Below are positions 1 to 57,072 of a DNA stretch of 57,072 nucleotides, piece by piece. Both the position numbers and the translations under genes were made by a program. Numbering within the stretch: position 1 is the stretch's first letter; every line of letters begins with the position of its first letter. Under the pieces are notes generated by a model. It worked only from the letters and a program-made list of their open reading frames with translations. It did not search any database and was not told the DNA's origin. The DNA lies in contig CAMDEF010000022.1 of assembly GCA_945895265.1 (NCBI GenBank), positions 1 to 57,072 on the forward strand, in the 5' to 3' direction. This DNA comes from Bordetella parapertussis (lineage in GTDB: Bacteria; Pseudomonadota; Gammaproteobacteria; Burkholderiales; Burkholderiaceae_B).

Positions 1-525
1 CACACTTTGGATGTCTCTTTGGCTTGGTAACCAGAGACTCCTCCAAAGAGCTAGTTTAATCAACTACTCTGCGGGGGGTTACCCCCAAACCATCACGATA
101 CGTGATCAAAAACACAACAAACACCATCACGTTCTCTGAACGCACTCACCGAGTCCTTATAGTGATTACGTGCGCACTGTCCTGAGTTAAAGCCAAGGCT
201 CGCCTGATCGAAATATCGGCAAGACGTTATTTGCTAAGAACTATTTACAGGATCGATTATGGCGCACAACTTCGCCATCACGCAAATGAATTAATGGCGT
301 AAGTGACGTGAAACGGTGTTTTAGGCTTGCAGCACTGTCTACAGATTGGGAGAAAACCAGTTAGTCTGCGTCTGTTTAATCTCAGACACAGCCAACTCGC
401 CCCACTACTACATTAGCAATACTGTTTTGTAGCGTCTTATGCTGTGAATTAACGTAACAACACTGTGCACGGCTCTGCTTTACGACAGCACAGCGTACAA
501 CAATGGTGTCAACGCTAACGAATAC
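1..525. other. Chromosomal flank without recognisable gene
   Basis: I see no convincing coding region, RNA gene or strong terminator in this stretch. It lies immediately beyond the outermost tRNA 3'-half relic (526-569), so it is probably the original chromosomal sequence that followed the tRNA gene before the elements inserted. Base composition is mixed, with no long repeats. Confidence 0.5.
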
Positions 526-569
526 TGGTGCCCCCCCGTGAGTCGAACACGGCACCAACGGATGATGAG
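526..569 (-). repeat. Outer relic of tRNA(CAU) 3' half (attachment-site scar A)
   Basis: Read on the minus strand this is the 3' half of a tRNA: anticodon loop, variable loop, T-arm (CCGTG-TTCGACT-CACGG), acceptor strand GGGGGGC, discriminator A and CCA. It matches the copy at 4353-4396 except for one change in the anticodon-loop/stem region (CTCATCATCC against CTCATAATCC). The match extends 4-5 bases past CCA. No 5' half lies beside it, so it cannot give a tRNA. I infer it is the 3' half displaced when an older element inserted, free to mutate since. Confidence 0.85.
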
Positions 570-595
570 AGCAGACAACCGAAGCTACTGAACAC

Positions 596-1414
596 TTAGC
601 GAGCCGGCAGCCCCCAAGTCGCTTGGTATTTTTTGTATTCGACCTCTGGAATCAATACATAAAGCGGACGTTTTTTGGGATCAAGCCAAGACATAATCTG
701 TTCGAGTTTAGAACTTTCCATCGCTGTGCAACCGAGTGTGACTCCGTTAGGTTGGCTCCACACATGCATGAACACACAACTCCCAAGACCCGGCTCGTTT
801 TTGGGATTTTGTTTGATCTCTAGTCCCTTTACGTACTGTTGATCACCTTTGTTGGTCAGGTCGAGGCGCATCGGCTCGGTGCTCCCCTTGATCGCCTCAA
901 GACCCACATTACGTGTGTCAACGATCGTGTTGTAGAGCGCCGAGCTGTTCACATCAATGCAGTAATGCGATGCTTCCATGCCTTGGTAGGGCATCCGAGT
1001 GTTAGCCGTTCGCGCATAGCCGAACGCCAAACCAAAATCAAATATTCCGGCAGGCGCCTTGCCGTCACCTTCGCGCTTCATGGCACCGGCAGACTCGGGG
1101 TGTAGGCCGCGCCCCCAAGCCATTCCATTTTTACCCAGAATGACCGGAACGGCTTGGAGTTTTAAAAGCCATTTGCCATCTACGCGTTCGTATGTTGAGA
1201 GCGTCCCTGTCTTGGCTCGCCATTCAGGCGCAGTCGCGATGACTAACTGTTGAGTACCCAAACGATCGATCAGCCGAACTGACGTGTTTGGCGCAACATC
1301 AACGAACCGATTGAGGTACGGGTCGCCCTTGTCTGGTAACGCAGTCTGCCCAGCAACCGCCGCGCCAACCAGGAGGCACGAAGCGGTTAGTGCGCTGAGT
1401 CGTCCACTACGCAA
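596..1414 (-). CDS. L,D-transpeptidase (YkuD-fold) family periplasmic protein
   Basis: A 272-aa protein with a hydrophobic N-terminal export signal (about residues 7-22) followed by a domain that resembles YkuD-type L,D-transpeptidases. The likely catalytic signature is H217 followed by G228-C229-T within VTLGCTAM, with a second Cys at 213 that could form a disulfide. Family members cross-link peptidoglycan peptides or attach proteins to them in the periplasm; the substrate here is unknown. The start is TTG at 1414 with an AGGA about 10 bases upstream; no better ATG is present near the signal peptide. It is the gene nearest the outer tRNA relic and stands alone on its strand. Confidence 0.7.
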   Translation of the reverse strand: MRSGRLSALTASCLLVGAAVAGQTALPDKGDPYLNRFVDVAPNTSVRLIDRLGTQQLVIATAPEWRAKTGTLSTYERVDGKWLLKLQAVPVILGKNGMAWGRGLHPESAGAMKREGDGKAPAGIFDFGLAFGYARTANTRMPYQGMEASHYCIDVNSSALYNTIVDTRNVGLEAIKGSTEPMRLDLTNKGDQQYVKGLEIKQNPKNEPGLGSCVFMHVWSQPNGVTLGCTAMESSKLEQIMSWLDPKKRPLYVLIPEVEYKKYQATWGLPAR

Positions 1415-1599
1415 AAGAGTTTATTCCTGTGAGGTTCGAAGACTCATGCCGCGAAGATTGGTCTCAATTTTTGAGAAGATCAACAACGGAGTTGCGGTTA
1501 AACACTTGGACTAGTTTACGTCGTAAGTCCCAGACTTTGTCGGTATTCTAAGGGACTAAGTGATCCAAGGGATATCTTGATTCGTTTTTCGTTGTACCA

Positions 1600-1854
1600 A
1601 TGAATATACGAATCGACGATCTGAATAAATTGCTCAATGATTGTTGCCTGCCATCTTCCGGGGCATATTCACCTAACTATAATCCGGGCGGACCTGGCAA
1701 TAATCCATCAAGTAATCCTGCTGGCCCATTTACCGTACCCAGCTCAGATCAAACAGTCAATATTACTAATAATCTAAAAGATGGCGCTTATGTAACTTAC
1801 GTTGAGATCGATGGTCCAGTAGCTAAAAATGCCTTGGGTCAACATCCACGGTAA
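1600..1854 (+). pseudogene. Hypothetical Gly/Pro/Asn-rich small protein, probably truncated
   Basis: An 84-aa frame with an N-terminal MNIRIDDLN, then a segment rich in Asn, Pro and Gly (about residues 25-50), then a short beta-rich stretch. I do not recognise the family. No clear ribosome binding site precedes the ATG. Its 3' end overlaps the 3' end of the opposing gene at 1823-2095 by 32 bases, and both appear cut off there, which suggests a deletion junction near 1840-1855. It could also be a fortuitous frame. Confidence 0.3.
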
Positions 1855-2095
1855 GCTTACGCTGCGTCTCGTAGATGTTCGTTGACCCAGACAGCTGGAA
1901 CGCAACCAGAATCGCAAAAAAACCAAAAATCGACGTAATAAAAATACTACTGACTTCGACGGACTCTTTGTTGAGTTTGCGCCTTACCGGTGTGCCATAA
2001 AGCCAACTCAAAACGAACACGATCACAACCGCGATTGTTAATCCTAGATAGATCCATCCAGACTGCAATAGCAACAAGCTCGTTTCTCGAGTCAT
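1823..2095 (-). pseudogene. Truncated DUF4239-like membrane protein
   Basis: A 90-aa remnant with two hydrophobic segments (about residues 13-33 and 50-68). It resembles the N-terminus of DUF4239/bestrophin-like membrane proteins, which are usually over 200 residues long. The typical family helix FGFFAILVAF...YETQR is present, then the frame ends abruptly at ...DVDPRHF. Its ATG overlaps the TGA of the upstream oxidase gene (ATGA), so the two were translationally coupled. I read it as the 5' part of a once longer gene whose remainder was lost in a deletion meeting the opposing frame at 1600-1854. Confidence 0.45.
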
Positions 2096-3894
2096 CGTGA
2101 GTTCAACTTTTGAGTGGTAACCTTGGCAGTGGAGTCTACATTTTGACTTTCACTTCCAACGCCATGATGAACGCGGAAGAGATTATCAGGATCATATTTA
2201 CGCTTGATCGATAGTAAACGTGCGTAATGAATTCCCCAAAACTCGCTTTGCCAGTTTTTTTCCGAAAAATCACCCTCGTTGGTGTAGGAACCTCCATCAG
2301 GCGTGGCTTTTTTGATGTGTACCATCGCCTGATTCACAGCATCAGCTTCGTTTTTTGCCCACAGCATATCCGGCTCATGTCCTGGCACCTTCGGATATTT
2401 ATATTGCACCCAGCTACCTAAGGTGAAAAAGCCAACGTTGTTAAAGACGACGGGATTCAAGGATGTCGTGATCTCTCTTGCACGAGCCTCTTGAGGCTCT
2501 CCAGCAAGGCCTTTGTTTGTTTGAAACAGTATCAAACTTGTTCTCGATGCATCAAAGATCGCTTTAGCAAGAACTTTTGAATGCTCGATAGACATGGATT
2601 TTAAGGGGACACCGCGCCCTTGATAATTAGCCCAGTAAGCACCGACCTCCACGTCATTGCCTTTCCACCAAAAGTATCCAGCTGGCGCTCCAGGTCTTGA
2701 ATCCATGATGACTCCATCACTTTTAGGATTCCATTTTTCTTTGAAAGGGACAACGCTGAACTTTAAATCGACCGAAAATTCTTTTGGCCTGCCTTTGAGT
2801 GGGGTAGTAAATTCATTCCAAACCTGCTGCGCCTGTTCAACGGTGAGATCCAAAAAAGCGGTTCCAACTTCTAGATGATTTTTCCCTTTTGGAAAAATCA
2901 CACCTTCGCCCCAACTACCGTTATTCAATGCAGCGGGCACAAAACTAACATAGCGGTGAATGAGCTCAAGATACGCTGCGTCGCTCGAGGCGGAGATCGT
3001 TCCAGAAATCCATCCGTCAGTTTTGGGCATCGGATGAGCAAGCAAGGTGATGCGGCTAACAATACCAAAAGTACCTCCACCACCACCACGCAAGGCCCAA
3101 AAGAGATCTTCGTTTTGGTGAGCATTGGCAATCAAAACTCGACCGTCAGCCACGACAACCTCAAGCTCTAAAACGCCCGCTGCACCACTACCGAATTTTT
3201 TGGAATAAGAACCAAAACCACCGCCTAACGCAAAGCCGCCACAGGCACCTACACTCGTGCACCCCCCACCCTGTACGTAACAGTTAGCCGCTGTTGCGAC
3301 TTGATAGGCTTCTAACCATCGATTTCCCGCTCTGACAGAGACCGCTTGAACAGGCTCAGTCGTTGGAGGGGCACCTTGAGGAAAAAAGCGTGGGTGGTGT
3401 GTCACACCACGATAGGGATGTGTCCAGACAAGCAGTGAGTCTGGCGCGCAGGATCGTCCAAAGTAATCATGCCCCGTACCTTTGACGGCTAATCGAATCT
3501 TATTCTGACGAGCAAAATTTACGGCGGCCACGATATCTTGAACTTTTTCTACTGCGACTGCATATGCACTGGGAGTAGAGTCCCATGCCTGATACATCCC
3601 CGTTGACTGTGTTGCACCCGCTTGCTCTTCGAGATACCAAGGATTTTTTAAATCTTCGTTCATCTCGCCCGCCTTCAGCGATGACCAAGGAGCGATAGGT
3701 TTGATCAGACGACCATCAACCGCCTCTTTCAATTGCTGCCAAGATGCCTCAGAAGGCCAAACACTTTGACCAGCGATCTTTACATTGCCAGGCGTCTGCG
3801 CCAACACCTCGGAGGATGAAAATACTAAGGCACTAGCTGCAAGCGCAGAGCCGTCTGAAATGAATTTTCGGCGTGAATAATTGGTATTTTTCAT
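2092..3894 (-). CDS. Tat-exported FAD-dependent oxidase (berberine-bridge-enzyme-like)
   Basis: A 600-aa protein with a twin-arginine signal (SRRKFISDG, residues 7-15, then a hydrophobic stretch and an AQ cleavage region), an FAD-binding PCMH domain (about 110-285) and a C-terminal BBE motif (YDPDNLFRVHHGV, near 575). KGTGHDYFG and VGACGGFALGGG are the sites where homologues attach FAD covalently through His and Cys; both residues are present, so bicovalent flavin is plausible. Such enzymes oxidise sugars, alcohols or alkaloid-like substrates in the periplasm; the substrate cannot be read here. It is coupled by an ATGA overlap to the truncated membrane protein downstream. Confidence 0.8.
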   Translation of the reverse strand: MKNTNYSRRKFISDGSALAASALVFSSSEVLAQTPGNVKIAGQSVWPSEASWQQLKEAVDGRLIKPIAPWSSLKAGEMNEDLKNPWYLEEQAGATQSTGMYQAWDSTPSAYAVAVEKVQDIVAAVNFARQNKIRLAVKGTGHDYFGRSCAPDSLLVWTHPYRGVTHHPRFFPQGAPPTTEPVQAVSVRAGNRWLEAYQVATAANCYVQGGGCTSVGACGGFALGGGFGSYSKKFGSGAAGVLELEVVVADGRVLIANAHQNEDLFWALRGGGGGTFGIVSRITLLAHPMPKTDGWISGTISASSDAAYLELIHRYVSFVPAALNNGSWGEGVIFPKGKNHLEVGTAFLDLTVEQAQQVWNEFTTPLKGRPKEFSVDLKFSVVPFKEKWNPKSDGVIMDSRPGAPAGYFWWKGNDVEVGAYWANYQGRGVPLKSMSIEHSKVLAKAIFDASRTSLILFQTNKGLAGEPQEARAREITTSLNPVVFNNVGFFTLGSWVQYKYPKVPGHEPDMLWAKNEADAVNQAMVHIKKATPDGGSYTNEGDFSEKNWQSEFWGIHYARLLSIKRKYDPDNLFRVHHGVGSESQNVDSTAKVTTQKLNSR

Positions 3895-4352
3895 ATTCAG
3901 AACTAGAGTCTATATATAGTCAGCCCATATTAGAACAAAACGATTGCATTCTGACCGTGGTAGTCAGTTCTCAAGCTATGAATGGCAAGGATTCTTGAAA
4001 GAGCACAACTGAGTCGTTAGCCCTAATAAAAACAAGCACTTACAAGAAGTGTGAAACTTTTGTGTAAGTAAAAGATCGTTATAAATCAAATGATTAGTCT
4101 ATAAAAACTACTACCACTCAATAGTTACTCACCCACGCGGATACACGACGAGCTGATGCTCAATCAGCGTGTGTGTTGTTACGTTGCGTTTTGTCGTCGC
4201 CATAGCTCGCAGTTCCGTGTGTTCAACAGCTGAAACTCGTTACAAAATAACAGTAACTCAGCGTAACTGGTGTGCAAGCTGTGTGCAAGTTGGATTTGAC
4301 AAGAAAAAAAGACTTGTTTTTTACGCAAGTCTTTGTTTCTAATACAAAATAC
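3895..4352. other. Intergenic stretch with direct repeats and a terminator
   Basis: No gene is supported here. Two direct copies of GTGTGCAAG at 4270-4278 and 4281-4289, 11 bases apart (one helical turn), lie about 65-80 bases from the tRNA 3' half. That is the geometry of integrase arm-type binding sites and may be a relic of the older element. The terminator at 4303-4334 is listed separately. The remainder is A+T-rich upstream sequence of the oxidase gene. Confidence 0.4.
4303..4334 (-). terminator. Rho-independent terminator downstream of the original tRNA(CAU)
   Basis: On the minus strand AAAGACTTG pairs with CAAGTCTTT across a 9-base A-rich loop, and a run of T follows. It lies 19 bases beyond the CCA end of the tRNA 3' half at 4353, so it was presumably the transcription end of the intact host tRNA gene before the element split it. 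Confidence 0.75.
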
Positions 4353-4396
4353 TGGTGCCCCCCCGTGAGTCGAACACGGCACCAACGGATTATGAG
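4353..4396 (-). repeat. 3' half of the disrupted host tRNA(CAU), element right junction (att core 4388-4396)
   Basis: On the minus strand this encodes CTCATAATCC, the variable loop, T-arm, acceptor strand GGGGGGC, A and CCA. GGGGGGC pairs perfectly over 7 bp with GCCCCCC of the 5' half at 18998-19040, so the two pieces once formed one intact, intronless tRNA with anticodon CAU. The only sequence shared by the two junctions is the 9-base core CTCATAATC (4388-4396 and 18998-19006), inside the anticodon loop and adjoining stem. Precise recombination between the cores would restore the gene. Confidence 0.9.
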
Positions 4397-4452
4397 ACGA
4401 TGTACTTAAAAAAAACCCAGTGTTTATGCGGGTTGCAGCGTGGTTTTTAAAC

Positions 4453-4474
4453 TTGTAGAAGCTTTTGTAGAAGC
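4453..4474 (+). repeat. Tandem TGTAGAAGC repeats, putative integrase arm-type sites (right end)
   Basis: TTGTAGAAGC occurs twice with a 12-base period (4453-4462 and 4465-4474), about 57 bases inside the core. The same nonamer pair occurs in the same orientation inside the other end of the element at 18903-18922. Paired repeats at both ends of an element, near the cores, are typical arm-type binding sites of tyrosine integrases. Confidence 0.6.
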
Positions 4475-4624
4475 AAAGCATCAATTTTTAATTGCTGCAG
4501 CATTACTTAAGTAATGCTCTTGAGGCTCTGTATTTTAGCTATGCCAGCCATGCAAACTCATATGGTACGGCAAAGTGTAATACAAAGGTTAAAACTCGGC
4601 GATTATGAATCGTTTGATGGAGTT

Positions 4625-4993
4625 TCAGTACTCACTTGTCAACATGCCTACCCACACCTCACCATTCCAGCAAGCGTACAAGCTGAGCTGGTCCAATGGA
4701 AAGTCCGTGTAGTCTAGTCCTTGCCAAGCAAGCACCACACCATTCCCATCTTCAATTTTAACGATGCCGCCTTCACCTTTGCGTGCGAACTTAAGGATAG
4801 TGAACGGGTTTTCGTTGAAATCTACGTCTACTAAATGCAAGCCGTACAGCTGTGCAAGCCAGTAGCACTCCGCAGCTTCTATCAAGTACTTTAAGCCATC
4901 TGTCAGAACGAATGATGGTAGCAAGCGGTAGTAATTCTCAGTGCCAATGAATTGGCTGAGATTGCTAAGCAGTTCAGTTTTGGACAGCTTCAT
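4625..4993 (-). CDS. DUF6876-like element accessory protein
   Basis: A 122-aa protein that I believe belongs to the DUF6876 type found on plasmids and integrative elements: an N-terminal FIGTENYYR segment, then LTDGLKYLIEAAECYWL (about residues 31-47), a central beta-rich part and a C-terminal ACWNGEVWVGM. No catalytic motif is visible and the function is unknown. Its ATG overlaps the stop of the preceding small gene by 4 bases (ATGA), and it is the last gene of a short minus-strand run (5651 to 4625), suggesting co-transcription with the two genes upstream. Confidence 0.6.
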   Translation of the reverse strand: MKLSKTELLSNLSQFIGTENYYRLLPSFVLTDGLKYLIEAAECYWLAQLYGLHLVDVDFNENPFTILKFARKGEGGIVKIEDGNGVVLAWQGLDYTDFPLDQLSLYACWNGEVWVGMLTSEY

Positions 4994-5148
4994 ATGGGTT
5001 TGGCAGCAACTTTGGCTAACGACTGCTGCGCCTTCTGCATCTTTAAGCGCAAAGCCGCTTCCTTCGCTCGTTTTTGAGCTGTTTTTGCTTGCAGCTTGAG
5101 CATGTTCACTTGCTGTGTAGCACCGTCTACAACTTCTTTTATACGCAT
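4990..5148 (-). CDS. Small basic, Lys/Gln/Ala-rich protein (52 aa)
   Basis: The frame is open further upstream, but the ATG at 5148 is preceded by AGGAGA seven bases away, which decides the start (MRIKEVVDG...). The product is 52 aa, predicted helical and strongly basic (KTAQKRAKEAALRLKMQKAQ), possibly nucleic-acid binding or a coiled coil. I do not recognise a family. It lies between the DUF6641-like gene (65-base gap) and the DUF6876-like gene (4-base overlap), so it is probably part of the same operon. Confidence 0.5.
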   Translation of the reverse strand: MRIKEVVDGATQQVNMLKLQAKTAQKRAKEAALRLKMQKAQQSLAKVAAKPI

Positions 5149-5213
5149 TCTGTTTCTCCTGCTGTATTTATGAATGTGTGTGCTGGCGCTTGAAACGTCA
5201 GCACACCAATTCA

Positions 5214-5651
5214 TCACTTGGTAAAGCCTTCGCGCAACTTGACGCTCACAGCTTCAATCTGTGCGTCAAGCTCGCCATCAAGTACAGCGGCATTTACTGC
5301 TTCAAGTGCCTCAATCAGTGCATCAGGGCTCGAGACTTCAATGGCAGTCTTACCTTTGGCAAGCTCAATCAGCTTTGCGCCATACCTAATAGCGATACAA
5401 CACTTACCGTTCTCAGATACAAACCACCAAGGCTTGATGCGCTTAGGTACAGCAACAGACACACGTTCACCGTCTGCATTTGTCAGCATCTTTTGTTTTG
5501 TTGGGGAATAGTTCTCACCCTTGCTTTGAGCACGTGCGAGTTGAATTTGCTCATGCACTTTGCTGCTCAACTTATGGCGACGTTGAACGATTGGTGGTTG
5601 ATGGATTGGTTTCTTAGCTGCTACTAGCTTGAGAGATGCAAGAGTTGCCAT
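5214..5651 (-). CDS. DUF6641-like element protein
   Basis: A 145-aa protein starting MATLASLKLVAAKKP and containing RRHKLSSKVHEQIQLA (about residues 24-39), VPKRIKPWWF and CIAIRYGAKLIELAKGKTAIEV (about 84-105). This layout is what I recall for DUF6641 proteins, common on proteobacterial plasmids and integrative elements, function unknown. AAAGGA lies well placed before the ATG at 5651. It is the first gene of a three-gene minus-strand run (with the 52-aa and DUF6876-like genes) and is divergent from the gene at 5788. Confidence 0.65.
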   Translation of the reverse strand: MATLASLKLVAAKKPIHQPPIVQRRHKLSSKVHEQIQLARAQSKGENYSPTKQKMLTNADGERVSVAVPKRIKPWWFVSENGKCCIAIRYGAKLIELAKGKTAIEVSSPDALIEALEAVNAAVLDGELDAQIEAVSVKLREGFTK

Positions 5652-5787
5652 TTGTGTTTCCTTTCAAAGTAATGTTGGAAACACAAATTTATTGTCGCTA
5701 CCTATACAGGACAACCAAAAAGATATGGACTGAATTGAACAGGTCTAAAAATTTCAGCTATTCATATCAGTGGAGCTAAATAAACAT

Positions 5788-6306
5788 ATGCAAAGACAGA
5801 ACGACAACCGCTTAGATAACTTGATTGCACTACCTCACAGCATGAATGTGCAATGGGTAGCGGTTGGTCATACACACATGCATACCTGCAACAAGACAGA
5901 GGCTCAAATAAACGCAATGCTCGTAGAAACACAAAAAACAGGTAGATTTTTTTCACGCAAGTTTGTTCAATTTTTTAACGGGCGAAAAGGCTTAGCAAAC
6001 AGCGCACACCCAAACAACCCTCTAATCATCAGTCATTTACATACAGGCAAACTAAACAACTCCAGCAGCACCATTCACTATCACTTTGCCTTTGGCAACA
6101 TACATGCGGATATAACAGAACAAGACATGATGACTGTGTTTACAGAACTATGGATAGACAAGGCAAATCAATCAGCAAAGAGCATATGGCTTCAAAAGGC
6201 TAACGACAACAATAAAGGCTGGATCACATACGGTCATCGCGAAAATCGAATTGGCACACACCTAGGCTTAGACATTCACTCAACTTTTATTCCCGCACAG
6301 GCGTAG
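5788..6306 (+). CDS. Hypothetical protein with HUH-like H-Y-H motif (possible Rep-related)
   Basis: 172 aa from the ATG at 5788, with a GGAG about 12 bases upstream; a GTG at 5770 in frame is an alternative start. It contains an N-terminal QWVAVGHTHMHTC segment, a basic middle (RFFSRKFVQFFNGRKG) and then TIHYHFAFGNI followed by FTELWIDKA and a GWITYGHRENRIGTH end. An H-hydrophobic-H pair followed by W...GW..Y elements recalls small rolling-circle/HUH replication proteins of elements, but no tyrosine nuclease helix is certain. The family call is a guess. It is divergent from the DUF6641-like gene. Confidence 0.4.
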   Translation: MQRQNDNRLDNLIALPHSMNVQWVAVGHTHMHTCNKTEAQINAMLVETQKTGRFFSRKFVQFFNGRKGLANSAHPNNPLIISHLHTGKLNNSSSTIHYHFAFGNIHADITEQDMMTVFTELWIDKANQSAKSIWLQKANDNNKGWITYGHRENRIGTHLGLDIHSTFIPAQA

Positions 6307-6483
6307 GCAAGTTAGAGCCTTTGCTCACTTGCTATTGCAATCAAGCTGCTTAGAAACAAGCAGTAATAGCATTGCTTTGTCTAAAAAACGAATGAAAGTG
6401 TGCGAAGCAATGTGAAAGAGTAAGCGACAGAACATTGCAGAAGCACAGCGAACAAGGGTTCGCTCACACAATGTAAATACAAG

Positions 6484-6651
6484 ATGTTCAAAACTCAATA
6501 CAAGACACGTAGCCCCTATGAAACATGGAACACATTAGGCATTTACAACAGTGAAGCAAACGCAATATCTAACGCATTACTAAAAAAGAAACGTGGCGCT
6601 TTAATAGTACGTGTTGTGGATAAACTTGGCGCTGTCTTGTACGTGAACTAG
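6484..6651 (+). CDS. Small element protein (55 aa)
   Basis: An ATG-initiated frame of 55 codons (MFKTQYKTRSPYETWNTLG..., ending RVVDKLGAVLYVN). The alternation of an aromatic-rich N-terminus, a central helix with EANAISNALLKKKRG and a C-terminal beta strand looks like a genuine compact fold. Similar short proteins accompany plasmid and integrative-element genes, as far as I recall; function unknown. Its stop codon overlaps the stop of the convergent 428-aa gene (6648-6651). No strong ribosome binding site is visible. Confidence 0.45.
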   Translation: MFKTQYKTRSPYETWNTLGIYNSEANAISNALLKKKRGALIVRVVDKLGAVLYVN

Positions 6652-7934
6652 CTTCGAGTGCGCCAGAACACTTTTTCTCGTATACCTTGCCATAACTCAC
6701 TGAACATAACGACATCATCAGTTCGTTTGTAATAGTTAGGCAGCAGTTCTTGAAAAAACATTTCAGGCTTGTCTGTATGGGACTCATTCAAAACCTTGTA
6801 GCCATCTTGCCATCCATCAGGAGCGTTAGATGTAATAGATAAGGAATGGAATGAATCTGCATAGCCTGAGAAGAACAAGTGTTGCTCTTGCAATATCTGG
6901 GGTTCTTTGCAGACCTCAACAATAGTACGCATCTTGTACACATATGCGATTGAATTTTCGTGATGCAACACATACCGCATGAAATCCAAGTGCTTACTGG
7001 GGTCAAGCTCTAGTCTTGAAAAATCAATAATGAATTGGCGACCATCCCGATTAACACCAGTAAACATTTTCGGCATTACGCTTTCTTTGTCGAGGAAGAC
7101 CCCAAACCAGTTCGAAAATTCCTGTATCAACACGCCACTAAAGTCATCTGGTGGAACAAAGGCTGTGCTTGTATGAATAACTTTCAAACCCTTGTAGCTA
7201 ACCTCTAGCCCCTCTCCACGAAATAAAGGTATGTAATTTCCGATTTCCTTCGCAGCAGGGTCGAAAGGGTCATTAGTGTTTGCGGCACTGACAGCGGCAA
7301 AATGCCCCACTTTGCCAATGGATGAACATTGCTCAGCGATACTTGCTACATTGTTAGGCAAAGCGGCTTCACGCTCAGGCCACCGTGCGGCACGTACGAC
7401 AATCCATTCGGGGCCAGTGTCGCCAACAAACCATATGCTAGGGTCAATGCTTGGATTGCTTTGCCAAGACATGATTTCCTTGCCATCCTTTTTTAAACTA
7501 TCCCGCACAACTTGAACGGCGAAGTCTTGCAACTCCCAATCAGTCATCACTATTTTTTCGTCTGTGATTAGCGCAACAGGGTCAACAGGTTTTTCAGTAC
7601 GTGCATCAAGCAAGCCCCAGCTTGGAATAACGCACTCCCAATCATCACCTTTGCGCTTCATGTACATCAGACATGCATGTCCGTTGCAGCCGTCAGCAAC
7701 AGAAAGCAAGCCTTCAATCGTTCCAGGAGGCAGCACCTCTTTGTCAATGTCTTCAACACGCACAAAGAACAATTGATTACCAAGACGAAATGAGAAATGC
7801 TCTAAGAATGGTGGGGTGAGAGAGGCTTTTAACCAATTAAGTGCACCTTGCCCTTGTGCTTGCAAGTGTGCCCCTGCTGCATTCCAACAGAATCCAAAGC
7901 CGTTGCTGAACTCAGCCATATGAATTTTGTGCAT
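6648..7934 (-). CDS. Unknown 428-aa protein downstream of hsdR
   Basis: I do not recognise this family. The protein is soluble, with no signal peptide or membrane segment, aromatic-rich, with an SVADGCNGHACLMYMKRKGDDWECV stretch near residues 88-112 and several beta-rich segments (GPEWIVVRAARWPERE; FSGVLIQEFSNWFGVFLD). No nuclease, helicase, kinase or methylase motif is evident. It follows hsdR on the same strand with a gap of about 75 bases, so it may be co-transcribed with the RM operon and act in restriction control, immunity or element biology. An alternative start is the Met at residue 6 (MAEFSNG). Confidence 0.55.
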   Translation of the reverse strand: MHKIHMAEFSNGFGFCWNAAGAHLQAQGQGALNWLKASLTPPFLEHFSFRLGNQLFFVRVEDIDKEVLPPGTIEGLLSVADGCNGHACLMYMKRKGDDWECVIPSWGLLDARTEKPVDPVALITDEKIVMTDWELQDFAVQVVRDSLKKDGKEIMSWQSNPSIDPSIWFVGDTGPEWIVVRAARWPEREAALPNNVASIAEQCSSIGKVGHFAAVSAANTNDPFDPAAKEIGNYIPLFRGEGLEVSYKGLKVIHTSTAFVPPDDFSGVLIQEFSNWFGVFLDKESVMPKMFTGVNRDGRQFIIDFSRLELDPSKHLDFMRYVLHHENSIAYVYKMRTIVEVCKEPQILQEQHLFFSGYADSFHSLSITSNAPDGWQDGYKVLNESHTDKPEMFFQELLPNYYKRTDDVVMFSELWQGIREKVFWRTRS

Positions 7935-8009
7935 AAATTAGCCTAACTCAACCATAACCTTCACAAAGACTTTGTAGGCAGATACTGAACAACGTCTTCA
8001 TTTAACAAA

Positions 8010-11000
8010 TTAGCTCACCCAGCTAGAACTCAATGCTTCAGCTTGCTGCAATACAGTTTGCACAGCTTCGTCTTGCATGTCTGGTGGATAACCATATTTC
8101 TTCAAGATGCGTTTCACTAGCACTCGCAAACGAGCACGGGCATTTTGTCTATGCGCCCAATCAACTGACACATTTGCTTTCAAGCTCTCAAGCACCTCAT
8201 GCGCTATCAACTTGAGCTTGTCATTGCCCATCAACTCAACTGCGCTGTTATTCTCAGCAAGTGCGTCATAGAAGGCTATCTCGTCATCGCTCAGACCACT
8301 AGCCTCGCCACGCTCTCTTGCTGTACGAATGTCTTTGGCTAGCTGTATGAGTTCCTGCAACACTTCAGCAGTTGTAATTGCGTTAGCGTGATACCTTGCC
8401 ACAGCGTCCTCAAGGCGCTTAGTAAATGCCTTAGTTTCAACAACGTTTGTTTTGCTACGTGAACGAATGCCATCATTGAGCAACTTTTTGAGTGCCTCAA
8501 GGGCTAGGTTCTTGCGCTCCATCTGCTGCAACTCAGCCAAGAAGCCCTCACTCAAAATAGAAATGTCTGGGCTTTTCAGTCCTGTTGCCGCTAATATGTC
8601 CACAATCTCGGTAGATATGACAGCGCGGCTGACTAGCTGCTGTATTGCCAAGTCCTTGTCCTGCTGCTGCGAACCAGTGCCAGCTGCACTCTTAACTAAA
8701 GCTGCACGAATAGCTTGAAAGAAGCCAACCTCTTCTCGGATTTCACGGGCAGCATCACTGGCACCTACAAGGCTATAAGCCTTTGACAATATCAAAACAG
8801 CATCTTGATATCTGCGATGTGCTTGCTTCTTTTTTTCATCAGTCTTTTCCTGTGCAGCCAGCTTTTGCTGCATATCCAACACCCACTCTATCGCACTAGC
8901 CATCATCATCATGCGTTCTTGAGCAGTGCCATTCAAAGCTGATAGATAGTTAAAGCCATGGTACATGTCCCGCACTACTTCATATTTCTCAAGCAAGACT
9001 GAAATAGCTTGGCTTTCATCAATACCAGTCTTATCTCTATCACCTGGACTATAAATTTGTAGGGCTGACTTAAGGTTTTGGGCAATGCCAATGTAGTCAA
9101 CAATTAAACCGCCCTCTTTGTCTTTAAATACGCGATTGACGCGGGCGATAGCTTGCATCAATCCATGCCCTTGCATTGGCTTGTCCACATACATCGTGTG
9201 CATACAAGGAGCATCAAACCCAGTAAGCCACATGTCGCGAACGATGACTATTTTCAAAGGGTCTTTAGGATCACGTGCGCGATTAGCCAGTGTGTCGCGG
9301 CGCTGTTTATTGCCAATGTGCTCTTGCCATTCCAGTGGGTCAGTTGCAGCACCTGTCATCACAATCTTCATGGTGCCTTGCGTATCATCCTTGCTGTACC
9401 AATCGGGACGCAGCTTAGTAATCGCATCGTGCAGTTTCACGCATATTCGCCTACTCATGCAGACAATCATTGCCTTACCCGGCATAGATACCGTGCGAGC
9501 TTCAAAGTGCTTTACGATGTCAGCAGCAATCAAGTCTATGCGCTTATCGCTACCAACTAACGCTTCAACGTTTGCCCACTTACGCTTAAAACGCTCTTGC
9601 TCTGCTAAGTCGTCATCCTCAGTTAGTTCTTCAATCTCAGCGTCAATCTTTGGCTTTTCATCAGCGTCTAGTTCAATACGAGCAAGTCGTGATTCATAGT
9701 AGATAGGTACAGTGGCGCCATCTTCTACAGCACGACTAATATCGTATACATCAATGTAGTTGCCAAAAATAGTCGGCGTGTTTACATCATCTGTTTCAAT
9801 GGGGGTGCCAGTGAATCCTATGAATGATGCATTTGGTAAAGCATCGCGCAGGTACTTGGCATAGCCATAGCCAACCACTCCAGTTTTACTATCAACCTTA
9901 GCTTTGAATCCGTATTGACTACGATGCGCCTCATCAGCAATCACGACCACGTTGCGACGATCCGTGAGCACTGGATATGTACTGCTACCAGTTTCAGGGC
10001 TAAATTTTTGGATAGTTGTAAAAACTACTCCACCAGATGCACGATTGAGAATCCGTTGTAAATCTTCACGACTGCTAGCTTGCTCTGGACGCTGGCGAAT
10101 TAAATCTTGGCACATTGCGAAGGTGCCAAACAATTGATCGTCTAAGTCATTTCTATCTGTCAGCACAACCAATGTTGGATTTGCCATTTCAGGTTGACGC
10201 ACAAGTTGTCCCGCGTAAAAAGCCATCAGCAAGCTCTTCCCAGAACCCTGCGTGTGCCAAATAACCCCAGCCTTCTTATCGCCACCACCCGCTGATGCTT
10301 TAATCGTGCAAGCAACTGCATGATTGACAGCGTGGAATTGGTGATAGCCAGCAATAATTTTAGAAACACCACCTTTTGTTTCGCCAAAAACGGTGAAATC
10401 ACGGATCAATTGCAGCAAGCGGTTGTGCTCAAAAACACCTTCAACCATAGTTGCAAGCTCCGGCATGCCCTTTGCAGCAACATCTTTTCCATCTGTTGTA
10501 CGCCATGGCATGAATCGTTCAATGTCTGCGCTCAGCGAGCCAATGCGTGCGGTAATCCCATCGCCGGTAATCAACACCGCATTGGTATTGAACAACGCCG
10601 TGATTTGAGATTTGTATGTTTGCAGCTGATTGAATGCGCTCTGCATCGTCGCACTATCACTGCCGGGTGATTTCAACTCAATCACACCAACGGGCAAGCC
10701 ATTCAAAAATACTACAACGTCAGGGCGGCGGTTGTATTGCCCACTAATCACAACAAACTGATTCACTGCCAACCAGTCATTGTTAGCTGGGTTAGCAAAG
10801 TCAATCAGGTTAACTTTGCCAGCCGCAATGCTTCCATCGGTTGATTCGTACTCAACGTCCACGCCTTCAGTCAGCAGCTTGTGTATGCGACGATTTTCTT
10901 CAATCAATGTTGGGAACACTGACTGCGTGATCTGACGAATGGCATCTTCTCTTGCAGATTGCGGAAGGGTTGGATTGATGCGCTCAACAACATCTATCAA

Positions 11001-11153
11001 ACGTTGTAGCAATATGACTTGATCGTGGCTCTCCCGCTCAGCAGCAACGCCATCTGGACCAATTACATCCTCACTGGCAAGCGTGTACCCAAGGCTTGAT
11101 AGCTGCTCAATCAGCGCTTGTTCAACTGCTGCTTCGCTCAGGAATGCCATCAT
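8010..11153 (-). CDS. hsdR: Type I restriction enzyme, R (endonuclease/translocase) subunit
   Basis: A 1047-aa HsdR. The N-terminal nuclease domain holds a PD-(D/E)xK-type site ([17 protein letters not shown]). A helicase/translocase core follows with Walker [14 protein letters not shown] box [13 protein letters not shown] and motif [14 protein letters not shown], then a long helical C-terminal domain that contacts the methylase. HsdR assembles with HsdM and HsdS, translocates unmodified DNA using ATP and cuts at a distance. Length is within the usual 900-1100. Its ATG overlaps the stop of hsdS by 4 bases. All motifs look intact, so the system is probably active. Confidence 0.95.
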
Positions 11154-12499
11154 TGACCACCTTCTGTAATCAGTTTTGACAATACGCTGTTCTTTAATCT
11201 TGTAAGTTCTTGGATTTCACTCAATCCAGATCGCTGCAACATTGGTTGAACGATTTCAAAAAATCTATCTAAAACATCATCAGTTGGAACTACGACCATT
11301 TCACTTTCAAGAAAATGTTTAGTTTGAAAGTTGCTAATCCCAGTGCTCTGTACTTGGTATTCCCATGTCTTGCCCTGACGATAGATTTCATTCAAATGGC
11401 AAGCCAAAAGCAGGCCATGTTTTATCGTTCTTGGTCGGAGCCTTCTGCAAAAACTCGCTGGAACTACAGGAATATTAAATTGCCTAAGCATTGACTCGGT
11501 GAAATATAAAGACCTACCAGTCGGCTGATCTTTACTGCCACCAGACACTTCAATAATAATATCTCCCGGCTCAATTAATCGGCTAGAAATTTTTCGTGAG
11601 GTTGTATATCTAATCGGTATTTTGTTAGGAATATTGATATTCAACTCTGGTAGATCCGTGCCGCGCACAATTGCAACACGCTCCGATTCAATTGCGTTAG
11701 GTAAATCGCTCCCCCAGTCGCCGCCAATAACGTCTATTAACAAATCACCAAATTTAACTCTCGACCAACCTTTGGGAATCATCCCATATTCGTCTCTTTC
11801 AAAACTTGAAGGAAAGTCTATGCCACTGCAAAATTCATTTCTTAAGTTTTTTGAGTCAACTGTAGGATCAAAACTCACAAACCATGATTTGAAAAGAGTC
11901 GAAATTACCTTTTCAAATAGATTGTTAGTCTCTCTGAGTATGGAAATTTTTTTATCTAGAACCAATAAAGGAAATGAGGCAGATCGCTGCTCACCAATAT
12001 CAAGTAAGTACGGCTCAACATCACTTAGAAAATGGGAAGTTTGAAAATTTGTTAAGCCAGTTGATTGAACTTCATAGTTCGCAATTTCATCGGTCTGATG
12101 TAAATATGCTATTTGATAGCTTACGTATGCAGAATCAATTTTTTGTTTATCAAACCGAATCAACTTACAGAAGCTTGCAGGTATGACATTTCCGCCTAGT
12201 TTTTTTAGAATTTCATTAGTAATTAATAGCGTTCTTCCTGTGCGTTGATTGGATTTTGCACTTCCTCCAGAAACTTCAATTACTAAATCGCCCTCTTCTA
12301 AAAGCCTACTACGAACTTTGCTTGGAGACTCATACCTAATAGGCACAGTTGAAAAAATGCCAGCAGATATTTTTGGAATATCTGTTCCACGAATAATTGC
12401 AACACGCTCCGTATTTTTAATGTCTGGAGCTTCACTACCCCAACCGCCGCCAATCATATGGCTTACAAATGAATTCAGATTAGCTGATTTCATAACCAT
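11150..12499 (-). CDS. hsdS: Type I restriction-modification specificity subunit
   Basis: A 449-aa HsdS with two target recognition domains separated by a coiled-coil spacer ([20 protein letters not shown], about 178-197) and a second helical spacer at the C-terminus. The two TRDs are clearly homologous to each other: residues 15-150 and 255-400 share GG-WGS, ERVAI-RGTD, the PIRY segment, IEVSGGS, PASFC and the VQSTG-NFQT-HFL pattern. This predicts two similar half-sites, hence a nearly symmetric bipartite target. It overlaps hsdM by 20 bases and hsdR by 4. Only one hsdS is present and no inverted partial copies were seen nearby. Confidence 0.93.
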
Positions 12500-14027
12500 A
12501 TTTTGAAAAAATATTTTTAATCTGTTCGTCGAGTTGACTAGACGCCTTGTAAGTAGTGCTCAATTTTTTGGTTAAGTGGCTCATTACCACATCAAACTCG
12601 TCATCCTCATCTTCGATATCTATCGAACCTGTATAACGGGTTGGGTTAAGACAAAATGATTGCCTTTCTATTTCTTCGATTGTGGCGGAATAACAAAAAC
12701 CTGAAATATTCTTATATGCTTTGGAAAAATCAGCACCCTTCCAAGCAGCATATGTGTTGGTAATTAATTTAATGTCAGTGTCGCTAAATTCAATATTTTT
12801 CCCAATAGATGTGCCGATACGTCGTGCGTTTATGAATAAAACATTTCTTTTTCTATCTCTTGAATTTTTGGTGGCACCTTTATTTCTATTCAAAATCCAT
12901 AAACAAGCTGGGCTAGGCGTTGAGTAAAAAATTTGCCCTGGAAGTAGAACCATGCAATCAACTAGATCATCGAGCACGAGATTCTTTCGAATCAAATCTT
13001 CTCCCACTTTATTAGAAGTAGTTGATCCATTAGCAAGAACAACACCCGCAACTCCATTAGGCGCTAGATGATGAACAATGTGTTGCAACCATCCGTAATT
13101 TGCATTGCTGGCTGGTGGTATTCCGTACTTCCAGCGAACATCATCACGCAATCTTTCACCACCCCAATCACTAGTGTTGAAAGGTGGATTAGCAATGATG
13201 TAGTCAAATTTCATATCACGAAGCTCGTCTTTATGAAAACTTCCTTCGTTATTCCATCTAAGATCGCTGTCAATGCCTCGCACAGCTAAGTTCATCTTTG
13301 CTAACCGCCAAGTGATGTAATTAGATTCCTGCCCATAGATTGCGATATCACCAATTCGCCCGCCGTGCTCTTTCACAAACTTTTCACTTTGTACAAACAT
13401 ACCCCCTGAGCCGCAGCATGGGTCATACACACGTCCAGAAAACGGTTCAAGCATCTCAACAAGTGTCTGCACTACTGAGCGCGGCGTATAGAACTCGCCA
13501 CCACCTTTGCCTTCAGCACCAGCAAAGCGCCCAAGGAAGTATTCGTACACACGACCCAACACATCTTTGCTGGCATGCCCCTCAGCACTAAGGGTAATTT
13601 TAGAAATCAAGTCAATCAACTCGCCCAACATGATTTTGTTAAGCGCAGGACGAGCGTAGTCTTTTGGCAGTACACCTTTGAGACTCTCGTTGTCCTTTTC
13701 AATCAACCGCATTGCATCGTCAATCAGCGTTCCAATCGTTGGCTGCTTGGCGTTAGCTTGTAGATAGCTCCAACGAGCTTCCTTTGGCACCCAGAACACA
13801 TTGTCTGCGGCGTACTCATCCCTGTCTTCTGCTGCGCCTGCATCATCAGCCAGCAATTCTTGATGCTTTCCGTCAAAAGCATCGGAGATGTATTTGAGAA
13901 AAATCAGCCCAAGTACAACGTGCTTGTAATCGCTTGGCTCCATGTTGCCACGCAGCTTGTCTGCTGCTTTAAACAACTCAGCTTCAAAGCCAAGGTCGCC
14001 GCCATTCTTTTTGTCTACTTTAGCCAT
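12480..14027 (-). CDS. hsdM: Type I restriction-modification N6-adenine methyltransferase
   Basis: A 515-aa HsdM with an N-terminal helical HsdM_N domain (about 10-150) and a gamma-class N6-adenine methylase core. The SAM motif is DPCCGSGGMF (202-211) and the catalytic motif is NPPF (280-283). EFYTPRSVV, conserved in the family, is at about 178-186. It methylates the bipartite sites chosen by HsdS and forms the M2S core complex. It is the first enzyme gene of the operon, 11 bases after the small RHH gene. Lower GC than rpoD agrees with acquisition by transfer. Confidence 0.95.
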   Translation of the reverse strand: MAKVDKKNGGDLGFEAELFKAADKLRGNMEPSDYKHVVLGLIFLKYISDAFDGKHQELLADDAGAAEDRDEYAADNVFWVPKEARWSYLQANAKQPTIGTLIDDAMRLIEKDNESLKGVLPKDYARPALNKIMLGELIDLISKITLSAEGHASKDVLGRVYEYFLGRFAGAEGKGGGEFYTPRSVVQTLVEMLEPFSGRVYDPCCGSGGMFVQSEKFVKEHGGRIGDIAIYGQESNYITWRLAKMNLAVRGIDSDLRWNNEGSFHKDELRDMKFDYIIANPPFNTSDWGGERLRDDVRWKYGIPPASNANYGWLQHIVHHLAPNGVAGVVLANGSTTSNKVGEDLIRKNLVLDDLVDCMVLLPGQIFYSTPSPACLWILNRNKGATKNSRDRKRNVLFINARRIGTSIGKNIEFSDTDIKLITNTYAAWKGADFSKAYKNISGFCYSATIEEIERQSFCLNPTRYTGSIDIEDEDDEFDVVMSHLTKKLSTTYKASSQLDEQIKNIFSKYGYEIS

Positions 14028-14038
14028 GTCTATATGCC

Positions 14039-14242
14039 TTACGCTGCTGCTTTTCTACTTGCACTTCCAGAAAGTACCTGCTTGGTTGATTTCTTCATGT
14101 TCTGCTGAACATATTCACGCATGAACGACCTAAGAACTTGTGCTGCAGGCGTATGTGCGTCTCGGCACGTTTGGATGAAGGCATCCTTGAGTTCTGGCTC
14201 AATTCGTATACGCATTCCAGCATCTTTCATATCTCCACCCAT
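14039..14242 (-). CDS. Ribbon-helix-helix (RelB/DinJ-like) small protein upstream of hsdM
   Basis: A 67-aa protein with MRIRIEPELKDAFIQTCRD (about residues 10-28), AAQVLRSFMREYV and a basic tail. This beta strand followed by two helices is typical of RHH antitoxin/regulator proteins of the RelB/DinJ type. No toxin gene is adjacent; instead hsdM follows 11 bases later, so it may repress the RM operon, which would fit the need to control hsd expression on entry to a new host. The start is uncertain: ATG at 14242 has no clear Shine-Dalgarno, and inner Mets at residues 5 and 10 are alternatives. Confidence 0.6.
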   Translation of the reverse strand: MGGDMKDAGMRIRIEPELKDAFIQTCRDAHTPAAQVLRSFMREYVQQNMKKSTKQVLSGSASRKAAA

Positions 14243-14671
14243 ATGTAATCACAATGTGTATCCATCACTCTAACACGTGATACACATTTCATATAGTTTT
14301 CATAGGAATTTTGTTTTTCTGGGTGTCTGCGTATAGCAAGGGGTAGGTTAGAAATCACCACCTCAAAAGCGTAAGTACTCCCCAGCAACTTTTTGCGCAG
14401 CTGATTTTTTTTGACTACAACCCTTTTTTCAGTGCAAGTCAACAGCTTTAAAAGCCCAACAAGCAGCGCAAAGCTCAACCCAGCAGCCTAAGCCAGTCCA
14501 AAGCACTCAAAACGCTTGCAGGGCTTGCTAGCAAGTCAGCCCATTTTCGTGGCACTTTAGCCACGACTTTGGGCTAAATAGCACTGAGCATAAATTACAC
14601 AAAACATGCGCAGTCCTGCTAAGTCATTGAAATCATTGAGATCAATTTAGGGGCAAATAGAGGTAGGAATT
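14243..14671. promoter_or_regulatory. Intergenic region with dyad-symmetric sites between the RM operon and the short recombinase
   Basis: Divergent control region without a supported gene. It holds a perfect 12-base palindrome CTTGCTAGCAAG (14524-14535) immediately followed by a longer interrupted dyad (14538-14575: AGCCC, then CGTGGC-6 nt-GCCACG, then GGGCT). These could be operators for the RHH protein or recombination sites for the recombinase that starts at 14672. The spacing of about 100 bases to that gene fits either idea. No promoter could be assigned with confidence. Confidence 0.4.
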
Positions 14672-15298
14672 TTGAAGATACGAAAACATACTAATAGCAC
14701 TTTTTCCACAACAGCAAAGAGAGTGCAAATGACTAAACAAGCAAAAACACTAAACGAGCGCGAGCTGCAACGCTTATTGGACTTTGTTAAAACCACAAAA
14801 AGTGCAGCACGTAATCGCGCAATCATCCTTCTTACGCATTTAGCAGGCATGAGGATCGGAGAGGTTTCCGCTGTGCGTGTCTGTGATGTGCTTGCAAGCG
14901 ATGGAACTGTTCGCGAGGAGATTAATTTAAGCGCAGCCCAAACAAAGGGCAATAAAAGTCGCAGCGTTTTGCTTAATGAGCGGATGCAAACGGAACTTGC
15001 TACATACATCCGCACAGTGCGTATACGCGATGCAAAACAAGCATTGTTTGCAACACAGCGCAGCGCAGCGTTTACATCCAACTCACTTACGCAAGTTGTA
15101 AACGGAATTTACAAACATGCTGGCTTTGATGGCGCAAGCAGTCATAGCGGACGCAGAGGGTTTTTGACTAACTTAGCGGAGAAAGGTGTAAGTGTGCGAG
15201 TAATGATGGCACTTGCTGGCCATCGCAATATGGCAACTACGCAGCGGTATATCGACCTGCGTCCAGGTGTGCTTCGTAATGCAGTGGAGCTAGTATAA
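14672..15298 (+). CDS. Short tyrosine recombinase (catalytic domain only)
   Basis: A 208-aa protein made almost only of the tyrosine-recombinase catalytic domain, with all active-site residues present (numbered from the TTG start at 14672): R61 in GMRIGE, K92, H158-xx-R161 in HSGRRG, H184 in LAGHRN and Y193 in TQRYID. The usual N-terminal core-binding domain is missing. An ATG at 14730 with AGAG upstream is an alternative start. Such compact recombinases act as resolvases or DNA invertases or help other integrases. It is the only plus-strand gene between the hsd operon and the unknown genes at 15.3-16.9 kb. Confidence 0.8.
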   Translation: MKIRKHTNSTFSTTAKRVQMTKQAKTLNERELQRLLDFVKTTKSAARNRAIILLTHLAGMRIGEVSAVRVCDVLASDGTVREEINLSAAQTKGNKSRSVLLNERMQTELATYIRTVRIRDAKQALFATQRSAAFTSNSLTQVVNGIYKHAGFDGASSHSGRRGFLTNLAEKGVSVRVMMALAGHRNMATTQRYIDLRPGVLRNAVELV

Positions 15299-15306
15299 AA
15301 AATGAT

Positions 15307-15762
15307 CTATGATTTTTTTAATGAGCCGAAAATTTGGTGGCTTTTCATTTTAGTTGTAAGCCTTTCCCAAACATAGCTTTTACTGAATGCAGAATCAAAC
15401 TCAAAATTTAATTTATTTTTCTTAAAAATAGTCTTGCCAATGTCTATCATATACGACAGATGTAGCTTCAACTCCTCGTCCGTGATTTCAATATAAAAAC
15501 TAAAAACTGGTTGTAGATCATTGTCAAGCCTTAACCCGTCGACAAAAATATACAAATCCTCTTCCTGAAGCGTTATGTTTATTTCAGCACACGCTTCATT
15601 AGCGGTTTGAATAATGTCTTGGAAACTAGCCTCTTCAGCAGGGACATATATCAGGCGGTTTATTAATTTGGCAATAGCTTCTGGCGCGTTAGAAAATTTT
15701 ACTAGCCTTGATCGTAAAAAAATTGTTAACTCATTAAGAAAGATTTTTTCATTCGCACTCAT
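15307..15762 (-). CDS. Hypothetical protein (151 aa)
   Basis: I do not recognise this protein. It is A+T-rich in coding sequence, soluble, with a helical N-terminal third (ANEKIFLNELTIFLRSRL), an acidic/hydrophobic centre (EEDLYIFVDGLRLDND) and a basic C-terminus (KMKSHQIFGSLKKS). It lies convergent with the short recombinase, the two stops 8 bases apart, and 63 bases downstream of a 48-codon gene on the same strand, with which it may be co-transcribed. Confidence 0.5.
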   Translation of the reverse strand: MSANEKIFLNELTIFLRSRLVKFSNAPEAIAKLINRLIYVPAEEASFQDIIQTANEACAEINITLQEEDLYIFVDGLRLDNDLQPVFSFYIEITDEELKLHLSYMIDIGKTIFKKNKLNFEFDSAFSKSYVWERLTTKMKSHQIFGSLKKS

Positions 15763-15825
15763 TTAAGTTCCCATCGAATTAAAAATATTTAAAATCGTCC
15801 ACGTACTCATTTCTAATTTTTCTCT

Positions 15826-15972
15826 TCATTCCAGCGATAACAATCTGTCCGCGCACAGGCCAATCGAGGTAAAAAAACCAATCACTCTTTCACGATCAAA
15901 TCCAAGATGCACCAATCGATCAACAAATAGCCTTGTTGACTGAGGTAATCCTAGATTGTCAGATTCGTTCAC
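15826..15972 (-). CDS. Small hypothetical protein (48 aa)
   Basis: A GTG-initiated frame of 48 codons with a good AGGAG seven bases upstream of the start. The product (MNESDNLGLPQST..., ending CADRLLSLE) is predicted mostly helical, with a repeated hydrophobic pattern (LFVDRLVHLGFDRERVIGFF). I do not recognise it. The ribosome binding site, stop placement and position in a same-strand run with 15307-15762 argue that it is real. Confidence 0.45.
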   Translation of the reverse strand: MNESDNLGLPQSTRLFVDRLVHLGFDRERVIGFFTSIGLCADRLLSLE

Positions 15973-16113
15973 GAGCTGCTCCTAGGGGAAAAAACGTCAT
16001 TCCTTCGATTTATCACCATTAACGAAGAGTCATTCGACTTTTTGATGATTTGTTTATTTCAAACACATCGATTCTTTAAATAGCTTGCTCCTTGCATTTG
16101 TACTTTCACTCGT

Positions 16114-16890
16114 TCAGTAATCGCCTGTGTTTAGCTCCCCACGCTCACATTGAGGGAAAAATACTTTTATCATCTTCATTGCTTCATCTTCATCAGCTTG
16201 ATATTCTCGGTATTTCTCCAAAAACTCATTGATTTGATCTGTGGTGTATCCCTCATCTTCACCCTCAATGTAATGAAGCCCATCTCTCGTATTTTCTTCT
16301 TCTAGGGCAAATGCAACTAAATCATCATTTCCAGGAAGATGATCGCACTCATACATCGCGATACTTAAATCATACAGAGCATGAATCAAATCGCTCACAG
16401 ATTCATACACATCACTTTCTAGAAACTGATCCATGTATTCACTGTCATCTGCAATCCCATTGAGGTTGAAAGCATTTATATGGTTGCCTGTTTCAGCATC
16501 AATAATAAATAGTCTATTTTTGCGGCCAAAACCTACACATAACATTTGCTTTGTATATAAATTAAGCAAAAGGAAATCTGGTGAGTGATATTGTTCAAAA
16601 AATTTTTGAACTGGCGGATAGACAGCTTTTAATTTTTCACGAATGTCTTTTTTATACTCATCTACAAATATAAAAAGCAAGTGATTTTTAGGCTTAGCTT
16701 CTGCCTCTAAATCGCTCTCCGTTTCCTCAATCATTTCAAATCCGCCTCTGAGAAAAGGTGCCGATGGATCATCTTCATAGGTTGGCTGACGATCAAAAAA
16801 TTCCTCTGAGTAAACATCAACTAAATCCCCAGATTCTTTCAATTCATTCAGCAAACTCATTGCTTGTGGTGTACCTTTTGTGATTTTCAT
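16114..16890 (-). CDS. Hypothetical acidic protein (258 aa)
   Basis: I do not recognise this protein. It is unusually acidic: by my count about 57 Asp/Glu among 258 residues against far fewer Lys/Arg. Acidic clusters lie near residues 38-65 and 195-240. The middle (residues about 70-135: HLLFIFVDEY..., LLLNLYTKQMLCVGFGRKNRLFIIDAETG) looks like a folded beta-rich domain. No signal peptide or membrane helix is seen. The family could be immunity/SMI1-like or a DNA mimic, but nothing in the sequence proves either. It lies between the integrase and the small gene pair. Confidence 0.5.
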   Translation of the reverse strand: MKITKGTPQAMSLLNELKESGDLVDVYSEEFFDRQPTYEDDPSAPFLRGGFEMIEETESDLEAEAKPKNHLLFIFVDEYKKDIREKLKAVYPPVQKFFEQYHSPDFLLLNLYTKQMLCVGFGRKNRLFIIDAETGNHINAFNLNGIADDSEYMDQFLESDVYESVSDLIHALYDLSIAMYECDHLPGNDDLVAFALEEENTRDGLHYIEGEDEGYTTDQINEFLEKYREYQADEDEAMKMIKVFFPQCERGELNTGDY

Positions 16891-17013
16891 TGATCAATTT
16901 CCCATGTTGATTTCATTAATTCTGAAGTTTTATTTTCGAAGGCAACGAAAAAAATGACTAATACAAAACGCTGGTAGCTGTCTTTTTTCATCGCGGTTTT
17001 TTGGATTCATTTA

Positions 17014-18420
17014 TCAGCTTTTTTTCGTAGCTGCTAGCTTTTTTTTATTTGATTGGTGTGCATCTGGCACAACTATTTCTTTAAACAATTGTTGACGAGC
17101 ATTTGGTGCTTTTAGCTTGTGCTTTATTTGCTTCAATGTGCCACGGTCATAGCGCTTCATTAGCATTTCCGGAGAGTTGCCCAATGCTTTTGCTAAGTCG
17201 CGCATGTCTACATCGTCATAGTCCATAACCGCTGTGCTGAATAAACTGCGAAAGCTATAGAACACACGCTTTTTACTTGTGTTTTTGTCGTACAGCAATC
17301 CATATTCTTCCAAAAAGTTTTGAAACATATGCAATGCACTTGGGATTCTTTTCCCATCTTTAGTTTCAAAAATCTTGTCATCACTTGATTGCGTAATCAA
17401 TGCCTTGAGCTTGTTGCCTTCTAAGTCTTTATATCTTCGGTCAGCAATTTCTTTTAATACTCTAAAAGTCTTTTCATAGCCAACCGCATGTCGCGAACCT
17501 TCTTTTCCAGATACGAATAGTGTAATTATTGGAGTCCAAGTGGTATTGGGTATTGGATTACCCTCCTCATCATATGGTCCGTCGCTAAGCTCAATGTATT
17601 CCCGCTCGTAATCACGTGCATTTTCTTTTGCATCTTTGTCTTCAATGTAGTCAACACCATATGTTTCGTGTTGAATTTCAAACTCTATGTTTTTCCATTG
17701 CAGATCTAAAAGTTCTTTGCCGGGTCTTGCACCAGTATCAATTAACACTCTTGTGTAGTCGTAAAGAACTTGCCGTTGAGCCTTGTGATGCTCACGTCCA
17801 TTAGCGATCCATTCGGGCATTTTCGCTAATATGATGTTTGTTTCATTCACAGTAAACGTTGCGTAGTTTTCGCTCTTTTCGCCCTTAGTCTCGAGATACG
17901 GAACGTTTAGCTTAGAAATGTAATTACGTACAACAGCCTCGTTAAACACCATGTTCAAAACAACATTGTGTTTGCGAACTGTGCTGTACATTGGCACCTT
18001 ACCCATTTTCTGAGCTCGCCATGACCCATAGTCTTCTATCGTTTTATGGGTTATGTTGTTAATGTGCATCTTGCCAAAGTACGGGATGAGGTAATCGTTA
18101 GCAATCCGCTTGTACTGCTGAAACGATTTGACTGTATGTCCGGCAGCGATACGCTCTTCCATCGAACGAATCACTATGTTGGCAACATCGCTGAAACGCT
18201 TAGATAAAACTGGCAGGTTTTGCTCTTTCAGCACTTGCGCTTTTACGAGAATTTGATTGGCAGCTTTTTTAGCTTTTTTCAAATCTAATTCTTTGGTGGT
18301 TGCAGTGATCCATCTGCCATCAATCTTGTAGCGGCAGTACCAAGCAGCAGTTGTTGGACGCTTAAACAAGACTAGCTCGCGGTCTATTAGCTGATGGGTG
18401 TCATCACGTTTTTCTGGCAT
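17014..18420 (-). CDS. int: Tyrosine integrase of the element
   Basis: A 468-aa site-specific recombinase with an N-terminal arm-binding region (1-75), a core-binding SAM-like domain (about 75-185) and a catalytic domain. Catalytic residues seen are R232 (GARPG), K306 (SGKEG), Y388-S-F-R391 in place of the usual HxxR, N415 in LGNS in place of the usual H/W, and nucleophile Y424 (MKRYDR). These variants occur in a known integrase subgroup, so activity is plausible. The gene lies about 100 bases inside the element's replacement tRNA and about 580 bases from the core, as expected for the enzyme that put the element into the tRNA anticodon loop. Confidence 0.9.
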   Translation of the reverse strand: MPEKRDDTHQLIDRELVLFKRPTTAAWYCRYKIDGRWITATTKELDLKKAKKAANQILVKAQVLKEQNLPVLSKRFSDVANIVIRSMEERIAAGHTVKSFQQYKRIANDYLIPYFGKMHINNITHKTIEDYGSWRAQKMGKVPMYSTVRKHNVVLNMVFNEAVVRNYISKLNVPYLETKGEKSENYATFTVNETNIILAKMPEWIANGREHHKAQRQVLYDYTRVLIDTGARPGKELLDLQWKNIEFEIQHETYGVDYIEDKDAKENARDYEREYIELSDGPYDEEGNPIPNTTWTPIITLFVSGKEGSRHAVGYEKTFRVLKEIADRRYKDLEGNKLKALITQSSDDKIFETKDGKRIPSALHMFQNFLEEYGLLYDKNTSKKRVFYSFRSLFSTAVMDYDDVDMRDLAKALGNSPEMLMKRYDRGTLKQIKHKLKAPNARQQLFKEIVVPDAHQSNKKKLAATKKS

Positions 18421-18479
18421 ACAGCTACTTTAATGTCTAGCCGCTGCAAGAGCAACGGATTTTGCAGAAGCTGCAAACG

Positions 18480-18516
18480 AAAAAGGGCTGCGCACTTTAA
18501 ATGCGCAACCCTTTTT
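18480..18516 (-). terminator. Bidirectional rho-independent terminator after the element tRNA
   Basis: On the minus strand GGGTTGCGCA pairs with TGCGCAGCCC over a 7-base loop (TTTAAAG) and is followed by five T; the A-run on the other side makes it work both ways. It sits 8 bases past the CCA end of the intron-containing tRNA, giving that tRNA its own transcription unit and insulating the integrase gene. Confidence 0.85.
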
Positions 18517-18523
18517 CTTTTTG

Positions 18524-18854
18524 TGGTGGGCCCCCCGTGAGTCGAACACGGCACCAACGGATTATGCTTACCACTTCAGTTTTCACTGCCCGTTTCCGGT
18601 TTGTGGTCTGGACTGTCTCTTGTCTTTACGACCTACCCGTACAGTCTCTACACCTTCCAACCTACAAATTGCAAGTTGGTTTGGCTCGGGATTACCACGC
18701 TGCTAGCAGCACAGGCTTCCCCGAATTTGAGTAGTTCTACATGTAAGCAGAGTGAACTTACTTACGTGCAACCCAATTGCAGTCAACCATTGCTTTCGCC
18801 TTAGGTTGCCTACCTTTAAGTCCGCTGCTCTAACCAAGCATGAGCTAGGGGCCC
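18524..18854 (-). tRNA. tRNA with CAU anticodon (Ile2 or Met), split by a group I intron, carried by the element
   Basis: Exon 1 (18854-18819, 36 nt) begins GGGCCCC-TA-GCTC and ends GCGGACT; exon 2 (18566-18524, 43 nt) begins CATAATCCGT and ends GGGGCCC-A-CCA. Joined, they give a 79-nt tRNA with all four stems perfectly paired, loop CTCATAA and encoded CCA. It matches the split host tRNA (18998-19040 plus 4353-4396) everywhere except acceptor pairs 2:71 and 3:70, which differ by compensatory changes. The form of the acceptor stem and the Azoarcus precedent favour tRNA-Ile2 (lysidine-modified); elongator Met is possible. It has its own promoter region (TATAAT at 18925) and terminator. Confidence 0.92.
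18567..18818 (-). ncRNA. Group I self-splicing intron (252 nt) between tRNA positions 33 and 34
   Basis: The insert starts after U33 of the exon and ends in G before C34, the U...G boundary rule of group I introns. Core elements on the minus strand: P-like CAAATTCGGGGAAGCC (18714-18729), Q GGTAATCCCGAGCCAA (18681-18696), R GGTGTAGAGACTGTACGG (18637-18654) and an S-type segment GACAGTCCAGACCACA within 18596-18626. GACUGU of R pairs with ACAGUC of S over 6 bp, forming P7. R and S resemble those of the small Azoarcus tRNA-Ile(CAU) intron. P1 is short (exon ACU with intron GGU). No endonuclease gene fits inside. Confidence 0.9.
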
Positions 18855-18902
18855 TTAAAACGTATTTTCACCGCTTTTTTACCTTAAAAGCGCAAGGCAT
18901 TT

Positions 18903-18922
18903 TGTAGAAGCGGTGTAGAAGC
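18903..18922 (+). repeat. Tandem TGTAGAAGC repeats, putative integrase arm-type sites (left end)
   Basis: TGTAGAAGC occurs at 18903-18911 and 18914-18922, an 11-base period, about 75-95 bases inside the core at 18998. It matches the pair at 4453-4474 in sequence and orientation. It lies just downstream of the TATAAT box of the element tRNA, in the predicted transcription start and leader, so integrase bound here could affect tRNA expression. Confidence 0.6.
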
Positions 18923-18924
18923 AA

Positions 18925-18930
18925 ATTATA
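18925..18930 (-). promoter_or_regulatory. Candidate -10 box for the element-borne tRNA
   Basis: A perfect TATAAT on the minus strand about 70 bases upstream of the tRNA 5' end. No consensus -35 is evident at 16-18 bases (AACTTA or CAACTT are the nearest). The region between the core and the tRNA contains no gene, so the tRNA promoter is expected here. Confidence 0.5.
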
Positions 18931-18997
18931 CTAGCCTAAACCTCTTTAAGTTGTTGATTTATAACGATATTTTAAGAATCGATATCTTAGTTTATTA

Positions 18998-19040
18998 GAT
19001 TATGAGTCCGCTGCTCTAACCAAGCATGAGCTAGGGGGGC
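18998..19040 (-). repeat. 5' half of the disrupted host tRNA(CAU), element left junction (att core 18998-19006)
   Basis: On the minus strand this gives GCCCCCC-TA-GCTC, the D-loop, GAGC, A, GCGGA, CTCATAATC and then element DNA (TAATAAAC...). It lacks the T-arm and 3' acceptor strand; these lie at 4353-4396 with the exactly complementary acceptor strand GGGGGGC. It begins 14 bases after the rpoD stop codon, so the original tRNA probably shared the rpoD transcript, which now ends in a half tRNA. Confidence 0.9.
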
Positions 19041-19053
19041 TAACTTTTAGGCT

Positions 19054-21840
19054 TTACTGGCCTTCAAGAAAACTCTTTAACTTGTCTGCCCGGCTAGGGT
19101 GGCGCAACTTGCGTAACGCTTTAGCCTCTATTTGTCGTATACGCTCACGCGTGACGTCAAACTGTTTGCCCACTTCTTCAAGTGTTTGATCGGTGTTCAT
19201 CTCGATACCAAAACGCATACGCAGCACTTTAGCTTCGCGTGGTGTTAACGAATCAAGCACTTCTTTGACAACATCGCGCATCGAACCATGCAACGCAGCT
19301 TCGGCCGGAGCCAAGGTGGCGTTGTCTTCGATAAAGTCACCTAGGTGTGAATCATCATCATCACCGATTGGGGTTTCCATCGAGATTGGTTCTTTGGCGA
19401 TTTTCAAGATCTTGCGAATCTTATCTTCAGGCATATCCATTTTTGAAGCCAGCGTTGCAGGATCAGGCTCGGCACCGGTCTCTTGCAAAATCTGACGACT
19501 AATACGATTCATTTTGTTAATCGTTTCAATCATATGCACGGGGATACGAATCGTGCGGGCTTGGTCTGCGATTGAGCGCGTAATCGCCTGACGAATCCAC
19601 CAGGTTGCATAGGTTGAAAACTTATAACCACGGCGATATTCAAACTTATCTACCGCTTTCATCAAACCAATATTGCCCTCTTGGATCAGATCCAAGAATT
19701 GCAAGCCACGGTTGGTGTACTTTTTAGCGATCGAGATCACCAAACGCAAGTTGGCTTCGGTCATTTCGCGTTTGGCTTTACGAGCCTTAGCTTCACCCGT
19801 CGCCATCTTTTTGTTTACGTCTTTTAAATCTTTAAGTGGTAAGACCACACGCACTTGCAGATCGATTAACTTTTGCTGTAACTCTTGCACAGCGGGTACG
19901 TGACGCGTAAGCGTCACTGCATAATCTGCACCACTGGCGACTTCGCCCAACACCCACTCAAGGTTTGTTTCGTTACCCGGGAACACCTTGATAAAGTGCG
20001 CGCGCGGCATACCAGCGCGTTCAACGCAGGTGTGCAACACAGCGCGTTCAATTTTGCGCACTTCTTCAACCTGTTGACGCAAGGTATCGGCCAAACGCTC
20101 AACCATTTTGGCGGTAAAGCGAATACCCATTAATTCGTTTTGAATGAGCTCTTGTGCCGCCATATAAGGCTTAGAACGATAGCCATCTTTTTCGTAGGCG
20201 GCGCGCATTTTGGTAAATTGCGCCCCCACGATCTCAAACTTGGCCATGCCTTTGATACGAAGATCTTCAACTTGCTTGCTGCTCATGCCGCCGGCTGGGC
20301 CGTCTTCTTCGGTATCGTCAGCAACACCAGCACCCGCGTATTCTGCACCGTCATCATCCACCAAGCCATCAATGACTTCATCGATTTGCGCTTGCGCATC
20401 GCGCACACGCTGCACGTGATTCAAGATTTCGTTGATGGTGGTGGGGCATGCTGAAATCGCTTTCACCATATCTTTCAAGCCACCCTCGATACGCTTGGCG
20501 ATTTCGATTTCGCCTTCGCGAGTCAAGAGTTCAACCGTACCCATTTCGCGCATATACATACGCACGGGGTCGGTGGTACGGCCAAAGTCTGAATCGACTG
20601 TGGTGAGCGCGGCTTCGGCTTCGTCTTCAACGTCATCGTCTGAGGTAGCAACTGGTGCGTTTTCGCCGATCAGTAAAGATTCCATGTCAGGGGCCTGATC
20701 ATAGACCGCGATCCCCATGTCGCTAAACGTACTGATAATGCCATCAATTGCCTCGGCATCAACCAAGTCATCAGGCAGGTGATCGTTGATTTCGCCATAC
20801 GTTAAATAGCCGCGATCTTTACCAAGCTTAATCAATAACTTCAGGCGATTGCGTCGTGCTTCGTATTCTTCGGGCGTAACAGGGCCGCGAGCGATCAAAT
20901 CCTTACCCTCGCCTTTTACGCGCTTACCACGCTTGACCGGCTTAAGGTCAGGCAAGACTTCGGCCTCGTGCTCGCCATCGCCTGATTCACCAAACTCGCT
21001 GTCGCTGTTGTTATTTGGATTTTTTGACGGACGACCTGGGCGCCGACCTGTACCACCCGGCGGGCGACCAGAAATCTTTTTAGGAGGACCTTCACCATCA
21101 TCTACCGGTGGTGGGGGTTTAGACACATCGACCTTGCCAGGCGCCTTGGCCGAAACGGGCTCAGGTGGCGGTGCTTTAGCCGGCAGAGCGTCAACCGTCT
21201 TACCAGAGGCAGCTTTGCCAGACGCGACCTTTGTAGGTGCTGCTGTCTCTGCGGCCTTTGCGGAAGGCGCTTTTGTTGCAGCCCCTTTTGCGGAAATGTC
21301 TTTTACGCCAGCTGCTTTGACGGGTAAGACAGGGGCTTTATTAGCTACTTTAGAAACAACCTTTGTTGCGGGTTTTGCGGCCGCTTTTGCGGGTGCCGCC
21401 TGGGTAGGCACTTTTGATTTGCTAGGTGAAGCCGACTTCATTGATTCCTTGACTGATTGAGCTGCAGTGTTTGCTGCGGATTTTGAAACAGACTTAACCA
21501 CAGCAGGCTTACCAGAAGCCAGCCCCGCCTTAGCGGGCGGTTTAGCCGCAGATTTACTATTTTTAGCCGCCAAGGGGACCGCTTTAGTCACTTCCTTCGC
21601 CGCCGTTTTAGCGGCCGGCTTAGATGTTGGCTTAGATGTTGGCTTAGATGTTGGCTTAGCGACGGGCTTAGTACTTGGCTTAGGCGCAGGTTTGACGATT
21701 GACTTAGCGACAGGCTTAGCGCTTGCCTTGACCGATACTGAGGCAGACTTAGAGCTAGATTTGGCCGTTGGCTTAACAGCAGCTTTGGGTTTGGGCGATG
21801 CGGCTGCCATGGTTTTTTTGATGCCGACGGATCGAGTCAT
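19054..21840 (-). CDS. rpoD: Primary RNA polymerase sigma factor (sigma-70) with long repetitive N-terminus
   Basis: A 928-aa RpoD. Residues 1 to about 310 are a low-complexity Lys/Ala/Pro/Ser extension with SKPT repeats. Then come region 1.1 (about 330-390), region 1.2 ([11 protein letters not shown], about 425), the large non-conserved insert, region 2 ([20 protein letters not shown] and WWIRQAITR, about 695-760), region 3 and region 4 with the -35-binding helix-turn-helix ([18 protein letters not shown], near the end). It directs core polymerase to housekeeping promoters. It is the last gene of the rpsU-dnaG-rpoD operon and was followed directly by the host tRNA(CAU). An inner Met at residue 11 is an alternative start. 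Confidence 0.97.
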
Positions 21841-21928
21841 TAGTGTGCTCTTTTGTATGGAATGTGCCTGCTGGCACGAGCTTGCCCAACAAACGCTTGG
21901 GATGCGTAAAACTTTTATTTTAACCGGA

Positions 21929-23935
21929 TTAGCGTGCTTTGCTGGCTTCGATTACCCTAATTAGACGGGTGATACGAGAAGAAAGTTCCCGATAATTTTG
22001 CTGTGCTTGCAAATTATTTAATCCCTCTGCAATCAGCGCCTCTTGCTCACTTTTTAAGCTCTCGAGTTCAATCCGGCGTAAAGCGTCCTCCCATTCACCT
22101 TGCGGATTGGGCAAAGGCTCTTGGGCCATCAAATCCTCAGCAACTGACGCCATCAAAACGCCCAGGTCTGCACCGGGGTCAGCTGCCTGAATCAACGCTC
22201 CGACGTGTCGGGCACCACTGGCTTGGGCAAGCACAATCAACTCTCTTACCATCTCAAGATGGGGGCCACGTTCAAGAAGTTCAAGCTGCTGCTCACCCAT
22301 TACGTCTACCAACTCAGGATGAGTTAACAGTAATCTCAGTAACCGCTTAGCCATTGGCGCCACAGCACGTCGATCGACCCGCGCTGCAGGCTGGCGCCCA
22401 GCCGCACGCCCAGCGCTGCGGCCAAACTCAGGCTCGCCACCCGGCGCGTCGTGATACCCCTGAAATGCCTGATCATCACCAGAAAACTCGTCGCCGATAG
22501 GCTTTGAGGGTGAGGATGTGGCCTCGCCACCCTTTGCACCTCGTCCCTGCGCAACTCGACCCAATGCGCCCCCTGATGCGGCAGCCCCAGCCCGAACCGC
22601 CCCCGGCAGGCCTGCAGCCGGCAAACCCATTAAGGCTGGGGTCGCTTCTTTTTCGAGTAAGGCGGTTAACTCTTCGGGTGTTAACTGAGCTAAGCGGGCA
22701 AACTCATTTTGCAGTTGCACCTTTAGCGTGATTTGCGGGATCAAGGCGAGTAAGGGACGAGCCTCGTGCACTAAGGCCGAACGCCCTTCTACTTCTTTTA
22801 AAGCATGACGCGAACCTAATTCATTTAGGAAAAATGTCGATAAAGCATCAGATTCAGCCAGGCAGGCACGAAAAGCCTCTTCTCCAAATTGCCGGATATA
22901 GCTATCTGGATCATGCTCTGCAGGTAAAAATAAAAACCGAATAGAAATATCATCTCTTAACAAAGGCAGGCACGATTGCAAGGCACGCCAGGCCGCACGA
23001 CGCCCTGCTCCATCACCATCAAAGCTAAAAATAATCTTGTCACTGGACCGCAATAGCTTTTGAATATGAACCGGCGTTGTCGCGGTACCAAGGGTTGCGA
23101 CAGCATTGCGCACACCCAACTGCGCTAAGCCCACCACGTCCATATAGCCCTCAACGACAATCACACAACCTTCAGATCGAATCGCCGAGCGTGCCTCAAA
23201 CAAGCCATACAGTTCGTTACCCTTTGAAAAAACAGGGGTTTCAGGCGAGTTCAAGTATTTAGGCTCGCCTTTACCGATAATACGACCACCAAAACCGACG
23301 ATCTCACCTTTAACATTTCGAATCGGAAACATCACCCGTTCGCGAAAGCGGTCGTAGCGTCGGCCATCTTCAGACTCAATCACCAAGCCAGACTCAACCA
23401 ACAGCGCATCGTTGTAGCGCGTAAACACTTTTGCCAGTGCCTGCCGATCAGAGCCGGCCCAACCCAATCCAAATTCTTTAGCGATTTCACCGGTAAGCCC
23501 ACGCTGTTTTAAATAGCGAATCGCGGCTGGGGTTTCGCGCAATTGGGCTAAGTAATGGGTTTGAGCCGTTTCAAGCACCTTGGTGTGCGCAGAGACCTCT
23601 TCGCGGCGGCGCGCAGTGGCTGCCTTTTGCCCAGGTGAGCGGTTTTCTTCGGGAACAGACATCCCAACGGCAGAGGCAAGGGTGCGAACGGCTTCGGGGA
23701 AGCTTGCCCCAGTATGCTCAATCAGGAAGGTAATCGCACTGCCATGCGCACCACAACCAAAGCAGTGATAAAACTGTTTGGTAGGGCTGACAGTAAAAGA
23801 GGGAGATTTTTCGTTATGAAAGGGACATAACCCGAGCAGGTTAATACCACCTTTTTTTAACTGTACGTAGCGCCCAACAACGTCTGCCACGTCAACACGG
23901 GCAAGAAGATCCTGGATAAATGAATCTGGGATCAA
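21929..23935 (-). CDS. dnaG: DNA primase
   Basis: A 668-aa DnaG. The N-terminal CHC2 zinc ribbon has C37, H40, C58 and C61 (CPFH...CFGC). The RNA polymerase core with TOPRIM motif [14 protein letters not shown] (about 257-270) and the downstream DGDGAGRRA metal-binding motif follow, then a Gly/Ala/Ser-rich linker (about 440-520) and a C-terminal DnaB-binding helical domain. It makes the RNA primers for chromosomal replication. It lies between rpsU (45-base gap) and rpoD (88-base gap) in the macromolecular synthesis operon. Confidence 0.97.
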
Positions 23936-23956
23936 CGCTTAGGCCATACGCATGCA

Positions 23957-23974
23957 GCGCATCAGACGATGCGC
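23957..23974. promoter_or_regulatory. Hairpin between rpsU and dnaG
   Basis: A perfect 7-bp stem GCGCATC/GATGCGC with a 4-base loop in the short rpsU-dnaG gap, without a T-run. In enteric bacteria the same gap holds an attenuating or processing structure that lowers dnaG output relative to rpsU; this hairpin is well placed for that role, which is inference. Confidence 0.5.
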
Positions 23975-23980
23975 CACAGA

Positions 23981-24193
23981 TTAAAACATGCGCGGAGGCA
24001 ATTGCTGGCTACGGATGCGCTTGTAATGGCGCTTAACGGCAGCAGCCTGCTTGCGCTTACGCTCAGCAGTGGGTTTTTCATAGAATTCGCGGGCGCGCAA
24101 CTCGGTCAACAGGCCGGTTTTTTCAATTGTGCGCTTGAAGCGACGCAGTGCGGCTTCAAAGGGCTCGTTTTCTTTCAGACGAACGATAGGCAT
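23981..24193 (-). CDS. rpsU: 30S ribosomal protein S21
   Basis: A 70-aa basic protein, the normal length for bS21. It begins [20 protein letters not shown] and has the conserved central [23 protein letters not shown] and a basic tail. It binds the 30S platform and helps start-site selection. It is the first gene of the rpsU-dnaG-rpoD operon; the 156-base gap to the upstream phosphoribosyltransferase gene probably holds the operon promoter. Confidence 0.97.
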
Positions 24194-24349
24194 AGGGTGC
24201 GTGACGTAAAAAAATAAGTTAAACAGCGAATGAAATTAGTTTTTCAAGCAATGTGAAGAAGCGTTGTAAAACCCATGATTAAGCTAACTGTAAAGGCTAA
24301 GGGCAAGCAACACTGTCTTTGCACAGCCTTCGATAATAGCACAAATACG

Positions 24350-24918
24350 CTATTTGTTGGGTGCCGCAGACCACTTTTCGACCAACTCAGGCAGCTTCAC
24401 AGTGTCGTAATGCTCGAACGGCTGATGGATCCAGGGATTGGTTGCAAGCACCGTGACAACATAGTCGGGCTTGACTGTTGAGCTAGCTTTTTGCCAAAGT
24501 ACCGCCGTTTTAAGCGCATTGATCAAGGGAAAGGCGACGAACAAGTGCTCGCAGACCGAGGCAAAGGTCACGCCAGAGTCAACCAAATCATCAACTAGCA
24601 AAATGTTGCCAGAAAGCGGGCCTGCGGTAGACGTGACCTGTTGGGCAATGTTTAAAGTACCCTGCTCTGTGCCCAGAGTGCCGCGATAACTGCTGGTGGC
24701 CAAAATCGCCAAGGGCACGTTAAATACCCTGGACAGCACATCACCAATACGCATGCCACCACGAGCCAAACACAAAATCTGATCAAACTGAAAGCCAGAC
24801 CGCTGAACTTGCACCGCCAATTGCTCGATCAAGTCATCGTAATGCGCCCACGTGACCCAAAGATCGCTTTCGCTAGTTTGGGTCAGGCGGTTAGCGCTTA
24901 ATTCGTGCGATGAAGGCA

Positions 24919-24919
<1 letters not shown>
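24350..24919 (-). CDS. Purine phosphoribosyltransferase (hypoxanthine/guanine/xanthine type)
   Basis: A 189-aa type I PRTase. The PRPP-binding motif is NILLVDDLVDSGVTF (about residues 104-118), with an upstream LCLARGGMRIGD loop near 48-59 and a flexible STSSYRG-type segment. It salvages purine bases using PRPP in the cytoplasm. Position next to purA (its ATG shares one base with the purA stop at 24919) supports a purine function. The exact base preference (hpt or gpt type) cannot be read from sequence. Confidence 0.85.
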
Positions 24920-26232
<1,313 letters not shown>

Positions 26233-26297
26233 TTAAAAATCAAACAGTAAACCTCTAGCGAGTCTTAGGTCTTGATACCGACCCAGTGCGCTAAAGC

Positions 26298-27461
26298 CTA
26301 GACCACGCGTTGCATTTTCCAGAGACCGCCTTGACAAACAAGTTCGCGATCAAAAACAAACTCGTCGTGCGTGGCAGTTTCACCTGGAAACACCTGCACG
26401 ACGATATGACCCTCTTGCCTAAGCGCCTGCACTGCAGCACGCAAGGCCCGGTCTTGCCCGGCAGGGGCACGTACCGCCGGTGTTGCCAGCGCGGGCAACA
26501 AGCCCGCGGCAAGCTTACGCAAATCAAGGCTAAACCCCGTTGCGGGACGCGCCCGACCAAACGCCAAACTCACGTTGTCGTAGCGCCCGCCCTGCACCAG
26601 TGCATCATGCCAGCCATCGGCATAAATCGAGAAGGTGACACCAGTGTGGTAACCGTAGGTACCCACATCGGCAAGATCCACGCCTACCGACACGTCATCG
26701 AGAGCACCCAATAACTGCGCCAAGGTATCAAGAGCCGCGACGACGCCCGTCGTGTTAGGTAAGACCTTACGAGCACGCTCGATGACAGTACGGTCGCCGT
26801 ACAGCTTGGGTAACCAAGCAAGCGCTTGCACTGTTTGGGCTTGCAACGCCCCTGCGCCCTGCGCAAGCCCAGCAAGCCCAGGCAGATCTTTATCACGCAG
26901 CAGCGCCATGATTTCGTCGGCTCGCAGCTGTGCAGCGGCATCGGCCTCAATTAAGCTGCGAACTAACCCAGCGTGGCATAGGTCAAGACGCAACGCTTGT
27001 ACGCCAGCTAAACGCGCGCTTTCAAGCGCAAGACGAATGATTTCAAGATCGGCCTCAAACCCTTTATGCCCGAAGATTTCGGCACCAATCTGCAAGAGCT
27101 CGCGGCTAGAGAGCAAGCCCGCAGGTCGTGCATGCAGCACCGGGCCGCAGTAACACAGCCGCGTCACGCCTGCGCGATTTAACAGATGGGCATCAATTCG
27201 GGTAATTTGGGGCGTCATGTCGGCGCGAACACCAAGGGTGCGGCCCGACAACTGATCGACTAACTTTGAGGTGCGCAAATTCAGATCACTGCCCGTACCG
27301 GAGAGCAATGAATCAATGTATTCAACCAACGGAGGTGCCACCAGTTCAAACCCGTAGGTACGAAACAGGTCAAGCAACTGCCGACGCAGCTCTTCGATAC
27401 GGCGCGCCTCAGCCGGCAGCGTATCGGCCAGGCTTTCAGGCAGTAACCAATTACCTTTCAT
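26298..27461 (-). CDS. hisZ: ATP phosphoribosyltransferase regulatory subunit
   Basis: 387 aa from the ATG at 27461 ([16 protein letters not shown]), matching the normal start of the family; the frame is open further upstream but from a TTG that does not look conserved. The fold is that of histidyl-tRNA synthetase without tRNA-binding parts ([38 protein letters not shown]). HisZ pairs with the short HisG, not in this window, to catalyse and regulate the first step of histidine biosynthesis. A TATAAT box lies at 27563-27568. Confidence 0.95.
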
Positions 27462-27562
27462 AGGGGTTGCAACTAAAAGTTTAAAAAGTGTCGCCCAAAC
27501 GAAAAGCGGCTTGGGGCGTAAGCCCGGCAAGCCGCCAGAACAATCGTTAAAGCTTACATCGT

Positions 27563-27568
27563 ATTATA
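27563..27568 (-). promoter_or_regulatory. Candidate -10 box for hisZ-purA
   Basis: TATAAT in the gap between hflC and hisZ, about 100 bases upstream of the hisZ ATG. The -35 match at 17 bases (CGTAAC) is weak. It suggests hisZ-purA-PRTase can be transcribed independently of the hfl genes. Confidence 0.4.
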
Positions 27569-27589
27569 CCTATTATGGCAACACTGTTA

Positions 27590-27671
27590 CGGCCTCAGTG
27601 ACGAGGCCGGTCAGTGACTATTTTTCTGTTCCGCCCTCAGTTCAGAGGCCGCGCAGTGTCTATTTGCCAGA
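27590..27671. repeat. Imperfect 41-base direct duplication at the 3' end of hflC
   Basis: Two units starting near 27591 and 27632 share the layout cggCCTCAGT-GAGGCCg-CAGTG-CTATTT with mismatches. The first contains a perfect hairpin GGCCTC-AGTGAC-GAGGCC (27591-27608). The second unit overlaps the hflC stop codon. It could act as a weak terminator or transcript-end protector for hflK-hflC; no long T-run is present. Confidence 0.4.
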
Positions 27672-28532
27672 AGACGATTTTAAATACCTAAAAAAGTCGG
27701 ACGTTGGGTCGACTACCAAGACATCGCCCGACTTGCCAAAGGCCGCACGGTAGCCCTCTAGGCTTTTATAAAAGCTATAAAAGTCTAAATTGGCGCCATA
27801 GGCTTTCGCGTAGATCCCTGCAGCAACAGCATCGCCCTCACCCATGATGGCTTGAGCTCGGCCGTAGGCCTCGGCCACGATTTGCTCGCGTTTACGGTCA
27901 GCTTCAGCGCGGATTTTTTCGCTTTCAGCTGCACCAATTGAACGCGCCTCGTTGGCCACGCGCAGACGCTCGGATTCCATCCGGCGGTAAACCGACTCAG
28001 AAATTTCAGGGGCAAACTCAATGCGCTTTAACCGCACATCGACAATTTGCACACCCAATACTTCGGCACGCTTCACCACGTTTGAGAGCACTTCGTTCAT
28101 GATGACTTCACGCTCAAGCGACACCACGTCTTTAACAGTACGGATGTTGACTGAAGCGTTGAGTGCATCACGAATTTGCGCCTGCAAGCGCTCGCGGGCA
28201 GCACGTTCGTTACCACCGAAGGTCACGTAATAAAGCTTAGGATCAGCGATGCGCCACTTGACGAACGAATCGATCAACAGATTCTTCTTTTCAGAGGTTT
28301 GAATACGCTCGGCGTCTTGCGCATCAATCGTTAACAAGCGACGATCAAGCGTGACGACGTTTTGCAACGGAGGCGGTAGTTTGAAATACAAACCGGGCTC
28401 AGAGACAACTTTTTTGACTTCACCCAAGGCAAACACAACCGCGTAATCGCGCTCGCGCACGATAAACACCGAAGAAGACAGTGCAATGAGGCCGATGATC
28501 AATACGATCAACAGGGGAAATAATCTTTTCAT
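27660..28532 (-). CDS. hflC: HflC, SPFH/band-7 membrane protease regulator
   Basis: 290 aa with one N-terminal membrane anchor (residues 4-26) and a band-7/SPFH domain (about 25-220), including RRLLTIDAQDAERIQTSEKK and the helical AESEKIRAEADRKREQIVAEAYGRAQ stretch. With HflK it forms a large periplasmic cage around FtsH that modulates degradation of membrane proteins. It follows hflK by 14 bases in the same operon. Confidence 0.95.
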   Translation of the reverse strand: MKRLFPLLIVLIIGLIALSSSVFIVRERDYAVVFALGEVKKVVSEPGLYFKLPPPLQNVVTLDRRLLTIDAQDAERIQTSEKKNLLIDSFVKWRIADPKLYYVTFGGNERAARERLQAQIRDALNASVNIRTVKDVVSLEREVIMNEVLSNVVKRAEVLGVQIVDVRLKRIEFAPEISESVYRRMESERLRVANEARSIGAAESEKIRAEADRKREQIVAEAYGRAQAIMGEGDAVAAGIYAKAYGANLDFYSFYKSLEGYRAAFGKSGDVLVVDPTSDFFRYLKSSSGK

Positions 28533-28546
28533 GATCTGTCCTCTGC

Positions 28547-29836
28547 TTAGCGACTGCCGCGATCGCGCGTCAGTGAGTTAGGTGAACCGGACACCGCCGG
28601 GCGTGCGGGCGTTGTCGCACCAGGCATTGGCATCGGAGGTATCACAGGCACCCCCGTAGACATTGGTGAACCCGAAGCAGCACGAGAGGGATCTTGCGCC
28701 GCTTGCTGGGTAATCTTGTCGAGCGGTAAATACAACATATTGTTTGAGCCCTTGGTGTCAATCAGCACCTTGCTAGCATTGGCAAACATTTGTTGCATGG
28801 TTTCAAGATACATCCGCTCGCGAATCACATCAGGAGCCTTGTTGTACTCGGCCAAGACGCTGCCGAATCGCGCAGCATCACCCGTGGCAGTCCCCACGAC
28901 CCGTGCGCGATAACCTTCGGCTTGCTCAAGCATGCGCGACGCTTGCCCAGCCGCCATTGGGACAATCTGGTTGCTATAAGCCTGACCTTCATTTTTCTGA
29001 CGGTCTAAGTCTTGCCCAGCTTTGACCGCGTCATCAAAGGCAGCCTGCACTTGCTCTGGCGGTTGCACGTTTTGAATCGCAACGCTGCTCACCTGAATAC
29101 CGGTTTTGTAACGATCGAGAATCTGCTGCATCAGTTTTTGTACATCAACCGCGATCGCAGCACGCTCTTCGTACAACACTTTATCCATTGGCTTTTTACC
29201 GACCACTTCACGCATCGCAGCCTGTGCAGTTTGCCGCACAGACTCGTCTGGGTCTTTGGTTTTGAAGATGTAATCCGGAGCACCATCAGCACGCAGGCGA
29301 TATTGCACGACAAATTGCACATCGACGATGTTTTCGTCTTCAGTCAACATCAACGCTTCAGGCAGCACACGATTACGAGCGTTGCCACGAAAGCCGACTT
29401 CAAAGGTACGTAATTGAGAAATATTGACCATCTCGTGCCCTTGAATCGGGGCCGGGATACGCCATTGAAAACCAGCTTGCGCAGTACTTTTGTATTTACC
29501 GAACTGGGTCAAGACAGCAACCTGACCTTCTTGAACGATAAAAAATCCGCTACCCAGCCACAAGACCACCGCACCTAGCGCAAGGACACTTAAACCAATC
29601 TTTGACTGGCGCGGCGTGGGGCCACCCATGCCTGGTGTGGGATTGGGGCGCGAGCCGCCACCGTTACCGCGACCAAACAAAGACCCTAAGCGATTGTTAA
29701 AATCGCGCCAGACCTGATCGAGATCAGGTGGGCCGTTACCTTGAGGCGGGCGCTTAGGCGGCTCTGAGCCATTGCCGCCTTGCCCTCGACCCCAACCGGG
29801 ATCATTGAGATTGAATATTTTGGAGAGAAGTCGCAT
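28547..29836 (-). CDS. hflK: HflK, SPFH/band-7 membrane protease regulator
   Basis: 429 aa. A Gly/Pro/Asn-rich cytoplasmic N-terminus (GWGRGQGGNGSEPPKRPP; LGSLFGRGNGGG), one membrane helix (about 80-100), a band-7 domain and a Pro/Ala-rich C-terminal tail. It pairs with HflC around FtsH. The ATG at 29836 has a GGA seven bases upstream and overlaps the end of hflX by 35 bases, so the two genes are translationally linked. Confidence 0.95.
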   Translation of the reverse strand: MRLLSKIFNLNDPGWGRGQGGNGSEPPKRPPQGNGPPDLDQVWRDFNNRLGSLFGRGNGGGSRPNPTPGMGGPTPRQSKIGLSVLALGAVVLWLGSGFFIVQEGQVAVLTQFGKYKSTAQAGFQWRIPAPIQGHEMVNISQLRTFEVGFRGNARNRVLPEALMLTEDENIVDVQFVVQYRLRADGAPDYIFKTKDPDESVRQTAQAAMREVVGKKPMDKVLYEERAAIAVDVQKLMQQILDRYKTGIQVSSVAIQNVQPPEQVQAAFDDAVKAGQDLDRQKNEGQAYSNQIVPMAAGQASRMLEQAEGYRARVVGTATGDAARFGSVLAEYNKAPDVIRERMYLETMQQMFANASKVLIDTKGSNNMLYLPLDKITQQAAQDPSRAASGSPMSTGVPVIPPMPMPGATTPARPAVSGSPNSLTRDRGSR

Positions 29837-30908
29837 TATTTTCCAGATTTAAAGCAAACTGACTGATTGCACTACGTAAACCATCTAATCCCAGTCGTTG
29901 CTGGGCACTTAAAAATACTCTGCAAATCGTACCATGCGGGTCGGACTCAACGCGCGGGTCGAGTCCTGCCAAATCGATCTTGTTATAAACCATAACGCGC
30001 GGGATATCGGCTGCACCAATGTCAACCAACACCTTATCCACCTCTGCGATTTGTTCGTCGCGCTGGGGGCTGGCCGCGTCAACCACATGCAGCAAAAGAT
30101 CGGCTTGAATCGCTTCTTCGAGCGTTGCCCGAAACGCAGCGATGAGTGTAAGCGGTAAGTCACGAATAAAACCCACAGTGTCTGAAAGGGTAATCTGGCC
30201 CGCACCCTCTATCCACACACGGCGTGTCGTGGTGTCGAGGGTTGCGAACAGCTGATCTGCCGCAAAGGCGCCGGCGCGGGTCATCGCATTAAACAGGGTT
30301 GATTTACCCGCGTTGGTATACCCCACCAACGACACCGACAGGGTGCCGCCGCGCACCCTTGAGCGACGCTGCGTTGTGCGTTGACGCTGAACGCGTTCAA
30401 GACGTTCGCGTAGCAAGCGGACTTTTGCGCCGATCATGCGGCGATCCATTTCAAGCTGAGACTCACCGGGGCCGCGCATGCCGATACCACCGCGTTGGCG
30501 CTCAAGGTGAGACCACATGCGCGTCAGTCGCGTTGAAAGGTGCTGCAACTGTGCCAGCTCAACCTGTAACTTGCCTTCATGGCTTTTGGCGCGTAGCGCA
30601 AAAATATCCAAAATCAAAGCAACGCGATCGACCACGCGCAAATTGAACTGACGCTCGAGATTACGCTGTTGCGCGGGCGACAACGGCTGATCAAATAAAA
30701 TGACCTCAGCCTCGAGCTCTTGTGCAAGTAAAACACCTTCTTGCACCTTGCCCGAACCAATGAAATAGGCGGCGTCAGGGCGCTGGCGACGCGCAACTAA
30801 TGTTGCGACCACCTGCGCACCCGCACCCTTGGCCAGCATATCGAATTCTTGCGCGTGCGCCAGATAATCTGGGGCACCCAAATCAACGCTGATGATTAGT
30901 GCGCGCAT
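29802..30908 (-). CDS. hflX: Ribosome-associated GTPase HflX
   Basis: 368 aa with the HflX N-terminal domain (about 1-115), a coiled-coil linker rich in Arg (LRERLERVQRQRTTQRR) and a GTPase domain: G1 GYTNAGKST, G3 DTVGF, G4 NKID. HflX binds the large ribosomal subunit and splits stalled ribosomes, notably in stress. It lies between hfq (82-base gap) and hflK (35-base overlap), the classical hfq-hflX-hflK-hflC arrangement. Confidence 0.96.
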   Translation of the reverse strand: MRALIISVDLGAPDYLAHAQEFDMLAKGAGAQVVATLVARRQRPDAAYFIGSGKVQEGVLLAQELEAEVILFDQPLSPAQQRNLERQFNLRVVDRVALILDIFALRAKSHEGKLQVELAQLQHLSTRLTRMWSHLERQRGGIGMRGPGESQLEMDRRMIGAKVRLLRERLERVQRQRTTQRRSRVRGGTLSVSLVGYTNAGKSTLFNAMTRAGAFAADQLFATLDTTTRRVWIEGAGQITLSDTVGFIRDLPLTLIAAFRATLEEAIQADLLLHVVDAASPQRDEQIAEVDKVLVDIGAADIPRVMVYNKIDLAGLDPRVESDPHGTICRVFLSAQQRLGLDGLRSAISQFALNLENNATSLQNIQSQ

Positions 30909-30990
30909 CAGTCACCTCCACACGACATGCAAGCATGTCTTGTGGGCTGAAAAAACGAAGGGTGAAAAAGACTGAAATATCGCAAACCGA

Positions 30991-31251
30991 TTATTCGGCA
31001 GCCGCGTCTGAGCCAAGTTCGGCAGCGCCATCGGAGGGCAGTGTGACCGCACGAGCAGGAACTACAGTTGAAATGGCGTGTTTGTAAACCATTTGAGTTA
31101 CGGTGTTACGAAGTAACACAACGTACTGATCAAAGGATTCAACTTGGCCTTGAAGTTTGATCCCGTTTACCAAATAAATGGAAACAGGAATGTGTTCTTT
31201 ACGCAAAGCGTTTAGAAATGGGTCTTGCAGGGTTTGTCCTTTATTGCTCAT
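30991..31251 (-). CDS. hfq: RNA chaperone Hfq
   Basis: 86 aa from the ATG at 31251 ([14 protein letters not shown]), with GGAG eight bases upstream; the frame extends further but without conserved sequence. Sm1 motif ([21 protein letters not shown]) and Sm2 ([10 protein letters not shown]) are intact, followed by a short Ala/Asp/Glu tail. It forms the hexameric ring that pairs small RNAs with mRNAs. It is the first of hfq-hflX-hflK-hflC. Confidence 0.97.
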
Positions 31252-31636
31252 TGGCAGGCTCCGTATGTTGCTGTGTACGAATTGGGCTTTTGCAAAGATA
31301 TGCATGTTTTCCAATCCAAGAGCATCACTCTACAGGGTTTCCTAAGGCTTCGCTAGCGCTTTACCCGCACCAACTGCAAGGGCAAAACATTTGGTTACGA
31401 TTTATCAAACGAAGTCGAAATAATTGATTGCGCTTGATTCAAACGAGTAAAAAACAAATCATTACCAATTCAGCAAGCGAAGCAAACATCAGTCATCAAG
31501 ATTGAGGCAGCCCAATGACAGACCACTCGTCAGTCATTTAGTCATTTAGTCATTTAGTCATTTAGTCATTTAGTCAGTTGAGCAGGCATCAACCTTACGA
31601 CTGGCCCACTGCGAGTCGGTCAACTGAGAATGCAAC
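31252..31636. other. Intergenic region upstream of hfq with an 8-base tandem repeat
   Basis: 385 bases between hisC and hfq without a supported gene. It holds five perfect copies plus a half copy of GTCATTTA (31533-31576), a slippage-prone microsatellite. The rest must contain the hfq promoter, but I cannot name boxes with confidence. Confidence 0.6.
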
Positions 31637-32824
31637 TCACTGAGTTACCAGTTCACGACAGGCGGTTAACAACTGCGCGCACTGTTCGTCGGTTCCGACC
31701 GTGATGCGTAAAAAATCTGAAATGCGCGGCTTGTTAAAGTGTCGGACAAGAATATTTTTTTCCCGCAAACCCGCGGCGAGGTCGGCCCCTTTGTAATCAG
31801 GGTGCCGCGCAAATACGAAATTGGCGGTTGAGGGCAATACTTCAAAACCTAAGTGTTGCAGCCCAGCGGTGAGCGCGTCGCGGGTACGAATGACAGCGTT
31901 TCGACTGGTTTCAAAATACTCTTCGTCTTCAATTGCAGCCGTGGCACCGGCTAAAGCCAGATTATCGAGCGGATACGAATTAAAACTGTTTTTGACGCGA
32001 TCTAAGCCCTGAATAAGATCTGGGTGACCGAGCGCGTAACCCACACGCAGCCCAGCGAGCGAACGTGATTTTGACAGCGTGTGCACCACCAGCAGATTCG
32101 GATATTTTTCAATAAGGGCTGCAGCGGTTTGTGCACCAAAATCGACATAAGCTTCGTCTACCACCACCACAATATCTGGGTTGGCAGCGACAATTCGCTC
32201 TACCTCAGCCAGCGGGTTGGCACAACCCGTTGGCGCATTGGGATTTGGAAAAATGATCCCGCCGGCGCGCTCAGAGGCTGAAGGACTTGTGCTAGCGGTC
32301 TCTGCACCACTTGTTGCCCCAGCAGTCGCAGCAGTCGCAGCAGTCGCAGCAGTCGCAGCAGTCGCAGCAGTCGCAGCAGTCGCAGCAGTCGCAGCAGGCA
32401 AATAGTCTTGAACAGCAATCTTGAAGTGCTCGTCTAAGGGAATCGCGCGAAACTTGATTTGATACAAGCCGCAATACACCGGATAAAAGCTATAAGTAAT
32501 ATCGGGAAACCACACCGGAGCGTCTTGTTTAAGCAAGGCATGAAACACGTGGCCCAGCACCTCATCTGACCCATTACCCACAAACACATGCTCGGGTGTC
32601 AAAGCAAAACGCTTGGCAAGCGCCTGGCGCAATACCAAGGCAGTTGGATCAGGGTAAAGACGCAAGCTATCGTTGGTGTGCGCCGCAATCGCGGCCAGCA
32701 CCTTTGGTGACGGGCCGTAGGGATGCTCGTTGGTATTGAGCTTGACAAGATTTTGGATGCGGGGTTGCTCACCCGGCACGTAGGGGTCAAGGGTGGCGAC
32801 CAGTTTGTTCCAGAAACGACTCAT
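31637..32824 (-). CDS. hisC: Histidinol-phosphate aminotransferase with an Ala-Ala-Thr repeat insert
   Basis: 395 aa fold-type I aminotransferase. [11 protein letters not shown] (substrate/PLP region) is near residues 30-40, NPNAPTG near 194-200, VDEAYVDFG near 222-230 and the PLP lysine K252 is in [10 protein letters not shown]. It converts imidazole-acetol phosphate and glutamate to histidinol phosphate. Residues about 144-168 are an in-frame (Ala-Ala-Thr)n run encoded by eight perfect 9-base repeats (32322-32393), followed by a Ser/Thr/Ala stretch; both lie in a surface loop between conserved parts, so the enzyme is probably active. It follows der by 5 bases. Confidence 0.95.
32322..32393 (-). 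repeat. Eight perfect 9-base repeats within hisC
   Basis: GCAGTCGCA (plus strand) repeated eight times without error. The 9-base unit keeps the reading frame, so copy-number changes would lengthen or shorten the Ala-Ala-Thr loop of HisC by three residues per unit. Perfect identity suggests recent expansion. Confidence 0.95.
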
Positions 32825-32829
32825 TGGGC

Positions 32830-34230
32830 TTAATTATTATCAGCGTAAGGATTAAATGACGACTTGAACTCAATACGCAGCGGCGTACCAGCAAGCTCAA
32901 ACGCGTCACGAAAGCGACCTTCAAGATAGCGACGGTACGAATCAGAGATCGCATCAAGCGCATTACCGTGCACAATAATGAGGGGTGGATTTTGCCCGCC
33001 TTGGTGCGCGTAACGCATTTTGGGCCTGAAAATGCCTCTGCGTGGTGGGGGTTGCTGCTCGACCGCCGCTTGCAACTCGCGGGTGAGGCGAGGCGTCGAC
33101 AGTTTAGTAAACGCCGCAGCGTGCGCCAAGTTCACTGACTTGAGCACCGCGTTGACACCCTGCCCGCGCAACGCCGAAATGGTGTGCTGCCGCGCAAACG
33201 ACAAAAAGCGTAACTTACGATCAAACTCACGTTGAATGCGCTCGCGTTGCTCGCTATCGAGGCCATCCCATTTATTGATCGCTACCACCAGCGCCCGACC
33301 CGTTTCAAGAATAAAACCGGCAATGTGAGCATCTTGGTCTGAGACCTCTTGCTGTGCATCGATCATCAACAACACCACGTTGCTCGCCTCGATGGCTTGC
33401 AAGGTTTTAATCACTGAGAATTTTTCAATCGCCTCAAACACTTTGCCGCGCTTGCGCAAACCGGCCGTGTCGATCAGGGTGTATTTTTTGCCGCCACGAT
33501 CAAACTCGATTTCAATTGCATCGCGCGTGGTACCTGGCATATCAAACGCAATCACGCGCTCTTCACCTAGCAAGGTATTAATCAGCGTTGACTTACCCAC
33601 GTTTGGGCGCCCGACAATCGCAAGCTTAATGCGGTGATCGACCACCTCGACGGGTTCAAAAAAATCGCTTTTAAGTGCCTCTGCGCTTGGCTCGGCGTCA
33701 TCGGCGTCGTAGTCTTCAAGTTCGGGCTCTTGCCCAAGCCCCTCAAGGGCATGTTCAATCAAATCAGCAATGCCATCACCGTGGGCAGCCGAAATCGCAT
33801 AAGGCTGGCCCAGACCAAGCTCGTGAAACTCAGCAATTGCACTGCCGTGCGCCATGCCTTCAGCCTTGTTTACGCACAAGACCGCGCGTTGACCGAGTTT
33901 ACGAAGCAAGCGGCCAATGTCATGGTCGTGAGCGTTTAATCCTGCGCGGGCGTCGACCAAGAAAATGACGACGTCGGCCTCGGCAATCGCCTGCTTAGTT
34001 TGCCGAGCCATCTGGTGCAAGATACCCGTTTTGGCAACAGGCTCAAAACCGCCGGTATCCACCACAATGAAGGGCTTGTCTCCTACACGCCCTTCGCCGT
34101 AATGGCGATCGCGCGTCAAACCAGAAAAATCAGCGACTAGTGCCGCGCGCGAACGGGTTAGACGATTAAAGAGCGTTGATTTACCAACGTTTGGACGTCC
34201 AACCAGGGCGACGACAGGTTTAAGTGACAC
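32830..34230 (-). CDS. der: Ribosome-assembly GTPase Der (EngA)
   Basis: 466 aa with two tandem GTPase domains: G1 [12 protein letters not shown] (about 10-21) with DTGG, and G1 [12 protein letters not shown] (about 207-218) with DTAG and NKWD, followed by a KH-like C-terminal domain. The acidic linker between them ([10 protein letters not shown]) is usual. It is essential for 50S subunit maturation. It is packed between bamB (3-base gap) and hisC (5-base gap). Confidence 0.97.
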
Positions 34231-34233
34231 GAA

Positions 34234-35391
34234 TTAGTTCAACCTAAGTAAAACAAGCAGACCATCGCCCGACTGCACGAGAATACCTTGCGGGGTCGAG
34301 ACGAGCGGCGCTTGAATGGCACCGCCCCCAACGAGAATACGAGCGAGTAACTGACCATCAGTGGGTGACAAGAAATGTACAAAGCCAGCAAGATCGCCTA
34401 CTGCAACAGCACCAGGCAAGACCGCGGGGCTGGTCAGTTTGCGATTACGCAAGGCATCTTGACGCCAAGCTAAACCACCATTTTTAAGACCATACGCCGA
34501 AATCGCATCATGCTCATTTGGCACATACAGCTGCGTCGCGTCGCTGCCTAAGCCCACCGAACTCGAAAAGTCTTTGGCCCAGACGGTTCGGCCGCCTGCG
34601 GCAATATCAAAACAGATCACACGGCCTTGAAAGGCCACCGCACATAACAATGTTCCGGAGAGTGCGGGCAAGCCAACCACGTCATTCACGCGCTCAAGAT
34701 CAGTTGAGCCTTTAGGCAGTGCAACCGTACCCTCCCACTGCACATCACCCGACACGGCGTTAATCGCAATGAGTTTGCCGCCAGGGATCGCGCTGATCAC
34801 TAAGCCCTCAAGCAACAGCATGCGCGCTGGTGCGCGCAGGGCAAGTGCTGGACCCGGACGCTGGACGCTCCAGATTCGTTCGCCAGTTTCAGCATTAAAC
34901 GCCTGGACTCGGTAGTCGCCACTTCGAACCACGACCACACCTAACCCAACAACTGGTGGCACCGTGACTTCACTCGTGGCTTTCGTGCGCCATTTGATCT
35001 GCCCATTATCGTCAAGTGCTACCACCGTGCCATCCGAGGTCACGACAGCCGTTGTTTTGCCATCGCTACCGACGCCGGCCAATAATTTCTTATCGACCTT
35101 GGCCACCCAGACTGGGGCACCCGAAGCAAGATCAAACTTACCAACTGAACCATCCGCAGCGGCCGCATACACAATCGAACCAACGACCTCTGGAACAAAA
35201 CCGATTCCAGAACCCTTACCAATCTGCGCTTTCCAGGCGATGCTTGCCGAGAGCCCAGGCTTGTATTCAGTTAACGGCGTCGGGTTATAGCGGCCATCGT
35301 CACCCGTAATCAGCGCGCAACCCGTCAGGGCCGACAGCAAAACCGATAACCAGACGAAACGAACCCACTTGGCGTTAAACAATAAAGACAT
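34234..35391 (-). CDS. bamB: Outer-membrane assembly lipoprotein BamB
   Basis: 385 aa with a lipoprotein signal ending in the lipobox LTGC (Cys25) and a beta-propeller of PQQ/WD-like blades (repeated V-AFNAETGERIWS-type segments). It is a lipoprotein partner of BamA in folding outer-membrane proteins. It lies between yfgM and der, the usual neighbours. Confidence 0.95.
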   Translation of the reverse strand: MSLLFNAKWVRFVWLSVLLSALTGCALITGDDGRYNPTPLTEYKPGLSASIAWKAQIGKGSGIGFVPEVVGSIVYAAAADGSVGKFDLASGAPVWVAKVDKKLLAGVGSDGKTTAVVTSDGTVVALDDNGQIKWRTKATSEVTVPPVVGLGVVVVRSGDYRVQAFNAETGERIWSVQRPGPALALRAPARMLLLEGLVISAIPGGKLIAINAVSGDVQWEGTVALPKGSTDLERVNDVVGLPALSGTLLCAVAFQGRVICFDIAAGGRTVWAKDFSSSVGLGSDATQLYVPNEHDAISAYGLKNGGLAWRQDALRNRKLTSPAVLPGAVAVGDLAGFVHFLSPTDGQLLARILVGGGAIQAPLVSTPQGILVQSGDGLLVLLRLN

Positions 35392-35449
35392 CGTTATGCT
35401 CCGAGCGCATCAAGTTTAAATATGACTAATTCAGAAAAGGCCGGCACCG

Positions 35450-36082
35450 TCACGCACCAAGCGCATCGAGCTTAAGTTTGACGACTGGGGTTAACGGATG
35501 CGCCACGCCCAACGCCTCAACCGCTTGCGTCCAGGCTTCTCGGGCAGCGGCCCCTTTTCCCTGCGCTGCCAGCACATCGCCCCTGCGATCTGCATAGAGC
35601 CCAACAAAAGGCGTAGGCGGATCAGTCAGTTGCACCAAAGCCGCGTCAAATTCTTTTTGTTCAAGCAGAATGCCGGCCAGACGCAGCTTAGCCACTGGCA
35701 GCAGCGCCGGGTCTTTGGTTTGAGCTAGCCATTCGAGTTGCGAACGCGCCGCCTGCAGTTCGTTACGCGAGGCTAACGCTGAAGCCGCGACTAACGCACC
35801 ACGCGCCGCATAATCGGTAGCACCGAACTCTGAGCGCAAGGTTTGCATCGCCGCGTTGATACGGGCAATCGATTCGTCACCCTGCTGGCGACCGGCCTCT
35901 TGAAGCGCCTCAAAATAGCCACGTGCCTGCACAGACTTGCTGGTTTCGTACCATTGCCAGCCACGCCAACCGCCTAACGCAGCCATGGCAACCACCAACA
36001 CAGTCAAAACCATTGTGCCGTATTTAGCCCACCACGCACGTAGTTGGTCGAGTTGTTCTTGTTCGTCGAGATCGTATGCCAT
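35450..36082 (-). CDS. yfgM: YfgM-type TPR membrane protein (SecYEG ancillary factor)
   Basis: 210 aa with a short cytoplasmic N-terminus (MAYDLDEQEQLDQLRAWW), one membrane helix (about 20-40) and a periplasmic tetratricopeptide region (about 45-205). Homologues link the SecYEG translocon to periplasmic chaperones. It starts 2 bases after the hisS stop codon and precedes bamB, the conserved hisS-yfgM-bamB-der order. Confidence 0.9.
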   Translation of the reverse strand: MAYDLDEQEQLDQLRAWWAKYGTMVLTVLVVAMAALGGWRGWQWYETSKSVQARGYFEALQEAGRQQGDESIARINAAMQTLRSEFGATDYAARGALVAASALASRNELQAARSQLEWLAQTKDPALLPVAKLRLAGILLEQKEFDAALVQLTDPPTPFVGLYADRRGDVLAAQGKGAAAREAWTQAVEALGVAHPLTPVVKLKLDALGA

Positions 36083-36084
36083 GC

Positions 36085-37377
36085 TTAATTAACCTTGTCT
36101 TTCAAAAATGCCACTAAATCATCGAGCGGGACAGAAAACTGTGCCGCGTCTGGAGCTTGGGCGACGGCGCGCAACATCTTGACCGAGGCAACCCCAGCCG
36201 CCAACTCGTCACCCCCAAGAATAACCGCAATCGACGCTGCACTTGCATCCGCCCGTTTGAACTGAGACTTAAAGCTGGCAGCGCCCGCATGGACAATCAC
36301 CGACATGCCCGCGTCACGCAGCGACTCTGCCAACAGTGCTGCCCGGCGCTGCGCCTCATCGCCTTGATGTACCACGTACACCTCGCACTCTGGCAAGGCA
36401 ACTTCGGGTTGATACTGACCCCAAAGATCGAGCAGGCGTTCCATGCCGATGGCGAAACCTACGGCTGGCGCAGCTTTGCCGCCCAACAGTTCGATCAAAC
36501 CATCATAGCGCCCGCCACCACACACTGTGGCCTGCGCACCCAGTTTGTCAGTCACCCACTCAAACACCGTTAAGTTGTAATAATCAAGCCCACGCACCAT
36601 CCGAGGGTTTAAGCGATATGGCACACCCGCATCAGTCAAGCGCGCACAAACCCCGTCAAAATGGGCTCGTGAGGTTTCGCCTAAAAAATCAAACAGTTTT
36701 GGGGCCGAGTCAGCCATGGCCTGCATGGCTGGATTTTTAGTGTCTAGCACTCGTAACGGGTTGGTGTACATCCGCCGCAAACCGTCTTCATCCAAAATAT
36801 CTTTGTGCTGTTCAAGGTGTTTGATCAGAGCGGCGCGATGTGCAGCACGTTCGTCTCCCTGCCCCAAAGAATTAATCTCTAGCTGGACATCCGTGATACC
36901 TAGCAGTTTCCAGAGCCTTGACACCATCACAATCAATTCAGCATCGATATCGGGGCCCGCTAACCCCAGCGCCTCAACGTCAATCTGATGAAACTGTCGG
37001 TAACGGCCGCGCTGCGGACGCTCGTGTCGAAACACCGGGCCCATGGCGTACACGCGTTGTGGCCTGTCGTACAAAAGATTGTGTTCGATTGCCGCACGCA
37101 CCATCCCTGCGGTGAACTCGGGCCGCATGGTCAACGACTCACCGTTCAGCGAATCGGTGAAGGTGTACATCTCTTTTTCGACAATATCGGTCACTTCGCC
37201 GATACCGCGCGTAAATAGACGGGTGTGCTCAAGAATCGGGGCACGCATATTGCGATAACCATAGGCACGTAGCCACTCGCGCACCAGCGCTTCGAGTTGC
37301 TCCCAACGCGCTGAAGCACTGGGCAAGGCATCGTTCATACCGCGAATCGCGGTGACTTTTGAAAAAGCTTGTGTCAT
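36085..37377 (-). CDS. hisS: Histidyl-tRNA synthetase
   Basis: 430 aa class II synthetase: motif 1 region in the N-terminal third, motif 2 ([18 protein letters not shown]), the histidine motifs [12 protein letters not shown] and [16 protein letters not shown], motif 3 ([12 protein letters not shown]) and a C-terminal anticodon-binding domain. It charges tRNA-His. It lies 3 bases downstream of ispG. Confidence 0.97.
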
Positions 37378-37380
37378 CTC

Positions 37381-38691
37381 TTAACTTTGAATAGCGCGCG
37401 CGCCGTAGCGACGCGAGACGTACTCTTGAACAATCGTTTGAAATTCTTCGGCAATGTGATCGCCCTTCAGGGTAACCGTGCGCTGCCCATCGACAAACAC
37501 TGGTGCCGCCGGCACCTCGCCTGTGCCAGGCAAACTAATACCCAAATCGGCGTGTCGACTTTCGCCAGGCCCGTTCACCACACACCCCATCACAGCAACG
37601 TTCATTGATTCAACGCCCGGATATTGATTTTTCCAGAGCGGCATTTGCTCGCGCAGGTAAGTCTGAATGCGATCGGCTAGCTCTTGAAACACCGTACTAC
37701 TGGTGCGGCCACAACCTGGGCATGCGATCACCATCGGCGTAAAAGCACGTAGGCCCATCGTCTGCAAAATCTCTTGCGCCACCACAACCTCACGCGTGCG
37801 ATCGCCGCCGGGCTCTGGCGTGAGCGAGATTCGAATCGTGTCACCAATGCCCTCTTGCAGCAGCACGCTCAGCGCGGCTGTCGAGGCCACAATGCCTTTG
37901 CTACCCATGCCGGCTTCGGTCAACCCTAAATGCAAGGGATAGACACAACGTGCCGCTAAATCGCGATAAACGGCGATGAGGTCTTGCACGTGACTGACTT
38001 TGCACGAAAGAATGATGGCGTTGGGGCTTAACCCGAGCTCTTCGGCGCGTTGAGCGTTGCTAATCGCCGAGACCACCAACGCATCACGCATGACGGCTTG
38101 CGCCCCGAGCGGTGCAGCGAGCTTGCTGTTGTCATCCATCATACGAGCCAGCAGTTCGTGATCGAGGCTACCCCAGTTCACGCCAATACGTACCGGCTTG
38201 TTATAACGGCAGGCAACTTCAATCATCTGTGCAAAATTATCGTCGCGCCTTTTACCGCCCCCCATATTGCCCGGGTTGATACGGTATTTGGATAGCGCCT
38301 GCGCGCACTCGGGAAACTGCGTCAGCAGTTTATGCCCGTTGTAATGAAAATCACCGGCCAGGGGCACTGTAATACCCATGCGATCAAGGTGCTCACGGAT
38401 GGCCGCGACTTCTTTCGCGGCCTCAGGAGTGTTGACGGTGATTCGTACAATTTCAGAGCCAGCGAGGGCAAGTTCTTTGACTTGGATGGCTGTAGCGACA
38501 GCATCGGCAGTGTCGGTGTTTGTCATTGACTGCACCAACACCGGGGCTTGCCCACCGATCGACACCACTTTGCCGCCCCACTCGATCGGCACAAGCCGGG
38601 TGGGGTGACGGGCAAGCGCCCCAACCAACACGCCAGTTGACTGCGGCACAGAGATGCCCTCAGTCAAGGCTGTACGCGCTGACTCGTTCAT
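37381..38691 (-). CDS. ispG: 4-hydroxy-3-methylbut-2-enyl diphosphate synthase
   Basis: 436 aa from the ATG at 38691, which overlaps the stop of the upstream RodZ-like gene as ATGA; the longer open frame upstream is the other gene's antisense-like reading. The N-terminal TIM barrel carries [19 protein letters not shown] sequence, and the C-terminal Fe-S domain carries CPGCGRTSS and [10 protein letters not shown] with the three cluster cysteines. It performs the penultimate step of the MEP isoprenoid pathway. Confidence 0.96.
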
Positions 38692-39176
38692 TTTGTCCAG
38701 GCTCCAAGCCATGCGGGCAACCACGCCGACGGAATCAAGCCTTGCCACACAGCAACGCCTGCTGCCACCAACGCCAAGATGACGATCAACACCAACCACA
38801 ACACCGAGCCACCTTGCGTGTGTTCAACTTCATGCGCGCCTAACGTGCGAGTCGACGTGTGGTTCGCAATGCCGCCTTGAACGCTGCCGATATAGGGTTC
38901 GAGCATCGCTTCAAGGGACCTTGAGTCAATCTCTAACAATTTGGCGTAATTTTTTACCAGGCTTTTTAACGGCAGCCCTCGGGGCAAGCTTTCAAACCGT
39001 TCGGCTTCGAGCGCATCGATCAGCTTGGCCGAATACTTTAGACGAACCTCAACATCGTGCAGCGACAAACCTTTTGACACGCGCAAGCTACGTAACGAAC
39101 CCGTCGAAATGATCAATTCATTTTGAACAGGTGGGGATTCTTCACGCAACGGATTTTTCAATTCGACATCGGTCAT
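38688..39176 (-). CDS. RodZ-like helix-turn-helix membrane protein (short form)
   Basis: 162 aa. The cytoplasmic part is an Xre-type helix-turn-helix ([27 protein letters not shown], about 31-57; [18 protein letters not shown]) as in RodZ, followed by one membrane helix (about 125-146) and only about 15 residues outside. The periplasmic DUF4115 domain of full-length RodZ is absent. RodZ anchors MreB and shapes the cell; a short form may still bind MreB. Position between rlmN and ispG is the usual rodZ position. Confidence 0.85.
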
Positions 39177-40321
39177 GCTCGAACCTCTTTTATCGGAATC
39201 GATCGTTTCAAGGCCATTGTTTCGCTTAAACGCGTACGGTCTTGGACTTCGCCTGCCAATTGCCCGCAGGCCGCATCAATATCGTCGCCACGAGTTTTGC
39301 GCACCGTGGTGACAATACCGGCATCGCTCAATATCTGAGAGAACGTCTTGATACGCGCGGCAGCTGAACGCTTAAGCCCTGAAGCAGGAAAGGGATTAAA
39401 CGGGATGAGATTCAGTTTGCAGTGCACGCGGCGAACAAGGTCAACAAGCTCGTGTGCATGTTGATCAGAATCATTCACGCCATCAAGCATCACATACTCG
39501 AAAGTAATGAAATCGCGTGGCGCAAACTCAAGATAACGCTCGCAGGCAGCGAGCAACTCAGCAAGCGGGTATTTTTTATTCAAGGGCACCAATTGATCGC
39601 GCAATGCATCGCTAGGAGCATGCAAAGACACGGCCAGCGCCACTGGGCAATCTTGCGACAAACGATCCATCATCGGGACGACACCCGAGGTAGAAATCGT
39701 AACGCGACGACGCGACAGGCCATAGGCATTGTCATCAAGCATCAGGCGAACCGCGGTGACCACGGGATCGTAATTGAGCAGGGGCTCGCCCATGCCCATC
39801 ATGACAACGTTGCTAATCACTCGAGCATCAGCGATTTTCTCACCGGCCGCTAGGCGGGACGAATCGATATCTTTTAAGAGTTCGTGGCGAGCCCACCATA
39901 ATTGCCCGATGATCTCGGCAGCCGAGAGATTGCGATTAAACCCTTGATGGCCGGTTGAGCAGAAGCGACAACCAACGTTACAACCCGCTTGGCTAGAAAT
40001 ACAAAGCGTGCCACGATCGTCTTCGGGGATAAACACCGATTCGATCGCATTGCCCTGACCAACGTCAAACAACCACTTGCGGGTGCCATCGCTTGAGCGC
40101 TGCTGTGTGAGCACCGCCGGCGCCTGCACCACGCACTGTTCGGTGAGCTGGGCGCGAAAATCGCGCGCTAGGTCAGTCATATCCTCAAAGCAGCTTGTAT
40201 TGCGCTGATGCACCCACTTTTGCAATTGCCGGGCGCGAAACGGCTTGCCCCCCCACTGCCCCACTAATTGGGTCAGTGCCGGAGCATCAAGCCCAAGCAG
40301 ATTGATCGGTTCAGGATGCAT
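39173..40321 (-). CDS. rlmN: Dual-specificity 23S rRNA/tRNA adenine-C2 methyltransferase
   Basis: 382 aa from the Met at 40321 ([16 protein letters not shown]). A radical-SAM enzyme with the [10 protein letters not shown] motif (CxxxCxxC) holding the 4Fe-4S cluster, [10 protein letters not shown], and the C-terminal catalytic Cys region ([14 protein letters not shown]). It methylates A2503 of 23S rRNA and A37 of some tRNAs. Its stop overlaps the ATG of the RodZ-like gene. Confidence 0.96.
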
Positions 40322-40352
40322 GCAGAGCAAGCCACTTTTTCAGTCAGCCGAA

Positions 40353-40778
40353 TTAACGGCTGTGGATGTTGATTTCAGGAAAGAAAAACGCGATCTCGAC
40401 AGCCGCGGTTTCAGGCGCGTCAGAGCCGTGTACAGCGTTGGCATCGATGCTGTCAGCAAAATCTGCACGGATCGTGCCTTTTTCTGCTTTTTTAGGATCA
40501 GTCGCGCCCATCAGGTCGCGGTTTGTTTGAATGGCGTTTTCGCCTTCAAGGGCTTGCACGAAGACTGGGCCAGAGATCATGAAATCGACCAGGTCTTTGA
40601 AGAAGGGGCGTGCACTGTGCACAGCGTAAAAACGCTCGGCATCAGCACGTGACAGTTGCACCAGGCGTGCAGCAATGACTTTCAAGCCTTTGGCTTCAAA
40701 GCGCGAAACAATTTGACCGATCACGTTCTTTGCAACAGCATCGGGCTTAATAATCGATAGGGTACGTTCGACAGACAT
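40353..40778 (-). CDS. ndk: Nucleoside diphosphate kinase
   Basis: 141 aa from the ATG at 40778 with GGAG upstream. Conserved [18 protein letters not shown] start, the [18 protein letters not shown] segment and the phosphorylated histidine in NAVHGSD. It balances nucleoside triphosphate pools. It is the first gene of the minus-strand cluster and is divergent from valS. Confidence 0.97.
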
Positions 40779-40837
40779 GTAAAACTCCAAGATTTCTCAA
40801 TAAAAACAGGGACTTTGCTTACGCCCACCGTAACCCA

Positions 40838-40866
40838 ATATTCTACCACGGCACTAAACTCGACAA
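40838..40866 (-). promoter_or_regulatory. Candidate sigma-70 promoter for ndk
   Basis: On the minus strand TTGTCG (40866-40861), a 17-base spacer and GAATAT (40843-40838) in the ndk-valS divergent gap, about 60 bases before the ndk ATG. Moderate matches only. Confidence 0.35.
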
Positions 40867-40948
40867 CATCCTAAAATAGCAGGCTTGAACTGAACTTTTG
40901 CCAGCCTGACTGTAGGCTTGGCGCACTGCCTAACACTTGCGGAACACT

Positions 40949-43849
40949 ATGAACCAGCCCAACCCACTGCCAGATGTGGATCTCTCAAAAAGCTTTGAAC
41001 CCGCCGAGATCGAAGCCCGTTGGTATCCCGAGTGGGAGCGCAGAGGTTATTTTGCCGCCGGCCAACATGTTCAAACGCCTGGGCCTAGAGCCACCGCTGC
41101 GGCTCAGGCACCAGCACCCGCCTACGCCATTCAATTTCCACCCCCAAATGTCACGGGTACGCTGCACATGGGGCATGCGTTTAATCAAACGATCATGGAC
41201 GGCCTGATCCGCTACCACCGCATGCTAGGGTTTGACACGGTGTTTGTGCCTGGCACCGATCACGCAGGCATCGCGACTCAAATTGTGGTTGAACGGCAGC
41301 TCGATGCGCAAAAGGTCTCGCGCCACGACCTCGGTCGTGAAAACTTCATTAAAAAAGTCTGGGAATGGAAAGAGGTTTCAGGCAACACCATCACCAGCCA
41401 GGTGCGACGCCTCGGTGCCTCTGCTGACTGGCCACGTGAATACTTCACGATGGACTCCCAAATGTCAGAAGGTGTTGTCGAAACCTTCGTGCGCCTGCAC
41501 AAGCAAGGCTTGATCTATCGTGGCAAGCGCTTGGTGAACTGGGATCCCAAACTGATGACCGCGGTGTCTGACCTTGAGGTGCAAGCGGTCGAAACCGAGG
41601 GGCATTTGTGGCACATCCAGTACCCGTTCGTCGATGGCCCCCAAACCATCACACAAGCTGACGGTACGGTACAAACACTATCGGGCATGACAATCGTCAC
41701 CACGCGCCCCGAGACCATGCTGGCCGATGGCGCGTTATGTGTGCATCCCGATGACGAACGCTACAAGCACCTAATCGGCAAAATGGTCGATCTGCCGTTA
41801 TGCAACCGCCAGATTCCAATTATTGCCGATAGCTTTGTGGACCAAGCTTTTGGTACCGGCTGCGTCAAAATCACAGGTGCCCACGACTTTAACGACTACG
41901 CCTGCGCCATGCGCCATGGTTTGCCCTTGATTGTGATTTTTACGCTTGATGCGAAAGTCAGCGATCAGGCGCCAGCGCAATTTCAAGGCATGGATCGTTT
42001 TGATGCCCGCAAGGCCGTTGTCGCTGAACTTGAAAAACAAGGTTTTTTGGTTAAGGTTGACGCACACAAAATGATGCAACCACGCGGTGACCGTAGCGGC
42101 GCCGTGCTTGAACCCATGCTGACTGATCAATGGTTTGTGGCAATGAGCAAACCTGCACCCGCAGACACACTCCACCCAGGCAAAAGCATCACCGAAGTGG
42201 CACTTGAGGTCGTCGCGAAAGGCGACGTGCAGTTCTATCCTTCAAACTGGACAACCACCTATAACCAGTGGCTTGAAAATATCCAAGACTGGTGCATTTC
42301 GCGGCAGTTATGGTGGGGCCATCAGATCCCAGCTTGGTACGCGACCGATGGTCAAGTGTTTGTTGCGCACACCGAGGCTGAGGCTCTTAGTCAGGCAGCG
42401 GCAGCGGGCGTCACTGGTCCGCTCACGCGCGACCCAGACGTGCTTGACACCTGGTTCTCGTCGGCACTGGTGCCCTTCACCACCATGGGCTGGCCCGAAC
42501 AAACCGCCGACTACGCGCGTTATTTACCTTCAAGCGTATTGGTCACAGGTTTTGACATTATCTTTTTTTGGGTGGCGCGCATGGTCATGATGACCACCCA
42601 CCTGACAGGACAAGTCCCCTTTAAACATGTTTACGTGCATGGCTTAATTCGCGACGCCGAAGGCCAAAAAATGAGCAAATCCAAGGGCAACACGCTTGAC
42701 CCTGTGGATTTGATTGATGGCGTCGATCTTGAAACCTTGGTGGGCAAACGCACCTATGGTTTGATGAACCCCAAGCAAGCGGGCGCCATTGAAAAAACCA
42801 CTCGCAAACAGTTTCCCGATGGGATCCCAGCCTTTGGCACTGATGCACTGCGCTTTACCATGGCTGCCTATGCAAGCCTTGGGCGCAACATCAATTTTGA
42901 TCTGAAACGTTGTGAAGGCTATCGCAATTTTTGCAACAAGCTCTGGAACGCCACCCGTTTTGTCTTAATGAATACCGAGGGCCAAGAGTTGGCCGCAGCA
43001 ACCGATACCTCGGCACAAAGTTTTGTCGATCGCTGGATCATCAGCGAGCTGCAACTGCTTGAGCAAGAGGTGGGCAAAGGCTTTGCCGACTACCGCTTTG
43101 ATAATATTTCGAACGCTCTGTATCACTTTGTGTGGGACGAATACTGCGACTGGTATCTTGAGCTTGCGAAGGTTCAAATTCAAACCAGCACGCCCGAGCA
43201 ACAACGCGCCACGCGCCGCACCTTGATTCGGGTACTTGAGGCGATATTGCGTCTGCTGCACCCAATCATGCCTTTCATCACCGAAGAGCTCTGGCAAAAG
43301 GTGTCGCTCGTGGCGGGCAAACGCGTCGCAACCGACTTGACCAGCATTTCGATTCAACCTTTTCCACAGCCAAACCTCGAAGCGGTCGACCCAGAAGCCA
43401 CTGCACGCGTGGCGTTATTAAAAGGCCAGATTGAAGCGGTCAGAGCCTTGCGTGGCGAAATGAATCTCTCGCCTGCTGCTCGGGTGCCACTGATCGCAAA
43501 AGGGCCTCAAGGCATGCTCAACGAGCACGCTGCCTACGTTGCAGCGTTGGCCAAATTGTCTGGGGTTGAAGTTGTGACTGAGCTGCCAGATGACGGCTCG
43601 CCCGTGCAAGTGGTTGGGGATACCCACCTGATGCTGAAAGTTGAAATCGATGTCGCCGCCGAGCGTGTGCGCTTAGACAAAGAGATCGCCCGTTTAGCAG
43701 GTGAAATTGCTAAAGCGCAGGCAAAGCTGACCAACGAATCGTTTGTTGCGCGCGCACCTGCTGCTGTGGTCGAACAAGAAAAGCTGCGGGTTGAGCAGTT
43801 TGGCGATACGCTTAAGCAAGTGCAGGCGCAACGCGCTAAATTGGGATGA
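40949..43849 (+). CDS. valS: Valyl-tRNA synthetase
   Basis: 966 aa from the ATG at 40949. Class I synthetase with the HIGH-type motif [13 protein letters not shown], an editing (CP1) domain ([26 protein letters not shown]), KMSKSKGN, an anticodon-binding helical domain and a C-terminal coiled-coil arm. It charges tRNA-Val and edits mischarged threonine. It is the only large plus-strand gene of the core region and converges on trmD with a 45-base gap that lacks an obvious terminator. Confidence 0.98.
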
Positions 43850-43894
43850 TATGCGCTGGGCTCTGGCGCTGAGTCGCGAAATAAGGATCAATGC

Positions 43895-44818
43895 CTAAGG
43901 AGCGACCAAGGTCAGCAAATACCGCTCGTCAGCCGCGGTTAACAAACCGCGGGTGCGCGCCTGGTCGATCAGGTCTGGCCGGTTAGCAAGCGTGATCGCT
44001 AGCGATTGCTCGCGCCGCCAGCGTGCGATATTTGCGTGGTTACCTGACAGCAATACCGCTGGCACGGCTCGGCCGTTTAAGTTTTCGGGGCGAGTGTAAT
44101 GCGGGCTATCTAACAAGCCTGATAACGACTCTTGAAAAGAGTCTTGTGCTGACGATTGCCCATGATTCAAGGCACCAGGTAACAAGCGGACTGCGGCGTC
44201 GATCATGGCTAACGCAGCGATCTCGCCGCCCGACAAGACAAAATCACCAAGCGACCACTGCTCGTCGACATGCTGATCAATAAACCGCTGATCAACGCCT
44301 TCGTAGCGACCACAGATAAAAATCGCACCTGAGGACTGCGCCAGACGCTGGGCCTGCGCTTGATCAAACGGCTTGCCAATGGGTGAGAGCAACACCACGG
44401 GGGCTTGATCTTGAGTGGGTTGTTCTTGTTTCGCTTGCTCTTGTTTCGCTTGCTCTTGTGTCGCTTGCTCTTGTTTCGCTTGCTCTTGTTTCGCTTGCTC
44501 TTGTGTCGCTTGCTCTTGTTTCGCTTGCTCTTGTTTCGCTTGCTCTTGTGTCGCTCGTTCTTGCCCAGCGTGATCTTGTGTATCCCTCTGAGTGCGAATC
44601 GCTGAGAGCGCACGCGTTAAAGGCTCGGCCATCATGACCATGCCGGGCCCGCCACCATAGGGACGGTCGTCTACCGTGCGATGCACATCTTCGGTGTAAT
44701 CACGCGGGCTATGAGTATGCAAAGACCAGAGTTGATTGCCGTGCGCGCGGCCCGTCACGCCAAGGTCGCGCACCACGCTAAACATTTCAGGAAACAAAGT
44801 GACGAGATCGATTCGCAT
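43895..44818 (-). CDS. trmD: tRNA (guanine37-N1)-methyltransferase with a Gln-rich repeat insert
   Basis: 307 aa SPOUT enzyme; family members are usually about 250. Conserved parts are [27 protein letters not shown] (about 54-67), [11 protein letters not shown] (about 143-153), [13 protein letters not shown] and [14 protein letters not shown] (trefoil knot). Between residues about 76 and 140 an insert consists of (Ala-Lys/Thr-Gln-Glu-Gln)n encoded by 15-base repeats. It methylates G37 to prevent frameshifting. It lies 10 bases after rimM in the rpsP-rimM-trmD operon. Confidence 0.95.
44399..44548 (-). repeat. Nested 15/45-base tandem repeat in trmD
   Basis: Ten 15-base units (about GCTTGCTCTTGTTTC on the plus strand) in which every third unit has G for T, giving a 45-base higher-order period repeated three times (protein [15 protein letters not shown]). 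The reading frame is kept throughout, so copy changes alter only the loop length. Confidence 0.9.
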
Positions 44819-44828
44819 CGCAGCGATT

Positions 44829-45425
44829 CTAAAAGTCTACGGGCCAATCGGTATCGATTCGACGCGCCGCAATATCAACATGCTGCACGTGAGCAGCCAC
44901 AAAGGGCACGAGTGTTTCTTGCGGCTTACCTTTTGCATCAAGCAAGGCGAGAGGCTCTGCTGCCTCTTGTGCTTGCTGACGGTGTACTTTGAGAAGCGCG
45001 TGGGCGCCGTTATCAACGACCTCGTGCACCACACCAAGCAAGCCCTCTGCGCCAAATACCTGACAGCCCACCAGATCAACCCAGTAGTACTCGTCTGTTT
45101 GAGCTTTAGGGAAATGTTGTCGGGATACCAAAACGGCATAACCGCGCAAGCTTTCAGCCAAGTCACGCTCACCAACACCTTCAAGATCGGCAACGACCGT
45201 AGAGCCCTGCGGGCGCATCTGTTTGACCTTGTGGGGCACTGGGGCACCTGGCTTAGCCAAAGGCGCAACGGGCGCGACCAACCACCACACGGGTGCGGCG
45301 CGAAGTACAGTACCTTGAGCAGAATGCGGCTGAATCTTGACCCAACCGCGCACACCATAGGCTGAAATGATCCGACCTAGTTCGATCAGATCATCTGGCG
45401 CTGTTGCGGCGCCATCAACAGCCAT
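44829..45425 (-). CDS. rimM: 16S rRNA processing protein RimM
   Basis: 198 aa from the ATG at 45425 (a TTG one codon earlier is possible). N-terminal RimM domain ([20 protein letters not shown]) and C-terminal PRC-barrel ([13 protein letters not shown]...LLGVVHEV). It binds ribosomal protein S19 and helps 30S maturation. It starts 3 bases after the rpsP stop. Confidence 0.95.
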
Positions 45426-45428
45426 CAA

Positions 45429-45689
45429 TTAAGCCGCTGTCGCGACTTTGGCAGAGAAGTCTTTAACCAAGCGGGCAACCGCTGGAGACAACTGAGCACC
45501 AACACCAGTCCAGTGACTGACGCGGTCAAGCGCAATACGCAGACGCTCTTCGTTTGCATTGGCAACGGGGTTATAAAAACCAACGCGCTCAATAAAACGA
45601 CCATCACGGCGATCACGAGAATCGGTCGCTACGAGGTTGTAAAAAGGACGCTTCTTGGAGCCGCCACGGGCCAGGCGAATCACGACCAT
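45429..45689 (-). CDS. rpsP: 30S ribosomal protein S16
   Basis: 86 aa with the conserved [20 protein letters not shown] start, [19 protein letters not shown] and the [21 protein letters not shown] end. First gene of rpsP-rimM-trmD. Normal length for bS16. Confidence 0.97.
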
Positions 45690-45749
45690 AGGTAATACCT
45701 TGAAAATGTTCAGGAAAGTCTAGCAGTATAGCACCATTTTGCCAAAAGA

Positions 45750-46028
45750 CTAGGAGGTTGTCGCCACCGGCTTCAGGCGTCGTTTCAGGTAATGCGTGAC
45801 CCGCTCAACCTCGTCGACTTGAGTCAACAGCTCGTTTCCGGTTTGCCGGCAAAAAGCCTGAAAATCGCGAACCGCGCCGCGATCGGTGGTGATCACACGT
45901 AACACCTCGCCCGGCAAGATTGTGGCAAGTGCTTTCTTTGCCCGCAAAATCGGCAGCGGGCAAGCGAGCCCCACTGCGTCAACGGTGTGCTGATACTCAG
46001 GGATGCTGCCTGCAGTCGTGTCAGCCAT
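45750..46028 (-). CDS. TusA-family sulfur-carrier protein
   Basis: 92 aa with the family signature [16 protein letters not shown]; the Cys of CPxP carries persulfide sulfur. TusA-type proteins deliver sulfur for tRNA thiolation or cofactor synthesis; which pathway this one serves cannot be decided. Its ATG overlaps the end of alaS by 8 bases, so it is probably translated from the alaS transcript. Confidence 0.88.
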
Positions 46029-48669
46029 GCGACTCAGCCCAAGCTTTCACGCTTGCCAAAGCACCCGAAAGTGCCGCTAAATCGGTGCCACCGCCCATCG
46101 CCATGTCAGGGCGTCCGCCACCTTTGCCACCAACCTGAGTCGCCACAAAACCAACCAGATCGCCGGCTTTGATCTTGCCTGACAAATCGGCGGTCACGCC
46201 GCCCACTAAACTAATTTTGCCATCGGCTGAGCGCGCGGCCAACAACACCACGGCAGATTTGAGACGATCTTTGAGTTGATCAACCATCGAGCGTAAGTCT
46301 TTGGGATCGACGCCCTGCACTTCGGTGACCAACAGTTTGAACCCTGCGGCAAGTGTCAGCGCCTGATCCGTTAACGCCTTACCGGCGCTTGAAGCCAGTT
46401 TGGCACGCGCTTGCTCGAGTTCTTTTTCAACAGCCTTGAGTTGCTCTTGAAGCAGAGCAATACGCTCGGGCAGTTCGGCTGGTTGTGTTTTGAGTGCCGC
46501 AGCAGCACGCTGCGCGGTCGCATTCAGGTTTTGTACCCAGGCTAGGGCATTGCCGCCCGTGACGGCTTCAATGCGCCGCACGCCTGCAGCCACACCACCT
46601 TCAGAGACCACTTTAAACAAACCGATATCACCGGTGCGGGCAACGTGGGTGCCGCCGCACAATTCGCGTGAAAAACCAATATCAAGCACGCGCACGGTAT
46701 CGCCGTATTTTTCGCCAAACAAGGCCATGGCGCCGCCCTTGACGGCATCGTCATACGACATCACTTGAGCCTGCGCGGCATTGTTTGCCAGCACCTCAGC
46801 GTTGACCAGGGTCTCGACTTTGGCGATATCAGCATCAGAGATCGGTGCATCGTGTGCGAAGTCGAAGCGAGTTTTATCAGCATCCACCAAGGAACCGCGC
46901 TGCTGCACATGGCTGCCCAACACGTCGCGCAAGGCTTTATGCATCAGGTGTGTGGCCGAGTGATTACGCACTGTGCGAGCGCGATACTCGGTATTTACCT
47001 GAGCGCTAACCACTTGCCCAAGTTTGAGAGTGCCAGCGCTGAGTTTGCCGTGATGGCCAAACACGTTGGGTTGAATTTTTTGTGTATCGAGAACTGCAAA
47101 AGTGGCCGTACCGTTCGCACCAAGCAACTGACCCGTATCACCAACCTGCCCACCCGACTCGGCGTAGAACGGCGTCGTATCAAGCACGACGATCGCGTCT
47201 TGGCCCGCCGAAATTTGCTCAACAGGTGCACCGCCCACATACAGCGCCAACACCTTTGCCTCAGTTTGCAGCTGTGCGTACCCTTCAAACTGGGTCAGTG
47301 CCCCCTGGTACACCAAGCCCTCGGCCATTTTGAATTTACCGGCGGCACGCGCTTGATCGCGCTGGCGATCCATCGCCTTGTCAAAGCCAGCTTCATCGAC
47401 CTCGACATTGCGCTCGCGACAAATATCGGCCGTCAGATCAAAAGGGAATCCGTAAGTGTCATAAAGTGTAAACACAGTATTGCCATCTAGCGTTGGCAAG
47501 GTTTCGCTACCCGCTTTGGCCGCGGGTAAGGCCGCGAGCGCAACATCAAGAATTTTCATGCCGTGCTCAAGGGTTTCGCCAAAACGCTCTTCTTCTTGGC
47601 GCAGCACTTGCTCGACCCGACTCGCCGTTTTTGTTAACTCGGGGTAAGCCTCACCCATCTCTTTGACGAGATCTTTGACCAACAAATAAAAGAACGGCTT
47701 GGTTTGACCCAGTTTGTAGCCATGACGCAAGGCGCGACGTACGATACGCCGCAACACATAGCCTCGACCTTCGTTACTCGGGATCACGCCATCGACGATC
47801 AAAAAGCTGCAGGCACGAATGTGGTCAGCAATCACCCTGAGCGAGTTGTGCGCTAAGTCTTTGCAACCCGTTTCACGTGACGCCGCAGCAATCAGCGCCA
47901 CAAACAAATCAATCTCATAATTTGAGTGCACGTGCTGCAACACTGCCGCCAAGCGCTCGAGCCCCATCCCGGTGTCGACACAGGGCTTAGGGAGCGGTGT
48001 CAGCGTGCCGACGGCGTCGCGCTCGAATTGCATAAACACGAGGTTCCAGATCTCGATGTAACGATCGCCATCTTGTTCGGGCGAGCCGGGTGGGCCGCCC
48101 CAAACATCAGGGCCATGATCGTAAAAAATTTCGGTGCAGGGGCCGCAAGGACCCGTATCAGCCATTTGCCAAAAATTGTCTGACGCGTAACGCGCGCCCT
48201 TGTTATCACCAATCCGGACGATGCGCTCGGGCGGGACCCCAATCTCGTTCTGCCAAATCGCGTAAGCCTCGTCATCTTCTTGATAGACGGTGACCCAAAG
48301 TTTTTCTTTGGGCAAAGCATAAACCTGTGTCAGCATCGCCCAAGCAAACTTGATGGCATCGTGCTTGAAATAATCACCAAAGCTGAAATTGCCCAACATC
48401 TCAAAAAAGGTGTGATGACGTGCGGTATAGCCAACATTTTCAAGGTCGTTGTGCTTACCACCCGCACGCACGCTACGTTGGGAAGACGTGGCGCGGGTAT
48501 AAGGACGCGAGTCTTTGCCGGTAAAAACGTCTTTGAACTGCACCATGCCCGAATTGGTAAACAACAGAGTTGGGTCGTTTCCAGGCACCAGTGACGAAGA
48601 GGGAACGGCAGTGTGCCCTTGAGACTGAAAATATTGTAAGAATTTTTGACGGATTTCGGACGTTTTCAT
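46021..48669 (-). CDS. alaS: Alanyl-tRNA synthetase
   Basis: 882 aa, the usual length. Class II catalytic domain ([31 protein letters not shown] region), tRNA recognition domain, the editing domain with [12 protein letters not shown] and CGGTHV zinc ligands, and the C-terminal C-Ala domain. It charges tRNA-Ala and hydrolyses Ser/Gly mischarging. It lies downstream of the pilus operon on the same strand with a 107-base gap containing a TATACT-like box. Confidence 0.98.
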
Positions 48670-48776
48670 CGCGCAGCACTGAAATAAAGTAAGCAGACCA
48701 TCACACCGCCAAAACGATGCAACCCTTTGAATTTAAGCCCCTAGTATAAAGGCTATGCCCGAACCCGCCCTTCGAG

Positions 48777-49877
48777 CTACCGCAGACACAAAAAGCTGCG
48801 ATATTCACCGCTTTCTTGCCCTTTGAAGCCCCAGGCCGCAAGCAGCATCGGCGAAAACCCTGCGGGGCAACTACATTGGCCCGTTTTGGGATTGACCATG
48901 CTGACGTCACTCTGATTCCAGAACAAAAACTCTGCCAGATGTCGATTGCCATGGCAAGAACGCCAACTATGCGTCAAAAACACACCACCAAAACTTGCCC
49001 CTGAAAGCTGCCAGCGCCCCTGATGGCAGGCCAGGAGGTTGCCATCTACACCGCGGCCAATCAACCCTGACGCTTCACAAGCGTTGCCCTCGGCGGCCAA
49101 TGCGCCGACTTGCAAATATTCGCCGGCCGAAATCCGAGTTCCCGCTCGTAGCGCAGCACCAGCCACGACATCCGCCGGCGTGCGGATCTCTTGAGCCACC
49201 TCAAGCTTTCCCTTGAGCACGGTATCGCGCAGGTCGTTCTGCCGAACAAAATGAGCGTACTGCGTCGAATCGTAGAAACTCAGAGCGGCAATCGTACCGA
49301 TTGGTAAAGGCGCAAGTTCAGCGCTTGGGGGGTTCGGTCGATCAACGATTGCGCCCTTGATCCGCTGTGGCAAAAATGGATGAACTGAGGCGCCCTGCCC
49401 TTCGAGGGCTGTCAACAATTTTCCGAGTCGGTTGGTGTCATTGGCCTGGCGCAGTTGCCCGGCAACAGGTTGCGCCCAGACCAAGGCTTCAATTTTGCAC
49501 CCTCTGGTCAGACACGCCCCTTGAGGCGTAAACACGCGCACCCGTGCCTCGTACCCCAAGGCAGATCTGCTCGGAAAGCCTGTTGACAAGTGCCCCGCAG
49601 CAATCAGTTCTGCAATCGTGGGCTGCCAGATATCGCGATAGCCTGACCCCCCTGGCTCGGGCTGCACAATCCCCACTAGCAGATCAGCCTGACGCACAAG
49701 CATCTGATCAACCGCTTTTTTAAGTGTCAGCAGCCAAATTCCGGTGGACTGAGCTGCAGCATCTTCAGCCTGCTGCATCCAGAATGACCCACCCCAAAGC
49801 GCGAGCAACGAAGCCAGCGCCATGGCGATGATCAGCTCGAGTAATGCAAAACCGCCTTCTGGCTTAGTGTCGCGCAT
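48777..49877 (-). CDS. pilV: PilV-like tip/minor prepilin of a type IVb pilus
   Basis: 366 aa from the ATG at 49877, two bases after the pilS stop. Short leader with prepilin cleavage site EGG/FALLELIIAM, then one hydrophobic helix. The long body matches the PilV (shufflon-type) N-terminal domain in layout, with Cys-rich ends (CLTRGCK; CEASGLIGRGVDGNLLACHQGRWQ; CSCPAGFSP). In R64-like pili the variable C-terminus recognises recipient lipopolysaccharide. I found no rci recombinase or inverted cassettes, so the C-terminus appears fixed. Confidence 0.8.
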   Translation of the reverse strand: MRDTKPEGGFALLELIIAMALASLLALWGGSFWMQQAEDAAAQSTGIWLLTLKKAVDQMLVRQADLLVGIVQPEPGGSGYRDIWQPTIAELIAAGHLSTGFPSRSALGYEARVRVFTPQGACLTRGCKIEALVWAQPVAGQLRQANDTNRLGKLLTALEGQGASVHPFLPQRIKGAIVDRPNPPSAELAPLPIGTIAALSFYDSTQYAHFVRQNDLRDTVLKGKLEVAQEIRTPADVVAGAALRAGTRISAGEYLQVGALAAEGNACEASGLIGRGVDGNLLACHQGRWQLSGASFGGVFLTHSWRSCHGNRHLAEFLFWNQSDVSMVNPKTGQCSCPAGFSPMLLAAWGFKGQESGEYRSFLCLR

Positions 49878-49879
49878 GA

Positions 49880-50557
49880 CTAGCGGATAGTAAAAACAAA
49901 TGTGTTGCGATCGCCGCTCACGCACTGCGCGTCGGCCAGCACAGGGTTGTAAGGCATAGTTGGTTCGGTCAGAGTGTTCTTCACCATCATCGGGCCGTTC
50001 GCCCCAGCGATCGTCACCACCTCGGCCAAGCGTTGCAAAATCGAGGCAAGTGCAGGGCAAGCCGCCTGATTGACATCATTTAAAGTCAAAGAAAAAGCCG
50101 AACCACTCGACCCCCCGGCCACAGCTTGCGGTTCGACAGAGATCACCCCTCGGCCAGAATGCCCCGTACCACCCAAACCATGTGCAACGCTTGCGCGAGG
50201 CCCAAAACCCGTCACGGACACCACGCTCGAAGAGCGCAACGCGTTGGCCAAAGCGCCGCTATCCAGCCCGAGGTATGGGCTCGCGCCAAAGCCGTTGGTA
50301 TTTGCTTTCATTCGTGCAACAAAACGCTGCATCTCTTCAGCAACACGGGGCACTTTGTTTTCAATCACATACCCTTGAATCGCCGGAATCCCGATGATCG
50401 CGATCAACATCATTAACGTGGTGACGATCGAAATCTCGATCAACGAAAATCCTCGTTGCGCGGCAAAGCGGCACGCGCGTTTTCCATGCAACGTAACAAA
50501 TGGTCGTAGCAAGCTGGCGACCAAATCGTCAGCTTGCTTCAAAAAGAGTGTATTCAT
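49880..50557 (-). CDS. pilS: PilS-like major prepilin of a type IVb pilus
   Basis: 225 aa. A long type IVb leader of about 36 residues precedes the cleavage site QRG/FSLIEISIVTTLM, followed by the N-terminal pilin helix and a Gly/Ser-rich globular domain with a Cys pair near the C-terminus (ACPAL... and AQCVSG). GGAG lies eight bases before the ATG. It polymerises into the thin pilus. It lies between pilR (124-base gap) and pilV. Confidence 0.85.
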   Translation of the reverse strand: MNTLFLKQADDLVASLLRPFVTLHGKRACRFAAQRGFSLIEISIVTTLMMLIAIIGIPAIQGYVIENKVPRVAEEMQRFVARMKANTNGFGASPYLGLDSGALANALRSSSVVSVTGFGPRASVAHGLGGTGHSGRGVISVEPQAVAGGSSGSAFSLTLNDVNQAACPALASILQRLAEVVTIAGANGPMMVKNTLTEPTMPYNPVLADAQCVSGDRNTFVFTIR

Positions 50558-50600
50558 CTTACGAACTCCGAAATTAAACAGATTAAATAGAGCAAACTAG

Positions 50601-50717
50601 AAGCATCAACGGCCGCAATGCAAACTCAAGGACTGCCTGAGATTGAATCAGTCGAACAAAGATCATCAACGCGCGTAATCATCAACGTGCGTAATACAAA
50701 CTCAACGACTGCCTGAG
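50601..50717 (-). repeat. Imperfect 41-base duplication of the pilR 3' end
   Basis: The last 12 codons of pilR with its stop and following bases (50677-50717) reappear at 50601-50641 with six or so substitutions, and a shorter GATGATTACGC(A/G)CGTT repeat lies between them. The downstream copy has no gene of its own. It looks like a tandem duplication scar. Confidence 0.8.
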
Positions 50718-51821
50718 TTCGTCGAACACACGAAAATGCCAAAACGCGATCGAGAACACCACCGCAACCGCTGCGAGTAGTAACAGCCAACGCAGGCTCA
50801 TTGCCTGCCTTTGCAATCGCTGCACGGTGTGCACGGCTAATCGATGTTTGGTTCGTTGCAAGCCTTCATCGAGCCCTAGCGTATGCACCATATCGGTGAA
50901 GTACCACCATGTTTCACGATCAATCAGGCCGGTATTTAGCGCCTCGATAGCCAGAGAGCCGGCGTCAATGCGTACCAGCATTTTTTCAAGATGATGATTG
51001 AGCCAGGGCAAAGCGCCCCGTTGCTGGATCAAAAGCGCTTCGCGCAATCGCGCACTGGTATTGCCGCGGGGCTTGAGCAAGACCGCCAACAGCGATAAAA
51101 ATCTAACCGCTTGCACCACGCGATACAAGCGCCAAATACCCCATTGATCTGCGAAGCTGCGGGCAGCACCGCACCAATGGCGCAACGACCAAATCGCTGT
51201 CGTCACACCACCCACTGCCAAAAACAACAACAAGGGCCACAAGAGCTTTAAGCGCTCAGAGATAGCGAACAGTGCACGCGACCAAGGCTCATAAAGCTCG
51301 GGCGGCACTTCAGAAAAAACACGTGCCAAATGATCCGCAGTAAAAATAGGAATTGAGAATACCGCGCAAATTGCCACCATCACGCCAACCAAACCGACCC
51401 ATACGGTTTGAATGAACGCCTGACTCGCTGCGTCGGTGGTGCGCACGACCGCCGCCAACTGCCGTAACGTCTGTGTCAAGGCTCCCGATCCGGCATATTG
51501 GGCAGCCTGCACGGCTACCAGATCTTCTGTTGGTAACGAACCAAACCAAGTGGTGAACAGATCGCCACCACTTTTAGGAAACTGTAGCGCCCAATGACGC
51601 GATAGAAGGCCTCGCGCGCCAAGCCCCTGATAGCGTTGTGCGTCATCTTCAAAAATACTCAGCAGCGTTTTCGCTCCTGAGGTCATTGCAATCATCTCTG
51701 CTAAATAATCGTAATAATCAGCGCGTAACGAACGAAACTGATGCGCAGCCATACGCATACGCCAGTCTGGGAGTTGGTTAGCCCGACAATACTCTTTCAA
51801 GCGAGACAGCACCTTACGCAT
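50682..51821 (-). CDS. pilR: Type IVb pilus inner-membrane platform protein (GspF/PilC family)
   Basis: 379 aa from the ATG at 51821, which overlaps the pilQ stop by 8 bases; the longer frame upstream reads through pilQ in another frame and is not real. Two GspF-type domains, each ending in a hydrophobic helix pair (about 175-200, 230-250 and 350-370 are clearly hydrophobic). It anchors the assembly ATPase and pulls pilin subunits from the membrane. Name by operon position as in R64. Confidence 0.85.
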   Translation of the reverse strand: MRKVLSRLKEYCRANQLPDWRMRMAAHQFRSLRADYYDYLAEMIAMTSGAKTLLSIFEDDAQRYQGLGARGLLSRHWALQFPKSGGDLFTTWFGSLPTEDLVAVQAAQYAGSGALTQTLRQLAAVVRTTDAASQAFIQTVWVGLVGVMVAICAVFSIPIFTADHLARVFSEVPPELYEPWSRALFAISERLKLLWPLLLFLAVGGVTTAIWSLRHWCGAARSFADQWGIWRLYRVVQAVRFLSLLAVLLKPRGNTSARLREALLIQQRGALPWLNHHLEKMLVRIDAGSLAIEALNTGLIDRETWWYFTDMVHTLGLDEGLQRTKHRLAVHTVQRLQRQAMSLRWLLLLAAVAVVFSIAFWHFRVFDELRQSLSLYYAR

Positions 51822-53553
51822 GACCCCCCCGCTGCAAGGGCGTCGCATCAAAGGCACCAAAACGTGCCTGCACCTCACGGGGATCCAACATGCCTTGTGC
51901 CATTTTGTACATCGCAATTTGTCGAGCCGATTGACGTTGCGGCTCGCAGGAAAGGAGCGCCTGCTGATTTCTGTGGGAAAACCAGCGATAAAGACCAACA
52001 CCGTCTTTATTCTTAACACCTTCGAGAAACTCTGGCTCGTGCAGCGGTTCAATCATTTCGGCCACCACAGTGCGCCCTGCCGTACCGCGCAAACTCGAAA
52101 TTGAGTGAGCGCAATCTGAGCAGGCCTGGTGATTGCGAAACCTGAGAGCCTCGCGCGATACGCTAAAGTGTGCCTCGAGACTATTGAGCCAAAGCTCTAC
52201 GCGGCCGTGACTGCCCCCTTGAGTCGCAACGCCGCGCCACTGAGGTTGCTGCCGCGCTTGCTCAAGTGTCAGTGAGCAGCTGGGGCACAGTTTGACCATC
52301 AAGGCCTGAAACACCAACAGCTTGAGCACGCCTGGCGTCGCTAACAAATCTCGGGCGACACCGATAAAGCTTGACGCTAACCGATCGGGTATCAACAGCG
52401 CCGACCCCGCGTGAACCGTCGTGTAGAGGTTGACGCCGCATGCCGCCAAATCCATAAAAGCGCGGCCGGTCGTGCGATCTCTAATTTCACCGATCAACAA
52501 ATCGTTCATGGCTGAGCGTTTGATTGCCTTGAGCTTGGCATCAAAGGCGTGTTCGTCTTGCTCTGAAAAACTGCGGCAGACTGTGTTTTGAAGTGCATTG
52601 GGGATCAAGTACTCGGCCGGATCCTCGAGGGTAATGACCTTACGCTCAGCAGCAATCGCGCGCATCAGGGTTGCAATCGTGGTGGATTTTCCGCAACCCA
52701 CGGTACCGGCTAACACAACAGCGCCACCGTCGGTGAGCTCAAGCCTTTCAAACAGTGCAATCTGCTCGGGCAAGTACCCTAATGCCTGAAGATCCGGGGT
52801 CAGCTTGGACTCGTCCATCACTAACAGCCGTAGGCATACCGAGGGGCCCACGTCGGTCGCGAGCGAAGCCCACCGAAGCAGCAACCTTTGACCATCGACA
52901 GTGCGACTCAAACGCCCTTGTTGCTCGATCATCGGATCAAACACGGCACCGTTACCACCTTCAACATCCATCCATGCGACTGCAAGCATGTCAAGTACAG
53001 TTGACGTAGGAAGGTTAGAGAATTCAGGTGGCGACACATAGCGCCCCGCTAACGTAAAGAAAACCGGTGAGGAATAGCGATTGCGATTGACGTTAAAGTG
53101 GATGTCGCTTGCCTGACGCACTACCCCCCAGCGCACGACAGCATCAAAAGCCGCTGATAATGCACCCTGCTGTGTCTGTCGGTCTGTATAAATATTAGAG
53201 CTTGCTGCGTGATGTTCATCTGCAGACTTATCAATCGCGAGCAATAGTGTTGGGGGCAACACGAAAAGCTGCGGTTCATTCAAACGTAATCCCCGACGTC
53301 TGAGCAAGTCAAGCACTGCGCGCGTCTGATCGTCATAGCAATATTCAAGCAGGGTAAACACACCAGCACTGCCATCTGAAAAACATACTGGGCACACCCG
53401 ACCTTGTAACCCGAGCACAGCAAGCTCATGCGCCAGAGATCGCACAAAAGCCGGCGATAGCTGCATTAAGGCTTCGCGTGTGGGGATCGCAACATACGCT
53501 GGTGCGTGGGTTGCGGTTTCAGGCTGGGTTCGATTGACGAATCGATTGAGCAT
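51814..53553 (-). CDS. pilQ: Type IVb pilus assembly ATPase (GspE/PilB family)
   Basis: 579 aa with Walker A VGCGKSTTIATL, Asp box VITLEDPAEYLI, Walker B LIGEIRDRTTGRAF and His box LYTTVHAGSAL, plus Cys pairs CPSC and CSDC further on that probably bind zinc. It powers pilus extension from the cytoplasmic side. GAGGA lies before the ATG. Named after R64 PilQ (the ATPase), not the secretin PilQ of type IVa systems. Confidence 0.9.
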   Translation of the reverse strand: MLNRFVNRTQPETATHAPAYVAIPTREALMQLSPAFVRSLAHELAVLGLQGRVCPVCFSDGSAGVFTLLEYCYDDQTRAVLDLLRRRGLRLNEPQLFVLPPTLLLAIDKSADEHHAASSNIYTDRQTQQGALSAAFDAVVRWGVVRQASDIHFNVNRNRYSSPVFFTLAGRYVSPPEFSNLPTSTVLDMLAVAWMDVEGGNGAVFDPMIEQQGRLSRTVDGQRLLLRWASLATDVGPSVCLRLLVMDESKLTPDLQALGYLPEQIALFERLELTDGGAVVLAGTVGCGKSTTIATLMRAIAAERKVITLEDPAEYLIPNALQNTVCRSFSEQDEHAFDAKLKAIKRSAMNDLLIGEIRDRTTGRAFMDLAACGVNLYTTVHAGSALLIPDRLASSFIGVARDLLATPGVLKLLVFQALMVKLCPSCSLTLEQARQQPQWRGVATQGGSHGRVELWLNSLEAHFSVSREALRFRNHQACSDCAHSISSLRGTAGRTVVAEMIEPLHEPEFLEGVKNKDGVGLYRWFSHRNQQALLSCEPQRQSARQIAMYKMAQGMLDPREVQARFGAFDATPLQRGGHA

Positions 53554-53601
53554 CGTGAAAAAATCCTCTTGCAGTCACAGTCGAACTAAATTGGCTTTCA
53601 G

Positions 53602-54051
53602 TTAAGGGCCTTTACGCAAACAGATGACCTGCGCTTGACCGGATTTTTTTAGATACACGCAGGGTGGCAAAATTCGTTCAAGTCTGTACTGCAACGATGA
53701 TCCCCATATAGGCCGAGCGCGAGAATGTTTAAAGACATGCGGCTCTGAATCTAAGAGCACCTCAGCGGTCAAAAGTTTGCCGACGCCGTAAATGGCTAAA
53801 ACCTGATTGCTATCGGGGCGAATAGCCTCTGTGCCAAAACCTGCCTGAGGGTGCTGTGTCATGCCGAAAATATTTTTCCTGGCTGCCAATAAGGCAGCTT
53901 GCGAGTCAAGTCGCAACAACTCGTCAATCGTCGATTGTTGCTCGGCATGTTCGCGCGCCAAGGCTGCAGCGCCATTGAATAACAAGGCCATGGCGGCAAC
54001 ATATAAAAATCTCCTAAGAAGGCTCATAGACTTATTACGGGATGTGTTCAA
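53602..54051 (-). CDS. pilP: PilP-like type IVb pilus biogenesis protein
   Basis: 149 aa with an N-terminal export signal (about residues 11-32), then a helical STIDELLRLDSQAALLAARKNI and a small beta domain with one Cys pair (ILPPCVYLKK; QVICLRKGP). The start is probably TTG at 54051 with GGAG six bases upstream inside the end of pilO; ATG at 54027 is the alternative. PilP works with PilO at the inner membrane in R64-like pili. Confidence 0.75.
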   Translation of the reverse strand: MNTSRNKSMSLLRRFLYVAAMALLFNGAAALAREHAEQQSTIDELLRLDSQAALLAARKNIFGMTQHPQAGFGTEAIRPDSNQVLAIYGVGKLLTAEVLLDSEPHVFKHSRARPIWGSSLQYRLERILPPCVYLKKSGQAQVICLRKGP

Positions 54052-55357
54052 ACAGGTCTCCGATCAGTTGTACGACCAAGGCACTGCGCGTCAGTTCTTG
54101 CCCTGAAATATTGCCAACCTCAAGCGTCGCACTACGCCAGCGTATCGGTGCGGTCAACTCTTGCAACGCAGTCATCGCGCGCAGCGGGCCTTTTAAAGCG
54201 AGCGAGCGCTGATGCCAATTTGGTAAACCCGCAGGCCGTTCAAGTACACGACCTTGCGAATCCACCGGCGCATGCATGGGTAGCTTGGCGGCAAGCCCAA
54301 GCTGAATATGCTCAAACAATGGGCTCAACCGCTGCAGGCTCGTCATCCAATCAACACGCAAAGGTTCGTGAGAAAAATCTAATGGCTGCCCAGCTTGCAG
54401 CAGACTCCAGGTCAGCGTGGCGCGATCAAGCGCCACCGCGTGAAACTCCCAGTCACCCGGCTTGACGGCCACAAGATGCTGATTTAACGCAAAGCGGTGC
54501 TGACGACGATAATGTGCCGCACACGACCAATCGCTTAAGACGGGCTCGCACTGCACTCGCAAGAGTTGCCAGCCTGCAGGGTCAAACGGAACGCGACGCC
54601 AAGCTGCCATCACTCGCATCAGATCCGCAAATCCGTGCACCGGATGTTGTTGGGCGTACCGTCCCATCGTGTCGAGCCAGCGCTGACCGGGATTCGTCTG
54701 AGTCACGGCAGTTCCGTCTTCGGAACTTTGCTGAACTAAGTTGAGCCAAACACCCGTCGCCCCAATCAGCGCCAGTGCTACAACACGAGACTTGCCCCCC
54801 AGCCGCGCAGTCTGATACGCAGACACGCGCGCTTGCTCTGAGCACTTATCATTCAGCCAAACTGGCAGTTGTGCCGAACTTGCTACGAGCTCTTCATACA
54901 CCACCAAATTTGGAAAGCGCAGGCGAATCGTATTGAGCGCATCCAGTGCTGCTGCAGCGTCCGCAAACCAACGGTCTGTGTCCGATATAATCGACCCCGA
55001 ATGCGACGCCACCATCCAGCAGCCGCCCTCTTCAAAACGCACCAGGCAGGCAACAGCCGCGCTGGGGTAAGCAGCAGCAAATAGTGTTGCTGCAGAATAG
55101 ATTCCGCAAGACTGCGCAAAGTACTGCCGTTCGAGTTGCACGCACCCAACGGTCATTGCAGGTGCACCGGTTAACAAATAATGTGTGGCACGCATCAGGC
55201 GCGCACGCTTTCTTGCCAGCTTTAACGGTTGGCCACCCACCACTGCAGTCCAATCCATACCAAAAATCACCGGTTGGCCAAAGGCATTACGCACAACCAC
55301 TGTTTTGGCCAGTGGTTTGACTCGATGGGTTGACGAGCTTTCAGTCGAGGCGCTCAC
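54035..55357 (-). CDS. pilO: PilO-like (PilO2) type IVb pilus protein
   Basis: 440 aa from the GTG at 55357 with GAGG nine bases upstream, two bases after the pilN stop; a TTG at 55375 is also in frame. Cytoplasmic N-terminal actin-like/PilO2 domain (about 1-185), one hydrophobic segment (VVALALIGATGVWLNLV, about 191-207) and a periplasmic remainder. It connects the cytoplasmic motor to the secretin. Recognition is by operon order and general layout. Confidence 0.75.
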   Translation of the reverse strand: MSASTESSSTHRVKPLAKTVVVRNAFGQPVIFGMDWTAVVGGQPLKLARKRARLMRATHYLLTGAPAMTVGCVQLERQYFAQSCGIYSAATLFAAAYPSAAVACLVRFEEGGCWMVASHSGSIISDTDRWFADAAAALDALNTIRLRFPNLVVYEELVASSAQLPVWLNDKCSEQARVSAYQTARLGGKSRVVALALIGATGVWLNLVQQSSEDGTAVTQTNPGQRWLDTMGRYAQQHPVHGFADLMRVMAAWRRVPFDPAGWQLLRVQCEPVLSDWSCAAHYRRQHRFALNQHLVAVKPGDWEFHAVALDRATLTWSLLQAGQPLDFSHEPLRVDWMTSLQRLSPLFEHIQLGLAAKLPMHAPVDSQGRVLERPAGLPNWHQRSLALKGPLRAMTALQELTAPIRWRSATLEVGNISGQELTRSALVVQLIGDLFEHIP

Positions 55358-55358
55358 G

Positions 55359-56969
55359 TTAAAAGCCCTCTTCAACTTGTGCAGTGATCACAATCAGCGT
55401 AATCGTCTTGCTGTGTTTGACGCGATCGCTGCCACCAAAGACGATCGGCGCATCCGCACTTAAACGTGCCCGATCTGCCCCGCCTTGCCGTTGCTCAAAA
55501 CCAGATACCAACATCGGCTGGCCAGGTCGTAGTGCAACTTGTTGTACTGTGCCATTACCGTCGATGGTGATTTGCTGAATCTGCATGCGACTGCTTTGCT
55601 CGCCGAGCGTGAGCGTTTTAAGTGGTTGCGCAACCGTATTGTCATAAGCAAGCGACAGTAAGATCTGCCCATCATCTTGGGCATCTGGAACTAGAGTCAG
55701 AAAGGACCCAACGGTTTCTTCTTTTTGGCTAACCGACATCGAGGGAAAGCCACTACTCGCCCCCGGTACGCTCTGCGCACCACCTGCTGATGTTTTCACC
55801 TGATCGATGTACGAAAAAGTTGTTCGGATAGCGTGAGTCACCGGACGCCTGTTTAGTGTGAGCACTGGCATCAACACGTGGCGCACAATGGTCCCGTACT
55901 TAGCCAAAGCACTTACAATCAGCTTGGAGGACTGCATGGGACCGTGAGCGGCGTCAAGTGCGGCGCGGGCCACTCCGACGCTTGCACCCGCAACAGGGGC
56001 AGACAAGGCGGCTGCAAAGTTACCCTGCGTAAACAACGCATCCCAATCAAGACCAAACTCTAGATCTTCGTGCGTTTGCAGAGAGATCTCTTCAAAGATT
56101 AAACGGATACGGCGTGTCAACGTGCGATTTTCGCGCTCGATGAAGCGGCTGACCGCCTGCAGTGCCTCGGGGGTATCGGTCACAATCAAAGAACTCAACG
56201 CGCCAGGCTGCGCGGCCACGACACCCGCCCGCGTTAAAAACGGTTCGAGACGTAACTTGATCGCCTCAAGCACATGTTGCTCGGTGCCCTTGAGCGAAGT
56301 GCTCGAGCTACTATCAAAGCCACCTGTCTTGGCGCTAGCACCTCGACCCAGTCGTGCGTCAGCCTGAGCAGACAGCGTTAACGACCTCACGTCAAACACT
56401 TGAGTCTGCGTTCGATAAAACTCGATCGCGCCATTGTAGAAACGCCAACTCAGATTCAAGCGCTTTGAAATTTGATCGAGAATCTTGGGAAGCGGTTGCG
56501 GGCCCATTTCGAGCAAGACTTGATGAGGCATCGCCACAACAGGGGTCATCGCGCCAAGGCTGAGTCGAGGCAAAAAGCTCTCGGCCGGCAGCAGCGCTTC
56601 AGGCTTAATTTGCACCGGCACACTGGTCGCTTGAGTGATTCGCTCGGCCAAGAGTACCAGGTCGCTTTTACCGCCGCGATACAGCATGGTGGTGTTGACC
56701 TTGGCGCGCAGCGCTGCCGGTAACGTAACCTCGCGCGACAGTGGAACAGCGCGACTTGCAAGCCAGGGCTTTTCGACCTGCTGAGCCTTGAGCTTTTGGG
56801 CTCGATTGTTGGTGCGTGCTTCAAAGGCTGACTGCGTACGCGCAATCGTCTGACGCGTCTGTGACGCCTCTGCATCGCGTTGCTTGAGGCGCTGCTGAAG
56901 GGCACAACCATTGAGCGTCATCGCGGTGAAGATGACAGACAACGCAGTTGGGAGAAAAGGCCTAGTCAT
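55359..56969 (-). CDS. pilN: PilN-like secretin lipoprotein of a type IVb pilus
   Basis: 536 aa with a lipoprotein signal (LNGC lipobox, Cys22) and, in the C-terminal half, the secretin domain (LIFEEISLQTHEDLEFGLDW; RRPVTHAIRTTFSYID; VGSFLTLVPDAQDDGQILLSLAYDN). An N-terminal coiled-coil stretch (QQRLKQRDAEASQTRQTIARTQ) follows the lipobox. It forms the outer-membrane pore for the pilus. It is the most upstream pilus gene inside the window; pilL/pilM-type genes may lie beyond the edge. Confidence 0.88.
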   Translation of the reverse strand: MTRPFLPTALSVIFTAMTLNGCALQQRLKQRDAEASQTRQTIARTQSAFEARTNNRAQKLKAQQVEKPWLASRAVPLSREVTLPAALRAKVNTTMLYRGGKSDLVLLAERITQATSVPVQIKPEALLPAESFLPRLSLGAMTPVVAMPHQVLLEMGPQPLPKILDQISKRLNLSWRFYNGAIEFYRTQTQVFDVRSLTLSAQADARLGRGASAKTGGFDSSSSTSLKGTEQHVLEAIKLRLEPFLTRAGVVAAQPGALSSLIVTDTPEALQAVSRFIERENRTLTRRIRLIFEEISLQTHEDLEFGLDWDALFTQGNFAAALSAPVAGASVGVARAALDAAHGPMQSSKLIVSALAKYGTIVRHVLMPVLTLNRRPVTHAIRTTFSYIDQVKTSAGGAQSVPGASSGFPSMSVSQKEETVGSFLTLVPDAQDDGQILLSLAYDNTVAQPLKTLTLGEQSSRMQIQQITIDGNGTVQQVALRPGQPMLVSGFEQRQGGADRARLSADAPIVFGGSDRVKHSKTITLIVITAQVEEGF

Positions 56970-57072
56970 GTTGAGGTACCGTCGCCTAAGGTACGATCGC
57001 AGGGCTCAGCGACTGGCACGATTCGTAACACCTGATTAGAATAAAAGCATGGTTGCAAGGGGCGATCTGACA
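56970..57072. other. Window edge upstream of pilN
   Basis: 103 bases without a recognisable gene; it may hold the pilN leader or the end of another pilus gene beyond the window. Confidence 0.4.

Follow-up and report, generated by a model that had tools for sequence, protein, structure and literature searches.

An integrative element that splits tRNA-Ile2(CAU) and carries an intron-bearing spare copy, probably hidden from its own integrase

In a 57,072-nucleotide window of Bordetella parapertussis DNA (contig CAMDEF010000022.1), an integrative element splits tRNA-Ile2(CAU) at the anticodon loop and carries a replacement gene that contains a group I intron. The intron probably keeps the element's integrase from recognising the replacement and is expected to be removed by splicing. 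In the mechanism we propose, the integrase would recombine attP with the 7-bp loop CTCATAA, the arms of the site likely being the anticodon stem, as judged from the junctions. Because attP, unlike that of usual tRNA islands, does not supply the 3' half, the target is lost, and a spare copy situated ~150–225 bp inside the left end would take over its function. With the 7-bp site cut in two by the intron, the DNA of this copy does not contain CTCATAA, which should reduce re-integration, although leakily for the other intron type. The cell would then depend on the element, because the element's copy would be the sole whole gene.

The split target and the extent of the insertion

The closest genome compared, G001, has an intact, intronless tRNA-Ile2(CAU) after rpoD and supplies the empty-site relative that the initial annotation had proposed to look for. 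G001 matches the window at positions 18998–24000 (92%) and 421–569 (95%), and the two matches overlap by 9 bases. Since G001 has the same tRNA uninterrupted, with both flanks joining in this overlap, the split is not due to chance. This agrees with the initial reading of a host tRNA(CAU) in two halves, both of which contain CTCATAATC. The element does lie between tRNA halves, as then proposed, but its extent was not 4353–19040: a second displaced 3' half is joined to the host flank, within the stretch (421–569) that aligns with the end of the uninterrupted G001 tRNA and the sequence beyond it. This rules out a single insertion, and the insert therefore comprises two modules (Table 1). No recognised integrase was found in the older module, which starts at 570.

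Nine bases are indeed shared within the window, but the constant core across related elements is the 7-bp CTCATAA, the entire anticodon loop; bases beyond it vary from element to element, ruling out a 9-bp core. The left junction reads CTCATAATC followed directly by TAATAAAC, which is not tRNA, and no attP fragment that would restore the target gene is present there. An element that forgoes restoration of the 3' end and carries a whole spare gene instead, as initially suggested, is borne out by the G001 empty site and by relatives. The perfect acceptor pairing (GCCCCCC/GGGGGGC) claimed for the halves did not hold, as both displaced 3' halves have seven G against eight in G001, and ARAGORN leaves an unpaired acceptor base when the halves are rejoined. 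Such decay of the 3' halves (one G lost; core CTCATCA) would suit a scenario in which the host's native gene is the intron-bearing copy, and an unrelated decayed duplication left the halves behind. We regard this as extremely improbable, as it is contradicted by G001, where an unbroken gene retains both flanks, and the same layout recurs in other genomes.

Table 1. Positions of the insertion, its modules and neighbouring host features in the window
Feature	Position	Strand	Basis or remark
Displaced 3' half no. 1, core CTCATCA	526..569	-	joined to host flank; end of older module
Whole insertion relative to G001, 18,428 bp	570..18997	.	comparison with G001
Older module	570..4396		YkuD-like gene (below Pfam cut-off) and FAD-binding oxidoreductase in 570-4352; then 3' half 4353-4396
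Displaced 3' half no. 2, attR of intron-tRNA element	4353..4396	-	core 4388-4396; one acceptor G short
Second module, with spare tRNA	4397..18997
DUF6876 protein adjoining attR	4625..4993	-	also in G270 (partial) and one Jir61 element
DUF6641 protein	5214..5651	-	also in two Jir61 elements
HsdR	8010..11153	-	PADLOC REase_I, PF04313
HsdS	11150..12499	-	PADLOC Specificity_I; no Pfam match at 0.001
HsdM	12480..14027	-	PF02384, PADLOC MTase_I
Second, short tyrosine recombinase, 208 aa	14672..15298	+	PF00589; conserved in three related elements
Tyrosine integrase, 468 aa	17014..18420	-	PF14659, phrog_1; relatives beside split tRNA-Ile2
Terminator-like hairpin and T run, after spare tRNA	18473..18516	-	sequence; aligned hairpin
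Spare tRNA 3' exon, encoded CCA	18524..18566	-	ARAGORN on joined exons
Group I intron, 252 nt, between CT and CATAA in anticodon loop	18567..18818	-	RF00028 below cut-off; covariation
Spare tRNA-Ile2(CAU) 5' exon	18819..18854	-	ARAGORN on joined exons
Attachment core CTCATAATC, end of host tRNA 5' half	18998-19006	-	sequence
Host tRNA-Ile2(CAU) 5' half	18998..19040	-	identical here to G001 intact tRNA after rpoD
Host rpoD, upstream of target tRNA	19054..21840	-	translation, named by eye; co-linear with G001

The spare tRNA, its intron and the genes carried with it

The spare gene is complete, as first described, but its exons are not otherwise the same as those of the target, since the acceptor stem differs (GGGCCCC/GGGGCCC). 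An ARAGORN scan of the window called no tRNA; the joined exons form a tRNA(CAU) with all stems paired, under the ARAGORN label Met(cat). We read the gene as Ile2 because the elongator Met tRNA of relatives is a different gene (beginning GGCG, with loop ATCATAA; L054 and L187), and elongator Met was likewise rejected as the target.

The intron lies exactly where it was originally placed, after CT and before CATAATC. We call this position (CT-CATAA) intron A, and that of a second type (CTCAT-AA) intron B. The boundaries, CT before TAAAG and AAG before CAT, place the intron after a U and end it in G, as group I requires. It matches the whole RF00028 model at 27.6 bits (E 5.7e-5), below the Rfam gathering score of 50, a score reached by none of 13 A-type loci and by all seven B-type loci; a scan of the window at gathering thresholds gave no Rfam family, and RF00028, a model insensitive to A-type introns, had no match in G001. 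An alignment of 19 such introns contains 77 predicted pairs, 37 of them with compensatory changes on both sides, and these support the core helices. Together, the sub-threshold match and the compensatory changes in homologues uphold the original group I assignment, and the intron is predicted to self-splice to a working tRNA.

Type I restriction genes, the integrase and the spare tRNA are thus carried together between tRNA halves. No phage structural genes appeared when nine element proteins, a set without the Hsd proteins and a 428-aa protein, were compared with PHROGs, which returned integrases and unknowns. No relatives of the integrase occurred among 50,697 phage records, none of 96 pattern matches in viral_contigs was a relative, and the exact intron pattern was found 0 times in viral_contigs; a search of plasmids for related integrases gave three weak matches.

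Replacement and shielding in related elements

The same layout of split 5' half, intron tRNA and integrase is found in G270 (SXWY01000040), G526 and G311, and also in Limnohabitans Jir61, in the second of two elements in tandem; in Jir61, attP may have supplied the last core base. Most element-borne copies are altered at the target, with an intron at either loop position or, in G909, G449, G942 and G508, a changed anticodon stem; copies with neither are rare. Integrases 96–99% identical to one another accompany either intron type (A in G820) or, in G929, none.

Gene counts from genus g73, which we infer to be Polynucleobacter-like (a label that plays no part in the evidence), bear on whether the spare copy replaces the host gene. 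A full-length intron-bearing copy is present in 47 of 151 genomes, a count of full-length matches outside which stand matches to the intron 3' part alone. Among good genomes, a contiguous intronless gene went undetected in 40 of 45 with such a copy, compared with 15 of 72 lacking one (Fisher 1.6e-13, uncorrected for kinship). Destruction of the target and its replacement by the spare tRNA are well supported by these sequence comparisons, and the 40 of 45 relatives lend support to the cellular dependence that the initial annotation had envisaged.

That the intron shields the spare copy from the element's integrase is likely, although unproven. None of eight intron-A copies on elements or remnants and none of four altered-stem copies was seen to be struck. 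Intronless element-type copies were struck in G869 and G892, and seven further displaced intronless 3' halves (six genomes) carry the terminators otherwise found behind copies on elements; the struck copy of G311 shows its 5' part only and is left out of the intronless struck copies. The intronless, unaltered spare copy of G929 is intact. Among the three clear unaltered copies, two were therefore struck and one was not (Fisher versus the rest 0.027, a descriptive value), which is not a fair comparison of hit rates because intact intronless element-type copies are uncounted across g73. Displaced intron-B tRNAs were found at seven g73 loci, alongside 66 full-length matches; these loci represent five different junctions, of which one is not clearly the end of an element. 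A further intron-B tRNA was struck in Jir61. Immunity is hence not absolute but leaky for intron B, and the displaced 3' parts of these intron-bearing tRNAs rule out strict immunity for that type. The self-immunity originally suggested thus remains plausible but is not clean, given the attacked intron-B tRNAs, the intact G929 copy and the A-type loci without an element described below.

Susceptibility of intron-B tRNAs would also be expected if the replacement tRNA-Ile2 had been captured from a host with the intron already in place, the intron being a neutral selfish passenger that shields nothing. Sixteen A-type tRNA-Ile2 loci have no split half in 420 nt upstream; the stretches examined include rpoD in 11 cases and never this integrase. 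Persistence of the intron can accordingly have other causes, and group I introns are known in beta-proteobacterial tRNAs, according to the portions of PMC4033280 consulted. Intron tRNAs without the element, which the initial annotation had counted against its reading, occur only in other lineages, the window-type intron being present in 2 of 268 genomes of G001's family (G066 and G192). We consider such passive capture rather unlikely: a contiguous intronless gene is present in 77 of 151 g73 genomes, yet the element copies read are mostly intron-bearing; two intron types at two loop positions have been exchanged between near-identical elements; and of the five intact copies on elements that were read and lack an intron, four have an altered stem. 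The A-intron tree places the window, G270, G526, Jir61/G311 and G820 close together, with L062 and L003, where no split half was observed, nearby, all at weak support, while G192 stands apart; because of these placements, the number of intron captures is unsure.

Related introns are patchily distributed (18 of 399 genomes, 14 genera), as might result if the intron itself were mobile, element-borne tRNAs serving as vectors to host tRNA-Ile2 genes and the association with the integrase being secondary; for archaea, an intron vector carried on attP was put forward by Sugahara 2012 (as cited in the excerpted PMC8371274). Homing of this kind seems to us very improbable, as 252 nt are too few for an endonuclease gene and CTCATAA lies 154–223 nt upstream of all 44 intron-B tRNA loci (43 from 34 g73 genomes and one from Jir61), 29 of them after a split tRNA and 15 after the end of another element. 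These 44 are the loci read with enough upstream sequence (L227, scripted as A, is B on reading), and because all sit behind the attachment core, intron-B loci move with the element.

Comparison with known systems

tRNA replacement is known from mycobacteriophages as tRNA-dependent lysogeny (Guerrero-Bustamante and Hatfull 2024, PMC10865867). As far as excerpts of that paper extend, the two systems share a tyrosine integrase, a short core in a tRNA gene (~10 bp there) and a target that is not rebuilt, neither junction of our element having a whole tRNA; they also share a same-isotype tRNA on the element, which is required there and may be required here, as the gene counts in relatives indirectly suggest. 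The excerpts concern actinobacteriophages, with tRNA-Lys as the tested case, and contain "intron" once, in the reference list. In contrast, the window element carries a restriction system and an intron-split tRNA-Ile2, and no phage gene was found that would mark it as a temperate phage. With usual tRNA genomic islands (Islander, PMC4383910, in part) it shares a tyrosine integrase, a tRNA target, the anticodon-loop crossover class and a displaced 3' fragment; there an attP tDNA fragment restores the gene, whereas the window element's attP does not. Relatives of the window integrase do rebuild their targets, namely Leu, Asn, Lys and Met genes and one for Ile2, by isotypes assigned by eye.

Bacterial tRNA group I introns, such as that of Azoarcus tRNA-Ile, are likewise small, near the anticodon and found in beta-proteobacteria, and the excerpted sources (PMC3984707, PMC4033280) do not describe them as part of an integrative element. 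By position, the window intron follows CT and intron B follows CAT. The Azoarcus intron presumably sits after CAT, as intron B does. Protection against integration by tRNA introns or splits was proposed by Randau and Soll, as cited in parts of PMC4390854 and PMC4033280. The interrupted tRNA gene as shield is common to both proposals, but there an archaeal host protects itself, while here what is protected would be the spare copy carried by a mobile element. We found no intron-bearing replacement tRNA on such elements in the literature searched.

More broadly, and with slightly less than even confidence, we suggest that integrative elements have repeatedly turned a ribozyme to immunity: a self-splicing intron within the 7-bp overlap of their own target would conceal the spare tRNA gene from the integrase at the DNA level while leaving the RNA whole. 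An essential gene would be destroyed and replaced and the host thereby bound to the element, and the altered anticodon stems of sister elements would represent a second, intron-free solution. The finding joins integrase site choice, tRNA replacement and bacterial tRNA introns, three subjects usually kept separate, and offers a possible selective reason for the persistence of group I introns in bacterial tRNA anticodon loops. The old shield proposal becomes directly assayable, with two intron positions, altered stems and unaltered controls as natural variants. It also suggests a route to indispensability, in which a mobile element holds the sole whole copy of a tRNA gene.

Insertion into tRNA-Ile2 and the replacement gene

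Alignment of the window with G001, the nearest genome compared, shows that G001's tRNA-Ile2 gene is whole and intronless; G001 is an empty-site relative with an intact gene after rpoD, of the kind that the initial annotation proposed to look for. The G001 locus, L035, aligns over 7515-2560 with window 18998-24000 at 92% and over 7656-7507 with window 421-569 at 95%; the two alignments join in nine common bases. Because the alignments of both flanks meet at the whole gene, 570-18997 is inserted DNA of 18,428 bp. The acceptor run counts seven G in both displaced 3' halves versus eight in G001, and ARAGORN still calls the rejoined halves a tRNA with one acceptor base unpaired, so that the perfect acceptor pairing initially ascribed to the halves is one base off.

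Features of the window at the split tRNA(CAU)
Feature	Coordinates	Strand	Remarks
rpoD	19054-21840	minus	upstream neighbour of split tRNA(CAU)
5' half of host tRNA(CAU) gene	18998-19040		after rpoD
3' half of host tRNA(CAU), two copies	4353-4396 and 526-569		
Outer module	570-4396		displaced 3' halves at either end; older module proper 570-4352
Inner module	4397-18997		has integrase and spare tRNA
Spare tRNA(CAU), complete	18524-18854		36-nt 5' exon, 252-nt intron, 43-nt 3' exon with CCA
Integrase			468 aa; PF14659, phrog_1
Short second tyrosine recombinase	14672-15298		208 aa, little beyond catalytic domain
Element cargo			HsdR/S/M, DUF6641 protein, DUF6876 protein

No recognisable integrase was found in the outer module, whose end is like those of related elements (GTTGTCTGCT ahead of the core; compare locus L160). 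The older module is flanked by a displaced 3' half on each side, an arrangement suggestive of tandem accretion at this tRNA. Elsewhere in G001, contig C93, which is not that of rpoD, holds a decayed tRNA-Ile2 3' half with the core CTCATAA (L104 10645-10682), likely the trace of another insertion.

As first annotated, a complete intron-split tRNA(CAU) lies inside the element: ARAGORN calls the joined exons, and the intron (type A) falls after CT and before CATAA of the loop, preceded by U and ending in G. The spare-gene DNA lacks CTCATAA (the closest sites are two of seven bases off); the joined exons have it. ARAGORN labels the gene Met(cat), and we read it as Ile2 because the relatives' elongator Met is a different tRNA (GGCG.., loop ATCATAA; loci L054 and L187); we assume lysidine recognition. 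In the Rfam check proposed for the locus, the group I model RF00028 matches the window intron over its full length but at 27.6 bits, below the cut-off of 50. An alignment of 19 homologous introns, taken from 23 extracted A-type introns, gave a predicted fold with 77 pairs, 37 of them showing compensatory changes.

The elements of Limnohabitans sp. Jir61 (G269) and of G311 have integrases 71% identical to that of the window. The 208-aa recombinase, possibly serving excision or resolution, recurs in both Jir61 elements (about 80% and 51%) and in G311 (about 80%). In the MAG SXWY01000040 (G270), integrase residues 1-75 are 96% identical up to the contig end, the element's left end stands behind a split tRNA-Ile2, and a separate contig carries an intronless 3' half adjoining a partial DUF6876 gene. 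Genome G526 combines a 45% identical integrase with a split half and an intron tRNA.

Attachment core and the integrase family

The nine-base core initially described is shared by the halves in the window, but only seven bases are constant across elements. Left ends diverge beyond CTCATAA, continuing as TCTAATAAAC (window, G270), CCTATTTAAC (Jir61, G311), TCTATTAAAA (second Jir61 element), AGGACCTGC (G526), GAAAGAAGCC, GAGAGATAAC and more. Judged by these ends, the constant core is the 7-nt anticodon loop CTCATAA, and the two extra matching bases in the window may reflect either chance or ancestry.

Searches with A1, an alignment of five integrases, using per-search E-value limits and overlapping samples, matched 5/268 genomes in the family of G001 (where the sites were judged by eye to be tRNA-Leu or tRNA-Asn), 14/399 in the order, 2/160 in family f31, 37/151 in genus g73 and 3/26 in family f17. 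Several relatives restore their target conventionally (tRNA-Leu, Asn, Lys, Met and one Ile2, in G337), and others split tRNA-Ile2 and supply a spare copy, which has intron A, has intron B, is intronless with an altered anticodon stem (G909, G449, G942, G508), or is intronless and unaltered (intact in G929; invaded by another element in each of G869 and G892). Several integrase matches (e.g. L167, L171, L173, L174) show no spare tRNA within the stretch that was read. Intron carriers occupy two separate clades of the integrase tree (38 rows). One group, whose integrases are 96-99% identical, brings together elements with intron B, with intron A (G820) and without an intron (G929).

Intron B interrupts the loop between CTCAT and AA; its full-length tRNA gave 66 matches in 47 of the 151 g73 genomes. 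Counting distinct loci with at least 300 nt upstream (two more were too short and left out), CTCATAA lies 154-223 nt upstream in 44/44 (43 from 34 g73 genomes, one from Jir61), with a split tRNA upstream in 29 and another element's end in 15. From this arrangement, we infer that intron B belongs to elements. In arrays such as those of G300 (about 33 kb), G845, G801 and G826, rpoD is followed in turn by the split half, the intron tRNA, the integrase and finally an intronless 3' half. One intron-B locus, L227, has T in the exon. At L243 (G903 C10:350570-353571), rpoD is followed by an intronless tRNA-Ile2 that is intact and has a terminator of host type; 2.7 kb downstream of it, past the junction with an element end, stands an intron-bearing copy. 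Matches in G652, G853, G850, G907, G830, G878 and G837 are confined to the final 110-130 nt of the B-intron query, spanning intron end and 3' exon; these may be either truncated relics or diverged introns.

Proposed dependence on the spare copy

A contiguous intronless anticodon-arm pattern, allowing one mismatch and such that an altered-stem intronless gene would escape it, is present in 77 of 151 g73 genomes. When the count is limited to the 117 genomes that are at least 90% complete and no more than 5% contaminated, 40 of 45 with a full-length intron copy are without the pattern, and 57 of 72 without such a copy have it (Fisher 1.6e-13, kinship uncorrected). Across all 151, the figures are 42/47 carriers without it and 72/104 others with it. 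In G192 (L034 4787-6673), two old halves separated by 1.8 kb enclose an intron tRNA with other exon sequence; the 20 kb examined yielded no integrase of the window-element family, and ORFs past the 3' half resemble recombinase fragments by eye. A tRNA that remains without an integrase is what one would predict for an indispensable spare copy.

The case in which an element brings its own tRNA in place of the one that it destroyed is described as tRNA-dependent lysogeny (PMC10865867) and noted also for Sinorhizobium prophages (PMC11476347), usual islands restore the target gene (PMC4383910), and group I introns are known in beta-proteobacterial tRNA-Ile (PMC3984707, PMC4033280). Among the open-access papers listed by the literature searches, no title or abstract opening mentions an integrative element whose replacement tRNA has an intron, and the word intron is absent from the available portion of a Methylophilaceae island survey (PMC10872708).

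Proposed protection of the spare copy by its intron

Randau and Soll proposed that interruption protects tRNA genes (cited in PMC4390854), and Sugahara and colleagues that attP serves as a vector for introns (cited in PMC8371274). In favour of shielding, spare copies are mostly modified at the target, by differing means. None of eight A-intron copies on elements or remnants is invaded (window, G270, G526, G820, G192, G396, Jir61, G311), in searches biased toward intact copies, and altered-stem copies are invaded in 0/4. A further spare copy in G311 is invaded and visible only by its 5' part, so that it may or may not have had an intron. In G396, at L102 2587-3088, a split tRNA-Ile2 precedes a spare tRNA with an intron between CT and CATAA, the P7 of which is diverged; the 12 kb read, which begins at the contig end, showed no integrase of the window-element family.

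Against shielding, B-intron tRNAs are invaded at 7 loci, beside the 66 full-length matches, with five distinct junctions (one common to G842, G873 and G838; that of G858 unlike an element end), and because they are invaded, CTCATAG is tolerated. In Jir61, a displaced B-position intron tRNA behind elements reads CTCATAA/AATTTG, where the last A of CTCATAA may be the intron's or attP's. On the side of shielding, intronless spare copies are invaded in two clear cases (G869, G892), and seven further displaced intronless 3' halves have terminators typical of element-borne copies (G300, G877, G939 twice, G858, G920, G837), a tally that covers displaced halves only; host-type terminators occur in G874, G845, G826 and G652. 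The element-type terminators suggest that spare copies were themselves targeted, or that halves recombined. Displaced intronless 3' halves with element-type, not host-type, terminators are seen at L230, L237, L249, L253, L255 and L264.

Also counting against shielding are the unaltered intronless copy intact in G929 and 16 A-type intron tRNAs whose upstream 420 nt contain no split half. Clear unaltered copies are invaded in 2/3 cases versus 7/85 for other kinds (Fisher 0.027, descriptive only). The uninvaded A-intron copies speak for the initial proposal that the intron shields the replacement from the element's own integrase, and the invaded B-intron ones speak against it. We judge it near certain that the destroyed tRNA is replaced by the element-borne copy; shielding of that copy by its intron is likely for type A and would be at best partial for type B.
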